Shown here in pieces: positions 1 through 64,000 of a stretch of 64,000 nucleotides of DNA. The DNA is taken from the NCBI GenBank assembly GCA_030426345.1, contig JAUHYU010000011.1:1-64000 (forward strand), given 5' to 3'. Below the pieces are notes generated by a model. That model did not search any database. It saw only the letters and a list, made by a program, of their open reading frames with translations, and was not told the DNA's origin. Made by a program: the position numbers and the translations under genes. Numbering within the stretch: the stretch's first letter is position 1; every line of letters starts with the position of its first letter. The stretch is from Bacteroidia bacterium. Its GTDB lineage: Bacteria; Bacteroidota; Bacteroidia; Cytophagales; Cyclobacteriaceae.

Positions 1-2
1 CA

Positions 3-1256
3 CGCGATTATAAAATCATTAAAAGTCATGTAGAAAGTTTAACGCCAAAAGTGATGCCATTTCGCGGCTCCGATTTAAAAAATGCTTTGGCAATGGCCGA
101 TTCTGCCATGAGCACCACCACCGCACCCGGCACAGTGGTTATCTTTTCAGATGATTTTGATGAATCTATTTTTGATTGGATGAAAGACTATATAGCCGAT
201 TCGAAAAACAGCATCGCCATCATGCCGATGAACACACCTTCGGGAGCCGATGTGCCCAATTATTCCGGCTACGGAAGTTTGAAATACAAAGGCAAAACTG
301 TGCATTCTTCGTTAAATTCTGCGGTAATTTCAAAGTTAAATTCTTTAGAAAAGATACACGTACATCAGCTTACGCTAGATAAAAGCGATGTGGAAGCGAT
401 TGCGAAAAAAGTAAGTCAGAATTTAAAATTTACAGAAGCACCCGAAGAAAAAGAAAATGAATGGCGCGATGCCGGATTGCTGTTTGTTATTCCGCTAACG
501 GCAATTTTATTACTGTGGTTTCGCAAAGGTTGGGTAGTGTTTTCTTTGTTGATGCTGTTCTCGCTTTCATCGTGCCAACAAGATGTTAACAGTTTTGCCG
601 ATTTGTGGTTTACGAAAGATTATCAAGGCGAACGTTTGGCAACAAAAGGTGATTTTTCCGCGGCAGCGAAAACCTACCAAGACCCATTGCGACAAGGCGT
701 GGCCTACTTTAAAGCAGGAAATTATGAGGATGCCATAAAAGCGTTTAACGATGATACCACCGCCATGGGCGTCTACAATTTAGGTTTGGCATATTTTAAA
801 AATGGTGATTATGCTGCGGCTCAAATGGCTTTTGGCATGGCGGTTCAACTCGATCCTGCAATGGAAGCTGCTCAGCAAAATCAGCAAGAAATGCAGCATT
901 TGATGGGTGGCATGAACGAGGCCAGCATGGACGATGCCGAAGAAGCTGCCAGAGAAAAACAAACGGCAAAAACAAAGCAAAATGATAGCCAAGAAGACAT
1001 GAGTGGTGGAGGGCAAAAGGCCACAAAAAAAGACATGGAAAAGGAACGCCTTTCAGAAACAGTGAGTACAGATATTCACAAAGCAAAAGAGCTAGACGAA
1101 GTGCCAGACGACATGAGCAGCTCTGATCCTGGGCAAAACAGCAAGGTATTGTTGCGCAAAATTGATGATGATCCTGCGCGATTTTTAATGAAGAAATTTG
1201 AATTTCAAGTGAAGAAAAACAACATAAAACCTCAGTCCGATGAAAAGCCTTGGTAG
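3..1256 (+). CDS. VWA-TPR protein of the Bat aerotolerance operon (BatB/BatC fusion), 5' end outside window
   Basis: The frame is open from the left window edge, so the N-terminus, including the metal-binding MIDAS part of the von Willebrand A domain, lies outside. What remains is the end of the VWA fold (about residues 1-125 counted from nt 51, with SDDFDES where the family has its last Asp loop), two membrane segments (about 142-157 and 160-175), a TPR region (about 205-275) and a charged Lys/Glu/Gln-rich tail ending in a DDPxxFLMKKFEFQ motif typical of BatB/BatC ends. Bat proteins are membrane or periplasmic factors tied to oxidative-stress tolerance and are usually co-transcribed. The gene overlaps batD by 17 nt, so translation is probably coupled. 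In many Bacteroidetes BatB and BatC are separate; here VWA and TPR are one chain, as is common in gammaproteobacteria. Family assignment is firm, exact role inferred. Confidence 0.85.
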   Translation, partial: RDYKIIKSHVESLTPKVMPFRGSDLKNALAMADSAMSTTTAPGTVVIFSDDFDESIFDWMKDYIADSKNSIAIMPMNTPSGADVPNYSGYGSLKYKGKTVHSSLNSAVISKLNSLEKIHVHQLTLDKSDVEAIAKKVSQNLKFTEAPEEKENEWRDAGLLFVIPLTAILLLWFRKGWVVFSLLMLFSLSSCQQDVNSFADLWFTKDYQGERLATKGDFSAAAKTYQDPLRQGVAYFKAGNYEDAIKAFNDDTTAMGVYNLGLAYFKNGDYAAAQMAFGMAVQLDPAMEAAQQNQQEMQHLMGGMNEASMDDAEEAAREKQTAKTKQNDSQEDMSGGGQKATKKDMEKERLSETVSTDIHKAKELDEVPDDMSSSDPGQNSKVLLRKIDDDPARFLMKKFEFQVKKNNIKPQSDEKPW

Positions 1257-2577
1257 AAACTTGCGGGTTTTTGGGCTGATTTTCGCCCTGACGTTGAGTA
1301 TTTCTGCGCAAGCGCAAAAACTGTGGAGTGAAGTACAGTTGAGCAAAACCAGCGTGTATGTGGGTGAGCCGGTACAAGTTTCGGTACGGGTGTACACCAG
1401 CACATGGTTTACCGAGGGTGTAGATCCCGGCAACGTAAAAGTAAATGGCGCTTTCACCGTGTATTTCCGTTCGGTGAGTATTTCTAAAACTGAAAAAGGC
1501 AAAACCTTTCCGGGTGTAGAAATGATTTTTAATGTCTTTCCATTTGACGATGAAAACGTCACTTTTCCCGCTTTAGAGATTCAGGTGTCATCGCCAAAAG
1601 AAGGAGATTACAAAGGAATTCCGCATACGGTAAAAACCAAAGAAAGGCTGATAAAAGTAAAACCCATCCCCCCAGGATTTGACGCCAGCCAGTGGTTGGT
1701 AACTACCAATTTGTCGGTAAAAGAACAGTGGAGCGGCAACGTTAAAAACATAAAAATGGGCGATGTTTTAGAGCGCAGTATTAGTCGCGACGCGGTGAAT
1801 ACAGTTTCGGAACTCATACCGCCTGCAGCATGGGATAGCGTGCCGAGCGTTAGTTTTTACCCAGCTCGAAGCAACGTAGAAAACCATAGTAGCAAAACGG
1901 CCATCAGTGCCACACGCACCGAAACCATGCGGTATCTCTTTGAAAAAGAAGGCGAAATAACCTTAACCGAAATGGTGTTTACTTGGTGGAATCCGGTTCA
2001 TCAAAAGGTGTATAAACGAACCTTGCCCGCAATTACGGTAAACGTACAAACCAACCCAGATTTGGGAATGTTAGCTAGCATAAAAGACAGTCTGGCTGCG
2101 CAGGTTACAGCCGTTGAAAAAGCCGAAGAACCCGAACCTCCATTTACCATTTTAGGGTTGAGCCCGAAAAGATTTGCGGTGTATTTGGTTGCAATTTTAT
2201 TGCTGGGTATTGCCTTTGTTTTTTTGTTGAAATGGAGCATCCGTTATCGAAAAAACTATTTGTTGCGGTATCGCAATTCTGAACTTTTTTATTGGCGAAA
2301 ATTCGTGCGTGCAGCCAGTAGTAAAAATCCAAAAAAAATAATTGTAGCATTTTACCAGTGGATTGATACACTGGGTTTGCCCGAACCTACGGCCGGTTGT
2401 TTTGCTAAAAAAGTGGGAGATGCTTCGTTATTGGAAGAGGTCTATATTTTAGAAAAGTCATTTTCAAAAAGCACTTCACATCACGACATTAACATATACC
2501 ATTGGCAAAGGGCGCGTAAAATGTATTTTTCACATCCTAAAAGGACCATGTCTTCAACAGGGTGGATAAATCCATAA
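1240..2577 (+). CDS. batD: BatD-like oxygen-tolerance protein
   Basis: This is a 445-residue protein with a signal peptide (hydrophobic residues about 9-21, cleavage near AQA-Q), a long Ig-like periplasmic region (VYVGEPVQVSVRVYTSTWF at the start is a typical BatD opening) and one membrane segment at about 312-331 followed by a basic cytoplasmic tail. BatD is the periplasmic partner of the VWA proteins BatA/BatB; its biochemical role is unknown. The start overlaps the VWA-TPR gene by 17 nt, which supports an operon. Codon use is similar to the upstream gene and somewhat more G+C-rich than the genes that follow. Confidence 0.85.
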   Translation: MKSLGRNLRVFGLIFALTLSISAQAQKLWSEVQLSKTSVYVGEPVQVSVRVYTSTWFTEGVDPGNVKVNGAFTVYFRSVSISKTEKGKTFPGVEMIFNVFPFDDENVTFPALEIQVSSPKEGDYKGIPHTVKTKERLIKVKPIPPGFDASQWLVTTNLSVKEQWSGNVKNIKMGDVLERSISRDAVNTVSELIPPAAWDSVPSVSFYPARSNVENHSSKTAISATRTETMRYLFEKEGEITLTEMVFTWWNPVHQKVYKRTLPAITVNVQTNPDLGMLASIKDSLAAQVTAVEKAEEPEPPFTILGLSPKRFAVYLVAILLLGIAFVFLLKWSIRYRKNYLLRYRNSELFYWRKFVRAASSKNPKKIIVAFYQWIDTLGLPEPTAGCFAKKVGDASLLEEVYILEKSFSKSTSHHDINIYHWQRARKMYFSHPKRTMSSTGWINP

Positions 2578-2581
2578 ATAC

Positions 2582-3733
2582 ATGAAGAAAGTAGCTTTCA
2601 AATCTATTCCGCCTCTTTTATTTTTTCTGGCGATAGTTTGTTTTTCTGCCAATAGCCAAACCAAAGAAGATCGCAAAAGTATGATGCGCGATACGCTGGA
2701 CGGCAAAATGGATTTTAGCCAATTTCTTATTGAGGCACATGGATTTATACCAGTTCCTATGCTGATTACTGAGCCGGCACTCGGGAGCTTCGGTGGCCTG
2801 ATTGCCCCTGTATTTATTCAACCCAAAAAAACAGAAGGCCGTAGTGGATATATTCCACCCGATATCACTGCTGGTATGGGTATGTACACCGCTAACTCCA
2901 GCTACGGAGTCGGTATTTTGCGCAGTGGTAGCTTCCCAAAGCAGGGACTCAAATACCGCATTGGAATTTTTTATGGAAGTTTGAACCTTTCTTTTTATCG
3001 CACACTCCCACAGATCGGTGAAAGGGAATTTAAGTTCAATATTCAATCCTTGCCCATATTTTTTTCCATATCAAAAAAGGTGTGGAAGGATGACATCTAT
3101 CTCGGTTTGAAGTATAGCTATGCAAATACGGAAGTGAAGGCAAGATTTGATGGAGAAATGCCTGATTTTATAACATCCAAGGAATTGGACAACAACACAG
3201 GAACGCTGGGGATGTTTATGGATTGGGATAAACGAGATAATATTTTTACTGCAAATCATGGATTTCGGCTGCATTTTGAATACAATGTAAATGCCTCATG
3301 GACTGCAAGTGATTTTGATTACAAACACATCAATTCCTCATGGATATGGTTCAAGCCTATAAAACCTACATGGATCAGTGGTTTGCGTTTAGAATATCAA
3401 CATGTCTTTGAAATGCCACCATTTTATTTGTTGCCTGGCATCAATTTGCGAGGTGTACCTGCGGCACGCTATCAAGGTGCCACTACATTGATTGCCGAAA
3501 CAGAGCAGCGATTCGATTTAAATTTACGATGGAGTGTTTTAGGTTTTGTTGGCCTGGGTAAAGCCATCGAGTTTGATGAGAGTTTTTCTGATGGAGCTAA
3601 TGTCTTTGCAGGTGGCACAGGTTTTCGATATCTGATCGCAAGGGCATTTAAGATTCGCGCAGGATTGGACATCGCTGTCGGTCCCGATAGTTTTGGATAT
3701 TATATAGTATTCGGTCATAATTGGAATCGTTGA
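2582..3733 (+). CDS. BamA/TamA-family outer-membrane beta-barrel protein
   Basis: A signal peptide (residues 1 to about 25, ending NSQ) precedes a region of alternating hydrophobic/aromatic strands expected of an outer-membrane barrel. The C-terminal half contains RGVPAARYQG followed by AETEQRFDLN and strands ending GFVGLGK, which match the bacterial surface antigen (BamA barrel) family, where the RGxxxxRY motif is the loop-6 signature. There is no room for POTRA domains at 383 residues, so this is a barrel-only member rather than BamA itself. It starts 4 nt after batD and may be co-transcribed with it. Substrate and function are unknown. Confidence 0.75.
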   Translation: MKKVAFKSIPPLLFFLAIVCFSANSQTKEDRKSMMRDTLDGKMDFSQFLIEAHGFIPVPMLITEPALGSFGGLIAPVFIQPKKTEGRSGYIPPDITAGMGMYTANSSYGVGILRSGSFPKQGLKYRIGIFYGSLNLSFYRTLPQIGEREFKFNIQSLPIFFSISKKVWKDDIYLGLKYSYANTEVKARFDGEMPDFITSKELDNNTGTLGMFMDWDKRDNIFTANHGFRLHFEYNVNASWTASDFDYKHINSSWIWFKPIKPTWISGLRLEYQHVFEMPPFYLLPGINLRGVPAARYQGATTLIAETEQRFDLNLRWSVLGFVGLGKAIEFDESFSDGANVFAGGTGFRYLIARAFKIRAGLDIAVGPDSFGYYIVFGHNWNR

Positions 3734-3774
3734 TGGAAAAATGGGGGTTTATAGGTGCGAATTTAGGAGAGTCC

Positions 3775-3797
3775 TAATAAAGGGGGCGTCCTTATTA
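3775..3797 (+). terminator. weak candidate terminator hairpin
   Basis: TAATAA and TTATTA form an inverted repeat around a G-rich centre shortly after the barrel protein stop, followed by ATTTATAAG. The stem is A/T-rich and the T-tract is interrupted, so termination is only possible. A second small hairpin (TTAGGA-gag-TCCTAA) lies just before it. Confidence 0.3.
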
Positions 3798-3890
3798 TTT
3801 ATAAGCTTTCAAAACCTACAAACTGGAAATAGGCATCGTAATTATTAAAAAATGAATAATTATATTTAAAACAAAAATTCTATAACAACC

Positions 3891-4898
3891 ATGAAAAAAA
3901 TATACTTTTTTATAGTAAGTTTTGTATTCCTGTTTTTTGGGTGTTCAGAGAATTCCGAGAAAAAAAACATAGAGAATGACCCTCTTCCCTCTTGGAATGA
4001 CGTTCAAAGCAAACAGCAAATTATCGATTTTGTTAACTCCTCGATTGACACGAGCAGCCCAAACTTTATCCCGATTTCAGAACGTATAGCTACCTTTGAT
4101 AATGATGGAACTATTTGGAGCGAGCAGCCTGTTTATTTCCAGCTATTTTTTGTGTTTGACGAGATTAAAGAACTCGCTCCAGAGCATCCAGAATGGAAAA
4201 CTCAGGAGCCATTTAGTTTTGCTTTGGAAAATGATCTAGAGGGTCTTGCGAGCTCAGGTATGCATGGCTTGATGACCTTGTTGATGGCAACACATGCCAA
4301 TATAACTTCAGAGGAATTTAAACAGACTGTGCTAGAATGGGCAAAAGGAGCTAAACATCCGACTTTGCAAAGGTCATTTACAGATTTAGTCTATCAACCA
4401 ATGCTTGAGTTACTCTCGTACCTTCAGGAAAATGACTTTAAAACTTATATAGTTTCAGGAGGAGGTGTGGATTTTATGCGGCCATTAGTCTCGGAGATAT
4501 ATAATATTCCACCTGAGCAAATTATTGGATCAACTATCAAAACGAGATATTCTTATAATGAAGGTAGCCCAACGATTGATCGTATTCCAGAGATAATGTT
4601 TATTGATGACAAAGAAGGTAAGCCTGAAAATATTCAGCGGATTATAGGTCGCAAACCTGTTATCGCTGTCGGTAATTCTGATGGGGATCTCGCTATGCTA
4701 CAATGGACGGCATCGAATAAAAATTTCTTAAATATTTACGTGCGCCATACCGATGCGGAGCGAGAATGGGCTTATGACCGAGATTCACACGTTGGTCAAT
4801 TAGATAAAGGGTTAGACCAAGCAGCAGCAGAAGGTTGGACGATAATAGATATTGAAAAAGACTGGAAAGTTATTTATCCCTTTGAATTAAACAATTAA
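3891..4898 (+). CDS. HAD-superfamily phosphatase lipoprotein
   Basis: The N-terminus has a lipoprotein signal with lipobox LFFGC (Cys18). HAD motif I is FDNDGT (Asp70 nucleophile, Asp72 acid/base), motif II is IVSGGG near 188-192, and motif IV is GNSDGD (261-266), so the catalytic set appears complete. The protein is 335 residues. The layout resembles phosphoserine-phosphatase-like exported acid phosphatases; the substrate cannot be told from sequence. It is preceded by about 150 nt of A/T-rich DNA holding a perfect 8-bp inverted repeat (TAATTATT/AATAATTA near 3840-3863) and seems to be transcribed alone. Confidence 0.8.
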   Translation: MKKIYFFIVSFVFLFFGCSENSEKKNIENDPLPSWNDVQSKQQIIDFVNSSIDTSSPNFIPISERIATFDNDGTIWSEQPVYFQLFFVFDEIKELAPEHPEWKTQEPFSFALENDLEGLASSGMHGLMTLLMATHANITSEEFKQTVLEWAKGAKHPTLQRSFTDLVYQPMLELLSYLQENDFKTYIVSGGGVDFMRPLVSEIYNIPPEQIIGSTIKTRYSYNEGSPTIDRIPEIMFIDDKEGKPENIQRIIGRKPVIAVGNSDGDLAMLQWTASNKNFLNIYVRHTDAEREWAYDRDSHVGQLDKGLDQAAAEGWTIIDIEKDWKVIYPFELNN

Positions 4899-5088
4899 AA
4901 CCTGACAGGGATACCCATCTCGCTCGGTTTATTTTACTAGATAAAATATTTTAGAACGGGAGCGTAAACCAAAAATACCAGAGACAAATGCTGATCTTTT
5001 TGGTTGACAAAATATGCATTTATTATATTTTCATAGTTAATTTGTTCTTTTCAAAAGGAGGCAAGGATTTGCATAAATTGTACCAACA

Positions 5089-7266
5089 ATGATCAAGAAA
5101 ATCATCTATGGATTTTTAATAGCTTTTGCTACTGTGATGGTCTTGTTATTGGTTTTTATATCGTTGATCATTCGAAATGTTGTAGAAAAAAACAGTAAAG
5201 AGTGGATTGGCAGAAGTGTGAGTATTGATAAACTCGATCTTAATTATTTTACCGGTACTGCTAAGGTCGCTGGGTTTAAATTATACGAACCAGACGATGC
5301 TACCAATTTTGTTTCTTTTGATACACTGATCATAGATACGGAACCATACCAGCTTTTTCGAAATGAGCTGGTCATGGAGAGGTTGTACCTAAAAGGACTT
5401 GAGGTAAATGTCGTTATGTATGACTCTGCGTACAACTTTGACGATATGTTGAAATTCTATGAATCCAATGCTGATAATACGGATTCTTTGGAATCGAACA
5501 AAGAGCCACTACATTTTCAACTTTCCAACTTGGAGCTCAACGGGGCACTGGTTAATATTCATGATGCAGTGATTGATAAAGATCTCGAAATGCATGATCT
5601 CGACTTTTTTATTCCCTATATAGGATGGAACCAAGATAAGGATAGTGAGGCGGGCCTTAAGTTTAACTTTAAAAACGGCGGGTATTTTCAGTCCAAAATA
5701 AATGTGGATCCCCAAAAGGGCGATTTTGATGCCGAGATAATATTGAAAGAACTGGACATCAGTGGATACGACGATTTTATTTCTAAATACATGGATTTAG
5801 GAAGCTTTGAGGGGCGGACAGATCTCAATATCTCTTTGGAAGGCAATACTAATTCTCCGGAAAAACTGATCGCTTCAGGGAGATTCAATATTCATGATTT
5901 TAAATTGCAGGATTATAATGAAAAACCATTGATAGGCATTAAGCGCATGGAGGGCAATCTCAAAAAGGCAGATGTAGCCAATATGCAGTTTGTGCTGGAC
6001 ACGCTGAAATTTACAGAGCCGTATGTATATTTTGAAATGCACGACTCTACCAACAATTTTAATGAAATGATGGATCGAGCATTTCCTCACAAGGCTGACA
6101 GTAATACTACTGTTGTCCATGAGACTGCTCCTGACTCTACTTCGCAGAAATTGTACTATGCACTTAATAATTTGATAATTGAGCATGGCATTGTAGATTT
6201 TATGGATGCTACCACAGAAGAGCCGTTTGAATATCATTTGAGTGAAATAGAAATGGCAACAGATTCCATCACGAGCCAATCTTCTTGGGTAGAAATGCAT
6301 TCCAATATGTTGCTAAATGAAAGAGGGAAACTGATAGCAAAATTGGGAGTAAACCCTTCAAATCCCATGGAATTGGATCTGGATTATACCATCACGGATT
6401 TTATGCTCAGCGACCTCAATATCTATTCGAGGCACTACATGGGATTTCCGATACTTTACGGTGATATGTATTATAAAGGGCATACAATTGTAAAACAAGG
6501 GCAGCTTGCCAGCGAAAATAAATTAGTGATTCACAACGTAGAATTGGGAAACAAGGGAGGAGGACTTTATAATTTACCCATAAAATTCGCTCTTTTCCTT
6601 CTCAAGGATAAAGATGGAGTGGTTACGTTGGATGTTCCAGTCAGGGGGGATCTGAAAGACCCTAAAGTGAGTGTTGGTAAAATTGTATGGAATACTTTTA
6701 AAAACCTGATTGTTAAAGCTGTGGCTGCCCCGGCCAAGTTATTGTCGGGTTTATTGGGCACTGACCCGGATCAGATCAAAGCCATAGAATACGATTTTAA
6801 GGATACCGTTTTGACCGAAAATAAGAAGAATCAATTGGATTTATTGTTGCAACTGGAGCAGAAGAAACCGGGTTTGGAAATAGAATTGGTTTATTTTAAC
6901 GATGCAAGTCTGGAAAAGAGTGAAATTGCCTTGCAGGAAGCCGGGAAAGTATTTAATGAAAAACACCAAAAGGATTACTTACAAGATAAGGCGGGATTTG
7001 AAGAGTTTGTTCGTGCACAGATTCAGAGCGATACTTTGAGTAGTGTCATGGACGCATGTCGCGTTATGATTGATGATCTTGTGCTAGATTCCATTGCCAA
7101 TGAATTTCATCGTATCAGATTGGATGGAATTTCTGGGTATTTAATTGACGCTAATGACTCAACTGAGATTGCTGTTGTCAATTCTAAACCAGAAGCACCA
7201 AAGAACTTAGGGAGTAAGCCAATATTTGAAATAAAGTATGGGATGAAAGAGGAATTAATGCCATGA
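5089..7266 (+). CDS. DUF748/AsmA-like envelope protein
   Basis: A 725-residue protein with a single N-terminal membrane anchor (about residues 6-29) and a long periplasmic region. It opens with an AsmA-like segment (GRSVSIDKLDLNYFTG then a discussion of LxGLxVNV strands) and contains several repeating amphipathic beta segments. The C-terminal part (KKPGLEIELVYFND and following) matches the end of DUF748 proteins. AsmA/DUF748 relatives are bridge-like proteins thought to move or organise lipids between membranes; that role is inferred from the fold. GGAGG occurs about 27 nt before the ATG, too far to act as its Shine-Dalgarno site. It is alone between the HAD gene and the respiratory operon. 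Confidence 0.75.
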   Translation: MIKKIIYGFLIAFATVMVLLLVFISLIIRNVVEKNSKEWIGRSVSIDKLDLNYFTGTAKVAGFKLYEPDDATNFVSFDTLIIDTEPYQLFRNELVMERLYLKGLEVNVVMYDSAYNFDDMLKFYESNADNTDSLESNKEPLHFQLSNLELNGALVNIHDAVIDKDLEMHDLDFFIPYIGWNQDKDSEAGLKFNFKNGGYFQSKINVDPQKGDFDAEIILKELDISGYDDFISKYMDLGSFEGRTDLNISLEGNTNSPEKLIASGRFNIHDFKLQDYNEKPLIGIKRMEGNLKKADVANMQFVLDTLKFTEPYVYFEMHDSTNNFNEMMDRAFPHKADSNTTVVHETAPDSTSQKLYYALNNLIIEHGIVDFMDATTEEPFEYHLSEIEMATDSITSQSSWVEMHSNMLLNERGKLIAKLGVNPSNPMELDLDYTITDFMLSDLNIYSRHYMGFPILYGDMYYKGHTIVKQGQLASENKLVIHNVELGNKGGGLYNLPIKFALFLLKDKDGVVTLDVPVRGDLKDPKVSVGKIVWNTFKNLIVKAVAAPAKLLSGLLGTDPDQIKAIEYDFKDTVLTENKKNQLDLLLQLEQKKPGLEIELVYFNDASLEKSEIALQEAGKVFNEKHQKDYLQDKAGFEEFVRAQIQSDTLSSVMDACRVMIDDLVLDSIANEFHRIRLDGISGYLIDANDSTEIAVVNSKPEAPKNLGSKPIFEIKYGMKEELMP

Positions 7267-7418
7267 GCTAAAAAGATAAAAGACCACCTATTCGATCAGT
7301 TATTCATAATTATTCTAAATAAGTAGCGTATTTACCTGATTATTAGACAAGAATAGATAGATGTGTGTGAAGAATTGAAAAAAAAAAAACATTTGCCCAT
7401 TTTAGTTTCCTTTTGAAG

Positions 7419-7449
7419 TTTGAAAAGAAGGCATCGCATATTACATTTG
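7419..7449 (+). promoter_or_regulatory. Bacteroidetes-type promoter of the act-cox operon
   Basis: TTTG at 7419-7422 (-33 element) and TACATTTG at 7442-7449 (-7 element, consensus TAnnTTTG) are separated by 19 nt. A transcript would begin near 7456, about 45 nt before the ATG at 7500. This placement argues that actA starts at 7500, not at an upstream in-frame TTG at 7413. Confidence 0.6.
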
Positions 7450-7499
7450 TGGCATCGAATCAGGCCCTTTGGCAAGAGTTGCTGAAAAAAGATAAATAT

Positions 7500-8768
7500 A
7501 TGTCTATAAACGTTCACCTTAGGAGTTGTATTATAACATGCGCTTCTATTTTTTTTATTTTTCTCCAATCAAATTTTCTACAGGCCCAAGATGCAGCAGC
7601 CCCCGAACTCAATGACGAGTTGGTGAAGGCCGGAGAATCCATATTCAAAAATAATTGTTTGGTATGTCATAGTATCCATGACAAGAAAGTTGGGCCAGCT
7701 TTAGCAGATGTTACAAGTCGAAGAACTGTCGATCAGATTAAGGCATTTATTACAAATTCACAAAAGGTTATCGCAAGTGGGGATGAGTATTTTGTCAATC
7801 TTTATAATGAATATAACAAGACTCTAATGACTCCGTTTGATTTTTCGGATGATGAGTTGAATTCCGTTATAGAATATATAAAGAGTGAAACAGCTAAGGG
7901 TCCTGCTGTGCAAGAAGTGGCGGCAGTTGCAGGAGCAACGGGGCAGACAGCTGGCCAGGAAGGAATGCTATCTGCAGAAACCATTACTGTTTTTCTCGCC
8001 ATATTACTCGTAATTCTACTGCTTATACTTGTTGTATTATTCGTATTAGTAGGTGTATTGACCAAATATCTTAAACAAAAGGCGCAGCTATCAGATGAAG
8101 ATCAAGAAGTTGTATTTCAGAAATTTGATATTAAGCAATACATCCGTAGTCCCGGATTCATTTGGATCATGATATTTGTATTTACAGCCATTTCATTAAT
8201 GACAGTGATTGATGGACTTTACAGTGTTGGGATTCAGCAGGGATATGCACCGACTCAACCAATAGCATTTTCTCATAAACTACATGCTGGAGATTTTAAG
8301 ATTGATTGTAATTATTGTCATACAGGTGTTCGTAAAAGTAAAAACGCAAATATCCCATCTGTAAATATTTGTATGAACTGCCATAGTTCTATAACCAAAG
8401 TGACAGGGGCGACAGAGCCATCTAAGGAAATTCAAAAAATATATGATGCCAGAGTCAATAATACTCCTATAGAATGGGTGAGGGTACATAATTTGCCTGA
8501 TTTGGCTTATTTTAACCACTCTCAGCATGTTAAGGTTGGTGGCATTGAATGTCAGACGTGCCATGGACCTATTGAAGAAATGGAAGTGGTGCGACAACAT
8601 TCTAATTTGACTATGGGATGGTGTATAGATTGCCATAGGACTACTGCGGTAAACACAAAAGATAATGGCTATTATGACAAGTTGGTGGAGTTGCACGCAG
8701 AAAGCTCTAAAAATCCAATGGTAGTAAAGGATATTGGAGGGTTGGAATGTTCCAAATGTCACTATTAG
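7500..8768 (+). CDS. actA: alternative complex III subunit A, multiheme cytochrome c with N-terminal monoheme domain
   Basis: This subunit carries electrons from quinol oxidation towards the oxidase on the periplasmic face. After a signal peptide (about 1-30) comes a class-I cytochrome c domain with CLVCH (53-57) and a likely axial Met110, then two membrane segments (about 163-188 and 219-238), then a cytochrome c3-like domain with five heme sites: CNYCH 270-274, CMNCH 291-295, CQTCH 351-355, CIDCH 375-379 and CSKCH 417-421. Six CxxCH sites in total. It is first of the act operon. An open frame runs upstream to a TTG at 7413, but the promoter inside that stretch and the signal peptide favour 7500 (422 residues). 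Confidence 0.9.
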   Translation: MSINVHLRSCIITCASIFFIFLQSNFLQAQDAAAPELNDELVKAGESIFKNNCLVCHSIHDKKVGPALADVTSRRTVDQIKAFITNSQKVIASGDEYFVNLYNEYNKTLMTPFDFSDDELNSVIEYIKSETAKGPAVQEVAAVAGATGQTAGQEGMLSAETITVFLAILLVILLLILVVLFVLVGVLTKYLKQKAQLSDEDQEVVFQKFDIKQYIRSPGFIWIMIFVFTAISLMTVIDGLYSVGIQQGYAPTQPIAFSHKLHAGDFKIDCNYCHTGVRKSKNANIPSVNICMNCHSSITKVTGATEPSKEIQKIYDARVNNTPIEWVRVHNLPDLAYFNHSQHVKVGGIECQTCHGPIEEMEVVRQHSNLTMGWCIDCHRTTAVNTKDNGYYDKLVELHAESSKNPMVVKDIGGLECSKCHY

Positions 8769-8813
8769 TAATTTGATTTAAAGCAGGATTGAATAATTCG
8801 CATAATATATTTT

Positions 8814-11800
8814 ATGAAAGAAAATAAAAAACAATACTGGAAAGGGGTAGAACAATTAACCAACGATCCGGAATTTGTTAAATATGCCGGCAAAGAATTT
8901 TCACAAGACCTCCCATATAAAAAGGGAGTTCTTCAAGAAGAAGAAGGTGGAAGTTCGCGAAGGGATTTTCTTAAGCTCATGGGATTTAGTGTGGCTGCTG
9001 CCTCTTTAGCAGCATGCGAAGCTCCAGTAAGAAAAGCCATACCATATCTAAATAAACCGGAAGTAATTGATCCGGGAGTGCCAAATTATTATGCTTCGAC
9101 CTATACCAATGGTGGAAATTACTGCAGTATTGTAGTTAAGACCAGAGAGGGCAGGCCGATTAAAATTGAGCCAAATAAATTGTCTGATGTTTCCGGTAGC
9201 GGAACAAGTGCACAAGCAGAAGCTTCTGTACTTTCTTTGTACGACAAGGCTAGACTACAAGCCCCTACTGCCAATGGAACAGCGATAGAATGGAAGGAAC
9301 TGGATAGTCAGATAATTGGCAAATTGGAAGGTATTGCCGCTAGTGGTGGACAAATCAGAATAGTGAGCAAAACCATTCTAAGCCCATCAACTAAAGCTGT
9401 TATTGACCAATTCATTGAGAAATACCCAACTACAGAGTTGGTAATGTACGATGCGATATCTGCATATGGTATCGTAAAGGCAAATGAAGAATCATTTGGA
9501 AAGGCGGTTATACCTACTTATAATTTTGACAAGGCGAAGACTGTAGTAAGTTTTGGCGCAGATTTTTTAGGTACTTGGATTAATCCAAACAGGTTCAGCT
9601 CTGATTTTGTGAAAAACAGAAAGTTGAATTATGGCAAAAAGGAAATGTCCAGATTATATCAGTTTGAGACAAACCTTTCTCTTACAGGAGCAAATGCAGA
9701 TTATCGCACGCCGATCAAGCCTTCATCAGAAGGGATCGTAGTTACGACTTTATACAATTTATTAGCCGCCAGGTCGGGTCAACCAACTATTGGGGTTTCA
9801 AAAATTGAAGTTGCCCATCTTGAGGCTGCGGCCAATGACCTATGGAGCAATAAAGGACAATCACTTGTTGTTTCTGGCAGCAATGACCCCAATGTTCAAA
9901 TAATGGTCAATGCTATCAATGGCCTGCTTCAGAATATCGGTTCTACGATCGATCTCAAAACCCCTGTTTATTTTCGTCAGGGCAATGATGACAAAATGAA
10001 GCAGTTTGTCAATGATCTGGGAGCAGGCAAGATTCAAGGGGTAATATTCTTGAACAGCAATCCGATTTATGATCATTATCTTGGGAAGACTATCGAGGCT
10101 GGCCTTTCTAAAGCAAAGCTAAAAGTAGGTCTTTGTGAGCGGGCAGATGAAACAGCGTCTGACTTGGATTATTTGGCTCCTGACCACCATTATTTGGAAT
10201 CATGGAATGACGCCCAGCCAGTAGAAGGCAAATACAGCCTATGTCAACCTGCGATCTCTCCATTGTTTAATACTCGTCAGGCTCAGGAGTCTTTATTGAC
10301 TTGGGCAGGATATGGAAATAATGATTATTTTGAATTTGTCAAAGCGTATTGGCAAACGTATATTTTTACAACACAGAATAAACTACAGGATTTTCAGACA
10401 TTTTTTGATCAGTGCTTGTACGATGGCGTTTACAGCGTTGCTGGAAGAGCTGTTACGCTAGAACTTATTGTGTTTGGTGGCAATATTAGTGCTGCCGTTG
10501 GTAATATTTCAAGAACTTATACAGCAAATAATGAGGGGCTTGAGTTGGCATTGTACGAGACAATTGTAATTGGTGATGGGTCTCAAGCTAACAATCCTTG
10601 GCTACAGGAGACTCCGGATCCGATAACCAAAGCTTGTTGGGATAATTATCTGACCATAAGTCAGGCTATGGCAAAGGATTTGGGTGTAGAAATGGAGGAA
10701 GGAAATACCTATCAGGTGCAACTTAAAGTTGGCGAACAGACTTTGGTGCTTCCAGCAATAATACAACCAGGACAGGCAAGAGGAACCGTTGGTCTTGCAG
10801 TTGGATATGGAAGGACTAAGGTGGGCAAAGTCGCAGATAATTTGGGGGTGAATGCGTTTCCTTTGATCAGCGAAATATCAGGTACACCTACCATGAATGT
10901 ATTGTCGAATGTATCTGTATCTGCAACGAACGAGTCGGTAAAAGTAGCTCAAACGCAGACACATCACACATTCATGAATAGGGAATTTGTCGTGCAGGAA
11001 ACAACCCTTGATACCTACAAGAATCATCCGGAGCACGCATTCCACAGACCGAAAATCGCAGTATCCAATGCTTTGGAAAGGAAATTAGGAGATGAGGTAA
11101 TTGATGGTAAAATAGAGCCAAGGAAAATATCCCTTTGGAAAGGCCATGATTATAATAATCATCATTGGAATATGTCGATAGACATGAATTCTTGTATTGG
11201 TTGTAGTGCATGTTCTGTTGCATGTCAGGCAGAAAATAATGTTCCTGTTGTCGGCAAGAAAGAAGTGCTGAACCGAAGGGAAATGACCTGGATCAGGATT
11301 GATAGGTATTACAGTAGCGAAACGACAGCAACGACAAATGCGGAACTAGAGATCGCTGCTGAAAATCCTGAAGTAACATTTCAACCCATGATGTGCCAGC
11401 ATTGTAACAATGCTCCATGTGAGACTGTTTGTCCTGTAGCAGCAACATCCCATAGTACAGAAGGGCTCAACCAAATGGTTTATAACAGATGTATTGGAAC
11501 GAGGTACTGTGCTAATAACTGTCCTTATAAAGTAAGGAGGTTTAACTGGTTCAAATACCATGACAACGAGCAGTTTGATAATAACCTGGCAATGAATAAT
11601 GATCTAGGTAAAATGGTGCTTAATCCAGATGTTACAGTACGCTCTCGTGGGGTTATGGAAAAATGCACCTTTTGCGTTCAACGAATTCAGTATGGGAAGT
11701 TAGAAGCTAAGAAAAAAGGCAGAAGAGTAGTTGATGGAGAAGTGACCACTGCTTGCGCAAGTGCTTGTCCTACAGATGCAATTGTATTTGGCGATATCCG

Positions 11801-11960
11801 GGATCCGAAAAGTGAAATATCTAAATTGCTACAGATTAAGGATAAGGGAGATTCACAAGAGATCCATGAGCATCGAGCATACAATGTACTGGAAGAATTA
11901 AATGTGAAGCCAAATGTTTGGTATTTGGCTAAAGTTAGAAATAAAGAAGAAAACGCATAA
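8814..11960 (+). CDS. actB: alternative complex III subunit B, molybdopterin-oxidoreductase-like iron-sulfur protein
   Basis: A 1048-residue fusion of a molybdopterin-oxidoreductase-like domain (about 80-700) and a ferredoxin-type domain (about 785-1015). The N-terminus has a Tat-like signal, SRRDFLKLMG (48-57), ending in a lipobox-like LAAC (Cys68). Cysteine clusters CIGCSACSVAC, CQHCNNAPCETVCP, CIGTRYCANNCP, CTFC and CASACP supply iron-sulfur ligands. In characterised ACIII complexes the molybdopterin domain carries no cofactor, and the Fe-S clusters connect the quinol site to the ActA hemes. It lies 45 nt after actA and 3 nt before actC. Confidence 0.92.
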   Translation: MKENKKQYWKGVEQLTNDPEFVKYAGKEFSQDLPYKKGVLQEEEGGSSRRDFLKLMGFSVAAASLAACEAPVRKAIPYLNKPEVIDPGVPNYYASTYTNGGNYCSIVVKTREGRPIKIEPNKLSDVSGSGTSAQAEASVLSLYDKARLQAPTANGTAIEWKELDSQIIGKLEGIAASGGQIRIVSKTILSPSTKAVIDQFIEKYPTTELVMYDAISAYGIVKANEESFGKAVIPTYNFDKAKTVVSFGADFLGTWINPNRFSSDFVKNRKLNYGKKEMSRLYQFETNLSLTGANADYRTPIKPSSEGIVVTTLYNLLAARSGQPTIGVSKIEVAHLEAAANDLWSNKGQSLVVSGSNDPNVQIMVNAINGLLQNIGSTIDLKTPVYFRQGNDDKMKQFVNDLGAGKIQGVIFLNSNPIYDHYLGKTIEAGLSKAKLKVGLCERADETASDLDYLAPDHHYLESWNDAQPVEGKYSLCQPAISPLFNTRQAQESLLTWAGYGNNDYFEFVKAYWQTYIFTTQNKLQDFQTFFDQCLYDGVYSVAGRAVTLELIVFGGNISAAVGNISRTYTANNEGLELALYETIVIGDGSQANNPWLQETPDPITKACWDNYLTISQAMAKDLGVEMEEGNTYQVQLKVGEQTLVLPAIIQPGQARGTVGLAVGYGRTKVGKVADNLGVNAFPLISEISGTPTMNVLSNVSVSATNESVKVAQTQTHHTFMNREFVVQETTLDTYKNHPEHAFHRPKIAVSNALERKLGDEVIDGKIEPRKISLWKGHDYNNHHWNMSIDMNSCIGCSACSVACQAENNVPVVGKKEVLNRREMTWIRIDRYYSSETTATTNAELEIAAENPEVTFQPMMCQHCNNAPCETVCPVAATSHSTEGLNQMVYNRCIGTRYCANNCPYKVRRFNWFKYHDNEQFDNNLAMNNDLGKMVLNPDVTVRSRGVMEKCTFCVQRIQYGKLEAKKKGRRVVDGEVTTACASACPTDAIVFGDIRDPKSEISKLLQIKDKGDSQEIHEHRAYNVLEELNVKPNVWYLAKVRNKEENA

Positions 11961-11963
11961 TTT

Positions 11964-13337
11964 ATGGAAGTTGTTTCATCCGTACGTACCCCGCTGATAA
12001 CCGGTGGTAAAACTGTAGGAGACGTCACGCAGGATATTTGTGTTAGGGTTGAAGCCAAGCCACCTAAGTCCTGGTTTTTGGCAATGGCCATATCTCTGAC
12101 TTTTTTGTTTGTTGGCCTTTACGCGGTTTTTACTACAGCGTGGGAAGGTATCGGTGTCTGGGGCCTCAATAAAACTGTTGGTTGGGCATGGGATATAACC
12201 AACTTTGTGTGGTGGGTTGGTATAGGACATGCGGGTACGCTGATTTCTGCCATCTTGTTGTTGTTCAGACAGAAATGGAGAATGTCCATTAACAGGGCTG
12301 CGGAGGCGATGACTATATTTGCTGTGATCTGTGCGCTGTTTTTTCCCTTTATTCACATGGGAAGGTTATGGCTTGGGTTTTATTGGGTAATGCCATTGCC
12401 AAATACATTTGGTTCACTCTGGGTCAATTTTAACAGTCCATTACTTTGGGATGTATTTGCTATCAGTACCTACTTTACTGTATCATTGGTATTCTGGTAT
12501 ATTGGTTTAATTCCCGATTTTGCTACTATTAGAGATCGTGCTAAAAATAAAGTATCAGCAGTCATATATGGTGCATTGAGTTTTGGGTGGGTTGGAAGTG
12601 CCAAAGATTGGTCTAGGTATGAATCTGTTTCTTTGATTTTGGCAGGTTTGGCTACACCGCTTGTACTTTCGGTACATACCATTGTATCATTTGACTTTGC
12701 AACTTCAATTATTCCGGGATGGCATACTACAATTTTTCCACCATACTTTGTCTCTGGAGCTGTATTTTCAGGTTTTGCCATGGTGCTGACGTTACTGCTG
12801 ATAACAAGAAAGGTATATAAACTGGAGGATTATATTTCAGTTCAGCACATCGAATTTATGAATATCATTATCATTGTTACAGGTTCTATCGTGGGTATTG
12901 CCTACTTGACGGAGTTGTTTATAGCTTGGTATTCTGGTGTTCCTGCGGAGCAATATGCATTTCTGAATCGTGCTACAGGGCCTTATTGGTGGGCTTATGC
13001 TACAATGATGACATGCAATGTGGTAACACCGCAACTATTTTGGTTTAAGAAGATTAGGACAAGCTTGTGGGCAACTTTCTTCCTTTCAATAATTGTAAAT
13101 ATAGGGATGTGGTTCGAGCGATTCGTAATTATCGTGACCTCGCTGCATAGGGATTTCTTGCCAAGTAGTTGGGCAATGTTCTATCCTACTTTTTACGATG
13201 TTGGAGATTACCTGTTTACTTTTGGGATATTCTTTACCTTCTTCTTTTTGTTTGCAAAATTCTTTCCTGTAATCAATATGGCAGAGGTGAAGAGTATTAT
13301 AAAATCAACTTCAACTTCAGATAAAGCATTAAAATAA
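11964..13337 (+). CDS. actC: alternative complex III subunit C, NrfD/PsrC-like membrane quinol-binding subunit
   Basis: A 457-residue polytopic protein of the NrfD/PsrC family with about ten hydrophobic helices, expected to hold a quinol oxidation site at the periplasmic side. Family-like stretches include [11 protein letters not shown] near the start and [13 protein letters not shown] in the middle. The coding region begins 3 nt after actB and is followed directly by actD, the usual act gene order. Identification is strong from both sequence and context. Confidence 0.92.
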
Positions 13338-13865
13338 ATGGCGACAAATAATAAATATCTTGTAGGCGTTTACGGAGATGATGATATTACGCTTAAGGCC
13401 GTGAAAAGCATAAGAGCTGCAAATATCAAAATTCACGAAGTGTTTTCACCTTTCCCTATTCATGGAATTGACGAGGCTTTGGGGTATAAACATTCGCGTT
13501 TGCCAAAGGCGGCGTTTATGTTTGGTGCTCTTGGGTTAACTTTGGCACTAACAATGCAGTTTTGGATGTTAGGCTATGACTGGCAAATGATTATTGGTGG
13601 GAAAAACTTTGCTTCATTGCCACCGTTTGTGCCTGTTTCATTCGAGTTAACCGTACTGATAAGTGCTCTGGGAATGGTTGCTACCTTTTTGATTGCCAGT
13701 GATTTGAAACCATATAAAAAACCAAAGATTTTTGATATCAGGATTACAGATGATAAACATGTGATCGCTATTGACCTTGGGCAGAATAAATTGGCAAAAG
13801 AAGAAATCAGCAAAATTGTTGCTGATACAGGTGCTGAAGAAGTGAACGAAAAAAGTTTCGATTAA
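13338..13865 (+). CDS. actD: alternative complex III subunit D (DUF3341)
   Basis: A 175-residue protein with an N-terminal soluble alpha/beta segment (the family opening GVYGDDDITLKAVKSI), two membrane helices (about 58-77 and 96-119) and a short C-terminal domain. DUF3341 proteins are ActD, a structural membrane subunit of ACIII without cofactors. The ATG immediately follows the actC stop codon. Confidence 0.9.
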   Translation: MATNNKYLVGVYGDDDITLKAVKSIRAANIKIHEVFSPFPIHGIDEALGYKHSRLPKAAFMFGALGLTLALTMQFWMLGYDWQMIIGGKNFASLPPFVPVSFELTVLISALGMVATFLIASDLKPYKKPKIFDIRITDDKHVIAIDLGQNKLAKEEISKIVADTGAEEVNEKSFD

Positions 13866-13877
13866 AAAAAGTTTAAA

Positions 13878-14504
13878 ATGAATAAAAGTAATATTCATCT
13901 CATATTACTCGCCATCTTGGGTTTGTCTTTGTGGTCGTGCAAGGCAAAAGATAATTTTCCGGGTTTGGAGTATGCCCCGAATATGTATAATTCTGTTCCT
14001 TATGAAGGTTTGAGTCAAATTACTGATAAAAGCCAAGGGATGTGGTTAAGTAACCGAGAAGATGGTTTGGGTGAATTTTTTAATTCCAATATCAACAATG
14101 ATCATAACATGAATATGCGTGAGCCTGTTACGAATACTGTAAAAAGAACAGATGGCGGATATTTGCCATATAGAATCCCTAAAGATAGTGCGGATTATGC
14201 CGGAAGAGTTTTGGTAAACCCTACAGATTCTACGGCAGAAGTATTGGCAGATGGTAAAGCTCTGTTCAATATATATTGTTCCGCCTGTCATGGGCCTACC
14301 GGGAATGGAGACGGAGCAGTAGGTAAAGTATTTTTAGGGGTTCCACCCTATAACTTGGGACGAGTAAAGGAATTGCCAGAAGGGCAGATATTCCATACGA
14401 TTACATATGGAAGAGGCCGTATGATGTCACATGCGTCACAAGTAGCTGTAGAAGATCGCTGGAAAATTGCGCGATATGTTCACGTTTTACAAAATCAAAA
14501 CTAA
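13878..14504 (+). CDS. actE: alternative complex III subunit E, monoheme cytochrome c lipoprotein
   Basis: A 208-residue exported lipoprotein: hydrophobic signal followed by a lipobox-like LWSC (Cys21). A single heme c site CSACH lies at 134-138, and the Met-rich RMMSH segment near 180 probably supplies the sixth ligand. In ACIII, ActE is the monoheme subunit near the exit to the oxidase or soluble cytochrome c. It lies between actD and actF with 12 and 20 nt gaps. Confidence 0.9.
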   Translation: MNKSNIHLILLAILGLSLWSCKAKDNFPGLEYAPNMYNSVPYEGLSQITDKSQGMWLSNREDGLGEFFNSNINNDHNMNMREPVTNTVKRTDGGYLPYRIPKDSADYAGRVLVNPTDSTAEVLADGKALFNIYCSACHGPTGNGDGAVGKVFLGVPPYNLGRVKELPEGQIFHTITYGRGRMMSHASQVAVEDRWKIARYVHVLQNQN

Positions 14505-14524
14505 GACTTACTTAATAGATCATC

Positions 14525-15784
14525 ATGTCTGAAGATAAATTTGTTTTTACTGCTGGATTACAAAAAAAACTGTTGATAGCCAAGCTCATAGGGATAGCTT
14601 TGGTAGTGGTAGGAATTTTATTCGTAGCATTTGGAGGTCATGGCCATGAAGAAGCTGCCGCCGGGCATCATTATCATTGGTTACATCGTGTTTGGGTAAA
14701 TTTATGGATTAACAATATATATTTTCTGGGGATTGCTCTAACAGGAGTTCTGTTTTTAGCTCTTCAATACGCCTCACAGGCGGGTTGGTCGGCCTACATC
14801 AATCGTATTCCGGAGGCATTTGGCGGATGGATATACGTGGCTTTTGGATTGACATTGATTATTTTTGGATTGGGCAATTATGCCGGGCCATCACACTTCC
14901 ATATTTTTCATTGGTTGGATAGTTCATTATATGTTGAGGGAGGTGAAAATTATGATGCAATCATTGCAGGAAAACAGGGATATCTAAACCTTCCTTTTTT
15001 TCTTACACGTTTGGTCATATATTTTGTGCTGTGGATCATGATGTTTCGTTTTATTAGAAATGAATCATTGAAGGAAGACATAAATGGTGGGGATAGCCAT
15101 TGGCGAAAACTAAGAGTTTATTCAACAGTATTTATTATTATTTTTGCAGTAACTTCTTCAACTGCAGCTTGGGATTGGGTATTGTCTATTGACACCCATT
15201 GGTTTAGTACCATGTTTGGATGGTATGTCTTCGCTAGTTGGTTTGTAGCTGCTATAGCTGCAATTACGCTTATTCTGATTTGGTTAAGGGAACAAGGCCA
15301 TTTTATGCAGCTAAATTCAGACCACTTGCATGACCTTGGCAAGTACCTATTTGCATTTAGTATATTTTGGACGTACATATGGTTTTCTCAATATTTATTA
15401 ATCTATTATGCCAATATACCTGAAGAAGCCGTTTACTTTTTGGAAAGGGTGAATAGCGAACAATATGCTTGGGTATTTTATGTCAATATTTTATTAAACT
15501 TCATCCTTCCGTTTTTTATATTGATGACTAGAGATTCAAAGAGGCATACTATATTTTTAAAAATCGCCTGTACATTCATATTGATTGGCCATTGGTTCGA
15601 TTTTTATCTAATGATAACACCTGGAACCTTGAGCGAAAATGGCGGAGTTGGATTTATTGAAATAGGCATGGCTGTGATTTTTGCAGCTGGATTCATATAT
15701 GTTGTTTTTCGCGGTTTAGCAAAAGCATCACTAGTAGCTCGAAATCATCCGATGTTGGAGGAGAGTCTTCATCATCACGTTTAG
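14525..15784 (+). CDS. actF: alternative complex III subunit F, second NrfD-like membrane subunit
   Basis: A 419-residue polytopic protein with about ten hydrophobic helices, distantly related to ActC/NrfD. It has a His-rich loop near residues 37-57 and at the C-terminus (HHHV). ActF completes the usual actABCDEF set; its quinone-binding role is debated for the family. It is separated from coxB by 133 nt containing an inverted repeat. Confidence 0.9.
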   Translation: MSEDKFVFTAGLQKKLLIAKLIGIALVVVGILFVAFGGHGHEEAAAGHHYHWLHRVWVNLWINNIYFLGIALTGVLFLALQYASQAGWSAYINRIPEAFGGWIYVAFGLTLIIFGLGNYAGPSHFHIFHWLDSSLYVEGGENYDAIIAGKQGYLNLPFFLTRLVIYFVLWIMMFRFIRNESLKEDINGGDSHWRKLRVYSTVFIIIFAVTSSTAAWDWVLSIDTHWFSTMFGWYVFASWFVAAIAAITLILIWLREQGHFMQLNSDHLHDLGKYLFAFSIFWTYIWFSQYLLIYYANIPEEAVYFLERVNSEQYAWVFYVNILLNFILPFFILMTRDSKRHTIFLKIACTFILIGHWFDFYLMITPGTLSENGGVGFIEIGMAVIFAAGFIYVVFRGLAKASLVARNHPMLEESLHHHV

Positions 15785-15841
15785 AGATACTGACTATTGG
15801 TTTCGCCGGGTGCGCTTGGTGTTTACAAAATTTCAGTGAAA

Positions 15842-15875
15842 TAGGGTACAAATTTCTTAGATTTTGCATACCCTA
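15842..15875 (+). other. inverted repeat between actF and coxB
   Basis: TAGGGTA at 15842-15848 pairs with TACCCTA at 15869-15875, and the stem can extend inward through CAAA/TTTG past a small bulge. No T-tract follows, so it is more likely an mRNA-stability or processing hairpin that separates the complex III and oxidase messages than a full terminator. Confidence 0.4.
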
Positions 15876-15917
15876 GTTCACGCTTAAAAAGTTTAAAAGT
15901 ATTAGCTTAAAAAAATT

Positions 15918-16964
15918 ATGATTGGATTCTCGATCGCAGTCGGTGTATTTATTATCCTTGCTATTCTGCTGTTGATTTTCAGATTGCACACATTGGTTAA
16001 TGTGATGAAGGAATCTGATAAAAAAGCAGGTGGTGGATTCAATAAAGGAAATGCCTTTTTGTTTATGGTATTTTTGATTGGAAGTTTTGGCCTCCTTTTT
16101 TGGTATTCTGTAAAGAATTTCCACCTCTATCAATTACCAATAGCTTCTGAACATGGTGTCACGACGGATAGGTTGTTTTGGATTACCATGTGGATAACTG
16201 GCATCGTGTTTATAATCACTCAAGTTTTGTTATTCTATTTCTCCTTTAAATATCGGCATGATGAAAATAGGAGAGCATTGTTTTTTCCTGACAATAATAG
16301 GCTTGAGTTGCTTTGGACCATTGTTCCTGCAATTGTACTGACTATTTTGGTGGTATACGGGCTTTTTGTTTGGAATAAAGTGATGGCTCCGGCACCTAAA
16401 AATGCCGAAGTGATAGAAATTATGGGATATCAATTTGCTTGGAGGGTAAGGTACCCTGGTAAGGATGAGGTGCTCGGGACACATGACTATCGGAAAATTG
16501 ATGCTACAAATGAATTTGGTTTGGATTTCACTGATCGTGCCGCTTATGATGATTTTGTGCCTCGAGAGCTGCACCTGCCTAAAGGACAGCCGGTTGAGTT
16601 AAAAATAAGGGCTAGAGATGTGTTGCACAGTGTATTTGCACCACATTTTAGATTGAAGATGGATGCTGTACCGGGAATGCCAACGAGATTTTGGTTTATC
16701 CCTACCAAATCAACTGCTGAGATGAGAGAGGAAACTGGTAATTCTGAGTTTAATTACGAGATAGCCTGTACGGAAGTATGCGGAAAGGGTCATTTCTCCA
16801 TGAGATTGCTAGTTGTTGTTGATGAACCTGCAGACTATGAAAAGTGGAAATCTGAGCAACAACCTTGGTTATCTAAAAACCCTGAGTACATGGCACAAGT
16901 ACCTCAAGACCTGAAGGAACTTGCTATGATCAAATCACAATCTGAATCAACAAAATTAAACTGA
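15918..16964 (+). CDS. coxB: cytochrome c oxidase subunit II
   Basis: Subunit II accepts electrons at its CuA centre and passes them to subunit I. The CuA ligands are visible: His237, then Cys284, Glu286, Cys288, His292 and Met295 in CTEVCGKGHFSM. Unlike classical two-helix subunit II, there are four hydrophobic segments (about 3-22, 48-64, 89-110, 132-152), so two extra helices lie at the N-terminus. No cytochrome c domain is fused to the C-terminus, consistent with electron delivery from ActE/ActA or a separate cytochrome. It heads the cox part of the operon. Confidence 0.93.
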   Translation: MIGFSIAVGVFIILAILLLIFRLHTLVNVMKESDKKAGGGFNKGNAFLFMVFLIGSFGLLFWYSVKNFHLYQLPIASEHGVTTDRLFWITMWITGIVFIITQVLLFYFSFKYRHDENRRALFFPDNNRLELLWTIVPAIVLTILVVYGLFVWNKVMAPAPKNAEVIEIMGYQFAWRVRYPGKDEVLGTHDYRKIDATNEFGLDFTDRAAYDDFVPRELHLPKGQPVELKIRARDVLHSVFAPHFRLKMDAVPGMPTRFWFIPTKSTAEMREETGNSEFNYEIACTEVCGKGHFSMRLLVVVDEPADYEKWKSEQQPWLSKNPEYMAQVPQDLKELAMIKSQSESTKLN

Positions 16965-16990
16965 CGGCAGTCACGTAAACTAAAATATTT

Positions 16991-18841
16991 ATGGATTCTA
17001 CAGTAGTAAATGAGCATATTGATCACGCCGTAGAGGATCATGCCCATGAGCATCATGGTAATTTTATAACTAACTATATTTTTTCTACGGATCATAAGAT
17101 CATTGCCAAACAATACTTAATAACTGGTATTTTTTGGGCGATTATAGGAGGCGGGATGTCCATGATATTCCGACTTCAATTGGGCTTCCCCGAAGCAACT
17201 ATGGAATGGCTACGACCATTGTTGGGCGACTGGATCACATCGACAGGCAAGCTAGATCCAGAATTTTATCTTGCTTTGGTGACAATGCATGGAACAATCA
17301 TGGTATTTTTTGTACTTACTGCTGGCTTGAGTGGAACATTTAGTAATTACCTGATCCCGTTACAAATAGGTGCACGAGACATGGCTTCAGGCTTTATGAA
17401 CATGCTGTCTTATTGGTTCTTTTTCGTTTCCAGTGTTGTAATGTTTATTTCTATATTTATCGAAACCGGACCTGCTTCTGGAGGATGGGTTATCTATCCG
17501 CCTTTGAGTGCTTTGCCTCAAGCGATATCAGGATCAGGGTTAGGTATGACTTTATGGTTGGTTTCTATAGCATTATTTATTGTTTCTACTTTATTAGGAG
17601 GTATAAACTACATCACGACTATAATTAACCTAAGGACCAAAGGAATGTCGTTTACGAAACTTCCACTGACCATATGGTCATTTTTCTTTACCGCAACCAT
17701 AGGTTTACTTTCATTCCCTGTGCTTTTAGGAGCGGCTTTGTTGCTGATATTTGATCGTAGTTTTGGCACGAGTTTCTATTTATCAGAAATATATATCGCA
17801 GGAGAAGCACTTCCTAACATGGGAGGAAGCCCGATATTGTTTCAGCATTTGTTCTGGTTTTTGGGACATCCAGAAGTATATATTGTAATTATGCCGGCCT
17901 TTGGGATTACATCAGAAATTATTTCTACCAATAGCCGTAAGCCTATTTTTGGTTATAAAGCTATGATCATTTCACTACTAGGGATTACCGTACTCTCGTT
18001 TGTTGTATGGGCGCATCACATGTTTGTGAGTGGGATGAACCCCTTTCTTGGGTCAATATTTATGTTGTTAACATTAATCATTGCGATTCCATCTGCGGTG
18101 AAGGTGTTTAATTATTTGACTACCTTATGGAAGGGGAATATTATATTTACACCGGCTATGTTGTTTTCTATAGGTTTGGTTTCCTTCTTTATTTCAGGAG
18201 GACTTACTGGGCTTTTTGTGGGTAATTCGGCTGTCGATATCCAATTGCACGATACCTATTTTATCGTTGCTCACTTCCATTTAGTGATGGGAAGTGCTGC
18301 ATTTTTTGGTATGATTGCAGGGGTTTATCATTGGTTCCCGAAAATGTTTGGTAGGATGATGGACAATAAATTGGGCTACATACATTTCTGGCTTTCCTTT
18401 GTAGGGATATACATGGTGTTTTTTCCAATGCATTATATAGGCATTGCTGGATTTCCGAGAAGGTACTATTCATTCACAAACTTTGATGCGTTCAGTACTT
18501 TTGTGGATTTGAATGCTTTTGTAAGTATTGCTGCCCTTATTACTTTTGCTGCACAATTTATATTCCTTTTTAACTTCTTTTATAGCATCTATAGAGGCAA
18601 GAAAGCCCCTGAAAATCCATGGAATTCCAATACATTGGAGTGGACAACACCTCGAAACCCAGGTCATGGTAACTGGCCTGGTGAGATTCCTACTGTCTAT
18701 CGTTGGCCATATGATTATAGTAAACCTGGTGCCAAAGAGGATTTTATTCCTCAGAATATTCCATTTTCAAAAACACCTGAGTCAAATTTGCCACATGAAG
18801 TAAAAGAAATTGAAAAGGAGAAAGCTGTAGAAAAGGCGTAA
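16991..18841 (+). CDS. coxA: cytochrome c oxidase subunit I (A-type heme-copper oxidase)
   Basis: The catalytic subunit, 616 residues and about twelve helices, reduces O2 at the heme a3/CuB site. Diagnostic stretches are TMHGTIMVFFV (low-spin heme His), GHPEVYIVIMPAFG (CuB His, the His-Tyr crosslink and the A1-type glutamate of the D channel), VWAHHMF (CuB His pair) and VAHFHLVMG (heme a and a3 His). The N-terminal 30 residues are His-rich (HIDHAVEDHAHEHHGN). It starts 26 nt after coxB. The enzyme belongs to the proton-pumping A family. Confidence 0.95.
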   Translation: MDSTVVNEHIDHAVEDHAHEHHGNFITNYIFSTDHKIIAKQYLITGIFWAIIGGGMSMIFRLQLGFPEATMEWLRPLLGDWITSTGKLDPEFYLALVTMHGTIMVFFVLTAGLSGTFSNYLIPLQIGARDMASGFMNMLSYWFFFVSSVVMFISIFIETGPASGGWVIYPPLSALPQAISGSGLGMTLWLVSIALFIVSTLLGGINYITTIINLRTKGMSFTKLPLTIWSFFFTATIGLLSFPVLLGAALLLIFDRSFGTSFYLSEIYIAGEALPNMGGSPILFQHLFWFLGHPEVYIVIMPAFGITSEIISTNSRKPIFGYKAMIISLLGITVLSFVVWAHHMFVSGMNPFLGSIFMLLTLIIAIPSAVKVFNYLTTLWKGNIIFTPAMLFSIGLVSFFISGGLTGLFVGNSAVDIQLHDTYFIVAHFHLVMGSAAFFGMIAGVYHWFPKMFGRMMDNKLGYIHFWLSFVGIYMVFFPMHYIGIAGFPRRYYSFTNFDAFSTFVDLNAFVSIAALITFAAQFIFLFNFFYSIYRGKKAPENPWNSNTLEWTTPRNPGHGNWPGEIPTVYRWPYDYSKPGAKEDFIPQNIPFSKTPESNLPHEVKEIEKEKAVEKA

Positions 18842-18895
18842 TGCACCCTATGAGAAAACAATTGCATTTAAAAAATAAAATAGTAGCAAGCTGAT

Positions 18896-19792
18896 ATGAT
18901 CGAATCTACCGGTAAACTGGATTTTTCTTCTTTTATGGCTATGAAGCTAAAATGCTACTATGAACTCTTGAAAGTACGGCTCAGTTTTCTTGTAGCATTT
19001 TCATCAGGGTTTGGATATATACTTGGTCATCAAGGCGCATTGAATTGGGGTAATTTCATTCTTTTTTGTTTTGGTGGGTTTCTCGTAAGTGGAGGGGGGA
19101 TTACGATCAATCAAATTTTGGAAAAGGAATTCGACAAAGTAATGAAACGCACCATGGGGAGGCCTTTGCCGACCAATAGAGTAAGTAAACAGGAAGCGTC
19201 GATTTATGCAGTATTATTGTTGATAATTGGGTTTTCTTTAATATTGATTACTGCAAACCTATTGACTTTTTTAATTTCTGCATTTTCATTGGTAATGTAT
19301 AGCTTTGTGTATACCCCGTTAAAAAGGGTAGGCCCCATCGCTGTTTTTGTTGGGGCTATTCCGGGAGCACTTCCTCCTTTATTAGGCTGGGTAGCAGTGA
19401 CAGGGCATATTTCATATGAGGCAATAATAATTTTTGGGATTCAGTTTATTTGGCAGTTTCCTCACTTTTGGGCTATCGCATGGGTGGCAGATGAAGATTA
19501 CAAAAAGGCTGGTTTTAAGTTACTCCCTGCGAATGGTAAAAAGGATTTGCGTACCGCCATCAATATCATGATTTATACATTGTTTTTACTTCCATTGGGC
19601 TTATTGCCTGCTAAGTTTGGTGTGGCAGGGATTAATTCTGCCATCGTAGCTACAGTTTGCGGTGTGTTGTTCTTGGCACAAACATTTGGCTTGATGCGCG
19701 ATAATTCAAGAAAATCGGCATTAAAAATAATGTACGGATCTTTTTTGTATTTGCCCATAGTACAAATAGCTTATCTTGTTGATAAAATATAA
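18896..19792 (+). CDS. ctaB: protoheme IX farnesyltransferase (heme O synthase)
   Basis: A 298-residue UbiA-family prenyltransferase that converts heme B to heme O for the oxidase. The prenyl-diphosphate-binding region NQILEKEFDKVMKRT (a UbiA Asp-rich motif variant), GAIPGALPPLLGW and FPHFWAIAWVADEDYKKAG are characteristic. There are eight to nine membrane helices. Its stop codon overlaps the ATG of the next gene by one base. No ctaA (heme A synthase) is seen in the window, so it must lie elsewhere if heme A is made. Confidence 0.92.
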   Translation: MIESTGKLDFSSFMAMKLKCYYELLKVRLSFLVAFSSGFGYILGHQGALNWGNFILFCFGGFLVSGGGITINQILEKEFDKVMKRTMGRPLPTNRVSKQEASIYAVLLLIIGFSLILITANLLTFLISAFSLVMYSFVYTPLKRVGPIAVFVGAIPGALPPLLGWVAVTGHISYEAIIIFGIQFIWQFPHFWAIAWVADEDYKKAGFKLLPANGKKDLRTAINIMIYTLFLLPLGLLPAKFGVAGINSAIVATVCGVLFLAQTFGLMRDNSRKSALKIMYGSFLYLPIVQIAYLVDKI

Positions 19793-20376
19793 TGGTAGAT
19801 CAAAATATTCATATCGGCGAACCAAAGGCAACCCTATCGATGCATCCTAAAAAGTTTGCATTATGGCTTTTTATTGTCTCCATTGTAATGTTGTTTGCGG
19901 CACTTACCAGTGCCTACATAGTGAAACAAGCAGATGGGAATTGGCTGTCTTTTGAATTGCCCAAAATATTCATACTAAGTACTGCGATTATTATGATCAG
20001 TAGTTTGACAATGCATTTGTCATACCTAGCTGCTAAAAGGGACTCTCTCGGTAGAATCAAGTGGTTACTTTTCATTACTGTGGTTCTTGGTTTTTTGTTT
20101 TTGTTGACGCAATATATGTCTTGGTCTGAATTGGTAAAGGAAAATGTGTTTTTTGTTAGCAATTACGCATCTGGATCTTTTATTTATATATTCACAGGAG
20201 TGCATGGATTGCATCTGATAAGTGGAATTATATTTCTATTGATCACATTTGGGAAATCGTTAAAAGCTGAAGTTCATTCTAAAAACCTAGTGCTGATTGA
20301 AATGTGCATGACGTACTGGCATTTTTTAGGAGGCCTTTGGTTATATTTATATGTATTCTTATTGTTTAATCTATAA
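19792..20376 (+). CDS. cytochrome c oxidase subunit III-like protein, first copy
   Basis: A 194-residue protein with five membrane helices, matching the short (bacterial five-helix) subunit III fold; GVHGLHLISGIIFLL and MTYWHFLGGLWLYLY are subunit III signatures. It overlaps the heme O synthase stop by one base and is followed by a second subunit III gene 15 nt later. Tandem unequal subunit III genes are a recurrent arrangement in Bacteroidetes oxidase clusters; which one is in the mature enzyme cannot be told here. Confidence 0.85.
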   Translation: MVDQNIHIGEPKATLSMHPKKFALWLFIVSIVMLFAALTSAYIVKQADGNWLSFELPKIFILSTAIIMISSLTMHLSYLAAKRDSLGRIKWLLFITVVLGFLFLLTQYMSWSELVKENVFFVSNYASGSFIYIFTGVHGLHLISGIIFLLITFGKSLKAEVHSKNLVLIEMCMTYWHFLGGLWLYLYVFLLFNL

Positions 20377-20391
20377 TAAAAATTAACCTAT

Positions 20392-21138
20392 ATGGCGTCA
20401 ACAGCTATAGCAGAACAATCTGATAAAAATATATGGGAAGGGGGCGTGTCACCGTTCAAGGCAAGCTATGGGAAACTCATGATGTGGTTTTTCTTATTGT
20501 CAGATGCATTCACCTTTTCCGGCCTGCTCATCACCTATGGTTTATTGAGATATAGCCATCATGCCTATGATGGTAAAGTAGCGGATTTTGTCAATTCCCA
20601 TGAATATTGGCCTATTCCTGAAAAAGTATTTGATGCAGTACCGTTTTTACATGGCATGTCAATTCCTTTGATGTTTGTGGGCATTATGACATTTATCCTT
20701 ATTTTGAGTAGTGTCACCATGGTATTGGCGGTAGAGGCGGGTCATAGGATGGATCGCAAAGGAGTGATGAAATGGATGCTTTGGACAATTGTTGGTGGGT
20801 TTGCTTTTTTAGGTTGTCAAGCTTGGGAATGGGCGCACTTTATCCATGGATCGGAGCACGGATTAACTTTGGCAAATGGAGTTAAAATTTTTGGAGCCAA
20901 CCTTTCAGTAAATGAATACGGTCCTCAGTTGTTTGCGGACTTGTTTTTCTTTATTACTGGTTTTCATGGAACGCACGTACTCAGTGGAGTAGTACTTAAT
21001 GTCATTGTATTCTATCAAGCATCTGTAGGTACTTTTGAGAAAAGAGGACACTATGAAATGATTGAGAAAGTTGGCTTATACTGGCATTTTGTTGATTTGG
21101 TTTGGGTATTTGTATTTACATTTTTCTACTTGATATAA
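20392..21138 (+). CDS. coxC: cytochrome c oxidase subunit III, second copy
   Basis: A 248-residue subunit III with the conserved GFHGTHVLSG and LYWHFVDLVWVFVF segments and about six to seven helices. It is longer than the first copy, with an extended loop (about 58-80) and a second insert (about 150-175). It lies between the first subunit III gene and subunit IV. Subunit III stabilises proton uptake by subunit I in A-type oxidases. Confidence 0.9.
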   Translation: MASTAIAEQSDKNIWEGGVSPFKASYGKLMMWFFLLSDAFTFSGLLITYGLLRYSHHAYDGKVADFVNSHEYWPIPEKVFDAVPFLHGMSIPLMFVGIMTFILILSSVTMVLAVEAGHRMDRKGVMKWMLWTIVGGFAFLGCQAWEWAHFIHGSEHGLTLANGVKIFGANLSVNEYGPQLFADLFFFITGFHGTHVLSGVVLNVIVFYQASVGTFEKRGHYEMIEKVGLYWHFVDLVWVFVFTFFYLI

Positions 21139-21149
21139 ATTGAATTGAT

Positions 21150-21482
21150 ATGGCATTATTAGAAGAAATATCAAACGTTAAGGTCGTACCGGTTGATAAA
21201 TCAGCCACCAACAAGCTTTGGAAAATCGCAGGTGTTTTGTTGGTTATTACGATTATTGAATTCCTTTTTGCGTTTCTACTTCCAGAACATTGGAAATGGA
21301 TGAAAATATCAATCTTTATAGGATTGACATTCGTGAAAGCATTTTATATTGTATCAGAGTTTATGCACCTGAAACATGAAAAGAAAGCACTGATGTGGTC
21401 TATAGTGTTGCCATTGATCTTTGTGGTCTGGTTGACCATTGCGCTTATAGATGAAGGCGGAGCAATATTATTTGCACGATAA
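21150..21482 (+). CDS. cytochrome c oxidase subunit IV-like protein
   Basis: A 110-residue protein with three hydrophobic helices and the family-like segment VKAFYIVSEFMHLKHEKK before the last helix, as in prokaryotic cytochrome c oxidase subunit IV (COX4_pro) proteins. It is the last gene before the operon terminator. It probably assists assembly or stability of the oxidase. Confidence 0.85.
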   Translation: MALLEEISNVKVVPVDKSATNKLWKIAGVLLVITIIEFLFAFLLPEHWKWMKISIFIGLTFVKAFYIVSEFMHLKHEKKALMWSIVLPLIFVVWLTIALIDEGGAILFAR

Positions 21483-21503
21483 CCCACCAATAATATAAAC
21501 GAT

Positions 21504-21543
21504 AAAGTCAATGATCGCTTAATAGAAGATCATTGGCTTTTTT
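21504..21543 (+). terminator. rho-independent terminator of the act-cox operon
   Basis: CAATGATC (21509-21516) pairs with GATCATTG (21528-21535), and the stem extends through AAAG/CTTT with one G-T pair, followed by a run of T. It falls 21 nt after the subunit IV stop and before the SCO-like gene. Confidence 0.8.
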
Positions 21544-21570
21544 GCTTTAACCCGTGTTAAACTATATGGC

Positions 21571-22179
21571 ATGAAGAAAATACTATTTCTCGTTTTTACC
21601 TTAGCCATACCCGCTTCTATTTTTATTTTTTTAAAATATTTTGGAACAAATACATTTGAAGTCCCCATATTGTTTGAACAAGGCATTCCGGGATGTGATA
21701 ATGATAAACAACCTCATATAGTTCCAAATATTGAATACTTGGGGAAGGGCGATAAATCCTTCCAATTCCATGATTTGGAGGGGTTTATCGTGTATGGATT
21801 TTTGGATGCTTCTAATCCAGATCAGTACAACAAAACAATAGTCGATCTGATACAGGTTCAGGATTCATTCTATGAAAAAAAAATTCCATATTTTTTGTTA
21901 TTTGTACTTGGAAATAGACACGAACGAGATACTATGGAAGCCTTACTCGAAGAAAGGGGAATGGACAAGGGCTATTTCAATATAGCATATTTAGCAAAAG
22001 AAGAGCTGATTGATTTTTTGCGATGCGGAATGGGTTTTGTTGATGCACCTACCGATGCATTTGTTAATTTAGTCATGTCAGACCCTAAGGGGAGAATCAG
22101 AGGTGTTTATAATTCTTTGGATCAAGCGGGAACAGATCAATTGATTTTGGAGTTACAGATTTTGAAACAAAAAAAATGA
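21571..22179 (+). CDS. SCO1/SenC-like thioredoxin-fold protein lacking copper ligands
   Basis: A 202-residue protein with an N-terminal membrane anchor (about 4-22). The C-terminal stretch VNLVMSDPKGRIRGVYNSLD and the position after the oxidase genes fit the SCO family, which loads copper into CuA. The defining CxxxC motif is absent: where it should follow the first strand the sequence reads GFLDASNPDQ, and the only cysteines are Cys42 and Cys152. The later conserved His (DHS in the family) is also missing. It therefore cannot bind copper in the usual SCO way and may be a structural or redox-independent assembly factor. Family assignment is moderate. Confidence 0.7.
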   Translation: MKKILFLVFTLAIPASIFIFLKYFGTNTFEVPILFEQGIPGCDNDKQPHIVPNIEYLGKGDKSFQFHDLEGFIVYGFLDASNPDQYNKTIVDLIQVQDSFYEKKIPYFLLFVLGNRHERDTMEALLEERGMDKGYFNIAYLAKEELIDFLRCGMGFVDAPTDAFVNLVMSDPKGRIRGVYNSLDQAGTDQLILELQILKQKK

Positions 22180-22180
22180 A

Positions 22181-22717
22181 ATGGACAAAGGCAAAAATAT
22201 ATTCAAACGGCTGTTTATCATCATTTCGTTGTTGGTTCCAGCTATCGTTGCAGTATTGATATTTCTACCAAAGGGTGACCCAAATCATGTGAGTCCATGG
22301 ATTTTTTCCTTGCCCATGTATAACGCTGTTATTAATAGCCTTACGGCTATTTTATTGATTTTAGGAGTTTGTTTTGTAAAAAGAAAGAAGGTTGAAAACC
22401 ATAAACTATGCATGATCAGCGCTTTTATATTAGGGTGTATTTTTTTATTGGGATATGTTATTTACCACTCTAATGCCCCTGCTACAAAATTTGGAGGCGA
22501 AGGCTTAGTCCGTTATGTATACTTCTTCCTGTTAATAAGCCACATTTTATTGGCATTCATAGTAGTTCCGTTGGTGTTGTCGGCAATTTATTTTGGGGTA
22601 ACTTTAAATATTGAAAGGCATAAAAAAATCGTAAAATATACATTTCCTGTATGGTTATATGTATCTATTACTGGTGTTGTCGTTTATCTTATGATAAGTC
22701 CTTATTATGTACATTGA
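22181..22717 (+). CDS. DUF420 membrane protein (CtaM-like oxidase assembly factor)
   Basis: A 178-residue protein with four to five membrane helices. DUF420 members include Bacillus/Staphylococcus CtaM (YozB), needed for heme-copper oxidase maturation. The family-like pattern is visible: early NPK-type loop, YHSN, and HILLAFIVVPLVL with its conserved His. It starts 1 nt after the SCO-like gene and its stop overlaps the region just before the next start, so the three genes form a tight assembly cassette. The CtaM role is inference from family and location. Confidence 0.8.
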   Translation: MDKGKNIFKRLFIIISLLVPAIVAVLIFLPKGDPNHVSPWIFSLPMYNAVINSLTAILLILGVCFVKRKKVENHKLCMISAFILGCIFLLGYVIYHSNAPATKFGGEGLVRYVYFFLLISHILLAFIVVPLVLSAIYFGVTLNIERHKKIVKYTFPVWLYVSITGVVVYLMISPYYVH

Positions 22718-22718
22718 T

Positions 22719-23006
22719 ATGAAAAATATTGTATTGAAGTCTCTATTCTTGTCATGGGTGTTGGTGGTGGTCAGTGCAGGAAATATTTTGGCACAATGCG
22801 CCATGTGTCGTGCTTCAGTGGAAACAAATGTTAGTGAAGACGGAATTGGATTTGCCGCAAAGCTCAACACCGGAATCCTTTATCTTTTTGCCATGCCCTA
22901 TCTATTGGCAATTTTGATTGGATATATGTGGTATAAAAAAAGTACAGCGCACAAGCGCAAACTGGAGGAGGCTGAGTTTCGAAAACACCGAATTGCCAAA
23001 CTATAA
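22719..23006 (+). CDS. small exported CxxC membrane protein, conserved-hypothetical type
   Basis: A 95-residue protein: signal peptide with likely cleavage before Gln26, an immediately following CAMC pair (Cys27, Cys30), a short exported stretch, one membrane helix (about 52-70) and a Lys/Arg/Glu-rich cytoplasmic tail. I recognise the pattern as a small protein often found after DUF420 in Bacteroidetes oxidase clusters, but it has no assigned function. An ATG four codons earlier (22707) overlaps the DUF420 stop; 22719 gives the cleaner signal peptide. A metal- or thiol-handling role is a guess based on CxxC and neighbours. Confidence 0.75.
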   Translation: MKNIVLKSLFLSWVLVVVSAGNILAQCAMCRASVETNVSEDGIGFAAKLNTGILYLFAMPYLLAILIGYMWYKKSTAHKRKLEEAEFRKHRIAKL

Positions 23007-23142
23007 GTGAATTGACCATTAACTTCATCGCAAAGTTTGTTGGACTTGAATTATTTTATATAATTTCCTTCCTTTTATCAGCGATGGTTAGTTTTCTCCT
23101 TCTTGTTTTATAATTTTAATTGAAATCTAAAGCTAAGTTGGC

Positions 23143-26100
23143 GTGAATACCGGACGATATGGCAAGTACATATTTCTCTGGCTTTCCATTGGTTTTCTTC
23201 TTGTCGCAGTTGCCTATAAGTATTTTTTAGTAACGATAAAAAATACGGATCAGCAGAATGCACTACTGATTTCGGCAAAACTGGAAAAGGAGGTGAAAAC
23301 CATTGAGGGCTCCATGGCAGATATTATGTCTGCCATCCGGACTTCTGACGGCTTATCTTTTCGGTCATTATACCGAAATACAACATATCCTTATAGTATT
23401 TTTTCTAATAAGCGATTGGTTTTTTGGTCAGATAATCTCTATACTCCCAAATATAGGGATGTGATCGGGGACTTCCACTATGCCTATGTTGTGACGGCCA
23501 AGGGAAAGTTTATTGCAGTAAAAGGGTCTGTTTCCCATGAAACAATGACTTATGAAATCGTATTCCAAATTCCTTTGGAGGAGTATTCTGCAGTGGTCAA
23601 TGCGTATCTAAAAAACACCTACAACAAAAAGTTATTTACAGATTCGAATTTTGAATTGACTGAAGTTGATCAAACTGAGAACTACCAACAGGTAACACTG
23701 CAAGGCCAAAATTTGTTTTCTGTAAAATTTGGCACTACTTACTCAAATACTGATGCGAATTCTAAGGTTGTTTTACTCGCACTTATTATTTGTTGCTTCG
23801 GCTTTTTGGGTGCTTTTGTACAAGGACAATTACAGCATTTTAGGGGCAAACAAAAGTTTGGTCATGGATTTTTATTCCTTTTTTGCATCATAGTTATTGT
23901 AAGGGGTTTAATGCTGCTCATAGGTTTTCCTCTCAATTTTGTTCAAGTTGATTTGTTTGATCCGAAGCACTATGCATCCTCCCTTGTCAATCCTTCTTTA
24001 GGGGACTTGCTGCTCAATGTGCTTTCTCTGCTGGTTCTCGGGTATTATTTATTTGTCAATTTCTTTAGGCTGAACTTTGTGAGGCGGTTGTTGTACGCTG
24101 GCAAGAGACCTCAATTTGTGGCTGCTTGCACTTTCCTGTTTTTTAGTTTTTTTTGGCTAGCAGTGCATCACCAGGCCATGAAGACTTTAAACTTCGACTC
24201 GCAATGGTCGATGGACATCACACAAAATCTTGAGTTTGATTATCTGAGGGGGATTGGGTTTTTGATTTATTTTATCAGTGTAGTTGTCTATTTTTTATTC
24301 GCACATGTGTGTTTCAGAATGTACATACAATTGATACCTCGCAACACGAAAAAGCATGTTTTTTCCATGATTATCGCAATAGCGTCTTTTAGTCTGCTGA
24401 CATTCTTGTTGCGATGGGATTTTGTCATGGTCATAGTGGTCAATGCAAGTTTTTTTCTTGGAATATATTATTTTAGTCTCCCCAAATTCATTGGCAGATT
24501 TCATTATCTGACTTTCATTTATCTGTTTTCTTTTGGCCTTCCCGGTGCTATTGTTGGGTTATACGCCAATTACCAGTATGGGTTAAATAAAGCGAATTTC
24601 AATAAATCAAGGTTGGCCAATCAGCTATTGGTAGAGAGCAATTTTTTCACTGAAATGCAGTTGGCTGATGTGGCAAAAAAGATAAAAGATGATTTTTTTA
24701 TTCAAAAGAGAATATTCAGTCCTTATGCCTCTAAACAGATTATTGAGAAGAAGATACGTCTGGAATATCTGAATAACCTGAATAAGTTTGATATAAAGAT
24801 TTATGTTTTTAATTCGAGGGGCGAACCTTTTGAGCATTTTAATATTAAGGACAACTACCATGATTTTAAGGCGAGGTTAAAGGAATACAAAACTGACACA
24901 GAAGGGCTTTATTTTATCAACCAGACTCATGGTCAGGCTGCTGTCCGCTACATGGATTTTATTGAGATTGAGGATCGGGATCACGTGATTGGCTATGTGC
25001 TGCTGGATTTAACGCAAAAAAGACGGGTGCCAAATTCTGTATTTCCACTTTTGCAAAATGAGAATCTCTACGCTTCGCAAATCGAAGGAACAGACGAATA
25101 CAGCTATGGTGTATTCCAAAACGGAGAGTTGCAATATAATTATGGCGAGTTCAATTACCTCAAAAATCAAGATGATTTTAGTACAAAGGCCGATCGATTG
25201 TTTGATTATAGTGTACGTATCCAGGGTTTCAATCACAAAGGGTTTCGCGGAGAGGGTAATAAGTTTGTAATCGTTTCGGATAAATTACCGACTGCTGAAG
25301 CCTGGTTTGCGAACTTTAGCTTCCTGTTTTTGGTATTCATTTTTTCTATGTTGTTTGTGCGCATAGTCATTACTGTTTATCAGGGATTCAGGCAGGTTAA
25401 ATTAAACTATGCTACGAAGATTCAGTTGTACTTGAATTTTGCTTTTTTTACCCCACTAATAATCGTAAGTGTCACAACTGTAAGTATCATCATTCAAACA
25501 TTCAAAACTTCGCTGGAAGATCAATATCTGGAGTATGCGGATAACTTGAGTGCAGAATTTTCAAAACCTTTGGGCGATTACAGAAATTTGAAGATTGAAA
25601 AGGAAGACTTGTCTGATATTATTTTTCAGGTGGCAGAAATCGCAGATATGGATGTCAATGTTTATAATATCAACGGCAGGTTGTTGGCGTCTAGTTTATA
25701 CCAGATTTATCAAAATGAGATTTTGTCGGGCAACATCGAGCCCAATGCCTTTATTAAAATTGTGGAAGACCAGGAATCCTCTTTTGTGCAAGAAGAGCAG
25801 GTTGGGTTGTTGCATTATAAAAGCGTGTATGTAGGCATTCGATCGTATGACACAGGAGCGATCATTGGCATATTGAGTTTGCCATTTTTTGCATCTCAGC
25901 AAGATTTAGAACGCAATATTGTGGAAGTGCTGTCCAATATTATCAATATTTTTACTTTTGTTTTTATCATATTTCTAATAGTCTCATTTTTTGTTTCCAG
26001 AGGACTTACTTTTCCACTCCGATTGATTACACAAAAAATCAAGAGAACTACCTTGTCGGCATATAACGAGCCATTGAGCTGGAACTCTGATGATGAACTT

Positions 26101-26862
26101 GGACTGATGGTTAAGGAATACAATAGGATGCTGCTGAATCTGGAAGCAAGTAAAAGGGCCTTGGCAGAAAGTGAAAAAGAAAGCGCCTGGAGGGAGATGG
26201 CCCGGCAAGTAGCTCATGAGATCAAAAACCCACTTACGCCCATGAAACTGACTCTACAGCATATGAAAAGGGTTATACATGAAGAAGATAACGGCGACTT
26301 GCACGATCAAAAACTGAAGCAAATTCATACTTTGCTAGAGCAGATTGAGACCCTTAGTGATATTGCTACCTCGTTTTCTGATTTTGCCAAAATGCCAGAG
26401 CCTCAGATGGAACTGTTGGAACTGAGCAGTTTGCTTACCGACACCGTTGAATTGTATGACAAGAAGGAACTGGGTAGAATTACCTCCTCTATTGAGCACA
26501 AGGAATTTTGGGTGAAGGGTGATAAGAAATGGCTTGGAAGAGCATTTTCAAATCTGATTATCAATGGATTTCAATCAGTAAATGACAAAGAGATCGCTCA
26601 TGTTGAGGTGAACTTATTTGATACGGATAAAAAGGTGGCACGTTTGGAAATTAAGGATAATGGCAATGGTATCCCTGATGATATTCGCGACAAAATATTC
26701 ACGCCAAATTTTAGTACAAAATATACAGGATCAGGCCTTGGACTTGCCATCACTAAAAAGGGAGTTGAATATTCTGGGGGAGAGATTTGGTTTAGATCTG
26801 AAATAGGAGCTGGCACCACCTTTTATATAGAGATTCCATTTTTGTCAAATAATCCGGAATAG
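23143..26862 (+). CDS. very large NtrY-like membrane sensor histidine kinase
   Basis: A 1239-residue kinase starting with GTG. It has an N-terminal helix (about 11-28), an exported region, a block of membrane helices (about 205-475), a second exported sensor region (about 480-720), another helix (about 725-750), a third extracytoplasmic segment (about 790-920), a helix, HAMP (about 951-1005), HisKA with phospho-acceptor His1025 in VAHEIKNPLTPMKL, and HATPase_c with N-box (NLIINGFQSV), DNGNGIPDD, FTPNFSTK and GSGLGLAI. The HEIKNPLTPMKL box is NtrY-like. All catalytic boxes are present. No response regulator is adjacent, so the partner is elsewhere. The ligand is unknown. Confidence 0.88.
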   Translation: MNTGRYGKYIFLWLSIGFLLVAVAYKYFLVTIKNTDQQNALLISAKLEKEVKTIEGSMADIMSAIRTSDGLSFRSLYRNTTYPYSIFSNKRLVFWSDNLYTPKYRDVIGDFHYAYVVTAKGKFIAVKGSVSHETMTYEIVFQIPLEEYSAVVNAYLKNTYNKKLFTDSNFELTEVDQTENYQQVTLQGQNLFSVKFGTTYSNTDANSKVVLLALIICCFGFLGAFVQGQLQHFRGKQKFGHGFLFLFCIIVIVRGLMLLIGFPLNFVQVDLFDPKHYASSLVNPSLGDLLLNVLSLLVLGYYLFVNFFRLNFVRRLLYAGKRPQFVAACTFLFFSFFWLAVHHQAMKTLNFDSQWSMDITQNLEFDYLRGIGFLIYFISVVVYFLFAHVCFRMYIQLIPRNTKKHVFSMIIAIASFSLLTFLLRWDFVMVIVVNASFFLGIYYFSLPKFIGRFHYLTFIYLFSFGLPGAIVGLYANYQYGLNKANFNKSRLANQLLVESNFFTEMQLADVAKKIKDDFFIQKRIFSPYASKQIIEKKIRLEYLNNLNKFDIKIYVFNSRGEPFEHFNIKDNYHDFKARLKEYKTDTEGLYFINQTHGQAAVRYMDFIEIEDRDHVIGYVLLDLTQKRRVPNSVFPLLQNENLYASQIEGTDEYSYGVFQNGELQYNYGEFNYLKNQDDFSTKADRLFDYSVRIQGFNHKGFRGEGNKFVIVSDKLPTAEAWFANFSFLFLVFIFSMLFVRIVITVYQGFRQVKLNYATKIQLYLNFAFFTPLIIVSVTTVSIIIQTFKTSLEDQYLEYADNLSAEFSKPLGDYRNLKIEKEDLSDIIFQVAEIADMDVNVYNINGRLLASSLYQIYQNEILSGNIEPNAFIKIVEDQESSFVQEEQVGLLHYKSVYVGIRSYDTGAIIGILSLPFFASQQDLERNIVEVLSNIINIFTFVFIIFLIVSFFVSRGLTFPLRLITQKIKRTTLSAYNEPLSWNSDDELGLMVKEYNRMLLNLEASKRALAESEKESAWREMARQVAHEIKNPLTPMKLTLQHMKRVIHEEDNGDLHDQKLKQIHTLLEQIETLSDIATSFSDFAKMPEPQMELLELSSLLTDTVELYDKKELGRITSSIEHKEFWVKGDKKWLGRAFSNLIINGFQSVNDKEIAHVEVNLFDTDKKVARLEIKDNGNGIPDDIRDKIFTPNFSTKYTGSGLGLAITKKGVEYSGGEIWFRSEIGAGTTFYIEIPFLSNNPE

Positions 26863-26899
26863 GAAAGAGTATCATCAATACTTGTAAAATTAGGTCACC

Positions 26900-26930
26900 T
26901 TGTTTGCTGAGACCGCAATAGATATTTTTG
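26900..26930 (+). promoter_or_regulatory. Bacteroidetes-type promoter upstream of the large outer-membrane protein gene
   Basis: TTG at 26900-26902 and TATTTTTG at 26923-26930 (consensus TAnnTTTG) are 20 nt apart. Transcription would start near 26937, downstream of an in-frame TTG at 26935, which favours the ATG at 26962 as the true start. Confidence 0.5.
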
Positions 26931-26961
26931 CGTATTGTATAGCTTGGATATTTTGTATTTG

Positions 26962-29900
26962 ATGTTGCGGCTTTTGGGGTGTGTATGTTGTTTGTTACCT
27001 GCATTGGGCTTTGGTCAATCAGCCGGCGAATCGTGCAAATATATAATGGCATCACGATCAGAAGTTGCATTGGATTCTTTGTCCGTGATTCCGGGAAGTA
27101 TTTACATCAAGTCGAATGAGAATGTGGATTATCACTATGACCTAAACACTGGGTTAATATATTTTGATGTACTCCAGCCCATGGATTCTGTCCTCATTTG
27201 CTTTCAGACAATTCCTTTTCCTCTTCATAAAACCTATCAGCGCAAAAGCCTGGCAGAGTACCAAGCTCAGATAACACCATCAGTTCAATATCAAAAGAAA
27301 GTACCTAGTATTATTGATCGAAAGGAAGAGCTTTTCCCAACGGACAACCTTCAAAAAAGTGGTAGTTTGAGCCGAGGGATTTCTTTCGGTAATACACAAA
27401 ATGTGGTAGTAAACTCTGCCTTGAATCTACAGCTGGAAGGTAAATTAGGTGATGATCTCAATATCCGTGCTTCGATTACTGACCAGAACGTACCATTTCA
27501 GCCGGAAGGAAATACGGCACAAATCCAGGATTTTGACAATATTTTTCTGGAGTTGTACAATGATAATTTTTCGCTGAAAGGAGGTGATGTGGTATTTAAA
27601 AATAAAAACTCAGAATTTTTGAGGTATCACAAAAACGTGCAAGGCGGATTGCTTAATACTCGCTATAAAATGGGTTCAAAATCCATGGCAGAGACCTCTC
27701 TCGGAGTTAGTGTGGCCAAGGGTAAATTCGCCTCCATTGACCTGCAAGTGGAAGAAGGAGTTGCCGGCCCATATCGTATCAAGATTCCCAATACCAACGA
27801 TTTTATTATCATCTTGGCCAATTCTGAAAGTGTGTTTCTGGATGGGAAAAAGCTGCAAAGGGGATTTAATTTTGACTATATCATCGATTATAATAAAGCT
27901 GAAATCCAGTTTACGAGTAAGGTTTTAATCACTAAATATTCCAGGGTCAGAATTGATGTGGAATACTCTGACCAAAACTACAGTAGGAGCATTATTACAG
28001 GCAGTCAATATCAGCAAATGGGAAAGGCGAGCTTTTCATTTAATTATTATTCGGAAAAAGACAATCCCAATAAACCGCTAACGATTGGACTTAATTCGGA
28101 TGATAGGTCGTTGATGAAGTCTATTGGAGATGATTTGGACAAAGCGGTGAAAGTAAGTGCACAAAGGACTCCATACAATGTAGATGAGGTGCTGTACAAA
28201 TTGGTAGATACGCTAGATAACGCTCTGAATTTCATTCAGGTTTTTAGGTATTCGGCGAACCCGGAAGATTCACTTTACAGAGTGTCATTTAGTGAAGTAG
28301 GAGATGAGAAAGGTGATTACATTTTGACCAACAGTACGACGAATGGAAGAATCTACGCATGGGTGTCACCGGTAAATGAAGTGCCACAAGGTAACTATGC
28401 ACCCTTGGTCAGAATCCCTGCACCAAATAGAAAGGATATGGTGACACTCGGTGGGGAGGTGGAATTATCGAAATATGAGAAGGTATTTACGGAAGTGGCA
28501 TTTTCTAAAAATAACCTGAATCTATTCTCCGGTTTGGACTCTGAGGATGATAATGGTTTTGCAGTAAAAAGTGGTCTAAAATCCATGAATCGACCTGTTA
28601 GCTTCTTGAAGGATTATCTTTTTTCGGCGTTTACTAACTATGAGTTTGACAATGCTTTTTTCAATCCGATTGACAGATATAGGTATGTAGAATTTGACAG
28701 GGATTGGAACTATGATGTTGAAAGCAAAGACCAATCTGCAGACCATATTTTGCAAGTTGAGATGGGTGTGAAAAAGGATGCACTTAACATGCTCGGATAT
28801 AAAATGGTGAAAAGGAAGCGCGCAGACTATGTAGATGGAATACAGCATTATTTTGATTTTGCACAAGGGATAGGGCCATTTCAGATTGTCTCTGATGCTT
28901 TTATTTTGAGAAATACTACCAACACATTTCATTCGAAATGGGAAAGACTGAATGCACAGATTGCTTATAAATCCAAGGTTTTTGTTCCGGGATATAAGTT
29001 TTCTATTGATGAAAATGAAATGCGGGCATTGGATTCTGATTCTATTATCAGTTCGGCTATGAATTTTCGTGAGCACAAGTTTTTTATAAATAGTAATGAT
29101 TCGCTTGCAACGAAATTTGGACTCTCATACAGTTTGAGGGAAGATAAGCGTCCAATAACCGGGGAATTGAAAAACTCAGATCAATCGGAGACTACTCAGT
29201 TTTTTATCAATTCCTCCCTCAATCCAAACCAAAAGTTGAACTTCCTTTTAACCTATCGAAACAATACCAACTATCAGGTGGCCGATGAGCCGAAACGAGA
29301 GGAGACTTTGATGGTACGCACAGATTGGTACGCAGGATTTTTAAATCGGCACATCAGATCGGATCTGACGTATTCCATTGGTAGCGGTAGAGAATTAAAG
29401 AGGGAGTTTGTTTATGTACAGGTGCCGACAGGAGAGGGGACACATACTTGGCGAGATGATAATGGTAACGGGATTCAGGAATTGAATGAGTTTTACATCG
29501 CCATCAACCCTGATGAGAAAAACTATATCAAAATATTCGTACCTACCAATGACTACATTTTCGCTTATGAAAATAATTTTAATTATAGGCTCAATTTAGA
29601 AATGCCCAGAAATTGGAAAAAGTCTGATGGAATCAAAAAGATGCTTTCCCGATTTTCCGGAACAGCATCTTGGAATAGTATTAAGCGAATAACTGCCACT
29701 GATCTTGCATCCAGAATATTGCCTTTTTATGCTAAAATACCAGAGTCCGAAATTTTATCCCTAAAGGAGACTATTCGAAGTAGGATTTTTTATAACCGGG
29801 CTAGCCCTGGGCTGGGCATGGATTTTGGATACTTTCAATCTGCCAATAAGCAGTTAATGTCCCAAGGGTTTGAATCCAGAAATAGGTCTGAGTATTCTGC

Positions 29901-30408
29901 CAATGCCAGATTGAATTTAAGTAAAAGCCACTCAATGAAACTACTTTATCTTTGGGGAACTTCCGGTAGCAAATCTGATTTTTTGCAAGGTAGGAATTTC
30001 GGGATATATAGATATAAAATTGTGCCGGAACTGGCTTGGCAGCCCGGCACCAACCTGCGGTTGTCTTTGATGTATGGATACTCTGACAAAGTAAATCGTG
30101 AAAGTGATATGACAGAAGAGGCAAAAATCCATGAAATAACAGGCAACCTAAAGGTCAGCAAAGCTGCTGACCTTTCATTAGATGCGAATTTGAAACTGAG
30201 CGAAATTCAATATTCCGGCGAAACCAACACTTCAGTTGCCTATGAGATGTTGGAGGCACTTCAGCCTGGCAGAAATTATACGTGGAATTTAATAATTCAG
30301 AAAAAAATTCTCATGGGTCTGCAACTCTCTATGAGCTACGAAGGGAGAAAATCATCAAATATCCAAGCTATCCATATTGGAAGGATGCAAGTGAACGCTC
30401 TTTTTTGA
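26962..30408 (+). CDS. large outer-membrane protein with SprA-like motifs
   Basis: About 1148 residues. A signal peptide (hydrophobic core LLGCVCCLLPALGF, cleavage before Gln) is followed by a periplasmic-looking N-terminal region and then many alternating beta strands with aromatic ends, as expected of a large barrel. Residues around 145-220 (SRGISFGNTQN, NLQLEGKLGDDLNIRASITD, then DFDNIFLELY and GGDVVFK) resemble a conserved segment of the gliding/T9SS translocon protein SprA, but the protein is about half SprA's length, so it is a relative or a partial analogue rather than SprA. A short variable Asp/Asn turn (DDNGNGIQELNEF) lies near 830. It converges on the manC-like gene with only 7 nt between stops. 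Confidence 0.7.
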   Translation: MLRLLGCVCCLLPALGFGQSAGESCKYIMASRSEVALDSLSVIPGSIYIKSNENVDYHYDLNTGLIYFDVLQPMDSVLICFQTIPFPLHKTYQRKSLAEYQAQITPSVQYQKKVPSIIDRKEELFPTDNLQKSGSLSRGISFGNTQNVVVNSALNLQLEGKLGDDLNIRASITDQNVPFQPEGNTAQIQDFDNIFLELYNDNFSLKGGDVVFKNKNSEFLRYHKNVQGGLLNTRYKMGSKSMAETSLGVSVAKGKFASIDLQVEEGVAGPYRIKIPNTNDFIIILANSESVFLDGKKLQRGFNFDYIIDYNKAEIQFTSKVLITKYSRVRIDVEYSDQNYSRSIITGSQYQQMGKASFSFNYYSEKDNPNKPLTIGLNSDDRSLMKSIGDDLDKAVKVSAQRTPYNVDEVLYKLVDTLDNALNFIQVFRYSANPEDSLYRVSFSEVGDEKGDYILTNSTTNGRIYAWVSPVNEVPQGNYAPLVRIPAPNRKDMVTLGGEVELSKYEKVFTEVAFSKNNLNLFSGLDSEDDNGFAVKSGLKSMNRPVSFLKDYLFSAFTNYEFDNAFFNPIDRYRYVEFDRDWNYDVESKDQSADHILQVEMGVKKDALNMLGYKMVKRKRADYVDGIQHYFDFAQGIGPFQIVSDAFILRNTTNTFHSKWERLNAQIAYKSKVFVPGYKFSIDENEMRALDSDSIISSAMNFREHKFFINSNDSLATKFGLSYSLREDKRPITGELKNSDQSETTQFFINSSLNPNQKLNFLLTYRNNTNYQVADEPKREETLMVRTDWYAGFLNRHIRSDLTYSIGSGRELKREFVYVQVPTGEGTHTWRDDNGNGIQELNEFYIAINPDEKNYIKIFVPTNDYIFAYENNFNYRLNLEMPRNWKKSDGIKKMLSRFSGTASWNSIKRITATDLASRILPFYAKIPESEILSLKETIRSRIFYNRASPGLGMDFGYFQSANKQLMSQGFESRNRSEYSANARLNLSKSHSMKLLYLWGTSGSKSDFLQGRNFGIYRYKIVPELAWQPGTNLRLSLMYGYSDKVNRESDMTEEAKIHEITGNLKVSKAADLSLDANLKLSEIQYSGETNTSVAYEMLEALQPGRNYTWNLIIQKKILMGLQLSMSYEGRKSSNIQAIHIGRMQVNALF

Positions 30409-30415
30409 GAAGAAC

Positions 30416-31498
30416 TTAAATATACTTATCCCCTTTCTCAGTGCTCACATCATTGACAATGCTCTTGATCTTTTTCTCATCATCTTTTTTACAGATCATC
30501 AGCACATCATCACAATCAGCCACAAGATAGCCTTCAAGACCTTGAACTACCACAAGTTTGTCTTTGTTTGACCTAATGATGCATTCATTGCTGTCATAAA
30601 CCATTGCATTTCCATCAATCACATTATCACTTTCCCCTTTGCTGTGGTATTCGTGTAGTGAACTCCATGAGCCAAGGTCAGACCATCCAAATTCACCTGG
30701 AACGACATAAACGTTGTCCGCCTTTTCCATTACTCCATAATCGATCGATATAGATTTAGTTCTGGCATAAGCCCAAGCAATTTTCTCTTTTTCTTCTTCA
30801 GTAAAATACTGATCAGAAATGGAGAAAAAGGTTTCTGAAATTTCTGGTAAGTGCTTTTCAAAAGCCGTAATAATATTTTTTGTTTTCCAAATAAATATCC
30901 CCGCATTCCATACAAAATCGCCACTTTCAAAGAATGCTTTAGCCAGTTCGAGTTGTGGCTTCTCCGTGAAGGTTTTTACCTTTTTTACCTCTCCCTCTGT
31001 ATCCTGTTGGTATTGAATATATCCATACCCTGTTTCTGGTCTGCTAGGGGTAATGCCGATAGTGACTAACTTATTTTTTTCATTGGCAAAGTCCAGAGCT
31101 GTCTGACAGGTGCTGATAAATTCTTTTTCCATGAAGATGGCGTGGTCTGCCGGGGTTACTATAGTAGTCGCATCTGGATTTCTACTGGCAATTTTATAAC
31201 TTGCATATGCTATACAGGGGGCAGTATTTCTTCGGTTTGGCTCTAGCAATATTTGATGGTCTTGAAGGTCAGGGAGCTGTTCACGGATCAAATCATAATA
31301 GTCATCGTTGGAAACTATATAAATATTTTCCTTTTCACATATAGCTAAAAATCGATGATACGTAAGTTGGAGCAACGATTTGCCAACACCGAGTACATCT
31401 AAAAATTGTTTCGGCCGTGACTTTCTACTATAAGGCCAAAACCTGCTACCTATTCCTCCAGCCATTATAATGACAAAAGTATTATTATTGGTTTTCAT
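30416..31498 (-). CDS. manC: mannose-1-phosphate guanylyltransferase
   Basis: A 360-residue nucleotidyltransferase that makes GDP-mannose from GTP and mannose-1-phosphate, feeding surface polysaccharide synthesis. The pyrophosphorylase signature AGGIGSRFWPYSRKSRPKQF is at about 12-31, with TPADHAI and the FTEKP and WNAGIFIW segments further on; the isomerase domain of bifunctional ManC is absent. I chose the ATG at 31498 over one at 31555 because the family begins a few residues before the AGG motif. Confidence 0.9.
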   Translation of the reverse strand: MKTNNNTFVIIMAGGIGSRFWPYSRKSRPKQFLDVLGVGKSLLQLTYHRFLAICEKENIYIVSNDDYYDLIREQLPDLQDHQILLEPNRRNTAPCIAYASYKIASRNPDATTIVTPADHAIFMEKEFISTCQTALDFANEKNKLVTIGITPSRPETGYGYIQYQQDTEGEVKKVKTFTEKPQLELAKAFFESGDFVWNAGIFIWKTKNIITAFEKHLPEISETFFSISDQYFTEEEKEKIAWAYARTKSISIDYGVMEKADNVYVVPGEFGWSDLGSWSSLHEYHSKGESDNVIDGNAMVYDSNECIIRSNKDKLVVVQGLEGYLVADCDDVLMICKKDDEKKIKSIVNDVSTEKGDKYI

Positions 31499-31848
31499 CT
31501 GTGCTAAATTTAGTTTTAAACTAGGATGTTGATTGTATTGATAATAAAGAGGCAAATTATTGAATTATAGCTGCATTATTCAAAAAAAAGATTTTATTTT
31601 TACAATGGTATTTTAAAAATGGCTATCTTAATTTCGAGGAAACAATAAAAAAAAGATAGTGCTATTTGGATATTGCCACTACAAAATTTTGACGCAAAAT
31701 TAGAAATAGGATCTGCGAGACTGAATTTGGCGCAAGCTGTAAAATCGAGGCAATTAATTTTTAAAAGTCAAAAATATCTGTTAATTTTTATAATCCTTTC
31801 GTATTTGATTTTAGAAGGGCAACGCATACATTTTTAAGGAGAAAGAAA
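31499..31848. other. A/T-rich divergent intergenic region between manC and recQ
   Basis: About 350 nt separate the two divergent starts. It should hold both promoters, but I found no TTG/TAnnTTTG pair with acceptable spacing on either strand. No RNA gene, repeat or hairpin of note was seen. Confidence 0.4.
31836..31841 (+). promoter_or_regulatory. Shine-Dalgarno site fixing the TTG start of recQ
   Basis: AAGGAG lies 7 nt before the TTG at 31849. Strong Shine-Dalgarno sites are uncommon in this window, and this one selects a non-ATG start that exactly matches the usual RecQ N-terminus. Confidence 0.65.
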
Positions 31849-34023
31849 TTGGATAAGCTACGGGAAAAATTAAAAGCTGTATTCGGATTTTCGCAATTTC
31901 GAGGAAATCAGGAGGTCGTTATTAACAATATAATGGCTGGTAAGAATACGTTTGTCATAATGCCGACTGGTGCGGGCAAATCGCTTTGCTATCAATTGCC
32001 GGCTTTGATGCAAGAGGGCACCGCAATCGTAATATCTCCCCTCATAGCATTGATGAAAAATCAGGTAGATCAGCTCAATGCTTTTGGGGTTAACGCAAAG
32101 TTTCTGAACTCGACATTGTCTAAGGGGGAAATTAATAGAGTAAAAAAGGAAACCTTGTCAGGAGAAATAAAATTGTTGTATGTCGCGCCGGAATCACTCA
32201 CAAAGGAGGAAAATATAGAATTTTTGAAAAAAGCTAATTTATCCTTTGCTGCCGTGGATGAAGCTCATTGTATTTCTGAATGGGGACATGATTTCAGACC
32301 TGAATACCGAAGGATTAAGAGTATATTAGACGAAATCGGAAAATTGCCTATCATTGCACTTACGGCAACAGCAACACCAAAAGTGCAATTGGATATTAAG
32401 AAAAATCTTGATATGGATGCGGCTGATATTTTCCTTTCATCCTTCAATAGGCAGAATTTATACTATGAAGTGCGGCCTAAAGTTCATGTGAAAAAACAAC
32501 TTATCCGATTTATCAAAGACCATAAAGGCAAATCGGGAATTATCTATTGTCTGAGTAGAAAAAAGGTAGAGGAGATTGCTGATCTGTTAAAAGTAAATGA
32601 TATCAATGCAGCACCTTATCATGCTGGGCTGGAACCTGCCGTAAGAGTAAAAAATCAAGATGATTTTTTGAATGAGAGGGTTGAGGTAATAGTGGCTACC
32701 ATTGCCTTTGGTATGGGGATAGATAAACCAGATGTCAGGTTTGTGATCCATTATGATACACCAAAGTCACTTGAAGGGTATTATCAAGAGACAGGGAGAT
32801 CAGGGCGTGATGGTCTGGAAGGCAACTGCATATTGTTTTATAGATATCAGGACATTCTAAAACTGGAAAAATTCCATAAAGACAAAACTGTTACTGAAAG
32901 GGAAAATGCAAAGCTGTTGCTTGACGAAATGTCGATGTATTCAGAGTCTTCTGTTTGTAGAAGAAAGCAATTGTTGCATTATTTTGGTGAAAAATACGAC
33001 GAGTCAAGTTGTGGCAAAACCATGTGGTGCGATGTGTGTAAATATCCTCCAGAGAGCTATGAGGGACAAGAATACGTGACGATGGTCTTGGAAGCCGCAA
33101 GGGATACAGAAGAGCGTTTTGGATTGAAACATCTCTCAGATGTGATTAGAGGAGTCGAAAACGAATATGTTCTTAGCTACAAGCAGAATAAGCTTGAAAT
33201 TTTCGGAAAGGGAAAAGACAAAAAAGAGGAATTTTGGAGTTCGGCGGTCAGACAGACTTTATTACATCACTTGATGGCAAAAGATTTAGATAACATCGGT
33301 GTATTGAAGATCACAGACCTTGGTAGGGAATTTCTAAGAAAACCTCATTCTATTACTTTGGTCAAAGATAAGGATTTTGAAAGCCTGATCGAAGAAGAAG
33401 ACAAGGAGCCAAGAATCGTAACGAAATCTTATGATGAGACACTTTTCGACTTATTGAAAAAACTTCGCAAAGATATGGCAAGAAGGAAAAACCTTCCTCC
33501 TTATGTCATATTTCAGGACCCATCGCTAGAAGAAATGGCGACAGTTTATCCTACTAATAAAGAAGACCTTGCCCAGATTAATGGTGTTGGGATGGGTAAA
33601 ATAACCAAATTTGGGAAGCCATTTTTGGAGTTGATTCAAGAATATGTAGATGAAAATGATATAATGACTGCGTCAGATGTAGTGATTAAATCTGCAGTAA
33701 ATAAGTCAAAAATCAAGATATTCATCATTCAACAAATAGATAGAAAAATTGATCTTCAGGAAATTGCAGATGCCAAAGGGCTCTCTTTTTCTGAACTCAT
33801 TGACGAAATAGAACATATCTGTTATTCTGGCACGAAACTGAATTTGGACTATTATGTGGAGAATTTATTGGATCCCGATAGGCAAGAAGAAGTATTTGAC
33901 TATTTCTTGAATTCTAACTCTGATACCATTTCTGAGGCTCGTATCGAACTCGGAGAAGATGAATATGATGAAGAGGATTTGAGGCTTCTTAGAGTCAAAT
34001 TCATGTCAGACTACGCGAACTAA
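31849..34023 (+). CDS. recQ: ATP-dependent DNA helicase RecQ
   Basis: A 724-residue 3'-5' DNA helicase for recombination and fork repair. It has Walker A (PTGAGKSLCYQLP near 38-51), DEAH box and aromatic-rich loop (DEAHCISEWGHDFRPEYRR near 137-155), the helicase C motif VI (QETGRSGRDG), the zinc-binding cysteines (one in SVCRRKQ, then CGKTMWCDVC), a winged-helix RQC domain and an HRDC domain (about 525-600). The C-terminus extends about 120 residues past HRDC, with an acidic end. The TTG start is supported by AAGGAG 7 nt upstream. Confidence 0.95.
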   Translation: MDKLREKLKAVFGFSQFRGNQEVVINNIMAGKNTFVIMPTGAGKSLCYQLPALMQEGTAIVISPLIALMKNQVDQLNAFGVNAKFLNSTLSKGEINRVKKETLSGEIKLLYVAPESLTKEENIEFLKKANLSFAAVDEAHCISEWGHDFRPEYRRIKSILDEIGKLPIIALTATATPKVQLDIKKNLDMDAADIFLSSFNRQNLYYEVRPKVHVKKQLIRFIKDHKGKSGIIYCLSRKKVEEIADLLKVNDINAAPYHAGLEPAVRVKNQDDFLNERVEVIVATIAFGMGIDKPDVRFVIHYDTPKSLEGYYQETGRSGRDGLEGNCILFYRYQDILKLEKFHKDKTVTERENAKLLLDEMSMYSESSVCRRKQLLHYFGEKYDESSCGKTMWCDVCKYPPESYEGQEYVTMVLEAARDTEERFGLKHLSDVIRGVENEYVLSYKQNKLEIFGKGKDKKEEFWSSAVRQTLLHHLMAKDLDNIGVLKITDLGREFLRKPHSITLVKDKDFESLIEEEDKEPRIVTKSYDETLFDLLKKLRKDMARRKNLPPYVIFQDPSLEEMATVYPTNKEDLAQINGVGMGKITKFGKPFLELIQEYVDENDIMTASDVVIKSAVNKSKIKIFIIQQIDRKIDLQEIADAKGLSFSELIDEIEHICYSGTKLNLDYYVENLLDPDRQEEVFDYFLNSNSDTISEARIELGEDEYDEEDLRLLRVKFMSDYAN

Positions 34024-34050
34024 TCTTTTGTTTTTTTTAATCTCCAATTA

Positions 34051-35340
34051 ATGAATATACTAGTAGTAGGATCAGGAGGCAGAGAACATACTTTTGCCTG
34101 GAAACTGATCCAAAGCCATAAATGCTCCAATTTATATATGGCTCCCGGTAATGCAGGAACCGAAGGAATCGGTCAAAATATTGCTATTGCCGTTGGTGAT
34201 TTTGAGGGCATTAAAAACCTGATAATTGAAAAGGATATTTCTCTTGTCATTGTAGGCCCTGAAGCTCCTTTAGTAGATGGTATTCGAGAATTCCTGCTTC
34301 AAGACGATCGCTTGAAGAACCTGAAAATCGTAGGTCCTGGTACAGAAGGTGCGCGTCTGGAGGGGAGTAAAGACTATGCCAAACAGTTCATGGTTAGGCA
34401 CGGGATTCCTACTGCAGATTCAAGGACTTTTACCAAGGTAACACTTCCTGAAGCTAAGGAATATCTAAAAACCGTAAAAATGCCGATTGTGTTAAAAGCT
34501 GATGGGTTGGCTGCCGGGAAAGGAGTGATCATATGTCAAAATCTAGAAGAGGCGACTGATACTATCGACAAAATGCTGGCTCAAAGTATGTTTGGGGAGG
34601 CGAGCGATAGTGTAGTTATTGAAGAATTTTTGGCGGGGATTGAGCTATCAGTTTTTGTCCTTACGGATGGTAATTCCTATAAAATATTGCCAGAAGCTAA
34701 GGATTATAAACCTATTGGTGAAAAAAATACCGGACCAAATACCGGAGGTATGGGAAGTGTTTCTCCTGTGAATTTTGCTCAAGGCGATTTTCTTGACAAA
34801 GTAGAGCAACGCGTCATTATCCCAACTGTCAATGGCTTGAAAAAGGAGAATATCGATTATCAAGGATTTATTTTTATTGGATTGATGAATGTGATGGGTG
34901 ATCCCTACGTGATCGAATATAACGTGAGAATGGGAGATCCGGAAACAGAGGTAGTATTGCCACGAATAGAATCAGATCTGGTGGATTTGATGGAAGCGAC
35001 AGCTGGTGGAACATTATCTGAGCATAAATTGAAGATAGATCCAAAGACAGCTACGACTGTAGTACTTGTGGCAGGAGGATATCCTGATGCCTATAAGAAG
35101 GGAGATGTAATCAGTGGAATAGAAAGTAAAGTTGATAATACTGTTGTTTTCCATGCAGGCACAAAAATGCAAGGAGAATCAGTTATCACAAATGGAGGAC
35201 GTGTATTGGCTGTGACAGGGCTTGGGGAAAACATGGAAGAGGCACTGGATCGTTCATATCAAAAGGCATCTAAAATCCATTGGAAGGATGTTTACTATAG
35301 AAAGGATATTGGACAGGATTTGATGGAACTGGAACAATAG
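34051..35340 (+). CDS. purD: phosphoribosylamine-glycine ligase
   Basis: A 429-residue ATP-grasp enzyme for the second step of purine synthesis (phosphoribosylamine + glycine + ATP to GAR). The N-terminal GSGGREHTFAWKL motif, the LKADGLAAGKGVI nucleotide-binding strand and NVRMGDPETEVVLPR (metal ligands) are all present, and the length is normal. It lies 27 nt after recQ, and a T-rich stretch separates them. No other purine genes are nearby. Confidence 0.95.
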   Translation: MNILVVGSGGREHTFAWKLIQSHKCSNLYMAPGNAGTEGIGQNIAIAVGDFEGIKNLIIEKDISLVIVGPEAPLVDGIREFLLQDDRLKNLKIVGPGTEGARLEGSKDYAKQFMVRHGIPTADSRTFTKVTLPEAKEYLKTVKMPIVLKADGLAAGKGVIICQNLEEATDTIDKMLAQSMFGEASDSVVIEEFLAGIELSVFVLTDGNSYKILPEAKDYKPIGEKNTGPNTGGMGSVSPVNFAQGDFLDKVEQRVIIPTVNGLKKENIDYQGFIFIGLMNVMGDPYVIEYNVRMGDPETEVVLPRIESDLVDLMEATAGGTLSEHKLKIDPKTATTVVLVAGGYPDAYKKGDVISGIESKVDNTVVFHAGTKMQGESVITNGGRVLAVTGLGENMEEALDRSYQKASKIHWKDVYYRKDIGQDLMELEQ

Positions 35341-35415
35341 TTTTTTATGTCACCGATATAGTGGTAATTTGAAAGCTGCTTTTTTATATTTATAAAGTAA
35401 CAAAACTAGATTATA

Positions 35416-36570
35416 ATGTCAGGTTGTGGGTCATGTAGTAGTACCAGTAAAACAGGTGTAAGCGGTTGTAAAAACAATGGCACATGTGGGACGAGTGGTT
35501 GTAATAAACTTAATTCATTTGACTGGTTGATCGATATGGATCTGTCACTAGATGAACAGTTTGATATTATTGAGGTTCGGTTTAAAAATGGCAAAAAGGA
35601 GTTTTTCAGAAATGTAAACAAATTCGCATTGCACAATGGCGATGCCGTGATTGTAGATGTTCCCAGCGGTCATCATTTGGGACATGTAGCCTTGCAAGGG
35701 GAGTTGGTACGTCTACAGATGCAAAAGAAAAAAGTAGAAAATAACGATGAAATCCGTACTATTTATCGGCTTGCTACGGAAAGAGATATTGAAAAATTTG
35801 AAGAGTATTCTGCAAAGGAACAACCCACACTACACCGTACTAGGGAAATTATCTCTGAGTATAAATTGAAAATGAAGCTTACGGATGTCGAGTATCAAGC
35901 GGATGGAACTAAGGCTACTTTTTACTATTCGGCGGAAGATAGGGTAGATTTTCGGGAACTTATAAAAAGGCTCGCTTCAGAGTTTAGGGTGCGTGTAGAA
36001 ATGAGACAGATCAGTTTGCGACAGGAAGCTGGACGTCTTGGTGGTATTGGATCATGTGGAAGGGAATTGTGTTGCTCAACTTGGCTCACCGAGTTTAAAA
36101 GCGTGACAACCACTGCAGCAAGGTATCAAAACTTATCCCTAAACCCAGGAAAGTTATCCGGGCAATGTGGCAGGTTAAAGTGCTGCCTTAATTATGAGCT
36201 AGAGACCTACATGGATGCGCTCAAAGACATCCCTGAAATTAGTGGTTTTTTGCTGACAAATAAAGGGGAAGCTAGGTTACAGAAGACTGATATTTTTAAA
36301 AAGATTATGTGGTTTGGGTATGCCAATGACAATTCATGGATTTCCATATCTGCGGATCGCGCAAAGGAAATAATCAAACAAAACCAGGAAGGAAAAAAGC
36401 CTGCAACCCTCAAAGAAGATAGCCTAGAAACTAGGGATGAAGTATCCGAAGCACTTAATAGTGATTTAGAAAGATTGGACAAAAAATTTCAAAAACGTTC
36501 AAACAATAAAAAGGGTAGAAGGAACAGGAATTTTAAGAATAGGAACAGAAAGCCCAAAAATAAGGAATAA
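35416..36570 (+). CDS. ricT: PSP1-domain protein RicT (YaaT-like)
   Basis: A 384-residue PSP1-domain protein. The N-terminus is Cys-rich (MSGCGSCSS then several CxxxGxC repeats), followed by the PSP1 core (FRELIKRLASEFRVRVEMRQI, GGIGSCGRELCC and GQCGRLKCCLNYE). The conserved cysteines match RicT, part of the Fe-S-containing Ric complex that affects mRNA processing in Bacillus. The Cys-rich leader and the basic, Asn/Lys/Arg-rich tail (about 355-384) are extensions. It is followed by gldH after 41 nt; a functional link to gliding is not implied by the sequence. Confidence 0.88.
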   Translation: MSGCGSCSSTSKTGVSGCKNNGTCGTSGCNKLNSFDWLIDMDLSLDEQFDIIEVRFKNGKKEFFRNVNKFALHNGDAVIVDVPSGHHLGHVALQGELVRLQMQKKKVENNDEIRTIYRLATERDIEKFEEYSAKEQPTLHRTREIISEYKLKMKLTDVEYQADGTKATFYYSAEDRVDFRELIKRLASEFRVRVEMRQISLRQEAGRLGGIGSCGRELCCSTWLTEFKSVTTTAARYQNLSLNPGKLSGQCGRLKCCLNYELETYMDALKDIPEISGFLLTNKGEARLQKTDIFKKIMWFGYANDNSWISISADRAKEIIKQNQEGKKPATLKEDSLETRDEVSEALNSDLERLDKKFQKRSNNKKGRRNRNFKNRNRKPKNKE

Positions 36571-36611
36571 GTTAACTGGCATGCCAATCAGTTGAGAATG
36601 ATCATATTACC

Positions 36612-37106
36612 ATGACAAATATATTTTATCAGAGTAAAGGAGTACTTGTGTTGTTGATATTGAGTCTTTTGACTTTAATGTCAGGGTGCGATGGCAATAG
36701 TGTGTTTGAGGGCAAAAAGGATTTCTCTAATCGATTCTGGGCGTTTAATGACCCTGCCGAATTTGAATTTGAAATTGAAGATATTGATAAGACCTACAAT
36801 TTGCTTTTCAGTGTTAGAAATACTTCCATGTACCCGTTTCAAAATATTTACCTTCAATATTATCTTGAAGATTCCATCGGAAGGTTACAATCCAAGGAGT
36901 TGACAAACGTACAGCTTTTCAATGCAAAAACCGGCATTCCCCTAGGAAGTGGATTGGGGGACTTATATGATATAGAAAAGCCCTTTCTAGAAAAATATAA
37001 ATTTGAGTCAGTTGGAAAGTACAAACTGAGGATCGATCAGTTTATGCGAAAAGACAGCTTGCCTGAAATTGTATCTGTAGGCATACGAGTAGAAACGGCT
37101 AAATAA
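36612..37106 (+). CDS. gldH: gliding motility lipoprotein GldH
   Basis: A 164-residue lipoprotein with lipobox LMSGC (Cys26). The body carries the GldH pattern: F.FEIEDIDKTYNLLFSVRNT, YPFQNIYLQYYLED, then GSGLGDLYDIEKPF. GldH is needed for gliding and for T9SS function in Flavobacterium johnsoniae. It ends 3 nt before the stop of the convergent helicase gene, so the two transcripts would overlap at their 3' ends. Confidence 0.88.
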   Translation: MTNIFYQSKGVLVLLILSLLTLMSGCDGNSVFEGKKDFSNRFWAFNDPAEFEFEIEDIDKTYNLLFSVRNTSMYPFQNIYLQYYLEDSIGRLQSKELTNVQLFNAKTGIPLGSGLGDLYDIEKPFLEKYKFESVGKYKLRIDQFMRKDSLPEIVSVGIRVETAK

Positions 37107-37109
37107 CTC

Positions 37110-40100
37110 TTATTCTTTTTTGGCTGTAAATCTAAGCAGCCGTTCCTTAATTACCTTCTTGTCATGCCAATATTCTCGGCTATGGATTCCTGTATATTTC
37201 CAGTTTTTGGCAGACAATGTATAGGGTGTATATATGTACAAATCCTTGATTGAAATGCTCTGATGAAACCTATCGTCATCAGTTAGAACCAATCCTAGAT
37301 ATTCATTTGAGTTCTTCAAGGTCAGGTCAGCAAAAGGCATTTCTTCGGTTATTTCCAACTCGACATCCGATCCAAACTCCAGTTCCTGGATTTTGCTTTT
37401 CAAATACCAGTCGCCTCTATGTTTTTCATACTCTTTTTGCTCAGGAGTAAAATTCCCCTTGGAAACTTTCTGTGCGTATTGTAAATATTTTTTGAGCAAT
37501 TTTGGTCCTTCGTTTCTGGCATCTTCTACCTTCAATTGTTGGGGAAGAATACTGGTGACAACTATGATCTTTTCCTTGGCTCTGGTAATTGCCACATTCA
37601 GCCTGTTTTCTCCTTTTTGGATGTTCAAACTGCCAAAGTGATGCTGCATTTTTCCTTTGGCATCAGGGGCATAGCCAATAGAAAAAATGATGATGTCTCT
37701 TTCATCTCCTTGCACATTTTCAATGTTTTTCACGAAAAGAGATTCTGGAATCACAAACCCATTTGCAACTGATCTGCTCTCCAATTGATCCAAAATATAA
37801 TCCTGCTGCTTTGCATTGAATGACACAATTCCGATCTCCTTGCCAGCATGGGATTTTAATAGTTTTTCAACCAGATCAACCACTTTATGAGCTTCATCTT
37901 CATTGATTTGTTTGTCCCATGTTCCATTGATTTTAACAAATTCTATAGCTGGTTTGCGCTCCTCGACTATGTTTTTATCCGGCAAAAGGGTCAAATTTCC
38001 ATGGTAGAAATGCTGATTGGAAAAATCGATCAAATCCATGGATTGGCTTCTGTAGTGCCCGCGAAGTTGCACCTGCATCAAATACTGACTTGTCAGATCC
38101 AAAAGTGAGTCGACTTCGAGAGAGGGATCTGTGTTTTCTTCCGGATCCTCTTCCCACCGTACTTTATATAAATCAAATGGGCTTAGCTGCATCTTGTCTC
38201 CGGTAACCACAATTTGTTTTCCCCGGTACATGGCAGGAATTCCTTGCTCAGAAAAACATTGAGATGCTTCATCAAAAATTACCAAATCAAATATTTTTTC
38301 CATGGGGAAAATCGCAGAAACCGCTTCCGGACTCGCCATCCAACAAGGCAGCAAATCAAACAATTCATGTTCATGGTGTTGGATGACTTTTCTAATCGGC
38401 CAGACCTGTCGCTTCTTGGTTACTTGATGCCCCAAATCGCGATAAGTGACCATATTGTTAAGTCTATTAAACTCTACATTTTGATACGTACGCTCTCTTG
38501 TTTTTAGCAGGGTGATCTCTTGACTTATCTTTAGCTTTTCCTTTACGGCCTCTTGCAGTTCTTGTAAATTGGTGTCAAATTCCATGGAATTGATGGAGCG
38601 CAATACCGGAAACTTCATCTCAATATGATCAATCCAAGCTAGTTTTAGGCTATTGATAAATACCGATACGATTTCTTCTTCTGATTTGTATTCCTCGAAA
38701 TCTATCAACTTATTGATTACGCTGCGTTCGACATCTGTCAATTCATCTTTGAGATTGTCAAAGGCGCAAATCGCATCAAAATCATTATCCAAAGATGCAA
38801 TCATTTTGTCCTTTAGGCGTGCATCAGCAAGCAGCATTTCTATGCGAGCGTCTCTGAAATACTTTTGCCATGTTTCCATTTTCTTTGGAATGGCACTTAC
38901 GATCATGTACAATTGATTTACATTTTCAGAGAATTGCTCCCGAGTGAGTTTGGAGGTGTTGAAATACTCTTTGAAATTACGGTAACTATCGAAAATTAGA
39001 TATGCGCCAACAGCATTTCGTGCGACGTCAAACCATTTTTCAAAAACTTCTTTTAGATAAAATTCCGGAGGACTTACAAGCCATTTAGTTGCTTTTAATT
39101 TTGTGATATTATGCTCCAGGTTTAATCTATAATCTACCATTGTTTCCAATGTTCGGTAGTCCTTCCCCTTACTGCGCAAATTATTGGATGTAAGCACCTT
39201 TTTGATCCACGCTTTGTCTTTTGAGTATAAATGCCATTTAATATTGGCAAAAATATTTCTTCTCGCCTTCATTTTTTGTTGCAAGACAAGCTGGAATGTG
39301 CCGATATCCTTGGAGTCAATGCTAATCTCCGGGCCCGGTGCTTCAAAACATCCCATTAGGTTTCTGCGAATTGTGGAAAGCCAAAGTAAGTCAGGGAAAC
39401 TTTCCGAAGTAATTTCTCGAGAGATGACGATATGTTGAAATACGCTATGGGTATTGCCATCTTTGAGATACCGTAACATCTCTTTCAGCTGCTCGCGGCC
39501 ATCATATATTTTTTCTGCCACTTTCAGTCCCATGCCCGATCCAAGCAATGATTTTGTTTGATTAGAAATATCTTCCTGATAAACAGGGATTTCATGGAGT
39601 ATTTCCCGCATTCTACTTAAGTCTTTCAAGCCGTAGCCCGAAAATCTTTTCCTGTCTCTCCAGGTATATCCCTCTTTAGTGAATATTTTGTGGTAGTTAT
39701 AGTATGTCTTTAATTTCCGTTCAAATGGAATAATATTTTCGTATTGAAGATTTCTGTACTCCTGTTTGATATTAATCCCTGGTTTATTTCTGTCACTGTT
39801 CAAGTACAGTTCTTTGATCGATATCCCTGCTTCTTTTTCATCAAACAGGCATGCCTTAAAATCTTCCAACTCCTCCGTGATTTGATCTATTCTTCTACTC
39901 ACCTGAAGGAATTTTCTTTCCAACTGAATAGCATCCAGACTGCTGTTTTTCATGCGATAGTCATACAGTCGCTCTATTTGCCTATTGATTTGCTGGAAGA
40001 TTTTCTTGCGATCATTTTTGAAATCGTGGACTAGAGCTGAAAAATCAGCTAACCCTCCGGCAACCAATCGCTCATGAACAACGTCAAGGGCCGCACGCTT

Positions 40101-41153
40101 TTGACAAACAAGCAATACCCTTTTTCCTCTCGCTACAAAGTCACTTATGAGGTTGCAAATTAACTGAGATTTTCCTGTGCCCGGAGGACCCTGCACCACC
40201 ATGGAATTTCCACCCTTTATGGCTTTCAGGGCATTTTCTTGATAGGCATCCAGCTTGAAGGGGGTAAAGGTATCTTCTTCTTTTACCTTGTTTAAAAAGT
40301 GAAAATAATCAGGACTATGCTTGTTAGCATCGCTTGGGTCTGATTTGGTTCTGGCAGCAAAAAATCCCTCAATATCTTCATAGTTGTCTTCTTCGAGCAA
40401 ATGCTGGTAGTCAGGGACAAGATATGAACCGGCCTGCGGGAAAATCCCCAAGACAGCTTCGGGAAAAAGTTTGAGCTCACCCTTTTTTTCTTTTTGATCG
40501 AGATCAAATTTTTTGTATTCTTTAAAAGGGGTCAATTCATCTATGAATATCTCTTGATTGAAATTGATCTCTAAAGGGCTATGTTTTAATATTTTATATA
40601 TTTGAGTGCGAAACGTAGTGGCATCTTTTTCGATGTCATCGAGCGACTGCTCCAGAAATTCTTCAGGGATTTTGACCTCGTTGTAATACCCATAGGCCAG
40701 CAAGAGGGATTTGTTAAATGTTATACTGACATTCTTTCTCAGTTTTAAGTTCCAGTTGTTTTTTCCTTGCGAAATTTCTACCGGAAAAAACATCAAAGGC
40801 CCACGAACCACGGTGCCATCTGAAAACTTCCCTTTGACCAAAGGCCAACCTACGTACAGGTCTTTTGAACCGCGTTCGTCATATATGTATTTTTCCGCTC
40901 TTACTAGACGGGCCAGCTTTTTGGACATCAGGTTGCTGTCTTCATCTCTGCTATCCGCAATGCTGCACATCGGGATTTTTGGCTTTCTGGCAATGAGGCC
41001 ATTGATTATCTCGAAAGAGGATTTTTTGGTCAGGAAGTTGAACCCATGCAGGTCAATGAATCGATCTGAAACTAATCGCAGTAAAAGTAGCGATTTATTA
41101 TTGGCGGTAAGATTAGTAAGTCGTCTTAGGTAAGATTGCAGAATGTGCTTCAT
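37110..41153 (-). CDS. large superfamily 1 DNA/RNA helicase (Upf1/Dna2-like)
   Basis: A 1347-residue protein. An N-terminal DUF4011-like region (about 1-300) precedes Walker A GPPGTGKSQLICN (about 319-331), Walker B/motif II FDEASQCFSEQG (about 958-970), a RGHYRSQ motif IV-like segment, and motifs V/VI ENVQGDERDIIIFS and RLNVAITRAKEKI. Between motifs I and II lies about 600 residues of helical, coiled-coil-rich insertion. All helicase boxes look intact. Stand-alone proteins of this type occur in genomes without nuclease partners; some relatives are found in defence loci, but nothing else here suggests a defence island. It is 13 nt downstream of the ComEA-like gene. Confidence 0.8.
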   Translation of the reverse strand: MKHILQSYLRRLTNLTANNKSLLLLRLVSDRFIDLHGFNFLTKKSSFEIINGLIARKPKIPMCSIADSRDEDSNLMSKKLARLVRAEKYIYDERGSKDLYVGWPLVKGKFSDGTVVRGPLMFFPVEISQGKNNWNLKLRKNVSITFNKSLLLAYGYYNEVKIPEEFLEQSLDDIEKDATTFRTQIYKILKHSPLEINFNQEIFIDELTPFKEYKKFDLDQKEKKGELKLFPEAVLGIFPQAGSYLVPDYQHLLEEDNYEDIEGFFAARTKSDPSDANKHSPDYFHFLNKVKEEDTFTPFKLDAYQENALKAIKGGNSMVVQGPPGTGKSQLICNLISDFVARGKRVLLVCQKRAALDVVHERLVAGGLADFSALVHDFKNDRKKIFQQINRQIERLYDYRMKNSSLDAIQLERKFLQVSRRIDQITEELEDFKACLFDEKEAGISIKELYLNSDRNKPGINIKQEYRNLQYENIIPFERKLKTYYNYHKIFTKEGYTWRDRKRFSGYGLKDLSRMREILHEIPVYQEDISNQTKSLLGSGMGLKVAEKIYDGREQLKEMLRYLKDGNTHSVFQHIVISREITSESFPDLLWLSTIRRNLMGCFEAPGPEISIDSKDIGTFQLVLQQKMKARRNIFANIKWHLYSKDKAWIKKVLTSNNLRSKGKDYRTLETMVDYRLNLEHNITKLKATKWLVSPPEFYLKEVFEKWFDVARNAVGAYLIFDSYRNFKEYFNTSKLTREQFSENVNQLYMIVSAIPKKMETWQKYFRDARIEMLLADARLKDKMIASLDNDFDAICAFDNLKDELTDVERSVINKLIDFEEYKSEEEIVSVFINSLKLAWIDHIEMKFPVLRSINSMEFDTNLQELQEAVKEKLKISQEITLLKTRERTYQNVEFNRLNNMVTYRDLGHQVTKKRQVWPIRKVIQHHEHELFDLLPCWMASPEAVSAIFPMEKIFDLVIFDEASQCFSEQGIPAMYRGKQIVVTGDKMQLSPFDLYKVRWEEDPEENTDPSLEVDSLLDLTSQYLMQVQLRGHYRSQSMDLIDFSNQHFYHGNLTLLPDKNIVEERKPAIEFVKINGTWDKQINEDEAHKVVDLVEKLLKSHAGKEIGIVSFNAKQQDYILDQLESRSVANGFVIPESLFVKNIENVQGDERDIIIFSIGYAPDAKGKMQHHFGSLNIQKGENRLNVAITRAKEKIIVVTSILPQQLKVEDARNEGPKLLKKYLQYAQKVSKGNFTPEQKEYEKHRGDWYLKSKIQELEFGSDVELEITEEMPFADLTLKNSNEYLGLVLTDDDRFHQSISIKDLYIYTPYTLSAKNWKYTGIHSREYWHDKKVIKERLLRFTAKKE

Positions 41154-41166
41154 TCACAAGATTTGA

Positions 41167-42012
41167 TTATTGAAAGTCAAGATATAAAATCAACTTTTTA
41201 AAGTTACGCTTATCTACTGATTTAAAATCAGCTAGTACTTTTTCTGATTCAATCGTTTTGTTTATTTCCCGAAATCTAATAATATCTTCCGCCAAATTTT
41301 TCGAAATGTAAGGATGGCTGAGAAGTTTCTCCTTTTCGACATGATTTATACGAATTTTGTTAGGGATGAATTTTTTTTGAATATACGTGTGATCTAGCAG
41401 AGATTGAATTGAAGTGTCGGTAATGCCATAGACTTCATGGAGTTGATCCGCAGTTACAAAACCTCCGAGTGATTCGCGAAACTTTACGATTCTATTGGCA
41501 AATATATCCCCGATACCCGGTGTTAATTTTAGTTGTGAAGCACTCGCTCGGTTAAGGTCTAATTTTACTTTTTTATTATTTCTATAAGTGCTGCTATCAG
41601 GCAAAAGAATATACGGAAAGGCCTTTTGAACCCATTCGTCTTGAATTCCATAGATTTTACGTACATCTTTTTTTGTATAGAACTTGCCTCCTTTCGTTCT
41701 GTAATTGATCCATGTTATCGCTGTTTTTTTTGGAACGCCAAGAAGTATCAAACTATCCATGGAAATTTTGTTAGGATCAAAGTCAAATAAAGGCATGGAT
41801 TTAGGAGCCTTTTTTATAGATAAAACTGCCGACAGGCTATCGAGGTATTGCACGTCTGAAGCATCCAACTCGGGATTGTGTCGATTGATATATTTTGGCA
41901 AAAACAGAAATACTAGGGCAATTGTAGAAATTAAAAACAGGCCAAAGAAACCTTTTGATTCATTGTAAGAAAGGGAAAGAATTCGTTGAATTAGTAGATA
42001 TACGTGCTTCAA
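41167..42012 (-). CDS. membrane-anchored triple helix-hairpin-helix protein (ComEA-like)
   Basis: A 281-residue protein with one N-terminal membrane helix (about 22-40) and three helix-hairpin-helix modules. The middle one is canonical ComEA type (LNRASASQLKLTPGIGDIFANRIVKFRE); the first (LGVPKKTAITWINYR) and third (PYISKNLAEDIIRFRE) are degenerate. The C-terminus faces the periplasm if the anchor is N-in. ComEA binds incoming double-stranded DNA during natural transformation, but the three-module form is widespread in Bacteroidetes and its role is untested. A near match to the over-represented decamer lies just upstream (42049-42058). Confidence 0.8.
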   Translation of the reverse strand: MKHVYLLIQRILSLSYNESKGFFGLFLISTIALVFLFLPKYINRHNPELDASDVQYLDSLSAVLSIKKAPKSMPLFDFDPNKISMDSLILLGVPKKTAITWINYRTKGGKFYTKKDVRKIYGIQDEWVQKAFPYILLPDSSTYRNNKKVKLDLNRASASQLKLTPGIGDIFANRIVKFRESLGGFVTADQLHEVYGITDTSIQSLLDHTYIQKKFIPNKIRINHVEKEKLLSHPYISKNLAEDIIRFREINKTIESEKVLADFKSVDKRNFKKLILYLDFQ

Positions 42013-42105
42013 TGGACGTCTTTTTTGATGAAAAAGGGTTCAAAATCCATAAACAAATTATTAAGGAAATTGATCTAAAACAACATCTGAGACTATTTTA
42101 GCAGA

Positions 42106-42140
42106 TACAAAAAATGCACGCCCCAGGGAGCATGCATTTT
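42106..42140 (-). terminator. rho-independent terminator after the phosphofructokinase gene
   Basis: AAAATGCA at 42111-42118 pairs with TGCATTTT at 42133-42140, with further G-C pairs inside. Read on the minus strand, the stem is followed by a T-run (42114-42108), 20 nt past the stop at 42159. Confidence 0.75.
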
Positions 42141-42158
42141 CATGAAAAATGTTTTTGA

Positions 42159-43394
42159 CTATTTTTGCCATTCTAGGATTTTATAAAAGTCGAGTTCTTC
42201 AGGATTTTGCACAAATTTTCGTGCCGCATCATAGTCAGCCGGCTCAATAAAGTGCAAATTATTTTTGATTAACGTCGTAGCACCATGTCCTTCGATATCC
42301 ACCAACCTTGGGGGGATTTTTCCATCAGCATCTTGGATGTCTTCTAGGAACAATGGCTGAGCTTTTCCGGCATGATTTACATAAACCATGCAGCCAGAAT
42401 CACCATTCTGATATAGTTCAAATACACCCATTCCCAGAAGTGAGCAATACACCAAGTCATAGCCAATAGGACGTACACAACGCACTTCATACCCAACTTC
42501 AACTGGTCGGCTTTTTATGCCAATTCCCAATTTTTTCAATTTCAATTCTATCATTTCATTGAAAATGTGGGCTTTAGATACTTTGCCAAGTTCAGGATGG
42601 CCATGATCATCGTAAGAAAATGTAATGCCGGAATTTCTGATTTCCTCATCGCTCAATTCATGGAATACCCCTTCTGAAACTACAGCTGCGCCGTAGTCAA
42701 TACCGAGGATTTTTCTTTTTACCATCGAAGACACCACAAGGTTCACAATTTTATCTATCGTGATCTCTGTCTTGTTGAACATCTCTGGGATCACAATCAT
42801 AGGAAAGTGGCTAGCCCCACCGATTCCTGCAGCCAAGTGGCCAGCCGACCGACCCATGGCCGATACGACAAACCAGTTTTCGCTTGTTCTCGCGTCTTCA
42901 TAAACGGTATTTCCTATCGCCACACCTGCTTCCAAGGCACTTTGATAGCCGAATGTTGGCGTGTTGTCTGGCAGAGGAAGATCGTTATCAATGGTTTTTG
43001 GAACGTGAATATTTTTCAACTCATACCCTTTGGCCTTAATGAATTTTGCAATCCTATTGGCTGTAGAGGCAGTGTCGTCACCACCTACGGTCACCAATAG
43101 TTTAACATTGTTGTCTTTGAAAAGGTCGAGATTGAAGTTGTTGTCGAAATCACTGTCTTTAGGTTTGAACCTACTCATTTTTAAAGCAGATCCACCGCGA
43201 TTAAAAATATCATCTGCGTACAAAAAGTCGATGTCCACCATCTTGGTTTCCTGGGTAAATAAACCAGAGTACCCTCCATGAAGGCCAATGACGCGCCATC
43301 CGTTTTTCAAAAATATCTTGGCGACACTTCCTACCACTGTGTTCATGCCAGGTGCCGGTCCGCCACCACAACAAATTGCTACTGCATTTTTCAT
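42159..43394 (-). CDS. pfp: pyrophosphate-dependent type phosphofructokinase
   Basis: A 411-residue phosphofructokinase. The phosphoryl-donor site reads GGDDT (104-108) and PKTIDND (132-138). Asp after GGD and Lys before TIDND are the pair that blocks ATP and marks pyrophosphate-dependent enzymes; ATP enzymes have Gly at both positions. MGRSAGHLA and the fructose-6-phosphate contact region follow. The enzyme would run glycolysis reversibly with PPi. It has its own terminator and no glycolytic neighbours. Confidence 0.9.
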   Translation of the reverse strand: MKNAVAICCGGGPAPGMNTVVGSVAKIFLKNGWRVIGLHGGYSGLFTQETKMVDIDFLYADDIFNRGGSALKMSRFKPKDSDFDNNFNLDLFKDNNVKLLVTVGGDDTASTANRIAKFIKAKGYELKNIHVPKTIDNDLPLPDNTPTFGYQSALEAGVAIGNTVYEDARTSENWFVVSAMGRSAGHLAAGIGGASHFPMIVIPEMFNKTEITIDKIVNLVVSSMVKRKILGIDYGAAVVSEGVFHELSDEEIRNSGITFSYDDHGHPELGKVSKAHIFNEMIELKLKKLGIGIKSRPVEVGYEVRCVRPIGYDLVYCSLLGMGVFELYQNGDSGCMVYVNHAGKAQPLFLEDIQDADGKIPPRLVDIEGHGATTLIKNNLHFIEPADYDAARKFVQNPEELDFYKILEWQK

Positions 43395-43629
43395 TCGAAT
43401 AAAAATTAAAGTTTAAATTAATCTAGCTGTGCAAAGGATAGTAAAATAAATATCTGATGGTGAAAATACCAATCACAAAAAAGTACTTAACGATAAATTA
43501 ATTTTTGCGGCAGAATTTTATAATCCGTTTGGCTTTGTTAAAAAACGATGCAAAAATAATTAATTAAATTCTCAAAAGTAAGGATGCGATTTTCTAATTC
43601 TCTTTTAATGGATCCATGGATTTTGAGAG
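43395..43629. other. intergenic region between pfp and the FG-GAP gene
   Basis: 235 nt of A/T-rich DNA carrying the pfp promoter region. One CAAAAATA (43551-43558, a minus-strand TAnnTTTG) is present but lacks a correctly spaced -33 element. A copy of the over-represented decamer (43615-43624, minus strand) is at the downstream end. Confidence 0.4.
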
Positions 43630-45849
43630 CTATTTTCGGATCATCAATAGCTGCGATGCGATGGCCCCTGTAGTGTTGGTGGATTTTACGATGTAGGAGC
43701 CATTGGGCAGGTTGCCAACGTTAAGTATGGATTTGGTAAATTTTTCTAGTTGAAAGGGGTTGAGCATTTTTTGTCCCAGAACCGATAGCAACTCGACGGT
43801 CACGTTCTGGTTGGCATACATATTTACTTCTGAAGTATTCCCAACTGGATTTGGGTAGATAAGGACATTCATGGAATTTTGACCGTTTTCACCACTGCCT
43901 ATTGCCGTGTTTTTAAACAACTGCAAGCCACCTCGAATACCCCCGACCACTATACTTTGCGAGCCTTGTCCAAAAATATCTGCCCCCGATATCCAGGATT
44001 TTGTATCTAATGAAAGAGGTTCTTCCGATTCCGAAATTTCATTTGTATATATTAGAGCTATCGGCGGTGAAGGATTGTCTAATTTCAGTTGAAAATCAAA
44101 ATAAACCATTCCGACACCACTGTGATCTGTCGTGATTAAATCTGCGAGACCATTGCCGTCAAGATCGGCCAGGGATGCTACGAGGTTGATTTTTTCCAAG
44201 GAAAAATCCCTTCCAATATCCATAAACTCTGCATTGGCAAGTTCAAATTGTAGATTGGATTTATTTCTATAATATTCTAATGCGCCGGATTTTTTTCCAA
44301 CAAGTAAATCCACCTGTCCGTCTGTATCCACATCAAAAAATGTAGGGCTATCGCCACTTGAGAGAGAACTGGGTAAATTGATTTCCTGTTTACTTGATAA
44401 ATCAAAATTTGCCAACTGTCCGGTGGTTGATTGATTGATAAAAAGCCAGGATTGCGGTTTGAGGTTTTGAGGTTGGATCCCGGTATACACCAAATCGGGC
44501 ACATCGTCGTCATTAAAATTGACGAGATTCAGCAGAGGATTGATTAGATTTAAGGAGGCCAAATCCAAATAATTTTTATCCAATATCTCAAAAGACGGAG
44601 CTTCTTGAGTTCCGGTGTTTTTCAATGAAATGACATATCCGCTGAAATTATCTCCGTTCCAAAACCCATTGGCCGCGACAAGCATATCAGTTTTCCCATC
44701 GGCATCAAAATCAAAAAAGACAGGAGAGGCGTTTTCTCCAAAATCCAGCATGTCATTTTGCAGAAAATCATTTTCTTGATATACGAAATTCGGGTTGGAG
44801 TCTGAACCTGTATTCTTATACATTCGATTGGAATGCGCAAAATCTATCTTAAATCCATAGTTTTCTTCAAATCCCGGTGTGACCAAAAGGTCCTTGATCC
44901 CGTCAAAATCCAAGTCTTCAAAATAGGCTGTTGGGAAAAGATAAAAGTTTGCTGGATTACTAACTTCCGGAAATTGGTTAGAATAGTCGAGCATATAAGC
45001 ACTGTCGGCTCCACCCATATTTTCAAAAAAGTATAGCTCTTCGCACTGCTCATGACCAGCAAGTAAATCCTTGTCACCGTCGCCATCAGTATCTATGGCA
45101 AGCAGGGCCTTGCCTCCGGCATGCATCACCCGGCCATTGTTGTTTTCTCCGCATACCGCTCCGCTAAAGGCAAAGTCGTTGCAATTGCATTCAGCAAATT
45201 CGCCCCAAGTTCTAGTGTAAATTTCGAATTCTAACGAGTCAGCATTGCCAAAAAGTTCCATGCTCAGGTTTTTGTTGTACCTGATGTACCCGCCAATGGC
45301 AAAGTTATACACCAAAATGTCTATGTCCCCATCAGAGTCGATATCTGTGATTGCAGGGACATCTGAGGCATTGATAATCAAATTTATTTTGCCTGAAAAA
45401 CCAGTTGTGAGCAACGGATCCGCCATCTTTTTCCACTGCACTGGTTGACTGGGCAGCCCTATATTTTTATAGACAATTGCTCCGGACGGACCATTGGAAA
45501 AAATGTCTTTTTTCCCATCACCGTCATAATCTACGAACAAAACCCAGCCGGAAGGCAAGTCTGGCAGCAGTACTTCCAAACTATTATTTGGTGATAATTT
45601 TGCGTTTTCGATCTGGAAAATCTGGTAGGTATTACTACTTCGATCATAGATGACAAGTTCTTCTGTGCCATCTCCGTCGAGGTCAGCTTTGTTATATTGC
45701 CCGGAGTTCAGACCGCCAATCCATGGATTTCGAAGGCTTTTCTCGGCATCAGTTACAGGTAGGGCATGCTGCTGCTCAAAAATGATTTGCCCCATGGAAA
45801 CCAACGGAAGAAATGAAATAGAAAAAATAAAGTAGTACAGTTTTGGCAT
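43630..45849 (-). CDS. FG-GAP/VCBS-repeat protein with T9SS type A sorting domain
   Basis: About 739 residues: signal peptide (MPKLYYFIFSISFLPLVSMG, cleavage before Gln), then at least eight FG-GAP-type Ca2+ loops of the form DxDxDGxxD (DLDGDGTEELV, DYDGDGKKDIF, DIDSDGDIDIL, DTDGDGDKDLL, DFDADGKTDML, DVDTDGQVDLL, DLDGNGLADLI and others), forming a beta-propeller-like body, and a C-terminal T9SS type A domain (VLIYPNPVGN through LPNGSYIVKS). It should be exported by the Sec system, then T9SS, and displayed or released. I chose the ATG at 45849 over one at 45879 because it starts directly at the signal peptide. Confidence 0.88.
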   Translation of the reverse strand: MPKLYYFIFSISFLPLVSMGQIIFEQQHALPVTDAEKSLRNPWIGGLNSGQYNKADLDGDGTEELVIYDRSSNTYQIFQIENAKLSPNNSLEVLLPDLPSGWVLFVDYDGDGKKDIFSNGPSGAIVYKNIGLPSQPVQWKKMADPLLTTGFSGKINLIINASDVPAITDIDSDGDIDILVYNFAIGGYIRYNKNLSMELFGNADSLEFEIYTRTWGEFAECNCNDFAFSGAVCGENNNGRVMHAGGKALLAIDTDGDGDKDLLAGHEQCEELYFFENMGGADSAYMLDYSNQFPEVSNPANFYLFPTAYFEDLDFDGIKDLLVTPGFEENYGFKIDFAHSNRMYKNTGSDSNPNFVYQENDFLQNDMLDFGENASPVFFDFDADGKTDMLVAANGFWNGDNFSGYVISLKNTGTQEAPSFEILDKNYLDLASLNLINPLLNLVNFNDDDVPDLVYTGIQPQNLKPQSWLFINQSTTGQLANFDLSSKQEINLPSSLSSGDSPTFFDVDTDGQVDLLVGKKSGALEYYRNKSNLQFELANAEFMDIGRDFSLEKINLVASLADLDGNGLADLITTDHSGVGMVYFDFQLKLDNPSPPIALIYTNEISESEEPLSLDTKSWISGADIFGQGSQSIVVGGIRGGLQLFKNTAIGSGENGQNSMNVLIYPNPVGNTSEVNMYANQNVTVELLSVLGQKMLNPFQLEKFTKSILNVGNLPNGSYIVKSTNTTGAIASQLLMIRK

Positions 45850-45962
45850 ATGTGTTTTTAAAAAATTACCCCAGACCATGCCGATTGTGATGGAAACAAT
45901 TTAACTTCGTCCTTAGATTGATAACGATCAAAAAGTAAACGATTTTTTTTGAAAAAGTGTCT

Positions 45963-47243
45963 ATGATCGAAAAAATATATTCCATTTTTCTTGAAAGCAC
46001 GGGTATTTGCACCGATACCAGAAAGGTTGAACCGGGCAATCTATTTATTGCACTTAACGGGCCAAATTTTAATGCGAATAAATTTGCTGCGCAGGCTATA
46101 GAAAAAGGGGCAATTGCAGCCGTAATTGATGACGATACTTTTGCCATTCCGGATAAAACCATAACTGTGGCAGATGGCCTTGAAGCACTTCAAAAGCTTG
46201 CCAAATTCCATAGATCGGAATTGAATATTCCGATAATTGGCATTACTGGATCGAATGGGAAAACTACAACTAAGGAACTTACCCATGCGGTACTTGCAAC
46301 TCATTTTGAGATTTTTGCAACGCATGGAAATTTGAATAATCACATTGGCGTGCCGCTCAGTTTACTTTCTATAAAGGAAAATCATGAGATCGCGATCATC
46401 GAAATGGGTGCCAACCATGTGGGGGAAATCGCCTTTCTGGCTTCCATCGCCCAGCCTACTCACGGGCTGATCACAAATATCGGCAAGGCGCATACTGGTC
46501 TGTTTGGTGGGTATGAAGGTGTGATTCGAGCAAAAAGTGAATTGTATGATTTTCTGATCAAAAATGATGGAACTATTTTCATCAATCAAAATCAGGAAGT
46601 ATTGATGAATATGCGCAAGCGCATCAAAAATGCAGTGCTCTACCCCAATGCTGACGGGAATTTCCATTGTTCTTTTATATCAGCAGACCCATTTGTTGCT
46701 TTGAAAACTCGTAACAGAGAATTGGTGCAGACTAGCCTGATTGGAGCTTACAACTTTGACAATATCGCCACAGCGCTCTGTGTGGGAGATTTTTTTGGAG
46801 TGCCACAAGCTAAGGCAAATGCTGCCGTAGCCAATTACCATCCCGAAAATAATCGCTCTCAAATTGTCAATAAAGGGAGTAATACGATCATTTTAGATGC
46901 ATACAATGCCAATCCGTCTTCGATGGAAAAAGCTTTGGAAAACCTCGCTCAGATGCAGGCCCAGAAGAAAGTGGCCATCGTGGGCGATATGTTTGAACTC
47001 GGCGACGATACTGAAGCTGAACACGCAAGGGTAGGGGAACTTGTTAATAATTTGGGAATAGACGAAGCGATATTCTGTGGAAAATCCATGAAATTGGCAT
47101 ACGAAACTTGTGGGAAAGGCAGTTATAAAAGTTCGAAAGAAACATTGATCAATTACTTAAAAACCAATTCGTTTGAGAATTCCACTATTTTGATCAAGGC
47201 TTCGCGCGGCATGGCGTTGGAGGATGTAGTGGAATATTTGTAA
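45963..47243 (+). CDS. murF: UDP-N-acetylmuramoyl-tripeptide-D-alanyl-D-alanine ligase
   Basis: A 426-residue Mur ligase that adds D-Ala-D-Ala to the UDP-MurNAc-tripeptide in the cytoplasm. DTRKVEPGNLFIAL at the N-terminus, the ATP loop GITGSNGKTTTKEL (about 92-105), IIEMGANHVGEIA and DAYNANPSSME are the family signatures. The GTG two codons earlier is possible, but the ATG at 45963 gives the usual start. It is divergent from the FG-GAP gene and not in a dcw cluster here. Confidence 0.93.
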   Translation: MIEKIYSIFLESTGICTDTRKVEPGNLFIALNGPNFNANKFAAQAIEKGAIAAVIDDDTFAIPDKTITVADGLEALQKLAKFHRSELNIPIIGITGSNGKTTTKELTHAVLATHFEIFATHGNLNNHIGVPLSLLSIKENHEIAIIEMGANHVGEIAFLASIAQPTHGLITNIGKAHTGLFGGYEGVIRAKSELYDFLIKNDGTIFINQNQEVLMNMRKRIKNAVLYPNADGNFHCSFISADPFVALKTRNRELVQTSLIGAYNFDNIATALCVGDFFGVPQAKANAAVANYHPENNRSQIVNKGSNTIILDAYNANPSSMEKALENLAQMQAQKKVAIVGDMFELGDDTEAEHARVGELVNNLGIDEAIFCGKSMKLAYETCGKGSYKSSKETLINYLKTNSFENSTILIKASRGMALEDVVEYL

Positions 47244-47312
47244 CTATCCCGAGAAGCTTCCAAGGCTTTTTGATAACCTTGGAGTTCAAAAAAACCTATA
47301 AATTCCTATGGA

Positions 47313-48449
47313 TTGAAAACACAAGTTTTAAAATATTCGGTTATGTTCATGTTGTTTTGGGTGGTGATCCCTGCACAAGCCCAATACAAAATATTGGAAG
47401 ACAAAGGTGCGTTGGACCAGGTACATCAAGCGATCGACAGCATCTATAACCTCAACTTTGATGCGGCAGATCCAATAATTGCGAAACTAGAAAAAAAGTT
47501 GCCTGACTATCCGGGACTGGTTTTGCTTAAGGCATTTTATACTAATTGGAAATATCAGCCGATCAAAAAAGGGCGGGCAGCCTATGGTCGTTTCGAAGCA
47601 TATCTGCAAAAAGGGATTGAGCAGAGTGAAGCCATGCTGGATAAAGATGCCAACAACGTGGAGGCCACTTTCTTTTTGATGGCCTGCCATGCTTATCTAG
47701 CACAACTTTATGTCAACAACGGACAAAATATGAAAGCTCTTGGTGAGGCAAAATATGCTTATAAGTATATCAAGGAAGGGTTTGATTACACAGATGTCAA
47801 TCCGGAATTTTACTTTTCGAGCGGTATTTATAATTATTATCGAGAACGGTACCCAGAAGAAAACCCATTTTACAAATCATTCTTATGGTTCTTTCGAAGT
47901 GGCGATATGACTGAAGGAATCCGTATGCTACAGCGAGGGTCACATGAGGCGGTTTTTACCCAGGCAGAGTGCTTGACATATCTCTTTCATATATTCTTGA
48001 GGTATGAGAATGAACCAGAAGATGCCATGTATTACGCCCGGATCCTAAAGAACAAATACCCAGATAATTTGCACTTTACGGCTAATTACATAGAAAACAT
48101 GATGCGGCTCAATAGTATTGGTGATGCGCTACCCGACATCCTGCTGCTGATAGATAGCGACAAGGAATATGATCAATACCTCGGCAATATATATTATGGC
48201 ATTTATCTGTTAGATCATGAAAAAAAGCCCCAAAAATCCATGGAATACCTTAAGCGCGCAGACCAACTCGGCGATCGGGATGGCACCCACGATGCGCACC
48301 ACGACAGCATGTTATATCTCGGAATGGGAAAGGGGTTTAAGGAAATGGGGAAAAGGGAATTGGCAATGGAAAACATTAAAAAATCCATAAAATCTGCTGA
48401 GTACAGCGCATATCGCATGGATGCAGAAGCCCTATTGAGTACTTTTTAA
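47313..48449 (+). CDS. exported TPR-like protein of unknown function
   Basis: A 378-residue protein with a signal peptide (KYSVMFMLFWVVIPAQAQ) starting from a TTG; a later ATG would shorten the n-region. The mature part is almost all helical, with TPR-like repeats (IAKLEKKLPDYPGLVLLKAFY, AYLQKGIEQSEAMLDKDANNVEATFFLMACHAYLAQLY, and others). It sits 70 nt after murF. I do not recognise a specific function; a periplasmic scaffolding role is plausible. Confidence 0.7.
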   Translation: MKTQVLKYSVMFMLFWVVIPAQAQYKILEDKGALDQVHQAIDSIYNLNFDAADPIIAKLEKKLPDYPGLVLLKAFYTNWKYQPIKKGRAAYGRFEAYLQKGIEQSEAMLDKDANNVEATFFLMACHAYLAQLYVNNGQNMKALGEAKYAYKYIKEGFDYTDVNPEFYFSSGIYNYYRERYPEENPFYKSFLWFFRSGDMTEGIRMLQRGSHEAVFTQAECLTYLFHIFLRYENEPEDAMYYARILKNKYPDNLHFTANYIENMMRLNSIGDALPDILLLIDSDKEYDQYLGNIYYGIYLLDHEKKPQKSMEYLKRADQLGDRDGTHDAHHDSMLYLGMGKGFKEMGKRELAMENIKKSIKSAEYSAYRMDAEALLSTF

Positions 48450-48490
48450 TATTTTTAAATTAAATTCGCACTTTTTCAAAACTACTATCT

Positions 48491-49351
48491 GTGAAAATTA
48501 GAGAAATACTGCAACGGGGTGAAAAAAGCTTTTCATTTGAGTTTTTTCCACCCAAAAATTATAGTTCCATTCTTGAGCTCGGCATCAATGTCGGACAGCT
48601 GATTAAGCTGTCGCCATCGTTTGTGTCAGTGACTTATGGGGCGGGTGGCTCTAACCAAGATGCCTCATTCAACCTGATTGATTATATCAATAATAAAATC
48701 GGGCTGATCACCATGGCGCACTACACTTGCGTGAATGCCACCAAAGAAAAGGTAGCTCGTGACCTGGATTTTTTCCATGAAAAAAATATAGAAAACCTGA
48801 TCTTGCTGAGGGGCGACCCGCCAAAAGGTGAATCCGAATTTATCAACAAAGGTGGGGATTTTCACCATGCCAGCGACCTGATCGATTTTGCCGCCAAACA
48901 AAATCGGTTTTGCATCGCTGCTGCCGGCTATCCGGAAGCACACCCTGAGTCGATAGACCTTGATTCGGATATTGCCCATTTAAAAAACAAGGTGGCCATG
49001 GGTGCGGATTTTATTGTGACGCAGTTGTTTTTTGACAATGCCTATTACTATGATTATGTAGCGAGGGCTAGGAAAGCAGGTGTGACGGTGCCGATCGTGC
49101 CGGGTATCATGCCGATCACGAATTTCACGCAGATCAAGAAATTCACCAAAATGATTGGCGCAAAAATACCTGAAGCCTTAGTGCATCAATTGGAACCATA
49201 TCAGGATGATTTGGCAAAAACGTATGAAATAGGCGTGGAGTTCGCGATCAGACAGTGCCGAGAATTGCTCGACAATGGTGCCCCGGGATTGCATTTTTAT
49301 ACACTGAACAAGTCACGAGCAACTGTAGATATTTTTTCTTCTATAAAATAA
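48491..49351 (+). CDS. metF: methylenetetrahydrofolate reductase
   Basis: A 286-residue FAD-dependent reductase that supplies 5-methyl-THF for methionine synthesis. FSFEFFPPK, FVSVTYGAGGS, the FAD-contact LLRGDPP and DFIVTQLFFDN are characteristic. GTG start, with normal N-terminus. The length is slightly short compared with many bacterial MetF, but the C-terminal GVEFAIRQCRELLDNGAPGLHFYTLN is intact. It is 41 nt after the TPR gene. Confidence 0.93.
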   Translation: MKIREILQRGEKSFSFEFFPPKNYSSILELGINVGQLIKLSPSFVSVTYGAGGSNQDASFNLIDYINNKIGLITMAHYTCVNATKEKVARDLDFFHEKNIENLILLRGDPPKGESEFINKGGDFHHASDLIDFAAKQNRFCIAAAGYPEAHPESIDLDSDIAHLKNKVAMGADFIVTQLFFDNAYYYDYVARARKAGVTVPIVPGIMPITNFTQIKKFTKMIGAKIPEALVHQLEPYQDDLAKTYEIGVEFAIRQCRELLDNGAPGLHFYTLNKSRATVDIFSSIK

Positions 49352-49380
49352 ATTTTTCAAACTTCGTTCATGTCTATAGT

Positions 49381-50769
49381 ATGAATAAAAAATCCGATTA
49401 TCCATTAAGCACTTATTTGATATTCCCAGGTATCGCCATGCTCCTAGGCTGGGGATTGCGCGGACATATAGGTGGAGGGCCTTTCGGGGCGATGATCCCG
49501 GGGGCCATGGTTGCACTTGCGATTTCTATGTTGCTCGGCTTCAGGCCAAAATTCACCTCTGTCGTGGTCGTATTTAGTGTGGTAGGAGTTGGCCTTGGTG
49601 GTGAGATGACCTATGGACAAACTTTGACTTTCTTGCGGGATCCGGCAACAGTTTGGTGGGGCAATGTCGCGACAGCAATAAAAGGTGGAGTATGGGGATT
49701 AGGCGGAGGAGCGATTCTGGGGCTAGGGCTGATTCATCATCGGGTGCCGCGAAAAACGATCTTAATAGCACTTGTTTTATTCTTAATTGGGTTTTTGATT
49801 GGGTTCAAGCTCATCAATGAACCTAAATTAATTTACTTTTCAGACCCCATAAACAAGCCGAGAACGGAATCCTGGGCAGGATTGTTGTTTGGGGCGTTGG
49901 CCTTGATCAGCTATTTGAAATTCAATATTGAAAAGAAGGACTTCAACATTGTACTGCGCTTTGCCAAATGGGGATTGATCAGTGGCGCGCTAGGGTTTGG
50001 ACTCGGTGGCCTGTGGTTTGTGCTCAGTACGAACCTCCCCGGGGTTATTTTCACTAGCTGGTGGAAAATGATGGAGTTTACCTTTGGCATGTTGTTCGGC
50101 ATGGGGCTCGGGTATGCTGCGTGGCTGAGCCGCGATGAAATTACACAGAAAAAAGCCTCAAAAAGGGAGGGATTCAAACTTCCTGTGGCTAACCAAATGC
50201 TGCTGATATTCCTTATTTCTGCATTAGTCTATTTTATATATCCTATGCTTTTGGAGTCGGTCGCAAGTCAGCTAGAATCTTCAGAAAGCGCCTTGGCAAG
50301 TATTACTCTTTCCGTTCTGATGCTGTTGGGAAATTATGCTTTTTATGGTCTTATCCTGATTTTAGTTGTTCTGAGATGCAAAGCTATGGCCTGGCAGATT
50401 GGGATTACGCTTACATTTTGCCATTGTATTGTTGATCTCATGCGCGACTTACATCCACAGCCTGACACGGAGATACACATGGGCGTGCAGTTGTTGGTGA
50501 TAACGGCGGCTACTCTGATCGTGGCTTGGCTGGTTGCAGTGTATCAGCGTGATAAAAACATCAATAATTCCATGTTTCAGATATTGGTGTGGTCTACTAT
50601 TGCTATTGCCATGGCCAGCATGCTCGGGGATTATTTTATTGAAGGGAAAGTAATGGAATCAGGAATGGTAAAGATCTTGGTAAAAGCATTTTTTGTGGAT
50701 ATTGTGTTTGTGGTATCAGCTATTTATGTGTCGAGCAAGTCCTTGTCGATTGTGAGGCAGAAAGCATAA
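49381..50769 (+). CDS. polytopic membrane protein, family not recognised
   Basis: A 462-residue protein with about twelve hydrophobic segments, a Gly-rich opening (GWGLRGHIGGGPFGAMIPGAM) and a second Gly-rich stretch (GGVWGLGGGAILGLG). The Gly-dense helices and repeated GxGLG motifs suggest tightly packed helices like those of channels or transporters, but I cannot name a family. The ATG at 49381 is used; an open frame continues upstream into metF and is not used. The last codon is directly followed by a 22-nt direct repeat. Confidence 0.6.
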   Translation: MNKKSDYPLSTYLIFPGIAMLLGWGLRGHIGGGPFGAMIPGAMVALAISMLLGFRPKFTSVVVVFSVVGVGLGGEMTYGQTLTFLRDPATVWWGNVATAIKGGVWGLGGGAILGLGLIHHRVPRKTILIALVLFLIGFLIGFKLINEPKLIYFSDPINKPRTESWAGLLFGALALISYLKFNIEKKDFNIVLRFAKWGLISGALGFGLGGLWFVLSTNLPGVIFTSWWKMMEFTFGMLFGMGLGYAAWLSRDEITQKKASKREGFKLPVANQMLLIFLISALVYFIYPMLLESVASQLESSESALASITLSVLMLLGNYAFYGLILILVVLRCKAMAWQIGITLTFCHCIVDLMRDLHPQPDTEIHMGVQLLVITAATLIVAWLVAVYQRDKNINNSMFQILVWSTIAIAMASMLGDYFIEGKVMESGMVKILVKAFFVDIVFVVSAIYVSSKSLSIVRQKA

Positions 50770-50770
50770 A

Positions 50771-50793
50771 AAAAAAGCTTCTAAAATCCATGA
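50771..50793 (+). repeat. left 22-nt direct repeat flanking the DUF4238 gene
   Basis: AAAAAAGCTTCTAAAATCC plus ATG, differing at one base from the copy at 52211-52233 in the same orientation. It contains the over-represented decamer and looks like one arm of the terminator hairpin at 59649-59697. Confidence 0.7.
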
Positions 50794-50847
50794 GTTCCAT
50801 CTGTCCTGGAATATTCTGCGCTAAGCCGAAGTATCTATCTAGTGGTG

Positions 50848-50866
50848 TGAGCAGCGTACCTGCTCA
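50848..50866. other. hairpin downstream of the DUF4238 gene
   Basis: TGAGCAG-cgtac-CTGCTCA, a perfect 7-bp stem with a 5-nt loop in a small G+C-rich patch, 37 nt past the minus-strand stop. No T-tract follows on the minus strand, so it is a weak terminator candidate. Confidence 0.4.
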
Positions 50867-50902
50867 TGGCTCACGGCCGTCTATTAGATTTGCAGTAGCT
50901 GC

Positions 50903-51997
50903 CTATATGTCCAATCCCATTTCTTTGAGTTGTCGAACTGTGTCCTGAAACTCAACACTCTCATTATAAAGGCCATGTTCCTGTACGTTCCTCATAAATT
51001 CAACCAATTCTTTGTTGTCATTAGTCACTCCTTTTTCTGCAAGTATAACCATAGTCTCCATTAATACTAACTTGGTTTTATAATTTTGAATTATTGGATG
51101 GTCATCTTCAGATGGCTTTGTATACTCTTCTTGATCTTTCAAAAACTTATCTATTCCAGTTTGAGTCCCAATAACCCATCTCTCAGCATTTTCATAAACA
51201 CTATTATTTAAAATAACATGTTGAAGAAAACTGTCTCTTTGGTAGAAGACTCGGTTAATAATTGAACCCTCAAGTTTCGGAGGAATAAATAGGGCATGTT
51301 TTGGGTCTAACGGAACATATATTGAATTTCTTGCATCAAAAAGGTCAAAATCAATCCCAAATGAGTTTCTGATTTCAATGGGGTTGTCACTTGTTATAAA
51401 TTCTTGGTCACCAACTAGCTCTGTAACAACTATTCCATCAAGAGCTTTGAATCGAACAAACTGATTTAAAAGTGCAATCTGTGTATTTAAATAATCTATC
51501 CGTCTATGTTCCCTTATTTCTTTCTTAATCTTATTGAACGATTTATCTTTTATTGATATCTCGTATCCCAAAAAGTCAATTTTGTCAGCCCCTGTATCGT
51601 TTTTTACGTCATTAACCAATGTCGCTGCAAAATGAACAAATTTGTTTAAGGCCTTAGGTGTTCTGAAATACATACTTAAGGTCGTATAAAGTATTAAAGT
51701 TTTTTCTTCTCCTGTTATATTTTGTTTCTTATCTAATACGAGAAGTTTATAAACGTCCGGATATTTTGATTCTATGTTTTCTGAAAAGAAGTCTTCGATT
51801 TGATATTTCTTGTCTACGGATAGATGTTTGAGCGTATATAAATCTGTCTCTACACATATGTCTCTAATGCTAATTTCATTTTTAATTGCTTCAGTCAGCT
51901 TGTTGAATGCTGTAACAAAGAACTTGTCACCGTCCTGTCTGTGAACGAAATTCTTTAAATATGTTCGCGGAATAAAATGTTGATGTGGTTTTTTCAT
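50903..51997 (-). CDS. DUF4238 protein
   Basis: A 364-residue soluble protein. The start HQHFIPRTYLKNFVH and later FITSDNPI are DUF4238 signatures; function is unknown. The open frame extends 78 codons upstream to an ATG at 52231, but that ATG lies in the direct repeat and the family begins at MKKPHQHFIP (51997). The gene is isolated, on the minus strand between plus-strand genes, and bracketed by 22-nt direct repeats, suggesting acquisition as a cassette. Confidence 0.75.
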   Translation of the reverse strand: MKKPHQHFIPRTYLKNFVHRQDGDKFFVTAFNKLTEAIKNEISIRDICVETDLYTLKHLSVDKKYQIEDFFSENIESKYPDVYKLLVLDKKQNITGEEKTLILYTTLSMYFRTPKALNKFVHFAATLVNDVKNDTGADKIDFLGYEISIKDKSFNKIKKEIREHRRIDYLNTQIALLNQFVRFKALDGIVVTELVGDQEFITSDNPIEIRNSFGIDFDLFDARNSIYVPLDPKHALFIPPKLEGSIINRVFYQRDSFLQHVILNNSVYENAERWVIGTQTGIDKFLKDQEEYTKPSEDDHPIIQNYKTKLVLMETMVILAEKGVTNDNKELVEFMRNVQEHGLYNESVEFQDTVRQLKEMGLDI

Positions 51998-52523
51998 AAG
52001 GCAATTACCACCTACAATTGCATAGAGCACATTTGTGCCCATTATCCAATATATGACATGCGCATTTTGAGTTAAAAATAGCCCTTTTCGGTAGTAATCC
52101 AATAGATGTCGATGAGGAGTCGAGGTTGGATTAAAGAGTCTATCCGAAGTAATCTTGCAATTGATCATTGGCTGAATCTCTTTGAGCGAAAGACTTGGTT
52201 TTTTTGGATAAAAAAAGCCTCTAAAATCCATGGAATGGCCGGAAAAAAATCAATAATATGAGTATTAAATACTTGTTAATAACATAGATTATTTTGCATT
52301 TTATTATTCCTTATGATTACTTTTTTTTCATATTTTATTGATTAATATAATTTTGAAATAAAAAAGTATAATTTATTTTATATATTCGGCGCCATAAGAG
52401 ACAGCCTTTCCTAGTAACTTTTTTAGAGAAATTTGCCAAAATTAATTGATGGTTGACGCCATTCGTTTTGCTTTTTTCTGATACTCTTTATAATTCACTG
52501 CATTTACTTTTAAATAGTTTTTT
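51998..52523. other. 526-nt intergenic region upstream of DUF4238 and the giant T9SS gene
   Basis: It holds the right direct repeat (52211-52233) and, from about 52250, a very A/T-rich tract. A lone TAATTTTG (52348-52355) resembles a -7 element but has no -33 partner at proper distance. The open minus-strand extension of the DUF4238 frame covers 51998-52231. No RNA gene seen. Confidence 0.4.
52211..52233 (+). repeat. right 22-nt direct repeat flanking the DUF4238 gene
   Basis: AAAAAAGCCTCTAAAATCC plus ATGG, same orientation as 50771-50793. The same GCCTCTAAAATCCATG string forms the left arm of the terminator at 59649. Confidence 0.7.
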
Positions 52524-55500
52524 ATGAATTCACACAGACTAGCTTCAATTGCTCTTTCCATTATGTTGTTTTTTGCCATGTCTACGGTCAATGCCCAGAT
52601 GTCGGGCAATTACACCATTGCTACAGACGGGTCTGGTGATTTTACCACTTTAAATGCTGCCATCGCTAAGTTGCAAAACGATGGCATGGGTGCAGATGTC
52701 ACGCTTCAGCTCAAGCCAGGCATCTACAATGAAAAAGTGAGGATCGGAGCTATAGCAGGCAACAGTCTGGCAAAGCAAGTGATTATCGAGTCGCTTAGCG
52801 GCAACCGCGAAGATGTGACAATCACTTACACGACTAACGACGAGGACTCTTCCAACTATCTCATCAGGCTCGATGATGTCAAAGGGGCGAGCATCCGCAA
52901 TATCACCTTCGACACTCAGGGTGCCAAATCTTACTACGGCAGGGTGATCGAATTGATTGGAATAACCTCTAATGTAACCATCGAGGGCAACCACTTTATC
53001 GGAAATAGAAACAGCAGTGCCATTGTTTTTGGCTTGGGGGCTGGCGATTTTTTTGAGCACTATATCAATCCAGATTCCATCCGTAACCTGACAGTGAATC
53101 ACAATCTTTTCAACCTGTTTTCTCCGGCAGTTGATTCTGAGATGTCCTTTACCATGGATGTCTTTCATGAAAATCTTTCCATTTCCCACAACCAATTTAT
53201 CGATTGTAATGGCATCAACCTGGCCAATGTCAAGGGTCTGTACTTTGGCAATAATTTAAGTAAGAAGGTAGAGTACAAGATCAAGCCACTTGTGCTCAGT
53301 AACTGCAAAGGCGAGATTTTGGTTGAAAAAAATATCGCCTATACCACTACAGATGGGTTTAGTTTTTTCGCTACGCACGGCACCAAAGACTCCCCAGTGA
53401 TCGTGCGCAACAACTTTGTGTCGGGTGATAAAATTGTACTAGCGATAAGTGGGATCTCCAATTTCAACATCGCCCACAATACCTTTATCGGAACATCGAC
53501 CGGCTCATCACTCATGGCCCTTTATGGTGTTGACAGTTCAGCGATGTACAACAACATTTTTTATAATAAAAAGTCAGATCAAGCACTGCTGACTTTCGAT
53601 AAGATGGGCAATGTCGATATGGATTACAACTGCTACTATGCCCCTGATGGCACACTGGCTGATAATTATGATATAACTATTAATACATTAGAAGAAATGA
53701 GGACCGTTTTGGGCATTGAAGCGCATGGAATGAACATCAATCCCATTTTCGTGTCCGATACTACATATCAGGTATTGGCAGCTGACTTGACAGATGCGGG
53801 TATACCTCTTCCGTATATCACTGACGATATTGAAGGCGATCCTCGCGCTGATGGCTTGCCGGATATTGGGGTAGACGAAAGTACGGCCGTTTCCAACTTA
53901 ATCATTAACGAGGTTACTACTGCTACGCCAACAGTCAACATTGATGGAAACTTGAGTATTACCTGGAAAGGGGAGAATATCGGCGAAACAACTTTTTCTA
54001 CAGAATGGAAGGACCACGTGTACCTTTCTAAAGACACACAACTCGATGAAGATGATGTCTTTCTTGGGTCTAAAATTAATAATGATGTACTGGCTCCTGG
54101 GGATCTGTTTTCTCATAGCAAAGTCTTTCTTGTAGACTTGGATAATCCCGGAGATTATTACGTGTTGGTGAAGTTAGATGTAGATGAGGTACTTATAGAA
54201 GATAAAAATGACAACATCGAGATAGGGCCAAAAGTCACCGTGATCTTTGCCAATCGACCCAATCTGGAGGTAACTAATATTTCCATGCCAGCTAATATCA
54301 ATTCCGGGTCTGTGGTTACGGTAGAGTGGACTGTGACAAATAATGGCGATGAAGCCACAACGGAAAACTGGTTTGATTATATCTATTTTTCTTCAGACAA
54401 GGACTTGCTGGAAGATCATGAGAATTTTGACCCTGAGCAGGAATTTTTGGTTAAACTAGAAAACACTGTTGGCTTGGCTCCGGGAGAATCTTATACCAAT
54501 TCACATCAGTTCAAACTTCCGCTCAGCGGATCCGGGAAATACTACATTAAAGTGGTTGTTGATTTAGAAAATTCTCAAAATGAATTGGATGAATCCCTTC
54601 CAAACAACTCTACGATCAGTTTGCCAATCTCGATATCCCAAGCCCCGCTCAGTGACTTGAAGGTTACATCTTTCACTTTTCCGGAAACAGCTTTTAGTGG
54701 TGAATGGATTGATTTTAGCTATACAGTTAAAAATATTGGAACGGCCAAGACTTCATATGATCTGTGGACAGATTATGTATATGTCATCACTGATTCTATT
54801 CCCAATCGAAATTCCTTTAAAAGCGCTTGGAAAACCAGACAAGAAATAAAGAATTGGAAAGAAATGGAGGTGGCAGAAGAGCTAGTAATCCATGAAAAGA
54901 TAAAGCTGCCTTATTGTGAATCGGATACATTTTATGTTTTTCTGCTTACTGATGTTTATAATCAAATAGAAGAATCTGTTGAAAGTAATAATACAACTAT
55001 TGCCAATCAACCAATCATTGTTGTCTACAAACCGAGCGCAGATATGGTTGTGGAGCGCATCCATGTCCCTGATCAACCGCGCGCCACAGACCAGTTGACA
55101 ACGATAGAATATGATATATACAACCGAGGCTTCGATGTGGCGAACATTTTCAATAACCTGCATGATGCCATCTATCTCTCCAAGGATCAGGAATTTGATA
55201 TAAAAGAAGATTTGAAGCTTGCCGGTGGATGGTTTTTTGATACTTTGTCATTGGCGGTAGATGATAAAATAACGAGACAAATATCTATCACTTGGCCTGA
55301 TAGTTTGTTTGGAGATTATTATGTGGTAGTCAATACAGATGATCTCGATCAGATTTGCGAAGCTCCTTATGAGGGCAATAATGCATTCTTTAGCGAAAAA
55401 ATCTCTATAGAACTCGCTCCAGTTAAAGATCTTACTATCAAAAACTTGAGGGTTGAAACATCTGGTATTGCTGGAGAACGGATGGCCATCAAATATAATT

Positions 55501-58500
55501 TACACAATAATGGCGTCGGTATCGTGTCAGGCAAAGTCTTAGTGGATTCTATTTATTTGGTACCTGAAAACGGCCAACCCAATAAAAAGTACAGCCATTG
55601 GGGCAAGCAACATGAAGACTTGACATTATCCTCGAATTCATCGGTATTGGAGGAAATGTTGTTAAGCATACCGATTACTACACCACCTGGAAGGTATCAA
55701 CTCGTCATTATCGCTGATGCCAAAAAGATGATTTATGAGCATGAAGCGGAAAACAATAATCTAGTTAAATCTCCGACAATCACCATTACCAGAGATGAAG
55801 ACAAACTACCAGATTTGGCTATCCAAAATGTGGCCTTGCCACAAGAGATACTTTCTGGTACAACAGCTTCTATCTCATTTGATATTTCTAATCTAAGCCC
55901 CGCGGAGACCAATACCGATGCCTGGAAATACAGGTTGAGCTTATTGAACGAGATGGATAAGAAATTGGGAAATGAAAACTACCTGCATATCGGCAAGCTT
56001 GATGGCAATTCTACTTATACCGAAAATTTTGATTTTAAAATTCCAGATGGGATTTCGGGGAGCTATCGTCTGGTGATTCATGCGGATATCAACTATAAAG
56101 TTGCTGAATATTATAAGGAAAATAATGCAGATACCATTGATATCGAAATAGCATTGAGCCCATGGCCAGATCTTGTTGTTCAGAATTTAAATTTCCCGGC
56201 AACGATGATTGCAGGACAAGAGGCAACTATAAGTTGGGAAGTGAAGAATGCTGGACAGGTTCCAACAAAGGCAGAAATCCTGTCGGATAAAATATATGTA
56301 TCTAAGGACGAAGTGCTCGATGAACACGATATTTTATTGCACTCGGTTGTTTACGACAATACACTTGCAAAAGGAGCGGTTTTGAGTCAAAATCCTGTTT
56401 TTAGAATCCTGCCAGAATTGGATGGAAACTACTATTTAATCGTGATGACTGATGCCAGCAATCAGGAGTATGAGCACACCGGTGAAGAAAACAATGTCTT
56501 TCATTCCATTGATGAAGTCACCATCACCAAGCCAAAACCAATAGACCTGGAGCCGGTGGTTTCTTCTATTGATTTCAGTCTTTCATCAGGGGTTGTCCAG
56601 TTTGGGGTACGCAACAACGGCCCCAATACAGGCCACGGCAGTTGGGTAGATGCCGCATTCCTTTCTACCGATCCCCTCTGGGACAAAGATGATGTTCTCA
56701 TGGGCTACCGCAAATATTCAGCGAGTAACTCGGGATTGGAGTCTGGAGGAGCGTATAATTTTACCATCAAAAATCAATCAGGATTTGTGAAGCCTGACTA
56801 CTACTATGTCATCATCAAATCAGACGTGTACAATTACATGCCAGAAACCAACAAAGGAAATAACTACCAGGCATCAAAAGATCCTGTTTATATCGATATG
56901 CTTGCAGAGCTCATCCCAGGCGAGGCAAAGGATTCTGTGTATTATCTAAATAGAAATAGGAGCCATTATTATAAAATGAAAACCAAAACTGACAAAGGAT
57001 ATCTGCTAACCATAGACGGAAAAAACTCCAACAATAGCACAGAGCTCTTTTACAAAACAGCTGACCTGCCAAGCAGAGGAGGTGATTTTGATTTTAAAGG
57101 GGCGAATGATAGGCAAGAAACACAGCAGATCATCGTGCCGTCCAAAGATCAGGCAACTACAGATTATATCCTGGCCTATGGCGATTATGTATTTGGTGAA
57201 ACCATGGATTATACCCTGTTGGCCGAAGAAAAGGAATTCAGCATTGTCAACATCACTCCGGAGGTTGGCGGCAATGAGGGCATTGTAGTCATGGATATCA
57301 ATGGCTTTGACTTCACAGATTCGCTCAGGGCTGTTTTACGGAATGCCACAGACACAGTAGAAGCCGTGCACTCCTTCAGCATTTCCAATATTCTTGCCCG
57401 CGCCCATTTCAATACAAACTCCATTGATACTGGGACTTATGACGTCGTACTCCAGCGTCTCGATCGAGGAGATAAGACGGTGTACGAGCAAGCCTTTCAG
57501 GTGCAGGATACTTCCTATACTGAGTATCACATGAATGTCACAGGTCCAGATCGGGTGATTCAGGGGCGCGACTTTCTTAGTCAGGTACATTTCAGCAATC
57601 TGGGAAATATCAATGACTATGATCTCTTTGTCATGATTGCCATATCTGCCAAAAATCATGGGCCGCAAGATTTCAAAGTTGATTATCTTGGTGATGGGGT
57701 TTCAGATCAATTGCCTGAGGAATTACAGGCTTTGCATCCATTTTCTAACGAAGCACTTTTTCAAGATGACAAAGCTTATTATTTCTACACTTGGCTACCT
57801 GTCTTTGCTGCACGGAGTAGTGGCCAGTTCACATTTAAGCTTAACATGGCCGAAATCGATACAATCAATATATCAGCTCAGATTTTCGCAAATCCTATAA
57901 GTGACATTCATTTCTCCGGCGATTTGGATGACCTGAAAAAGACCAGGTTTTTGAAAGATATTGATGCTTCTTTTACCGGTGGAAACAATGCGTCTTCCAA
58001 CGCCAGGGTAACGGCGGATTGCATTGATGATCCTAAGGCTGTAGAAGCCATGGTTTGGAAAAGCGTGCGTTCGCATGTAGAGTATGTGAGTGGTGGCATT
58101 CCAGGCTCGCCGACTCAAGTGGTCACCACATTGGTGCAGGAAGGCCTCAAATCAATGGTAGACGTGGAGGCTCACGACAGGGCAGAGGGGTTGGTTAAAG
58201 ACTTAACAGATGAGCGTAGAGAGATTACATTGGATCCTACACAAAAATCTGCCTATGACAACTTGCTCAAAAACCTAGATAATTGCCTCACCCCGGAATT
58301 AGTTGAGGAGATAGTGGACAAATGCCTTGTTGCCCACAGAGAAGAAGTATTGCGAGCTGATGGTAGAAAAAGTTATAGGACTGTATATACCAACACATGT
58401 CCCTATGCTAGTCCCGGAGGGACATCTAAAGGTGTAGCGGTTGTATCTTCGCATGACCCTAATGAAATCATTGGACCGGAAGGCATCGGTGAGCCACGAT

Positions 58501-59612
58501 ATATTGCTAAAGGAGAAAAGTTGGGCTATCGCATTAACTTTGAAAATCTAGCTGAAGCCAATGCCAATGCCCAGCGTGTAGCTGTAGAAAATGAACTGCA
58601 ACCCGAATTGGACGAAAGGAGCTTTAGGCTTAAAGAAGTAGGTTGGGGAGATACGATCATTCAATTGCCAGAAGCTGCTTATTTTACTGGAACATTTGAT
58701 TTGGGAGATAAATATAGCAACAACCAGCTTCAGCTCACAGCTGGGATTGATGCTGTAAATTGGCGTGTATTTTGGAGATTCCAAACTATAGATCCTTCTA
58801 CAGGCGCTCCTCCGTCAGAATTTGATGGTGGATTTTTGCCACCAAACGATTCTACAGGAATTGGCGAAGGGTATGTGTCGTACACGATCAAAGCTAAAAA
58901 CGGATTGTCTGGCGGCACGGAAGTGACCAACGATGCTGTCATAGTGTTTGATCAGGAAAAAAGTTTGCGCACTAACTTATGGTCAAACATGATTTTAGGA
59001 GAAGGAGGCGTAGATAGCCATGTCAACGAATTGAATAATGTGATGATGGAAACTAGGTTTGTAGTATCATGGCAACCTGGAGGTGTGGACAATAGTTTCC
59101 AACCTGATATTATGGACTATACCGTTTTCGTATCCAAAGACAACGGACAATATTTTATATGGCAACTGAATACGCCCGAAAAAGAGGCCGTTTTTGTCGG
59201 TGAGCCAGGGAGTACTTATGAGTTTTACAGCATTGCACGAACTGCCAGTGGAGCTACTGAATCCATTCCTGCCTTTGCGGACGCGATGACCCTCGTTAGT
59301 GATGAAGCCAGGGTGACTGGCATTGATGACAATGATGTTTTGGGTCGATTGAAACGACAAAATATGGCCATCTATCCCAACCCATCACAGGGAGAATTAA
59401 CGATCGCTTACAAGCAGCAAAATAAAGAAAGACTTCGCTTGTCGATTATATCCATTTCTGGGCGGCAGATTTACGAGGAGGTGATCAATAACGATATACC
59501 AGGAACTTATTTTAAATCAATACTCAATCTGCAATCTATAAGTAATGGCATTTATTTTATAAAAATTGAAGGAGCAGACTACTCCAATACTCAGAAGTGG
59601 ATCAAAAAGTAG
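52524..59612 (+). CDS. giant multidomain T9SS-exported surface protein with CARDB repeats
   Basis: 2362 residues. Signal peptide (1-24, cleavage before Gln25), a right-handed beta-helix/pectin-lyase-like domain (about 30-450), then about eight tandem CARDB-type adhesion domains (about 457-1450; each begins DLxVxNxxxP or similar and has a VxNxGxxxT core plus YLSxD), a mixed-beta region (about 1480-1830), a DPNEIIGPEG/YRINFEN module (about 1980-2150) common in large surface proteins, a fibronectin-like segment, and a C-terminal T9SS type A sorting domain (IYPNPSQGELTI to ISNGIYFIKI). It should be a surface adhesin or enzyme scaffold. No clear catalytic motif was seen. It is unusually long but shows no stop or frameshift. 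Confidence 0.88.
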   Translation: MNSHRLASIALSIMLFFAMSTVNAQMSGNYTIATDGSGDFTTLNAAIAKLQNDGMGADVTLQLKPGIYNEKVRIGAIAGNSLAKQVIIESLSGNREDVTITYTTNDEDSSNYLIRLDDVKGASIRNITFDTQGAKSYYGRVIELIGITSNVTIEGNHFIGNRNSSAIVFGLGAGDFFEHYINPDSIRNLTVNHNLFNLFSPAVDSEMSFTMDVFHENLSISHNQFIDCNGINLANVKGLYFGNNLSKKVEYKIKPLVLSNCKGEILVEKNIAYTTTDGFSFFATHGTKDSPVIVRNNFVSGDKIVLAISGISNFNIAHNTFIGTSTGSSLMALYGVDSSAMYNNIFYNKKSDQALLTFDKMGNVDMDYNCYYAPDGTLADNYDITINTLEEMRTVLGIEAHGMNINPIFVSDTTYQVLAADLTDAGIPLPYITDDIEGDPRADGLPDIGVDESTAVSNLIINEVTTATPTVNIDGNLSITWKGENIGETTFSTEWKDHVYLSKDTQLDEDDVFLGSKINNDVLAPGDLFSHSKVFLVDLDNPGDYYVLVKLDVDEVLIEDKNDNIEIGPKVTVIFANRPNLEVTNISMPANINSGSVVTVEWTVTNNGDEATTENWFDYIYFSSDKDLLEDHENFDPEQEFLVKLENTVGLAPGESYTNSHQFKLPLSGSGKYYIKVVVDLENSQNELDESLPNNSTISLPISISQAPLSDLKVTSFTFPETAFSGEWIDFSYTVKNIGTAKTSYDLWTDYVYVITDSIPNRNSFKSAWKTRQEIKNWKEMEVAEELVIHEKIKLPYCESDTFYVFLLTDVYNQIEESVESNNTTIANQPIIVVYKPSADMVVERIHVPDQPRATDQLTTIEYDIYNRGFDVANIFNNLHDAIYLSKDQEFDIKEDLKLAGGWFFDTLSLAVDDKITRQISITWPDSLFGDYYVVVNTDDLDQICEAPYEGNNAFFSEKISIELAPVKDLTIKNLRVETSGIAGERMAIKYNLHNNGVGIVSGKVLVDSIYLVPENGQPNKKYSHWGKQHEDLTLSSNSSVLEEMLLSIPITTPPGRYQLVIIADAKKMIYEHEAENNNLVKSPTITITRDEDKLPDLAIQNVALPQEILSGTTASISFDISNLSPAETNTDAWKYRLSLLNEMDKKLGNENYLHIGKLDGNSTYTENFDFKIPDGISGSYRLVIHADINYKVAEYYKENNADTIDIEIALSPWPDLVVQNLNFPATMIAGQEATISWEVKNAGQVPTKAEILSDKIYVSKDEVLDEHDILLHSVVYDNTLAKGAVLSQNPVFRILPELDGNYYLIVMTDASNQEYEHTGEENNVFHSIDEVTITKPKPIDLEPVVSSIDFSLSSGVVQFGVRNNGPNTGHGSWVDAAFLSTDPLWDKDDVLMGYRKYSASNSGLESGGAYNFTIKNQSGFVKPDYYYVIIKSDVYNYMPETNKGNNYQASKDPVYIDMLAELIPGEAKDSVYYLNRNRSHYYKMKTKTDKGYLLTIDGKNSNNSTELFYKTADLPSRGGDFDFKGANDRQETQQIIVPSKDQATTDYILAYGDYVFGETMDYTLLAEEKEFSIVNITPEVGGNEGIVVMDINGFDFTDSLRAVLRNATDTVEAVHSFSISNILARAHFNTNSIDTGTYDVVLQRLDRGDKTVYEQAFQVQDTSYTEYHMNVTGPDRVIQGRDFLSQVHFSNLGNINDYDLFVMIAISAKNHGPQDFKVDYLGDGVSDQLPEELQALHPFSNEALFQDDKAYYFYTWLPVFAARSSGQFTFKLNMAEIDTINISAQIFANPISDIHFSGDLDDLKKTRFLKDIDASFTGGNNASSNARVTADCIDDPKAVEAMVWKSVRSHVEYVSGGIPGSPTQVVTTLVQEGLKSMVDVEAHDRAEGLVKDLTDERREITLDPTQKSAYDNLLKNLDNCLTPELVEEIVDKCLVAHREEVLRADGRKSYRTVYTNTCPYASPGGTSKGVAVVSSHDPNEIIGPEGIGEPRYIAKGEKLGYRINFENLAEANANAQRVAVENELQPELDERSFRLKEVGWGDTIIQLPEAAYFTGTFDLGDKYSNNQLQLTAGIDAVNWRVFWRFQTIDPSTGAPPSEFDGGFLPPNDSTGIGEGYVSYTIKAKNGLSGGTEVTNDAVIVFDQEKSLRTNLWSNMILGEGGVDSHVNELNNVMMETRFVVSWQPGGVDNSFQPDIMDYTVFVSKDNGQYFIWQLNTPEKEAVFVGEPGSTYEFYSIARTASGATESIPAFADAMTLVSDEARVTGIDDNDVLGRLKRQNMAIYPNPSQGELTIAYKQQNKERLRLSIISISGRQIYEEVINNDIPGTYFKSILNLQSISNGIYFIKIEGADYSNTQKWIKK

Positions 59613-59648
59613 GTGAATCTTTCTTGAGTTTTTACTTTTATTCATACA

Positions 59649-59697
59649 AAAAAGCCTCTAAAATCCATGAAACTACCATGAATTTTAGAGGCTTTTT
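59649..59697. terminator. strong hairpin terminator built from the over-represented motif
   Basis: Two 21-nt arms (59649-59669 and 59677-59697) with one C-A mismatch and a 7-nt loop, A-tract before and T-tract after. It ends the giant gene and would work in either direction. Each arm contains GCCTCTAAAATCCATG or its near complement. Confidence 0.88.
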
Positions 59698-59762
59698 CTA
59701 AGTGAAGGAACTAAAAAGTGTTGCAACAAAAATTTCCTAAATAAAGCCAAGCAGAAAACATC

Positions 59763-60680
59763 TCAGTAAAATCCATGGAAAAAGAGGGCATTTTTTGCAT
59801 TGCTTCGCAGTCAAAGGCGATAACCTCTACTGCGGTCATGATGTTCTGGGAGGAAGGAAAATTCAGATTGGACGACCCGATCTCGAAGTATATTCCTGAA
59901 TTTAAAAATCCACAAGTGCTGAAGTCATTTAAGTATGCGGACACGAGCTACTCAACTGTCGCCGCTGACAATGAAATTACCATTCGGCAACTGCTCTCCC
60001 ACACTTCCAGAATTGGCTATGCAGACATTGACGGTGATGAGCAGATGCGCATGATTTATTAGAAGGTGGGAATAGTGACAGGGTTTTCAGATGAGAATAT
60101 AACTATAGGTGAAAAAATCAAGAAGCTTGCAAAGCTACCGCTGCACCATAATCCGGAGAAAAATATACCTATAGCCTAGGACTTGATGTGTTGGGATATC
60201 TGGTGGAAGGTGTTTATGGAATGCCCTTCGACAAGTTTTTGAAACAAAGCATTTTTGCCCCTCTGGGCATGGAAGATACCTTCTTTTATTTGCCAAAATC
60301 TAAGGCTGACCGACTCGTATCTGTGCAAGAAATGAAAGAAGGAAAATGGGTGAAATACTCGGAAACTTTTTATGACCCAAAATATCCTATCGAAGGAGCA
60401 AAGTCTTATTTTTCTGGTGGGGCAGGATTGTCGAGCGCAGCCAAGAATTACGCCACATTTCTTCAAATGTACCTGAATCTTGGTAAGCTGAATGGCTATC
60501 GTCTGCTGAGCCGAACTACCGTACAGGTGATCTTTTTGGTGGAGAGGTTATTTTGATACCCAGTTTTTTGCCGATCCCAAGGAGCATATTGGTGTGATCA
60601 TGAAGCAAACTGGTGATCCCGTCAATGACAACACCAGATGGAAATTCAAACAGTTGGTTGGTCAGGCAGTTGATTATTGA
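59763..60680 (+). pseudogene. decayed beta-lactamase-family serine hydrolase
   Basis: The remnant reads ...KSMEKEGIFCIASQSKAIT (SxxK nucleophile motif SQSK) ...LRQ-type LLSHTSRIGY..., then PFDKFLKQSIFAPLGMEDTFFYLP, SYFSGGAGLSS and FFADPKEH. At least four lesions: the first 60 or so residues and signal peptide are missing; a TAG stop (60060-60062) interrupts the frame; a one-base loss near 60153 shifts it (restored reading GEKYTYSLGLDVLGYL); and an internal deletion near 60540 joins GDLFGG directly to YFDTQFF. The 5' break is at a copy of the AAAATCCATG decamer. Confidence 0.85.
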
Positions 60681-61050
60681 AAATTACTTAAGAATCCATC
60701 AAGCCCATTGAATGAATTGCGTCCAAGAATACTCAATCAAATAGAGTTGTTATTGATCCATTCTATTCCTAAAATGTAAATAAAGAATGTATTTATTGTC
60801 GATAAAATACACAAATACCTTCTTGTATTTGTGTATTTTTCATATATTTATTAGTATTATATGAATTTAGCCATATTTATCTACCGGGCTCACCAACGCT
60901 ATTTGATTAATACCTTAAAACATCTATAAACACCCAATAAATACAATTCTAAATAAGAAACCCTATTGTGATCCCAAGATTAGCACAAATGAATTACTCG
61001 CTTATTTAATAAAACCATTAGAAATTATTTCCTATACACCCAATACCACT
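60681..61050. other. 370-nt intergenic region before the triplicated lipoprotein gene
   Basis: Apart from the terminator at 60804-60841 the stretch is A/T-rich and holds no recognised gene, RNA or promoter pair. The promoter of the following gene should lie between 60842 and 61050. Confidence 0.4.
60804..60841. terminator. strong perfect hairpin terminator
   Basis: AAAATACACAAATAC (60804-60818), loop CTTCTT, GTATTTGTGTATTTT (60825-60839): a perfect 15-bp stem with a T-run on the plus strand and an A/T-run on the other. It closes the pseudogene and insulates the next gene. Confidence 0.85.
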
Positions 61051-63723
61051 ATGAAAAGAACTCAAACAAACAAACCACATTTTATCGGCAAATGGATTCT
61101 AAAAATTGTCATGTTTAACATCCTTCTGTTTACGAGTTGCGAAGTTGTTGATGATTTAAATCCCACCAATAAGGACTTACCTGATATTTCCTTGCTTGCA
61201 GGTGAATGGCTTCGTGTTGATGGCAACAGTGAAGTTGCCAATGGAATGAAAGTGAATGTGTCTGGAACCAGTTCTACGATTCTAGATCCGTCCGCTACCA
61301 TATTTAGCAATGGAGACATAAAATGGAAGGACATCAGTCCAAGTGACAAGGATCTTTTTGAACACCAAGAGCTAGGATCTGATGGTAATTATTACGCTGC
61401 TACTATTAAGATGATCAACGACAATGAAATAGAAATAAATGTTGTATCCAGCGGAAACGGTAATTTTCAAAAATGGATACGTGTAACGTCGAGCAATGAT
61501 TACGTAAAACTTCAGGGTATATGGCTTATAATTGATAGTATAGATCCCTCAAAGAGCTTGGGGATTGATGTGAAAGGGAGTGCAGGTAAAGTGATTGTAA
61601 GTACAAATTCATCCTTTTCGCCTGATGATATCATATGGAAAGATATTCAACCTTCTGGCACCGATTCTTTTACCTTCCTTATTCTTGATCCAGATGGTAA
61701 TTATGTCTCTGCAACTATCACGATTATTTCAGAAAATGAAATAGAAATAGTCGTGGGGTCAGCAGACCCGGAAAAGTATAACAAATTTGATGGGTCAGTG
61801 GATCTATCTAAACTTCAAGGAGCTTGGACTAGAGTTGAAAGTAATAACCCTACTTCAGACTATATGCAGGTCAACGTGACCGATGATCAAGCCACAGTTA
61901 TCGAAAAAGCTCAAAGCGGATTCAGTGTTGGTGATATCAAATGGAAAGATATAGTGCAAACAGCTCCTGGGAAATTTTCTCATAAAGAGCTTGGCGGTGA
62001 CTACCAATATTATGATGCTACGATTACGATGCTTAATGATACTACGCTTCAAATAGCGGTAGCATCCTCTGGCGATGGCAATAACCAAAAATGGGTCCGC
62101 AATGCACCTGCACAGACAATTGAACTCGATTGCAATATTAGTAGTGCAACCACTCTGATAAACGGGCCTGCAGAGGTAGATTATAGAGTAACCTGTGTCC
62201 TTGATGTTACCGCTGCCTTGACCATTGAGCCAGGGGTGGTTATAGAATTTGAGAATAACGGAGGTTTGGGAATTTATGACAATGGATCACTCAATGCAGT
62301 AGGAACAGCAGATAAACCAATCGTTTTAAAAGGACTAAGCGGAACGAAAGGCAGCTGGCGCGGGATTCACACAGAAACCAATTCTGTCGACAATCGATTT
62401 GAATATGTTGCCATTCAGGATGCGGGATCCAACTATGTGTATTGTTGTAATGAGCCAGCTTCCCTGCTTATCAAAGATGGTCAGTTTTCAATCAAAAACT
62501 CAACTCTAGAAAATGGTGCTGGCATAGGAATGTATGTTCATGACAATGCGAAGCTCAATGAATTCTCAAATATTACCATTATAACACATGATGAATACCC
62601 GATGAGTACAACTATTCAGCGCGCTGGGGAATTGGATGGTAGAGACTCAGATTATTCAGGAAATGGTAAGCCGTATATAGAGATTAGAGATAGCGATTTA
62701 GAAGACCCAATGACGCTAAAGTCCATAGATATTCCTTATCTTATTGATAAGGTGTTAGATATTACTGCAGGTTTGACAATAGAAGCCGGAGCAAAACTTG
62801 TGATGAAAGCAAATGCCGGTATTGGAGTATATGATGATGGATTTTTGAATATTCAGGGAAGTGATATTGCTGCTGTGCAGATAATAGGTTATGAAAGTGT
62901 ATCCGGGTACTGGCGTGGTATTCATATGGAAACTAACAGTATAAATAATAAGATTAACCATGCTGTTATCTCAGATGCAGGTAGTAATTATGTCTATTGT
63001 TGCAATGATGCTGCAAGCATCTTTTTTAAATCTGGCAAGGCAGCCATTACCAATACAGCCATTAGCCGTGGCAAAGGTTATGGGGTCTATGCAGGAACAG
63101 CCTTTGAATTTAGTGATTTCGAAAATAATGACATAGCCACTCATGAGGATGTCCCTATGTACATTGCAGCCGAAAGAATTGGAGAATTGGACGGTATGGG
63201 ATCAGATTATTCAGGGAATACTGAAGACTACATTGCCATATTTAATTCTGATGTTGACAATGCAATCAGTTGGAGTAAGACCAATGTACCATATCTCATA
63301 GATGATGGTGTGATAGACATTAAAGAAAAGGTCGAAATAGAACATGGTGCCGAAATTGTATTTGCAGAAAATGCCGGGCTTGGAGTTTACGATAACGGAG
63401 TATTCAATGCTGTCGGAACAAGTGGAGAAAATATCATTTTTAGAGGTAAAAATAATATAGTTGGTTTTTGGCGTGGTATACATATCGAAACCAACAGTCA
63501 GGAAAATGTTTTAGATTATTGTAATTTGTCAAATGCAGGCAGCAATTATGTGTATTGCTGTAATGTTAAAACCGCCATACTGGCAGACGACGGATTACTT
63601 AAAGTGACCAATTGCTCAATTGAAAATAGCGGAGGTTGTGGATTGGCCATCAAACCAGCAGCTTCAGTTACTGAATCCGGCAATACATTTAGCAATAACA
63701 CAGATGGTTCTATTTGTGAGTGA
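61051..63723 (+). CDS. lipoprotein with three N-terminal and three C-terminal internal repeats
   Basis: 890 residues. The signal ends with a lipobox-like FTSC (Cys30). Three about 95-100-residue units follow (each with LxGxWxRV, DIxWKDI and a DNEIEI or similar strand; about residues 48-353). Then three about 185-residue parallel-beta-helix units, each with GLGIYDNGxLNAVGT or similar, SWRGIHxETNS, AGSNYVYCCN and a YSGN turn. The AGSNYVYCCN motif, with vicinal cysteines, occurs at about residues 457, 642 and 828. Not recognised as a known family. There is no T9SS C-terminal domain; it is probably anchored to the outer membrane through the lipid. Confidence 0.75.
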   Translation: MKRTQTNKPHFIGKWILKIVMFNILLFTSCEVVDDLNPTNKDLPDISLLAGEWLRVDGNSEVANGMKVNVSGTSSTILDPSATIFSNGDIKWKDISPSDKDLFEHQELGSDGNYYAATIKMINDNEIEINVVSSGNGNFQKWIRVTSSNDYVKLQGIWLIIDSIDPSKSLGIDVKGSAGKVIVSTNSSFSPDDIIWKDIQPSGTDSFTFLILDPDGNYVSATITIISENEIEIVVGSADPEKYNKFDGSVDLSKLQGAWTRVESNNPTSDYMQVNVTDDQATVIEKAQSGFSVGDIKWKDIVQTAPGKFSHKELGGDYQYYDATITMLNDTTLQIAVASSGDGNNQKWVRNAPAQTIELDCNISSATTLINGPAEVDYRVTCVLDVTAALTIEPGVVIEFENNGGLGIYDNGSLNAVGTADKPIVLKGLSGTKGSWRGIHTETNSVDNRFEYVAIQDAGSNYVYCCNEPASLLIKDGQFSIKNSTLENGAGIGMYVHDNAKLNEFSNITIITHDEYPMSTTIQRAGELDGRDSDYSGNGKPYIEIRDSDLEDPMTLKSIDIPYLIDKVLDITAGLTIEAGAKLVMKANAGIGVYDDGFLNIQGSDIAAVQIIGYESVSGYWRGIHMETNSINNKINHAVISDAGSNYVYCCNDAASIFFKSGKAAITNTAISRGKGYGVYAGTAFEFSDFENNDIATHEDVPMYIAAERIGELDGMGSDYSGNTEDYIAIFNSDVDNAISWSKTNVPYLIDDGVIDIKEKVEIEHGAEIVFAENAGLGVYDNGVFNAVGTSGENIIFRGKNNIVGFWRGIHIETNSQENVLDYCNLSNAGSNYVYCCNVKTAILADDGLLKVTNCSIENSGGCGLAIKPAASVTESGNTFSNNTDGSICE

Positions 63724-63835
63724 TTGTAACTTGGGGTAGAGTTTAATTCAAGATGTTAGGTATGACCGAATAGTTTTTACATACGACATTTAGATCATTT
63801 GAATTTAAAGCAATTGCAGCTAAACAGAAGAAGTA

Positions 63836-64000
63836 ATGGCTCCAGTCAAATCAGTTGATGCATTTATTGAGAAACAAACCAAATGGAAAGCTCCACTAGG
63901 GAAATTTAGAGAGCTTTGCCAGCAATCAGAACTGGAAGAATCCATCAAATGGGGCATTCCAGTTTATGCACTTCAGGGAAAAAATGTGCTCGGGTTGGTG
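63836..64000 (+). CDS. DUF1801/YdeI-like protein, 3' end outside window
   Basis: The first 55 codons are visible: MAPVKSVDAFIEKQTKWKAP, then LEESIKWGIPVYALQGKNVLGLV. The IKWGxPVYxxxGKNV pattern matches DUF1801/YdeI-type small proteins; function is unclear (some relatives are called iron chaperones on weak evidence). The rest is cut by the window edge. Confidence 0.7.
   Translation, partial: MAPVKSVDAFIEKQTKWKAPLGKFRELCQQSELEESIKWGIPVYALQGKNVLGLV

Follow-up and report, generated by a model that had tools for sequence, protein, structure and literature searches.

A candidate DNA uptake sequence with species dialects in a Cytophagales genome with no pilus-type ATPase over the search cut-off

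The decamer AAAATCCATG is likely to lie at the heart of an uptake sequence that serves a pilus-independent competence machine in a Cytophagales species, although DNA uptake itself is inferred here, without uptake data. The decamer occurs 1,474 times (712 + 762) in a genome of 5,115,568 bp, in strong excess over the reversed control pattern (5 + 9 = 14 copies). In a 399,744-bp sample, it was the top-ranked 10-mer by order-3 z-score, with 122 copies observed where Markov models of order 3 and order 5 predict 6.0 and 23.4, respectively. Most hallmarks of the Haemophilus and Neisseria uptake sequences are met, regular spacing being the exception. The data support the motif as an uptake-sequence candidate without proving its function, and a candidate it remains because sequence-specific uptake has not been measured. 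The carrier is an uncultured bacterium whose draft genome comprises 182 contigs, and gene calls were home-made throughout.

The motif was first noticed in a 64-kb stretch of this genome, referred to here as the window, where an earlier note, made from the sequence alone, had listed 15 exact copies. All 15 were confirmed in position and strand. In 100 dinucleotide shuffles of the window, the decamer appeared 0.62 times on average, at most 4 times and never 15. The chance figure of 0.2 given in that note was somewhat low, as an order-3 Markov model expects 0.83, but this leaves the conclusion on the decamer excess unchanged. The claim that copies fall in several coding frames also held: among 38 main ORFs, chosen by us from 55 listed, ten of the 15 copies lie inside an ORF (ENPW, PWI, HGF, MDF, KSM and KIH), six in sense and four in antisense orientation, while five are not contained in any. 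The sense copies, all on the plus strand, are located at 18612..18621 (E-N-P-W-N) in the cytochrome oxidase subunit I ORF (16991-18841), where a minus-strand degenerate site overlaps (core coordinate 18623); at 27678..27687 (S-K-S-M-A), 28578..28587 (L-K-S-M-N) and 30124..30133 (K-I-H-E-I) in ORF 26935-30408; at 47081..47090 (G-K-S-M-K) in the Mur-ligase ORF (45957-47243); and at 48233..48242 (Q-K-S-M-E) in ORF 47313-48449. The antisense copies, all on the minus strand, are found at 22296..22305 in the DUF420 ORF (22181-22717), at 23863..23872 and 24951..24960 in the histidine-kinase ORF (23143-26862), and at 29817..29826 in ORF 26935-30408, reading G-M-D-F-G on the gene strand.

Outside these, intergenic copies lie at 43615..43624 (-), between ORFs 42159-43394(-) and 43630-45879(-), at 50783..50792 (+), with an A-tract upstream, and at 59768..59777 (+), overlapped by a minus-strand site (core coordinate 59779). 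The decamer at 52223-52232 (+) belongs to the extended site AAAAAGCCTCTAAAATCCATGGA (52212..52234), which overlaps the 5' end of ORF 50903-52231(-) and shares the top weight-matrix score in the window, 31.5, with the copy at 59660. The latter (59660-59669, plus strand) lies in a hairpin built from inverted copies at 59649..59697, downstream of ORF 52524-59612, together with further sites at core coordinates 59671, 59676 and 59682. The proposal that inverted pairs form a terminator here held, with 59640-59705 folding at -25.2 kcal/mol. The statement that no copy occurs in the first 18.6 kb held only for exact copies: 17 of the 73 weight-matrix sites in the window are located there, at a score threshold for which chance alone should account for about one site in nine.

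Derivation of the extended consensus gave AAAAAGC-n4-AAAATCCATG[GA]A, of which the decamer is the core. The whole site spans about 23 bp and comprises an A-tract at positions -16 to -12 relative to the CCATG core, a short spacer, an A/T-tract (-5 to -1) and CCATG[G/A], so that the two A/T-tracts are about 11 bp apart, approximately one helical turn. Weight-matrix searches detected 1,170 sites in 794,188 bp, compared with about 136 in Markov-3 random sequence, a density in the sample of about 1.3 to 1.5 per kb on both strands and in both coding and intergenic DNA. The decamer consensus is itself asymmetric rather than palindromic. Overlapping decamer pairs form a 16-bp palindrome that occurs 85 times and accounts for 170 of the 1,474 copies. 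The sampled contigs of this genome and of three congeners (G002, G003 and G004) were partly picked for containing known hits, and sampled densities therefore lean high; whole-genome pattern counts are free of this bias. Moreover, matrices were trained on real sequence and then set against random sequence, which favours the real sequence most where sites are few.

Inside genes, 667 coding matches were observed, versus 157 after synonymous shuffling and 40 after codon-order shuffling. The excess over synonymous shuffling, about four times, is present in all six coding phases, and enrichment is also found between genes, so a single protein motif as sole cause is rejected. Of the 1,170 sites, 798 lie within genes, in all phases and on both strands, with a density of 1.16/kb in coding versus 2.86/kb in intergenic DNA. 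Motif orientation showed no replication-strand bias relative to GC skew (272:289 and 128:137), whereas genes do follow it (223:113 kb in positive-skew DNA). Among site pairs, 106 are inverted at one fixed offset and 26 are direct at 11 bp. The more regular spacing than random that characterizes USS and DUS was not met, since the coefficient of variation of 0.99 is that of random placement; regular spacing is a common trait of these sequences rather than a defining one.

Alignment with relatives showed gaps at 25 of 178 motif sites versus 47 of 276 control windows, with alignments at 61-74% identity, some of which are therefore rough. Motif sites showed no excess of gaps, which is consistent with an origin by point substitution rather than by insertion; uptake sequences are known to arise by substitution. 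Site density rose with GC3, from 0.41/kb in the lowest tenth of genes to 1.61/kb in the highest (Spearman 0.34, 548 genes); uptake sequences are generally depleted in foreign DNA. Codon typicality, taken as a marker of foreign genes, showed a weak trend in the opposite direction (rho -0.12), and the two longest site-free gaps contained ordinary metabolic and TonB/ECF genes, with no mobile DNA among the 10 proteins searched against Pfam.

The motif varies among close relatives. We searched 390 genomes of the family for the pattern AAAAN6AAAATCCATG, which occurs 728 times in the genome of the window, versus once when reversed. Congeners carry 54 (G002), 44 (G004), 37 (G003), 16 (G005), 10 (G006) and 4 (G001) copies, and the other 383, non-congeneric, genomes 0-4. 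In the sister species G004, the architecture is retained but the core is TCAT[GA]: a search to which no core was supplied recovered CTCAT/TCATG, preceded by AAAA at a distance of 15 bp (z 11.5), and this dialect pattern occurs 649 times genome-wide versus at most 12 times in 58 other genomes. G002 and, weakly, G003 share the CCATG core, with 74 versus 7 and 39 versus 3 matrix sites in real and random sequence, respectively. These matrix runs were seeded with CCAT(G). The core was left free only in the separate search, where G003 gave a weak signal (z 5.8, compared with 5.9 for an unrelated 5-mer). Support for G005 is limited to the pattern count. De novo searches of 95 kb of G001 and 44 kb of G006 detected no dialect. 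When the matrix of the window's genome was applied to small samples of its congeners, only G002 reached a usable threshold, and G003, G004, G001 and G006 did not. Some relatives carry the same core or a dialect; in G001 and G006 neither was detected. An offset test on 20-kb pieces was silent in the other named loci, which says little because pieces of this size give low power; those of the window's own genome scored z 6.0-8.2, and shuffled sequence alone reached up to 6.8.

Components of a competence machine are encoded in this group. The earlier note had reported a ComEA-like protein in the window, and this held: the gene at 41167..42012 (-) encodes a hydrophobic N-terminal segment, identified by eye, followed by three helix-hairpin-helix repeats. 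It matches Pfam HHH_3 in three stretches (3.5e-33) and the NCBIfam ComEA repeat TIGR00426 (57.1 bits, cut-off 53.1), although its score against the full-length comEA family TIGR01259, 65.6 bits, is under the cut-off of 152.35. It is possible, by inference from sequence and without binding data, that this protein is a periplasmic DNA-binding component. ComEC was found in all ten genomes examined and DprA in six of six. Their presence is not specific to the motif, because ComEC also occurs in relatives with background or near-background counts of the extended site (G001, G006, G007, G070 and G072), and DprA also occurs in G001. The PilB/PilT-type ATPase (PF00437) was over the cut-off in none of the six genomes of the genus, although three of them gave weak partial matches that scored 19-22 bits where 24.9 was required; the search control was over the cut-off in 13 of 14. 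A search of ten genomes for DUF5689, which forms part of one Riemerella transformation factor, gave no match.

A close structural parallel is the USS of Pasteurellaceae, which occurs at about one site per kb, consists of a short core and two A/T segments approximately one helical turn apart, and shows no significant orientation bias, some close opposite pairs and subclade types with different cores (PMC1626085). The motif shares with the Haemophilus influenzae USS (AAGTGCGGT) its density, its core with phased A/T segments, its lack of orientation bias, its pairs and its core types. It differs from Pasteurellaceae USS in phylum, in the unrelated core CCATG, in its random spacing, where USS and DUS are somewhat more regular than random (PMC1626085), and in that uptake is only inferred here. 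DNA uptake in Neisseria and Haemophilus relies on type IV pili (PMC7965970), whereas in this genus no ATPase of the type IV pilus/type II secretion type exceeded the cut-off. Like the DUS of Neisseriaceae, whose dialects keep a small shared core (PMC3630211), the motif is a hyper-abundant repeat on the scale of a 10-mer with dialects. Inverted DUS copies are known to serve as terminators, as the hairpin in the window may. Unlike DUS, which lacks flanking tracts (PMC1626085) and is bound by the pilin ComP, the site has flanking A/T tracts and no identified receptor. Within Bacteroidota, Riemerella has no pilus homologues, and its competence involves ComEC, DprA and a helix-hairpin-helix protein (PMC8459023); ComEC and DprA are likewise encoded in the present group, and a membrane-anchored helix-hairpin-helix protein in the window. 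In Riemerella, however, no motif is established: the A-rich 10-mers AAAAATAAAA and AAAAAGAAAA are listed only as putative candidates, their function being left open by the authors. The lack of a DUF5689 match in the present genus is a further difference.

Under the uptake hypothesis, the machinery for natural transformation would include a DNA receptor, at the cell surface or in the outer membrane, that would bind CCATG and use the helically phased A/T tracts to bend the DNA, so that the double strand could enter; ComEA-like protein, ComEC and DprA would then carry the DNA inward. Given that PF00437 is not over the cut-off, the receptor would be part of a machine that works without a pilus, as has been postulated for Riemerella. 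Imported alleles would recombine more often when their site is a better one, and the site would accumulate by molecular drive. A change in receptor specificity would bring a new dialect to the entire genome, resulting in species-specific DNA exchange.

Among alternative explanations, the one that survives best, although unlikely, is that the motif is the binding site of an abundant nucleoid or chromosome-organizing protein that reads phased A-tracts and CCATG. In its favour, the A/T tracts are spaced by about one turn, phased A/T tracts are known to bend DNA, and sites occur in both orientations and in coding and intergenic DNA without replication polarity. Against it, core and abundance differ sharply among congeners (CCATG versus TCAT[GA]), the extended site is at 0-4 copies in the other 383 family genomes searched, where a structural site should be conserved, and density drops in low-GC3 genes, which ought to offer A-tract binders more sites. 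The earlier note had left uptake and chromosome architecture side by side; the uptake reading is supported, as a candidate, and the architecture reading has less support, given that the core varies within one genus and the site is nearly missing from the non-congeners searched.

A recombination or replication signal of the Chi or segregation (KOPS-like) type would also yield one copy per few kb, including in coding DNA, yet we regard it as very unlikely. Such signals are known as short polar octamers, while the present site is much more extended, has phased flanks and forms palindromic pairs, and its strand ignores the GC skew that gene strand follows; a strand-polar signal is accordingly rejected. 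It is similarly improbable that the motif is a methylation- or repair-linked iterated sequence like the cyanobacterial HIP1 (GCGATCGC), a very abundant short repeat linked to orphan methyltransferases (PMC4390886). The two share hyper-abundance in coding and intergenic DNA, but HIP1 is a plain palindrome, whereas the site is asymmetric, with an upstream A-tract, phased tracts and dialects. Finally, multiplication by descent of common intrinsic terminators, of regulatory sites or of a small mobile element is all but excluded as sole cause: intergenic copies can form terminator stems (59649-59697), intergenic site clusters fold slightly more stably than other intergenic DNA (-15.9 versus -13.2 kcal/mol) and the 16-bp palindrome recurs, but most sites lie within genes in every phase and on both strands, intergenic clusters are no closer to gene 3' ends than control points (0.42 versus 0.41 within 60 bp), the flanks of 20 palindromes showed no similarity outside the site itself, gaps relative to relatives are not in excess, and no Rfam family was found in the window. 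Terminators only, a mobile element and a known RNA family were each rejected on these grounds.

In the open-access literature searched, motif-directed uptake is documented for two proteobacterial families, both with type IV pili, and for Bacteroidota there is only a preference for own DNA and the tentative A-rich k-mers of Riemerella. If the uptake reading is true, Bacteroidota would provide a parallel with species dialects and no pilus-type ATPase over the cut-off, a trait that evolved independently; the missing Bacteroidota DNA receptor could be sought as the protein that should co-vary with dialect, and genetic isolation among environmental species would be readable from genomes. A bolder reading, to which we incline by only a narrow margin, is that Bacteroidota own a pilus-independent, sequence-specific DNA import that has arisen in at least two Cytophagales lineages, the genus of the window (A-tract with CCATG or TCAT[GA]) and Pontibacter, with private species dialects that number hundreds to thousands of copies and would be recognized by an unidentified, fast-evolving outer-membrane receptor enforcing genetic isolation between species. 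Two Pontibacter species carry private 9-mers, in 2,985 and 4,309 copies; the sequence is TTTATACTT in one species and GCTATAGTT in another. The Pontibacter case brings the uptake reading to named strains and hence makes it testable. A CTATAG-centred 9-mer of Pontibacter fits the HIP1-type explanation better than the decamer of the window does. The carriers of this parallel case, the environmental strains Pontibacter sp. Tf4 and P. chinhatensis LP51, are both culturable.

The decamer AAAATCCATG, proposed in the earlier note as an over-represented candidate DNA-uptake or chromosome-architecture sequence, occurs 15 times in the window, all 15 copies being confirmed at the positions read there, compared with 0.83 expected under an order-3 Markov model and a mean of 0.62 (maximum 4) in 100 dinucleotide shuffles. 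The whole genome (5,115,568 bp in 182 contigs) contains 712 + 762 copies (both strands), against 14 for the reversed, non-complemented control, which confirms the excess beyond the window. Among the 10-mers of a 399,744-bp sample it ranks first, with 122 copies observed and 6.0 (order 3) or 23.4 (order 5) expected. A weaker palindrome, GTCGCGAC, is also over-represented in this genome (14 versus 1.6 expected in 400 kb).

The site extends beyond the decamer. Alignment of the 122 exact copies yielded the extended consensus: positions −11 to −5 relative to the decamer read A(0.58)A(0.75)A(0.89)A(0.88)A(0.69)G(0.63)C(0.58), with [A/G]A on the 3' side and a weak A/T-rich patch at −22 to −19. The upstream tract is retained in the 54 coding copies (A 0.65–0.85 at −10 to −7), and terminators are therefore not its sole source. 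An iterated weight-matrix search detected 1,170 sites in 794,188 bp, where order-3 random sequence gives about 136; the least variable bases are CCAT (0.95–0.99) and G (0.77), and the centres of the two A/T tracts lie about 11 bp apart. Site pairing is non-random: 106 inverted pairs overlap at a single fixed offset, their exact form, AAAATCCATGGATTTT, being present in 85 copies genome-wide, and 26 direct pairs are spaced by exactly 11 bp, so that the AAAA of one copy can double as the A-tract of the next. The terminator previously read as built from inverted copies, at 59649–59697 of the window, held. This terminator lies on the 3' side of an ORF of 2,362 aa (window 52524–59612) that ends in a type IX secretion sorting tail.

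Using home-made gene calls, on which the coding/intergenic split rests, site density was 2.86 per kb in intergenic versus 1.16 per kb in coding DNA. The 610 coding sequences contain 667 site matches, versus 157 with synonymous codons shuffled and 40 with codon order shuffled, and all six phases show an excess (382 sense, 285 antisense). The earlier claim that copies fall in several coding frames and in intergenic DNA was thus upheld. Exact decamers within complete genes of the sample are mostly sense (72, with 25 antisense); known uptake sequences likewise prefer one orientation in reading frames (PMC2346458). The strand of the sites is independent of GC skew, whereas gene strand follows it, and no site-strand bias was seen by this measure. 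Distances between sites follow a Poisson-like pattern (mean 792 bp, CV 0.99). Density rises with GC3, from 0.41 sites per kb in the lowest tenth of genes to 1.61 in the highest (Spearman 0.34, P 6e-16, 548 genes), the opposite of the composition effect expected for an AT-rich motif; codon typicality shows a weak trend opposite to that of GC3. Compared with other intergenic DNA, site clusters between genes have somewhat more stable folds; they also avoid gene 5' ends (0.21 versus 0.48 in controls within 60 bp) and are no closer to gene 3' ends than controls. The two longest site-free gaps, where 10 proteins were scanned, contain no phage genes; they encode fatty-acid desaturase, glycosyltransferase, ECF/FecR/TonB receptor and similar functions.

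The uptake signal sequence (USS) of Pasteurellaceae and the DNA uptake sequence (DUS) of Neisseriaceae occur at near one copy per kb, with no significant orientation bias and some close opposite pairs; the USS combines a short, subclade-specific core with two A/T segments about one helical turn apart (PMC1626085), and DUS dialects are built around a small common core (PMC3630211). The window's motif shares density, lack of orientation bias, close opposite pairs and dialects with both, and a short core with two A/T segments with the USS, but its spacing is random, whereas that of USS and DUS is somewhat regular. Since the features match apart from spacing, the motif is probably, by analogy, an uptake sequence working like the USS, with a machine lacking a type IV pilus. 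Uptake of motif-bearing DNA, its receptor and bending by the A/T tracts are all inferred; the motif is not classed as a proven USS or DUS, and anatomy and distribution support the earlier uptake reading only as a candidate whose preferential uptake is inferred. In the open-access literature searched, no uptake sequence was reported in Bacteroidota except putative A-rich words in Riemerella columbina, which favours its own DNA; its authors considered these 10-mers putative uptake sequences and left the question open (PMC7965970).

ComEC was found in 10 of 10 genomes, also where the motif is at or near background, and DprA in all six searched. The ComEA-like protein noticed earlier also held: 281 aa, on the minus strand at 41167–42012 of the window, combining a hydrophobic N-terminal segment with three ComEA-type helix-hairpin-helix repeats. 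In none of six genomes did the ATPase family of type IV pili and type II secretion exceed its cut-off (weak partial matches in three), while 13 of 14 controls passed; this evidence covers the ATPase family only, not pilins or PilQ. Riemerella anatipestifer, also of the Bacteroidota, transforms although pilus homologues were not detected, and requires ComEC, DprA, ComF, RecA and a helix-hairpin-helix protein, among others (PMC8459023). None of the 10 genomes searched had a match to the Riemerella DUF5689 domain. In G006, a congener with little motif excess, the best DprA match (contig C65, 3169–3776) is broken into two pieces that overlap, and one of them contains an internal TAG; this might reflect competence decay or an assembly error. 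Elsewhere, window 8814–21138 holds an ordinary respiratory cluster of Fe-S/NrfD proteins, which we take to resemble alternative complex III, followed by cytochrome oxidase subunits.

An origin of the sites by substitution rather than insertion is consistent with the gap counts: gaps within the 23-bp site are no more frequent (25 of 178 site-to-congener alignments) than in control windows (47 of 276), with the caveat that identity is 61–74% and some alignments are rough. Cytochrome oxidase similarity places the window within Cytophagales. The pattern AAAAN6AAAATCCATG occurs 728 times in the window's genome, 54, 44, 37, 16, 10 and 4 times in its congeners G002, G004, G003, G005, G006 and G001, and 0–4 times in the remaining 383 of 390 family genomes searched. 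A core-free search (AAAA at a constant distance from any 5-mer) ranked CCATG first in the window's genome (z 39.5) and in G002 (z 7.4, with the inner tract), and second and weakly in G003 (z 5.8, behind ATATG at 5.9). G004 instead gave CTCAT/TCATG (z 11.5 and 11.0), and its AAAA lies at the same distance as in the window's genome, 15 bp upstream; its weight-matrix search detected 156 sites in 84 kb versus 15 in random sequence. In G004, AAAATNNNNNNTTTYTCATR has 649 copies (control 1); none of the 58 other genomes compared exceeds 12, and the window's genome, one of these, has 4. Conservation in sister species therefore extends to the same core in G002, weakly to G003, and to a different core in G004, a dialect within one shared architecture. 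No motif emerged from the small amount of sequence searched for G001 and G006, and evidence for G005 is limited to pattern counts. The palindrome CAAGCTTG is present in the locus L051 and a 20-kb piece of G004, with 6 copies in about 20 kb against 0.3 expected, and is possibly another repeat.

A scan for other hyper-abundant k-mers, run on those of 80 named loci that reach 12 kb, singled out two Pontibacter genomes, those of Pontibacter sp. Tf4 (locus L065) and P. chinhatensis LP51 (locus L067), each species having its own private hyper-abundant 9-mer. The 9-mer GCTATAGTT occurs 2,985 times in Tf4 (control 47), 67 times in LP51 (control 41) and 2–66 times in 11 other genomes. The 9-mer TTTATACTT occurs 4,309 times in P. 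chinhatensis (control 32); it is also enriched in Tf4, twelve times less (348, control 54), and its 13–362 copies in the 11 other genomes are near or under each one's own control. At the two loci, copies lie on both strands, in genic and intergenic DNA. Both 9-mers lack a phased A-tract and are therefore a parallel case, not the same site as the window's motif. Pontibacter might be a second candidate uptake-sequence genus, in the named strains, as inferred from k-mer abundance and placement without uptake data. Another scanned locus, L092 (a Chitinophagaceae MAG), carries a 7-bp direct repeat, TTTTGAA/TTTTGAC, in short arrays at 1340–1361, 4603–4610, 6152–6166, 6813–6834 and 8799–8820; its ten listed matches are all on one strand, some directly 5' of ATG.
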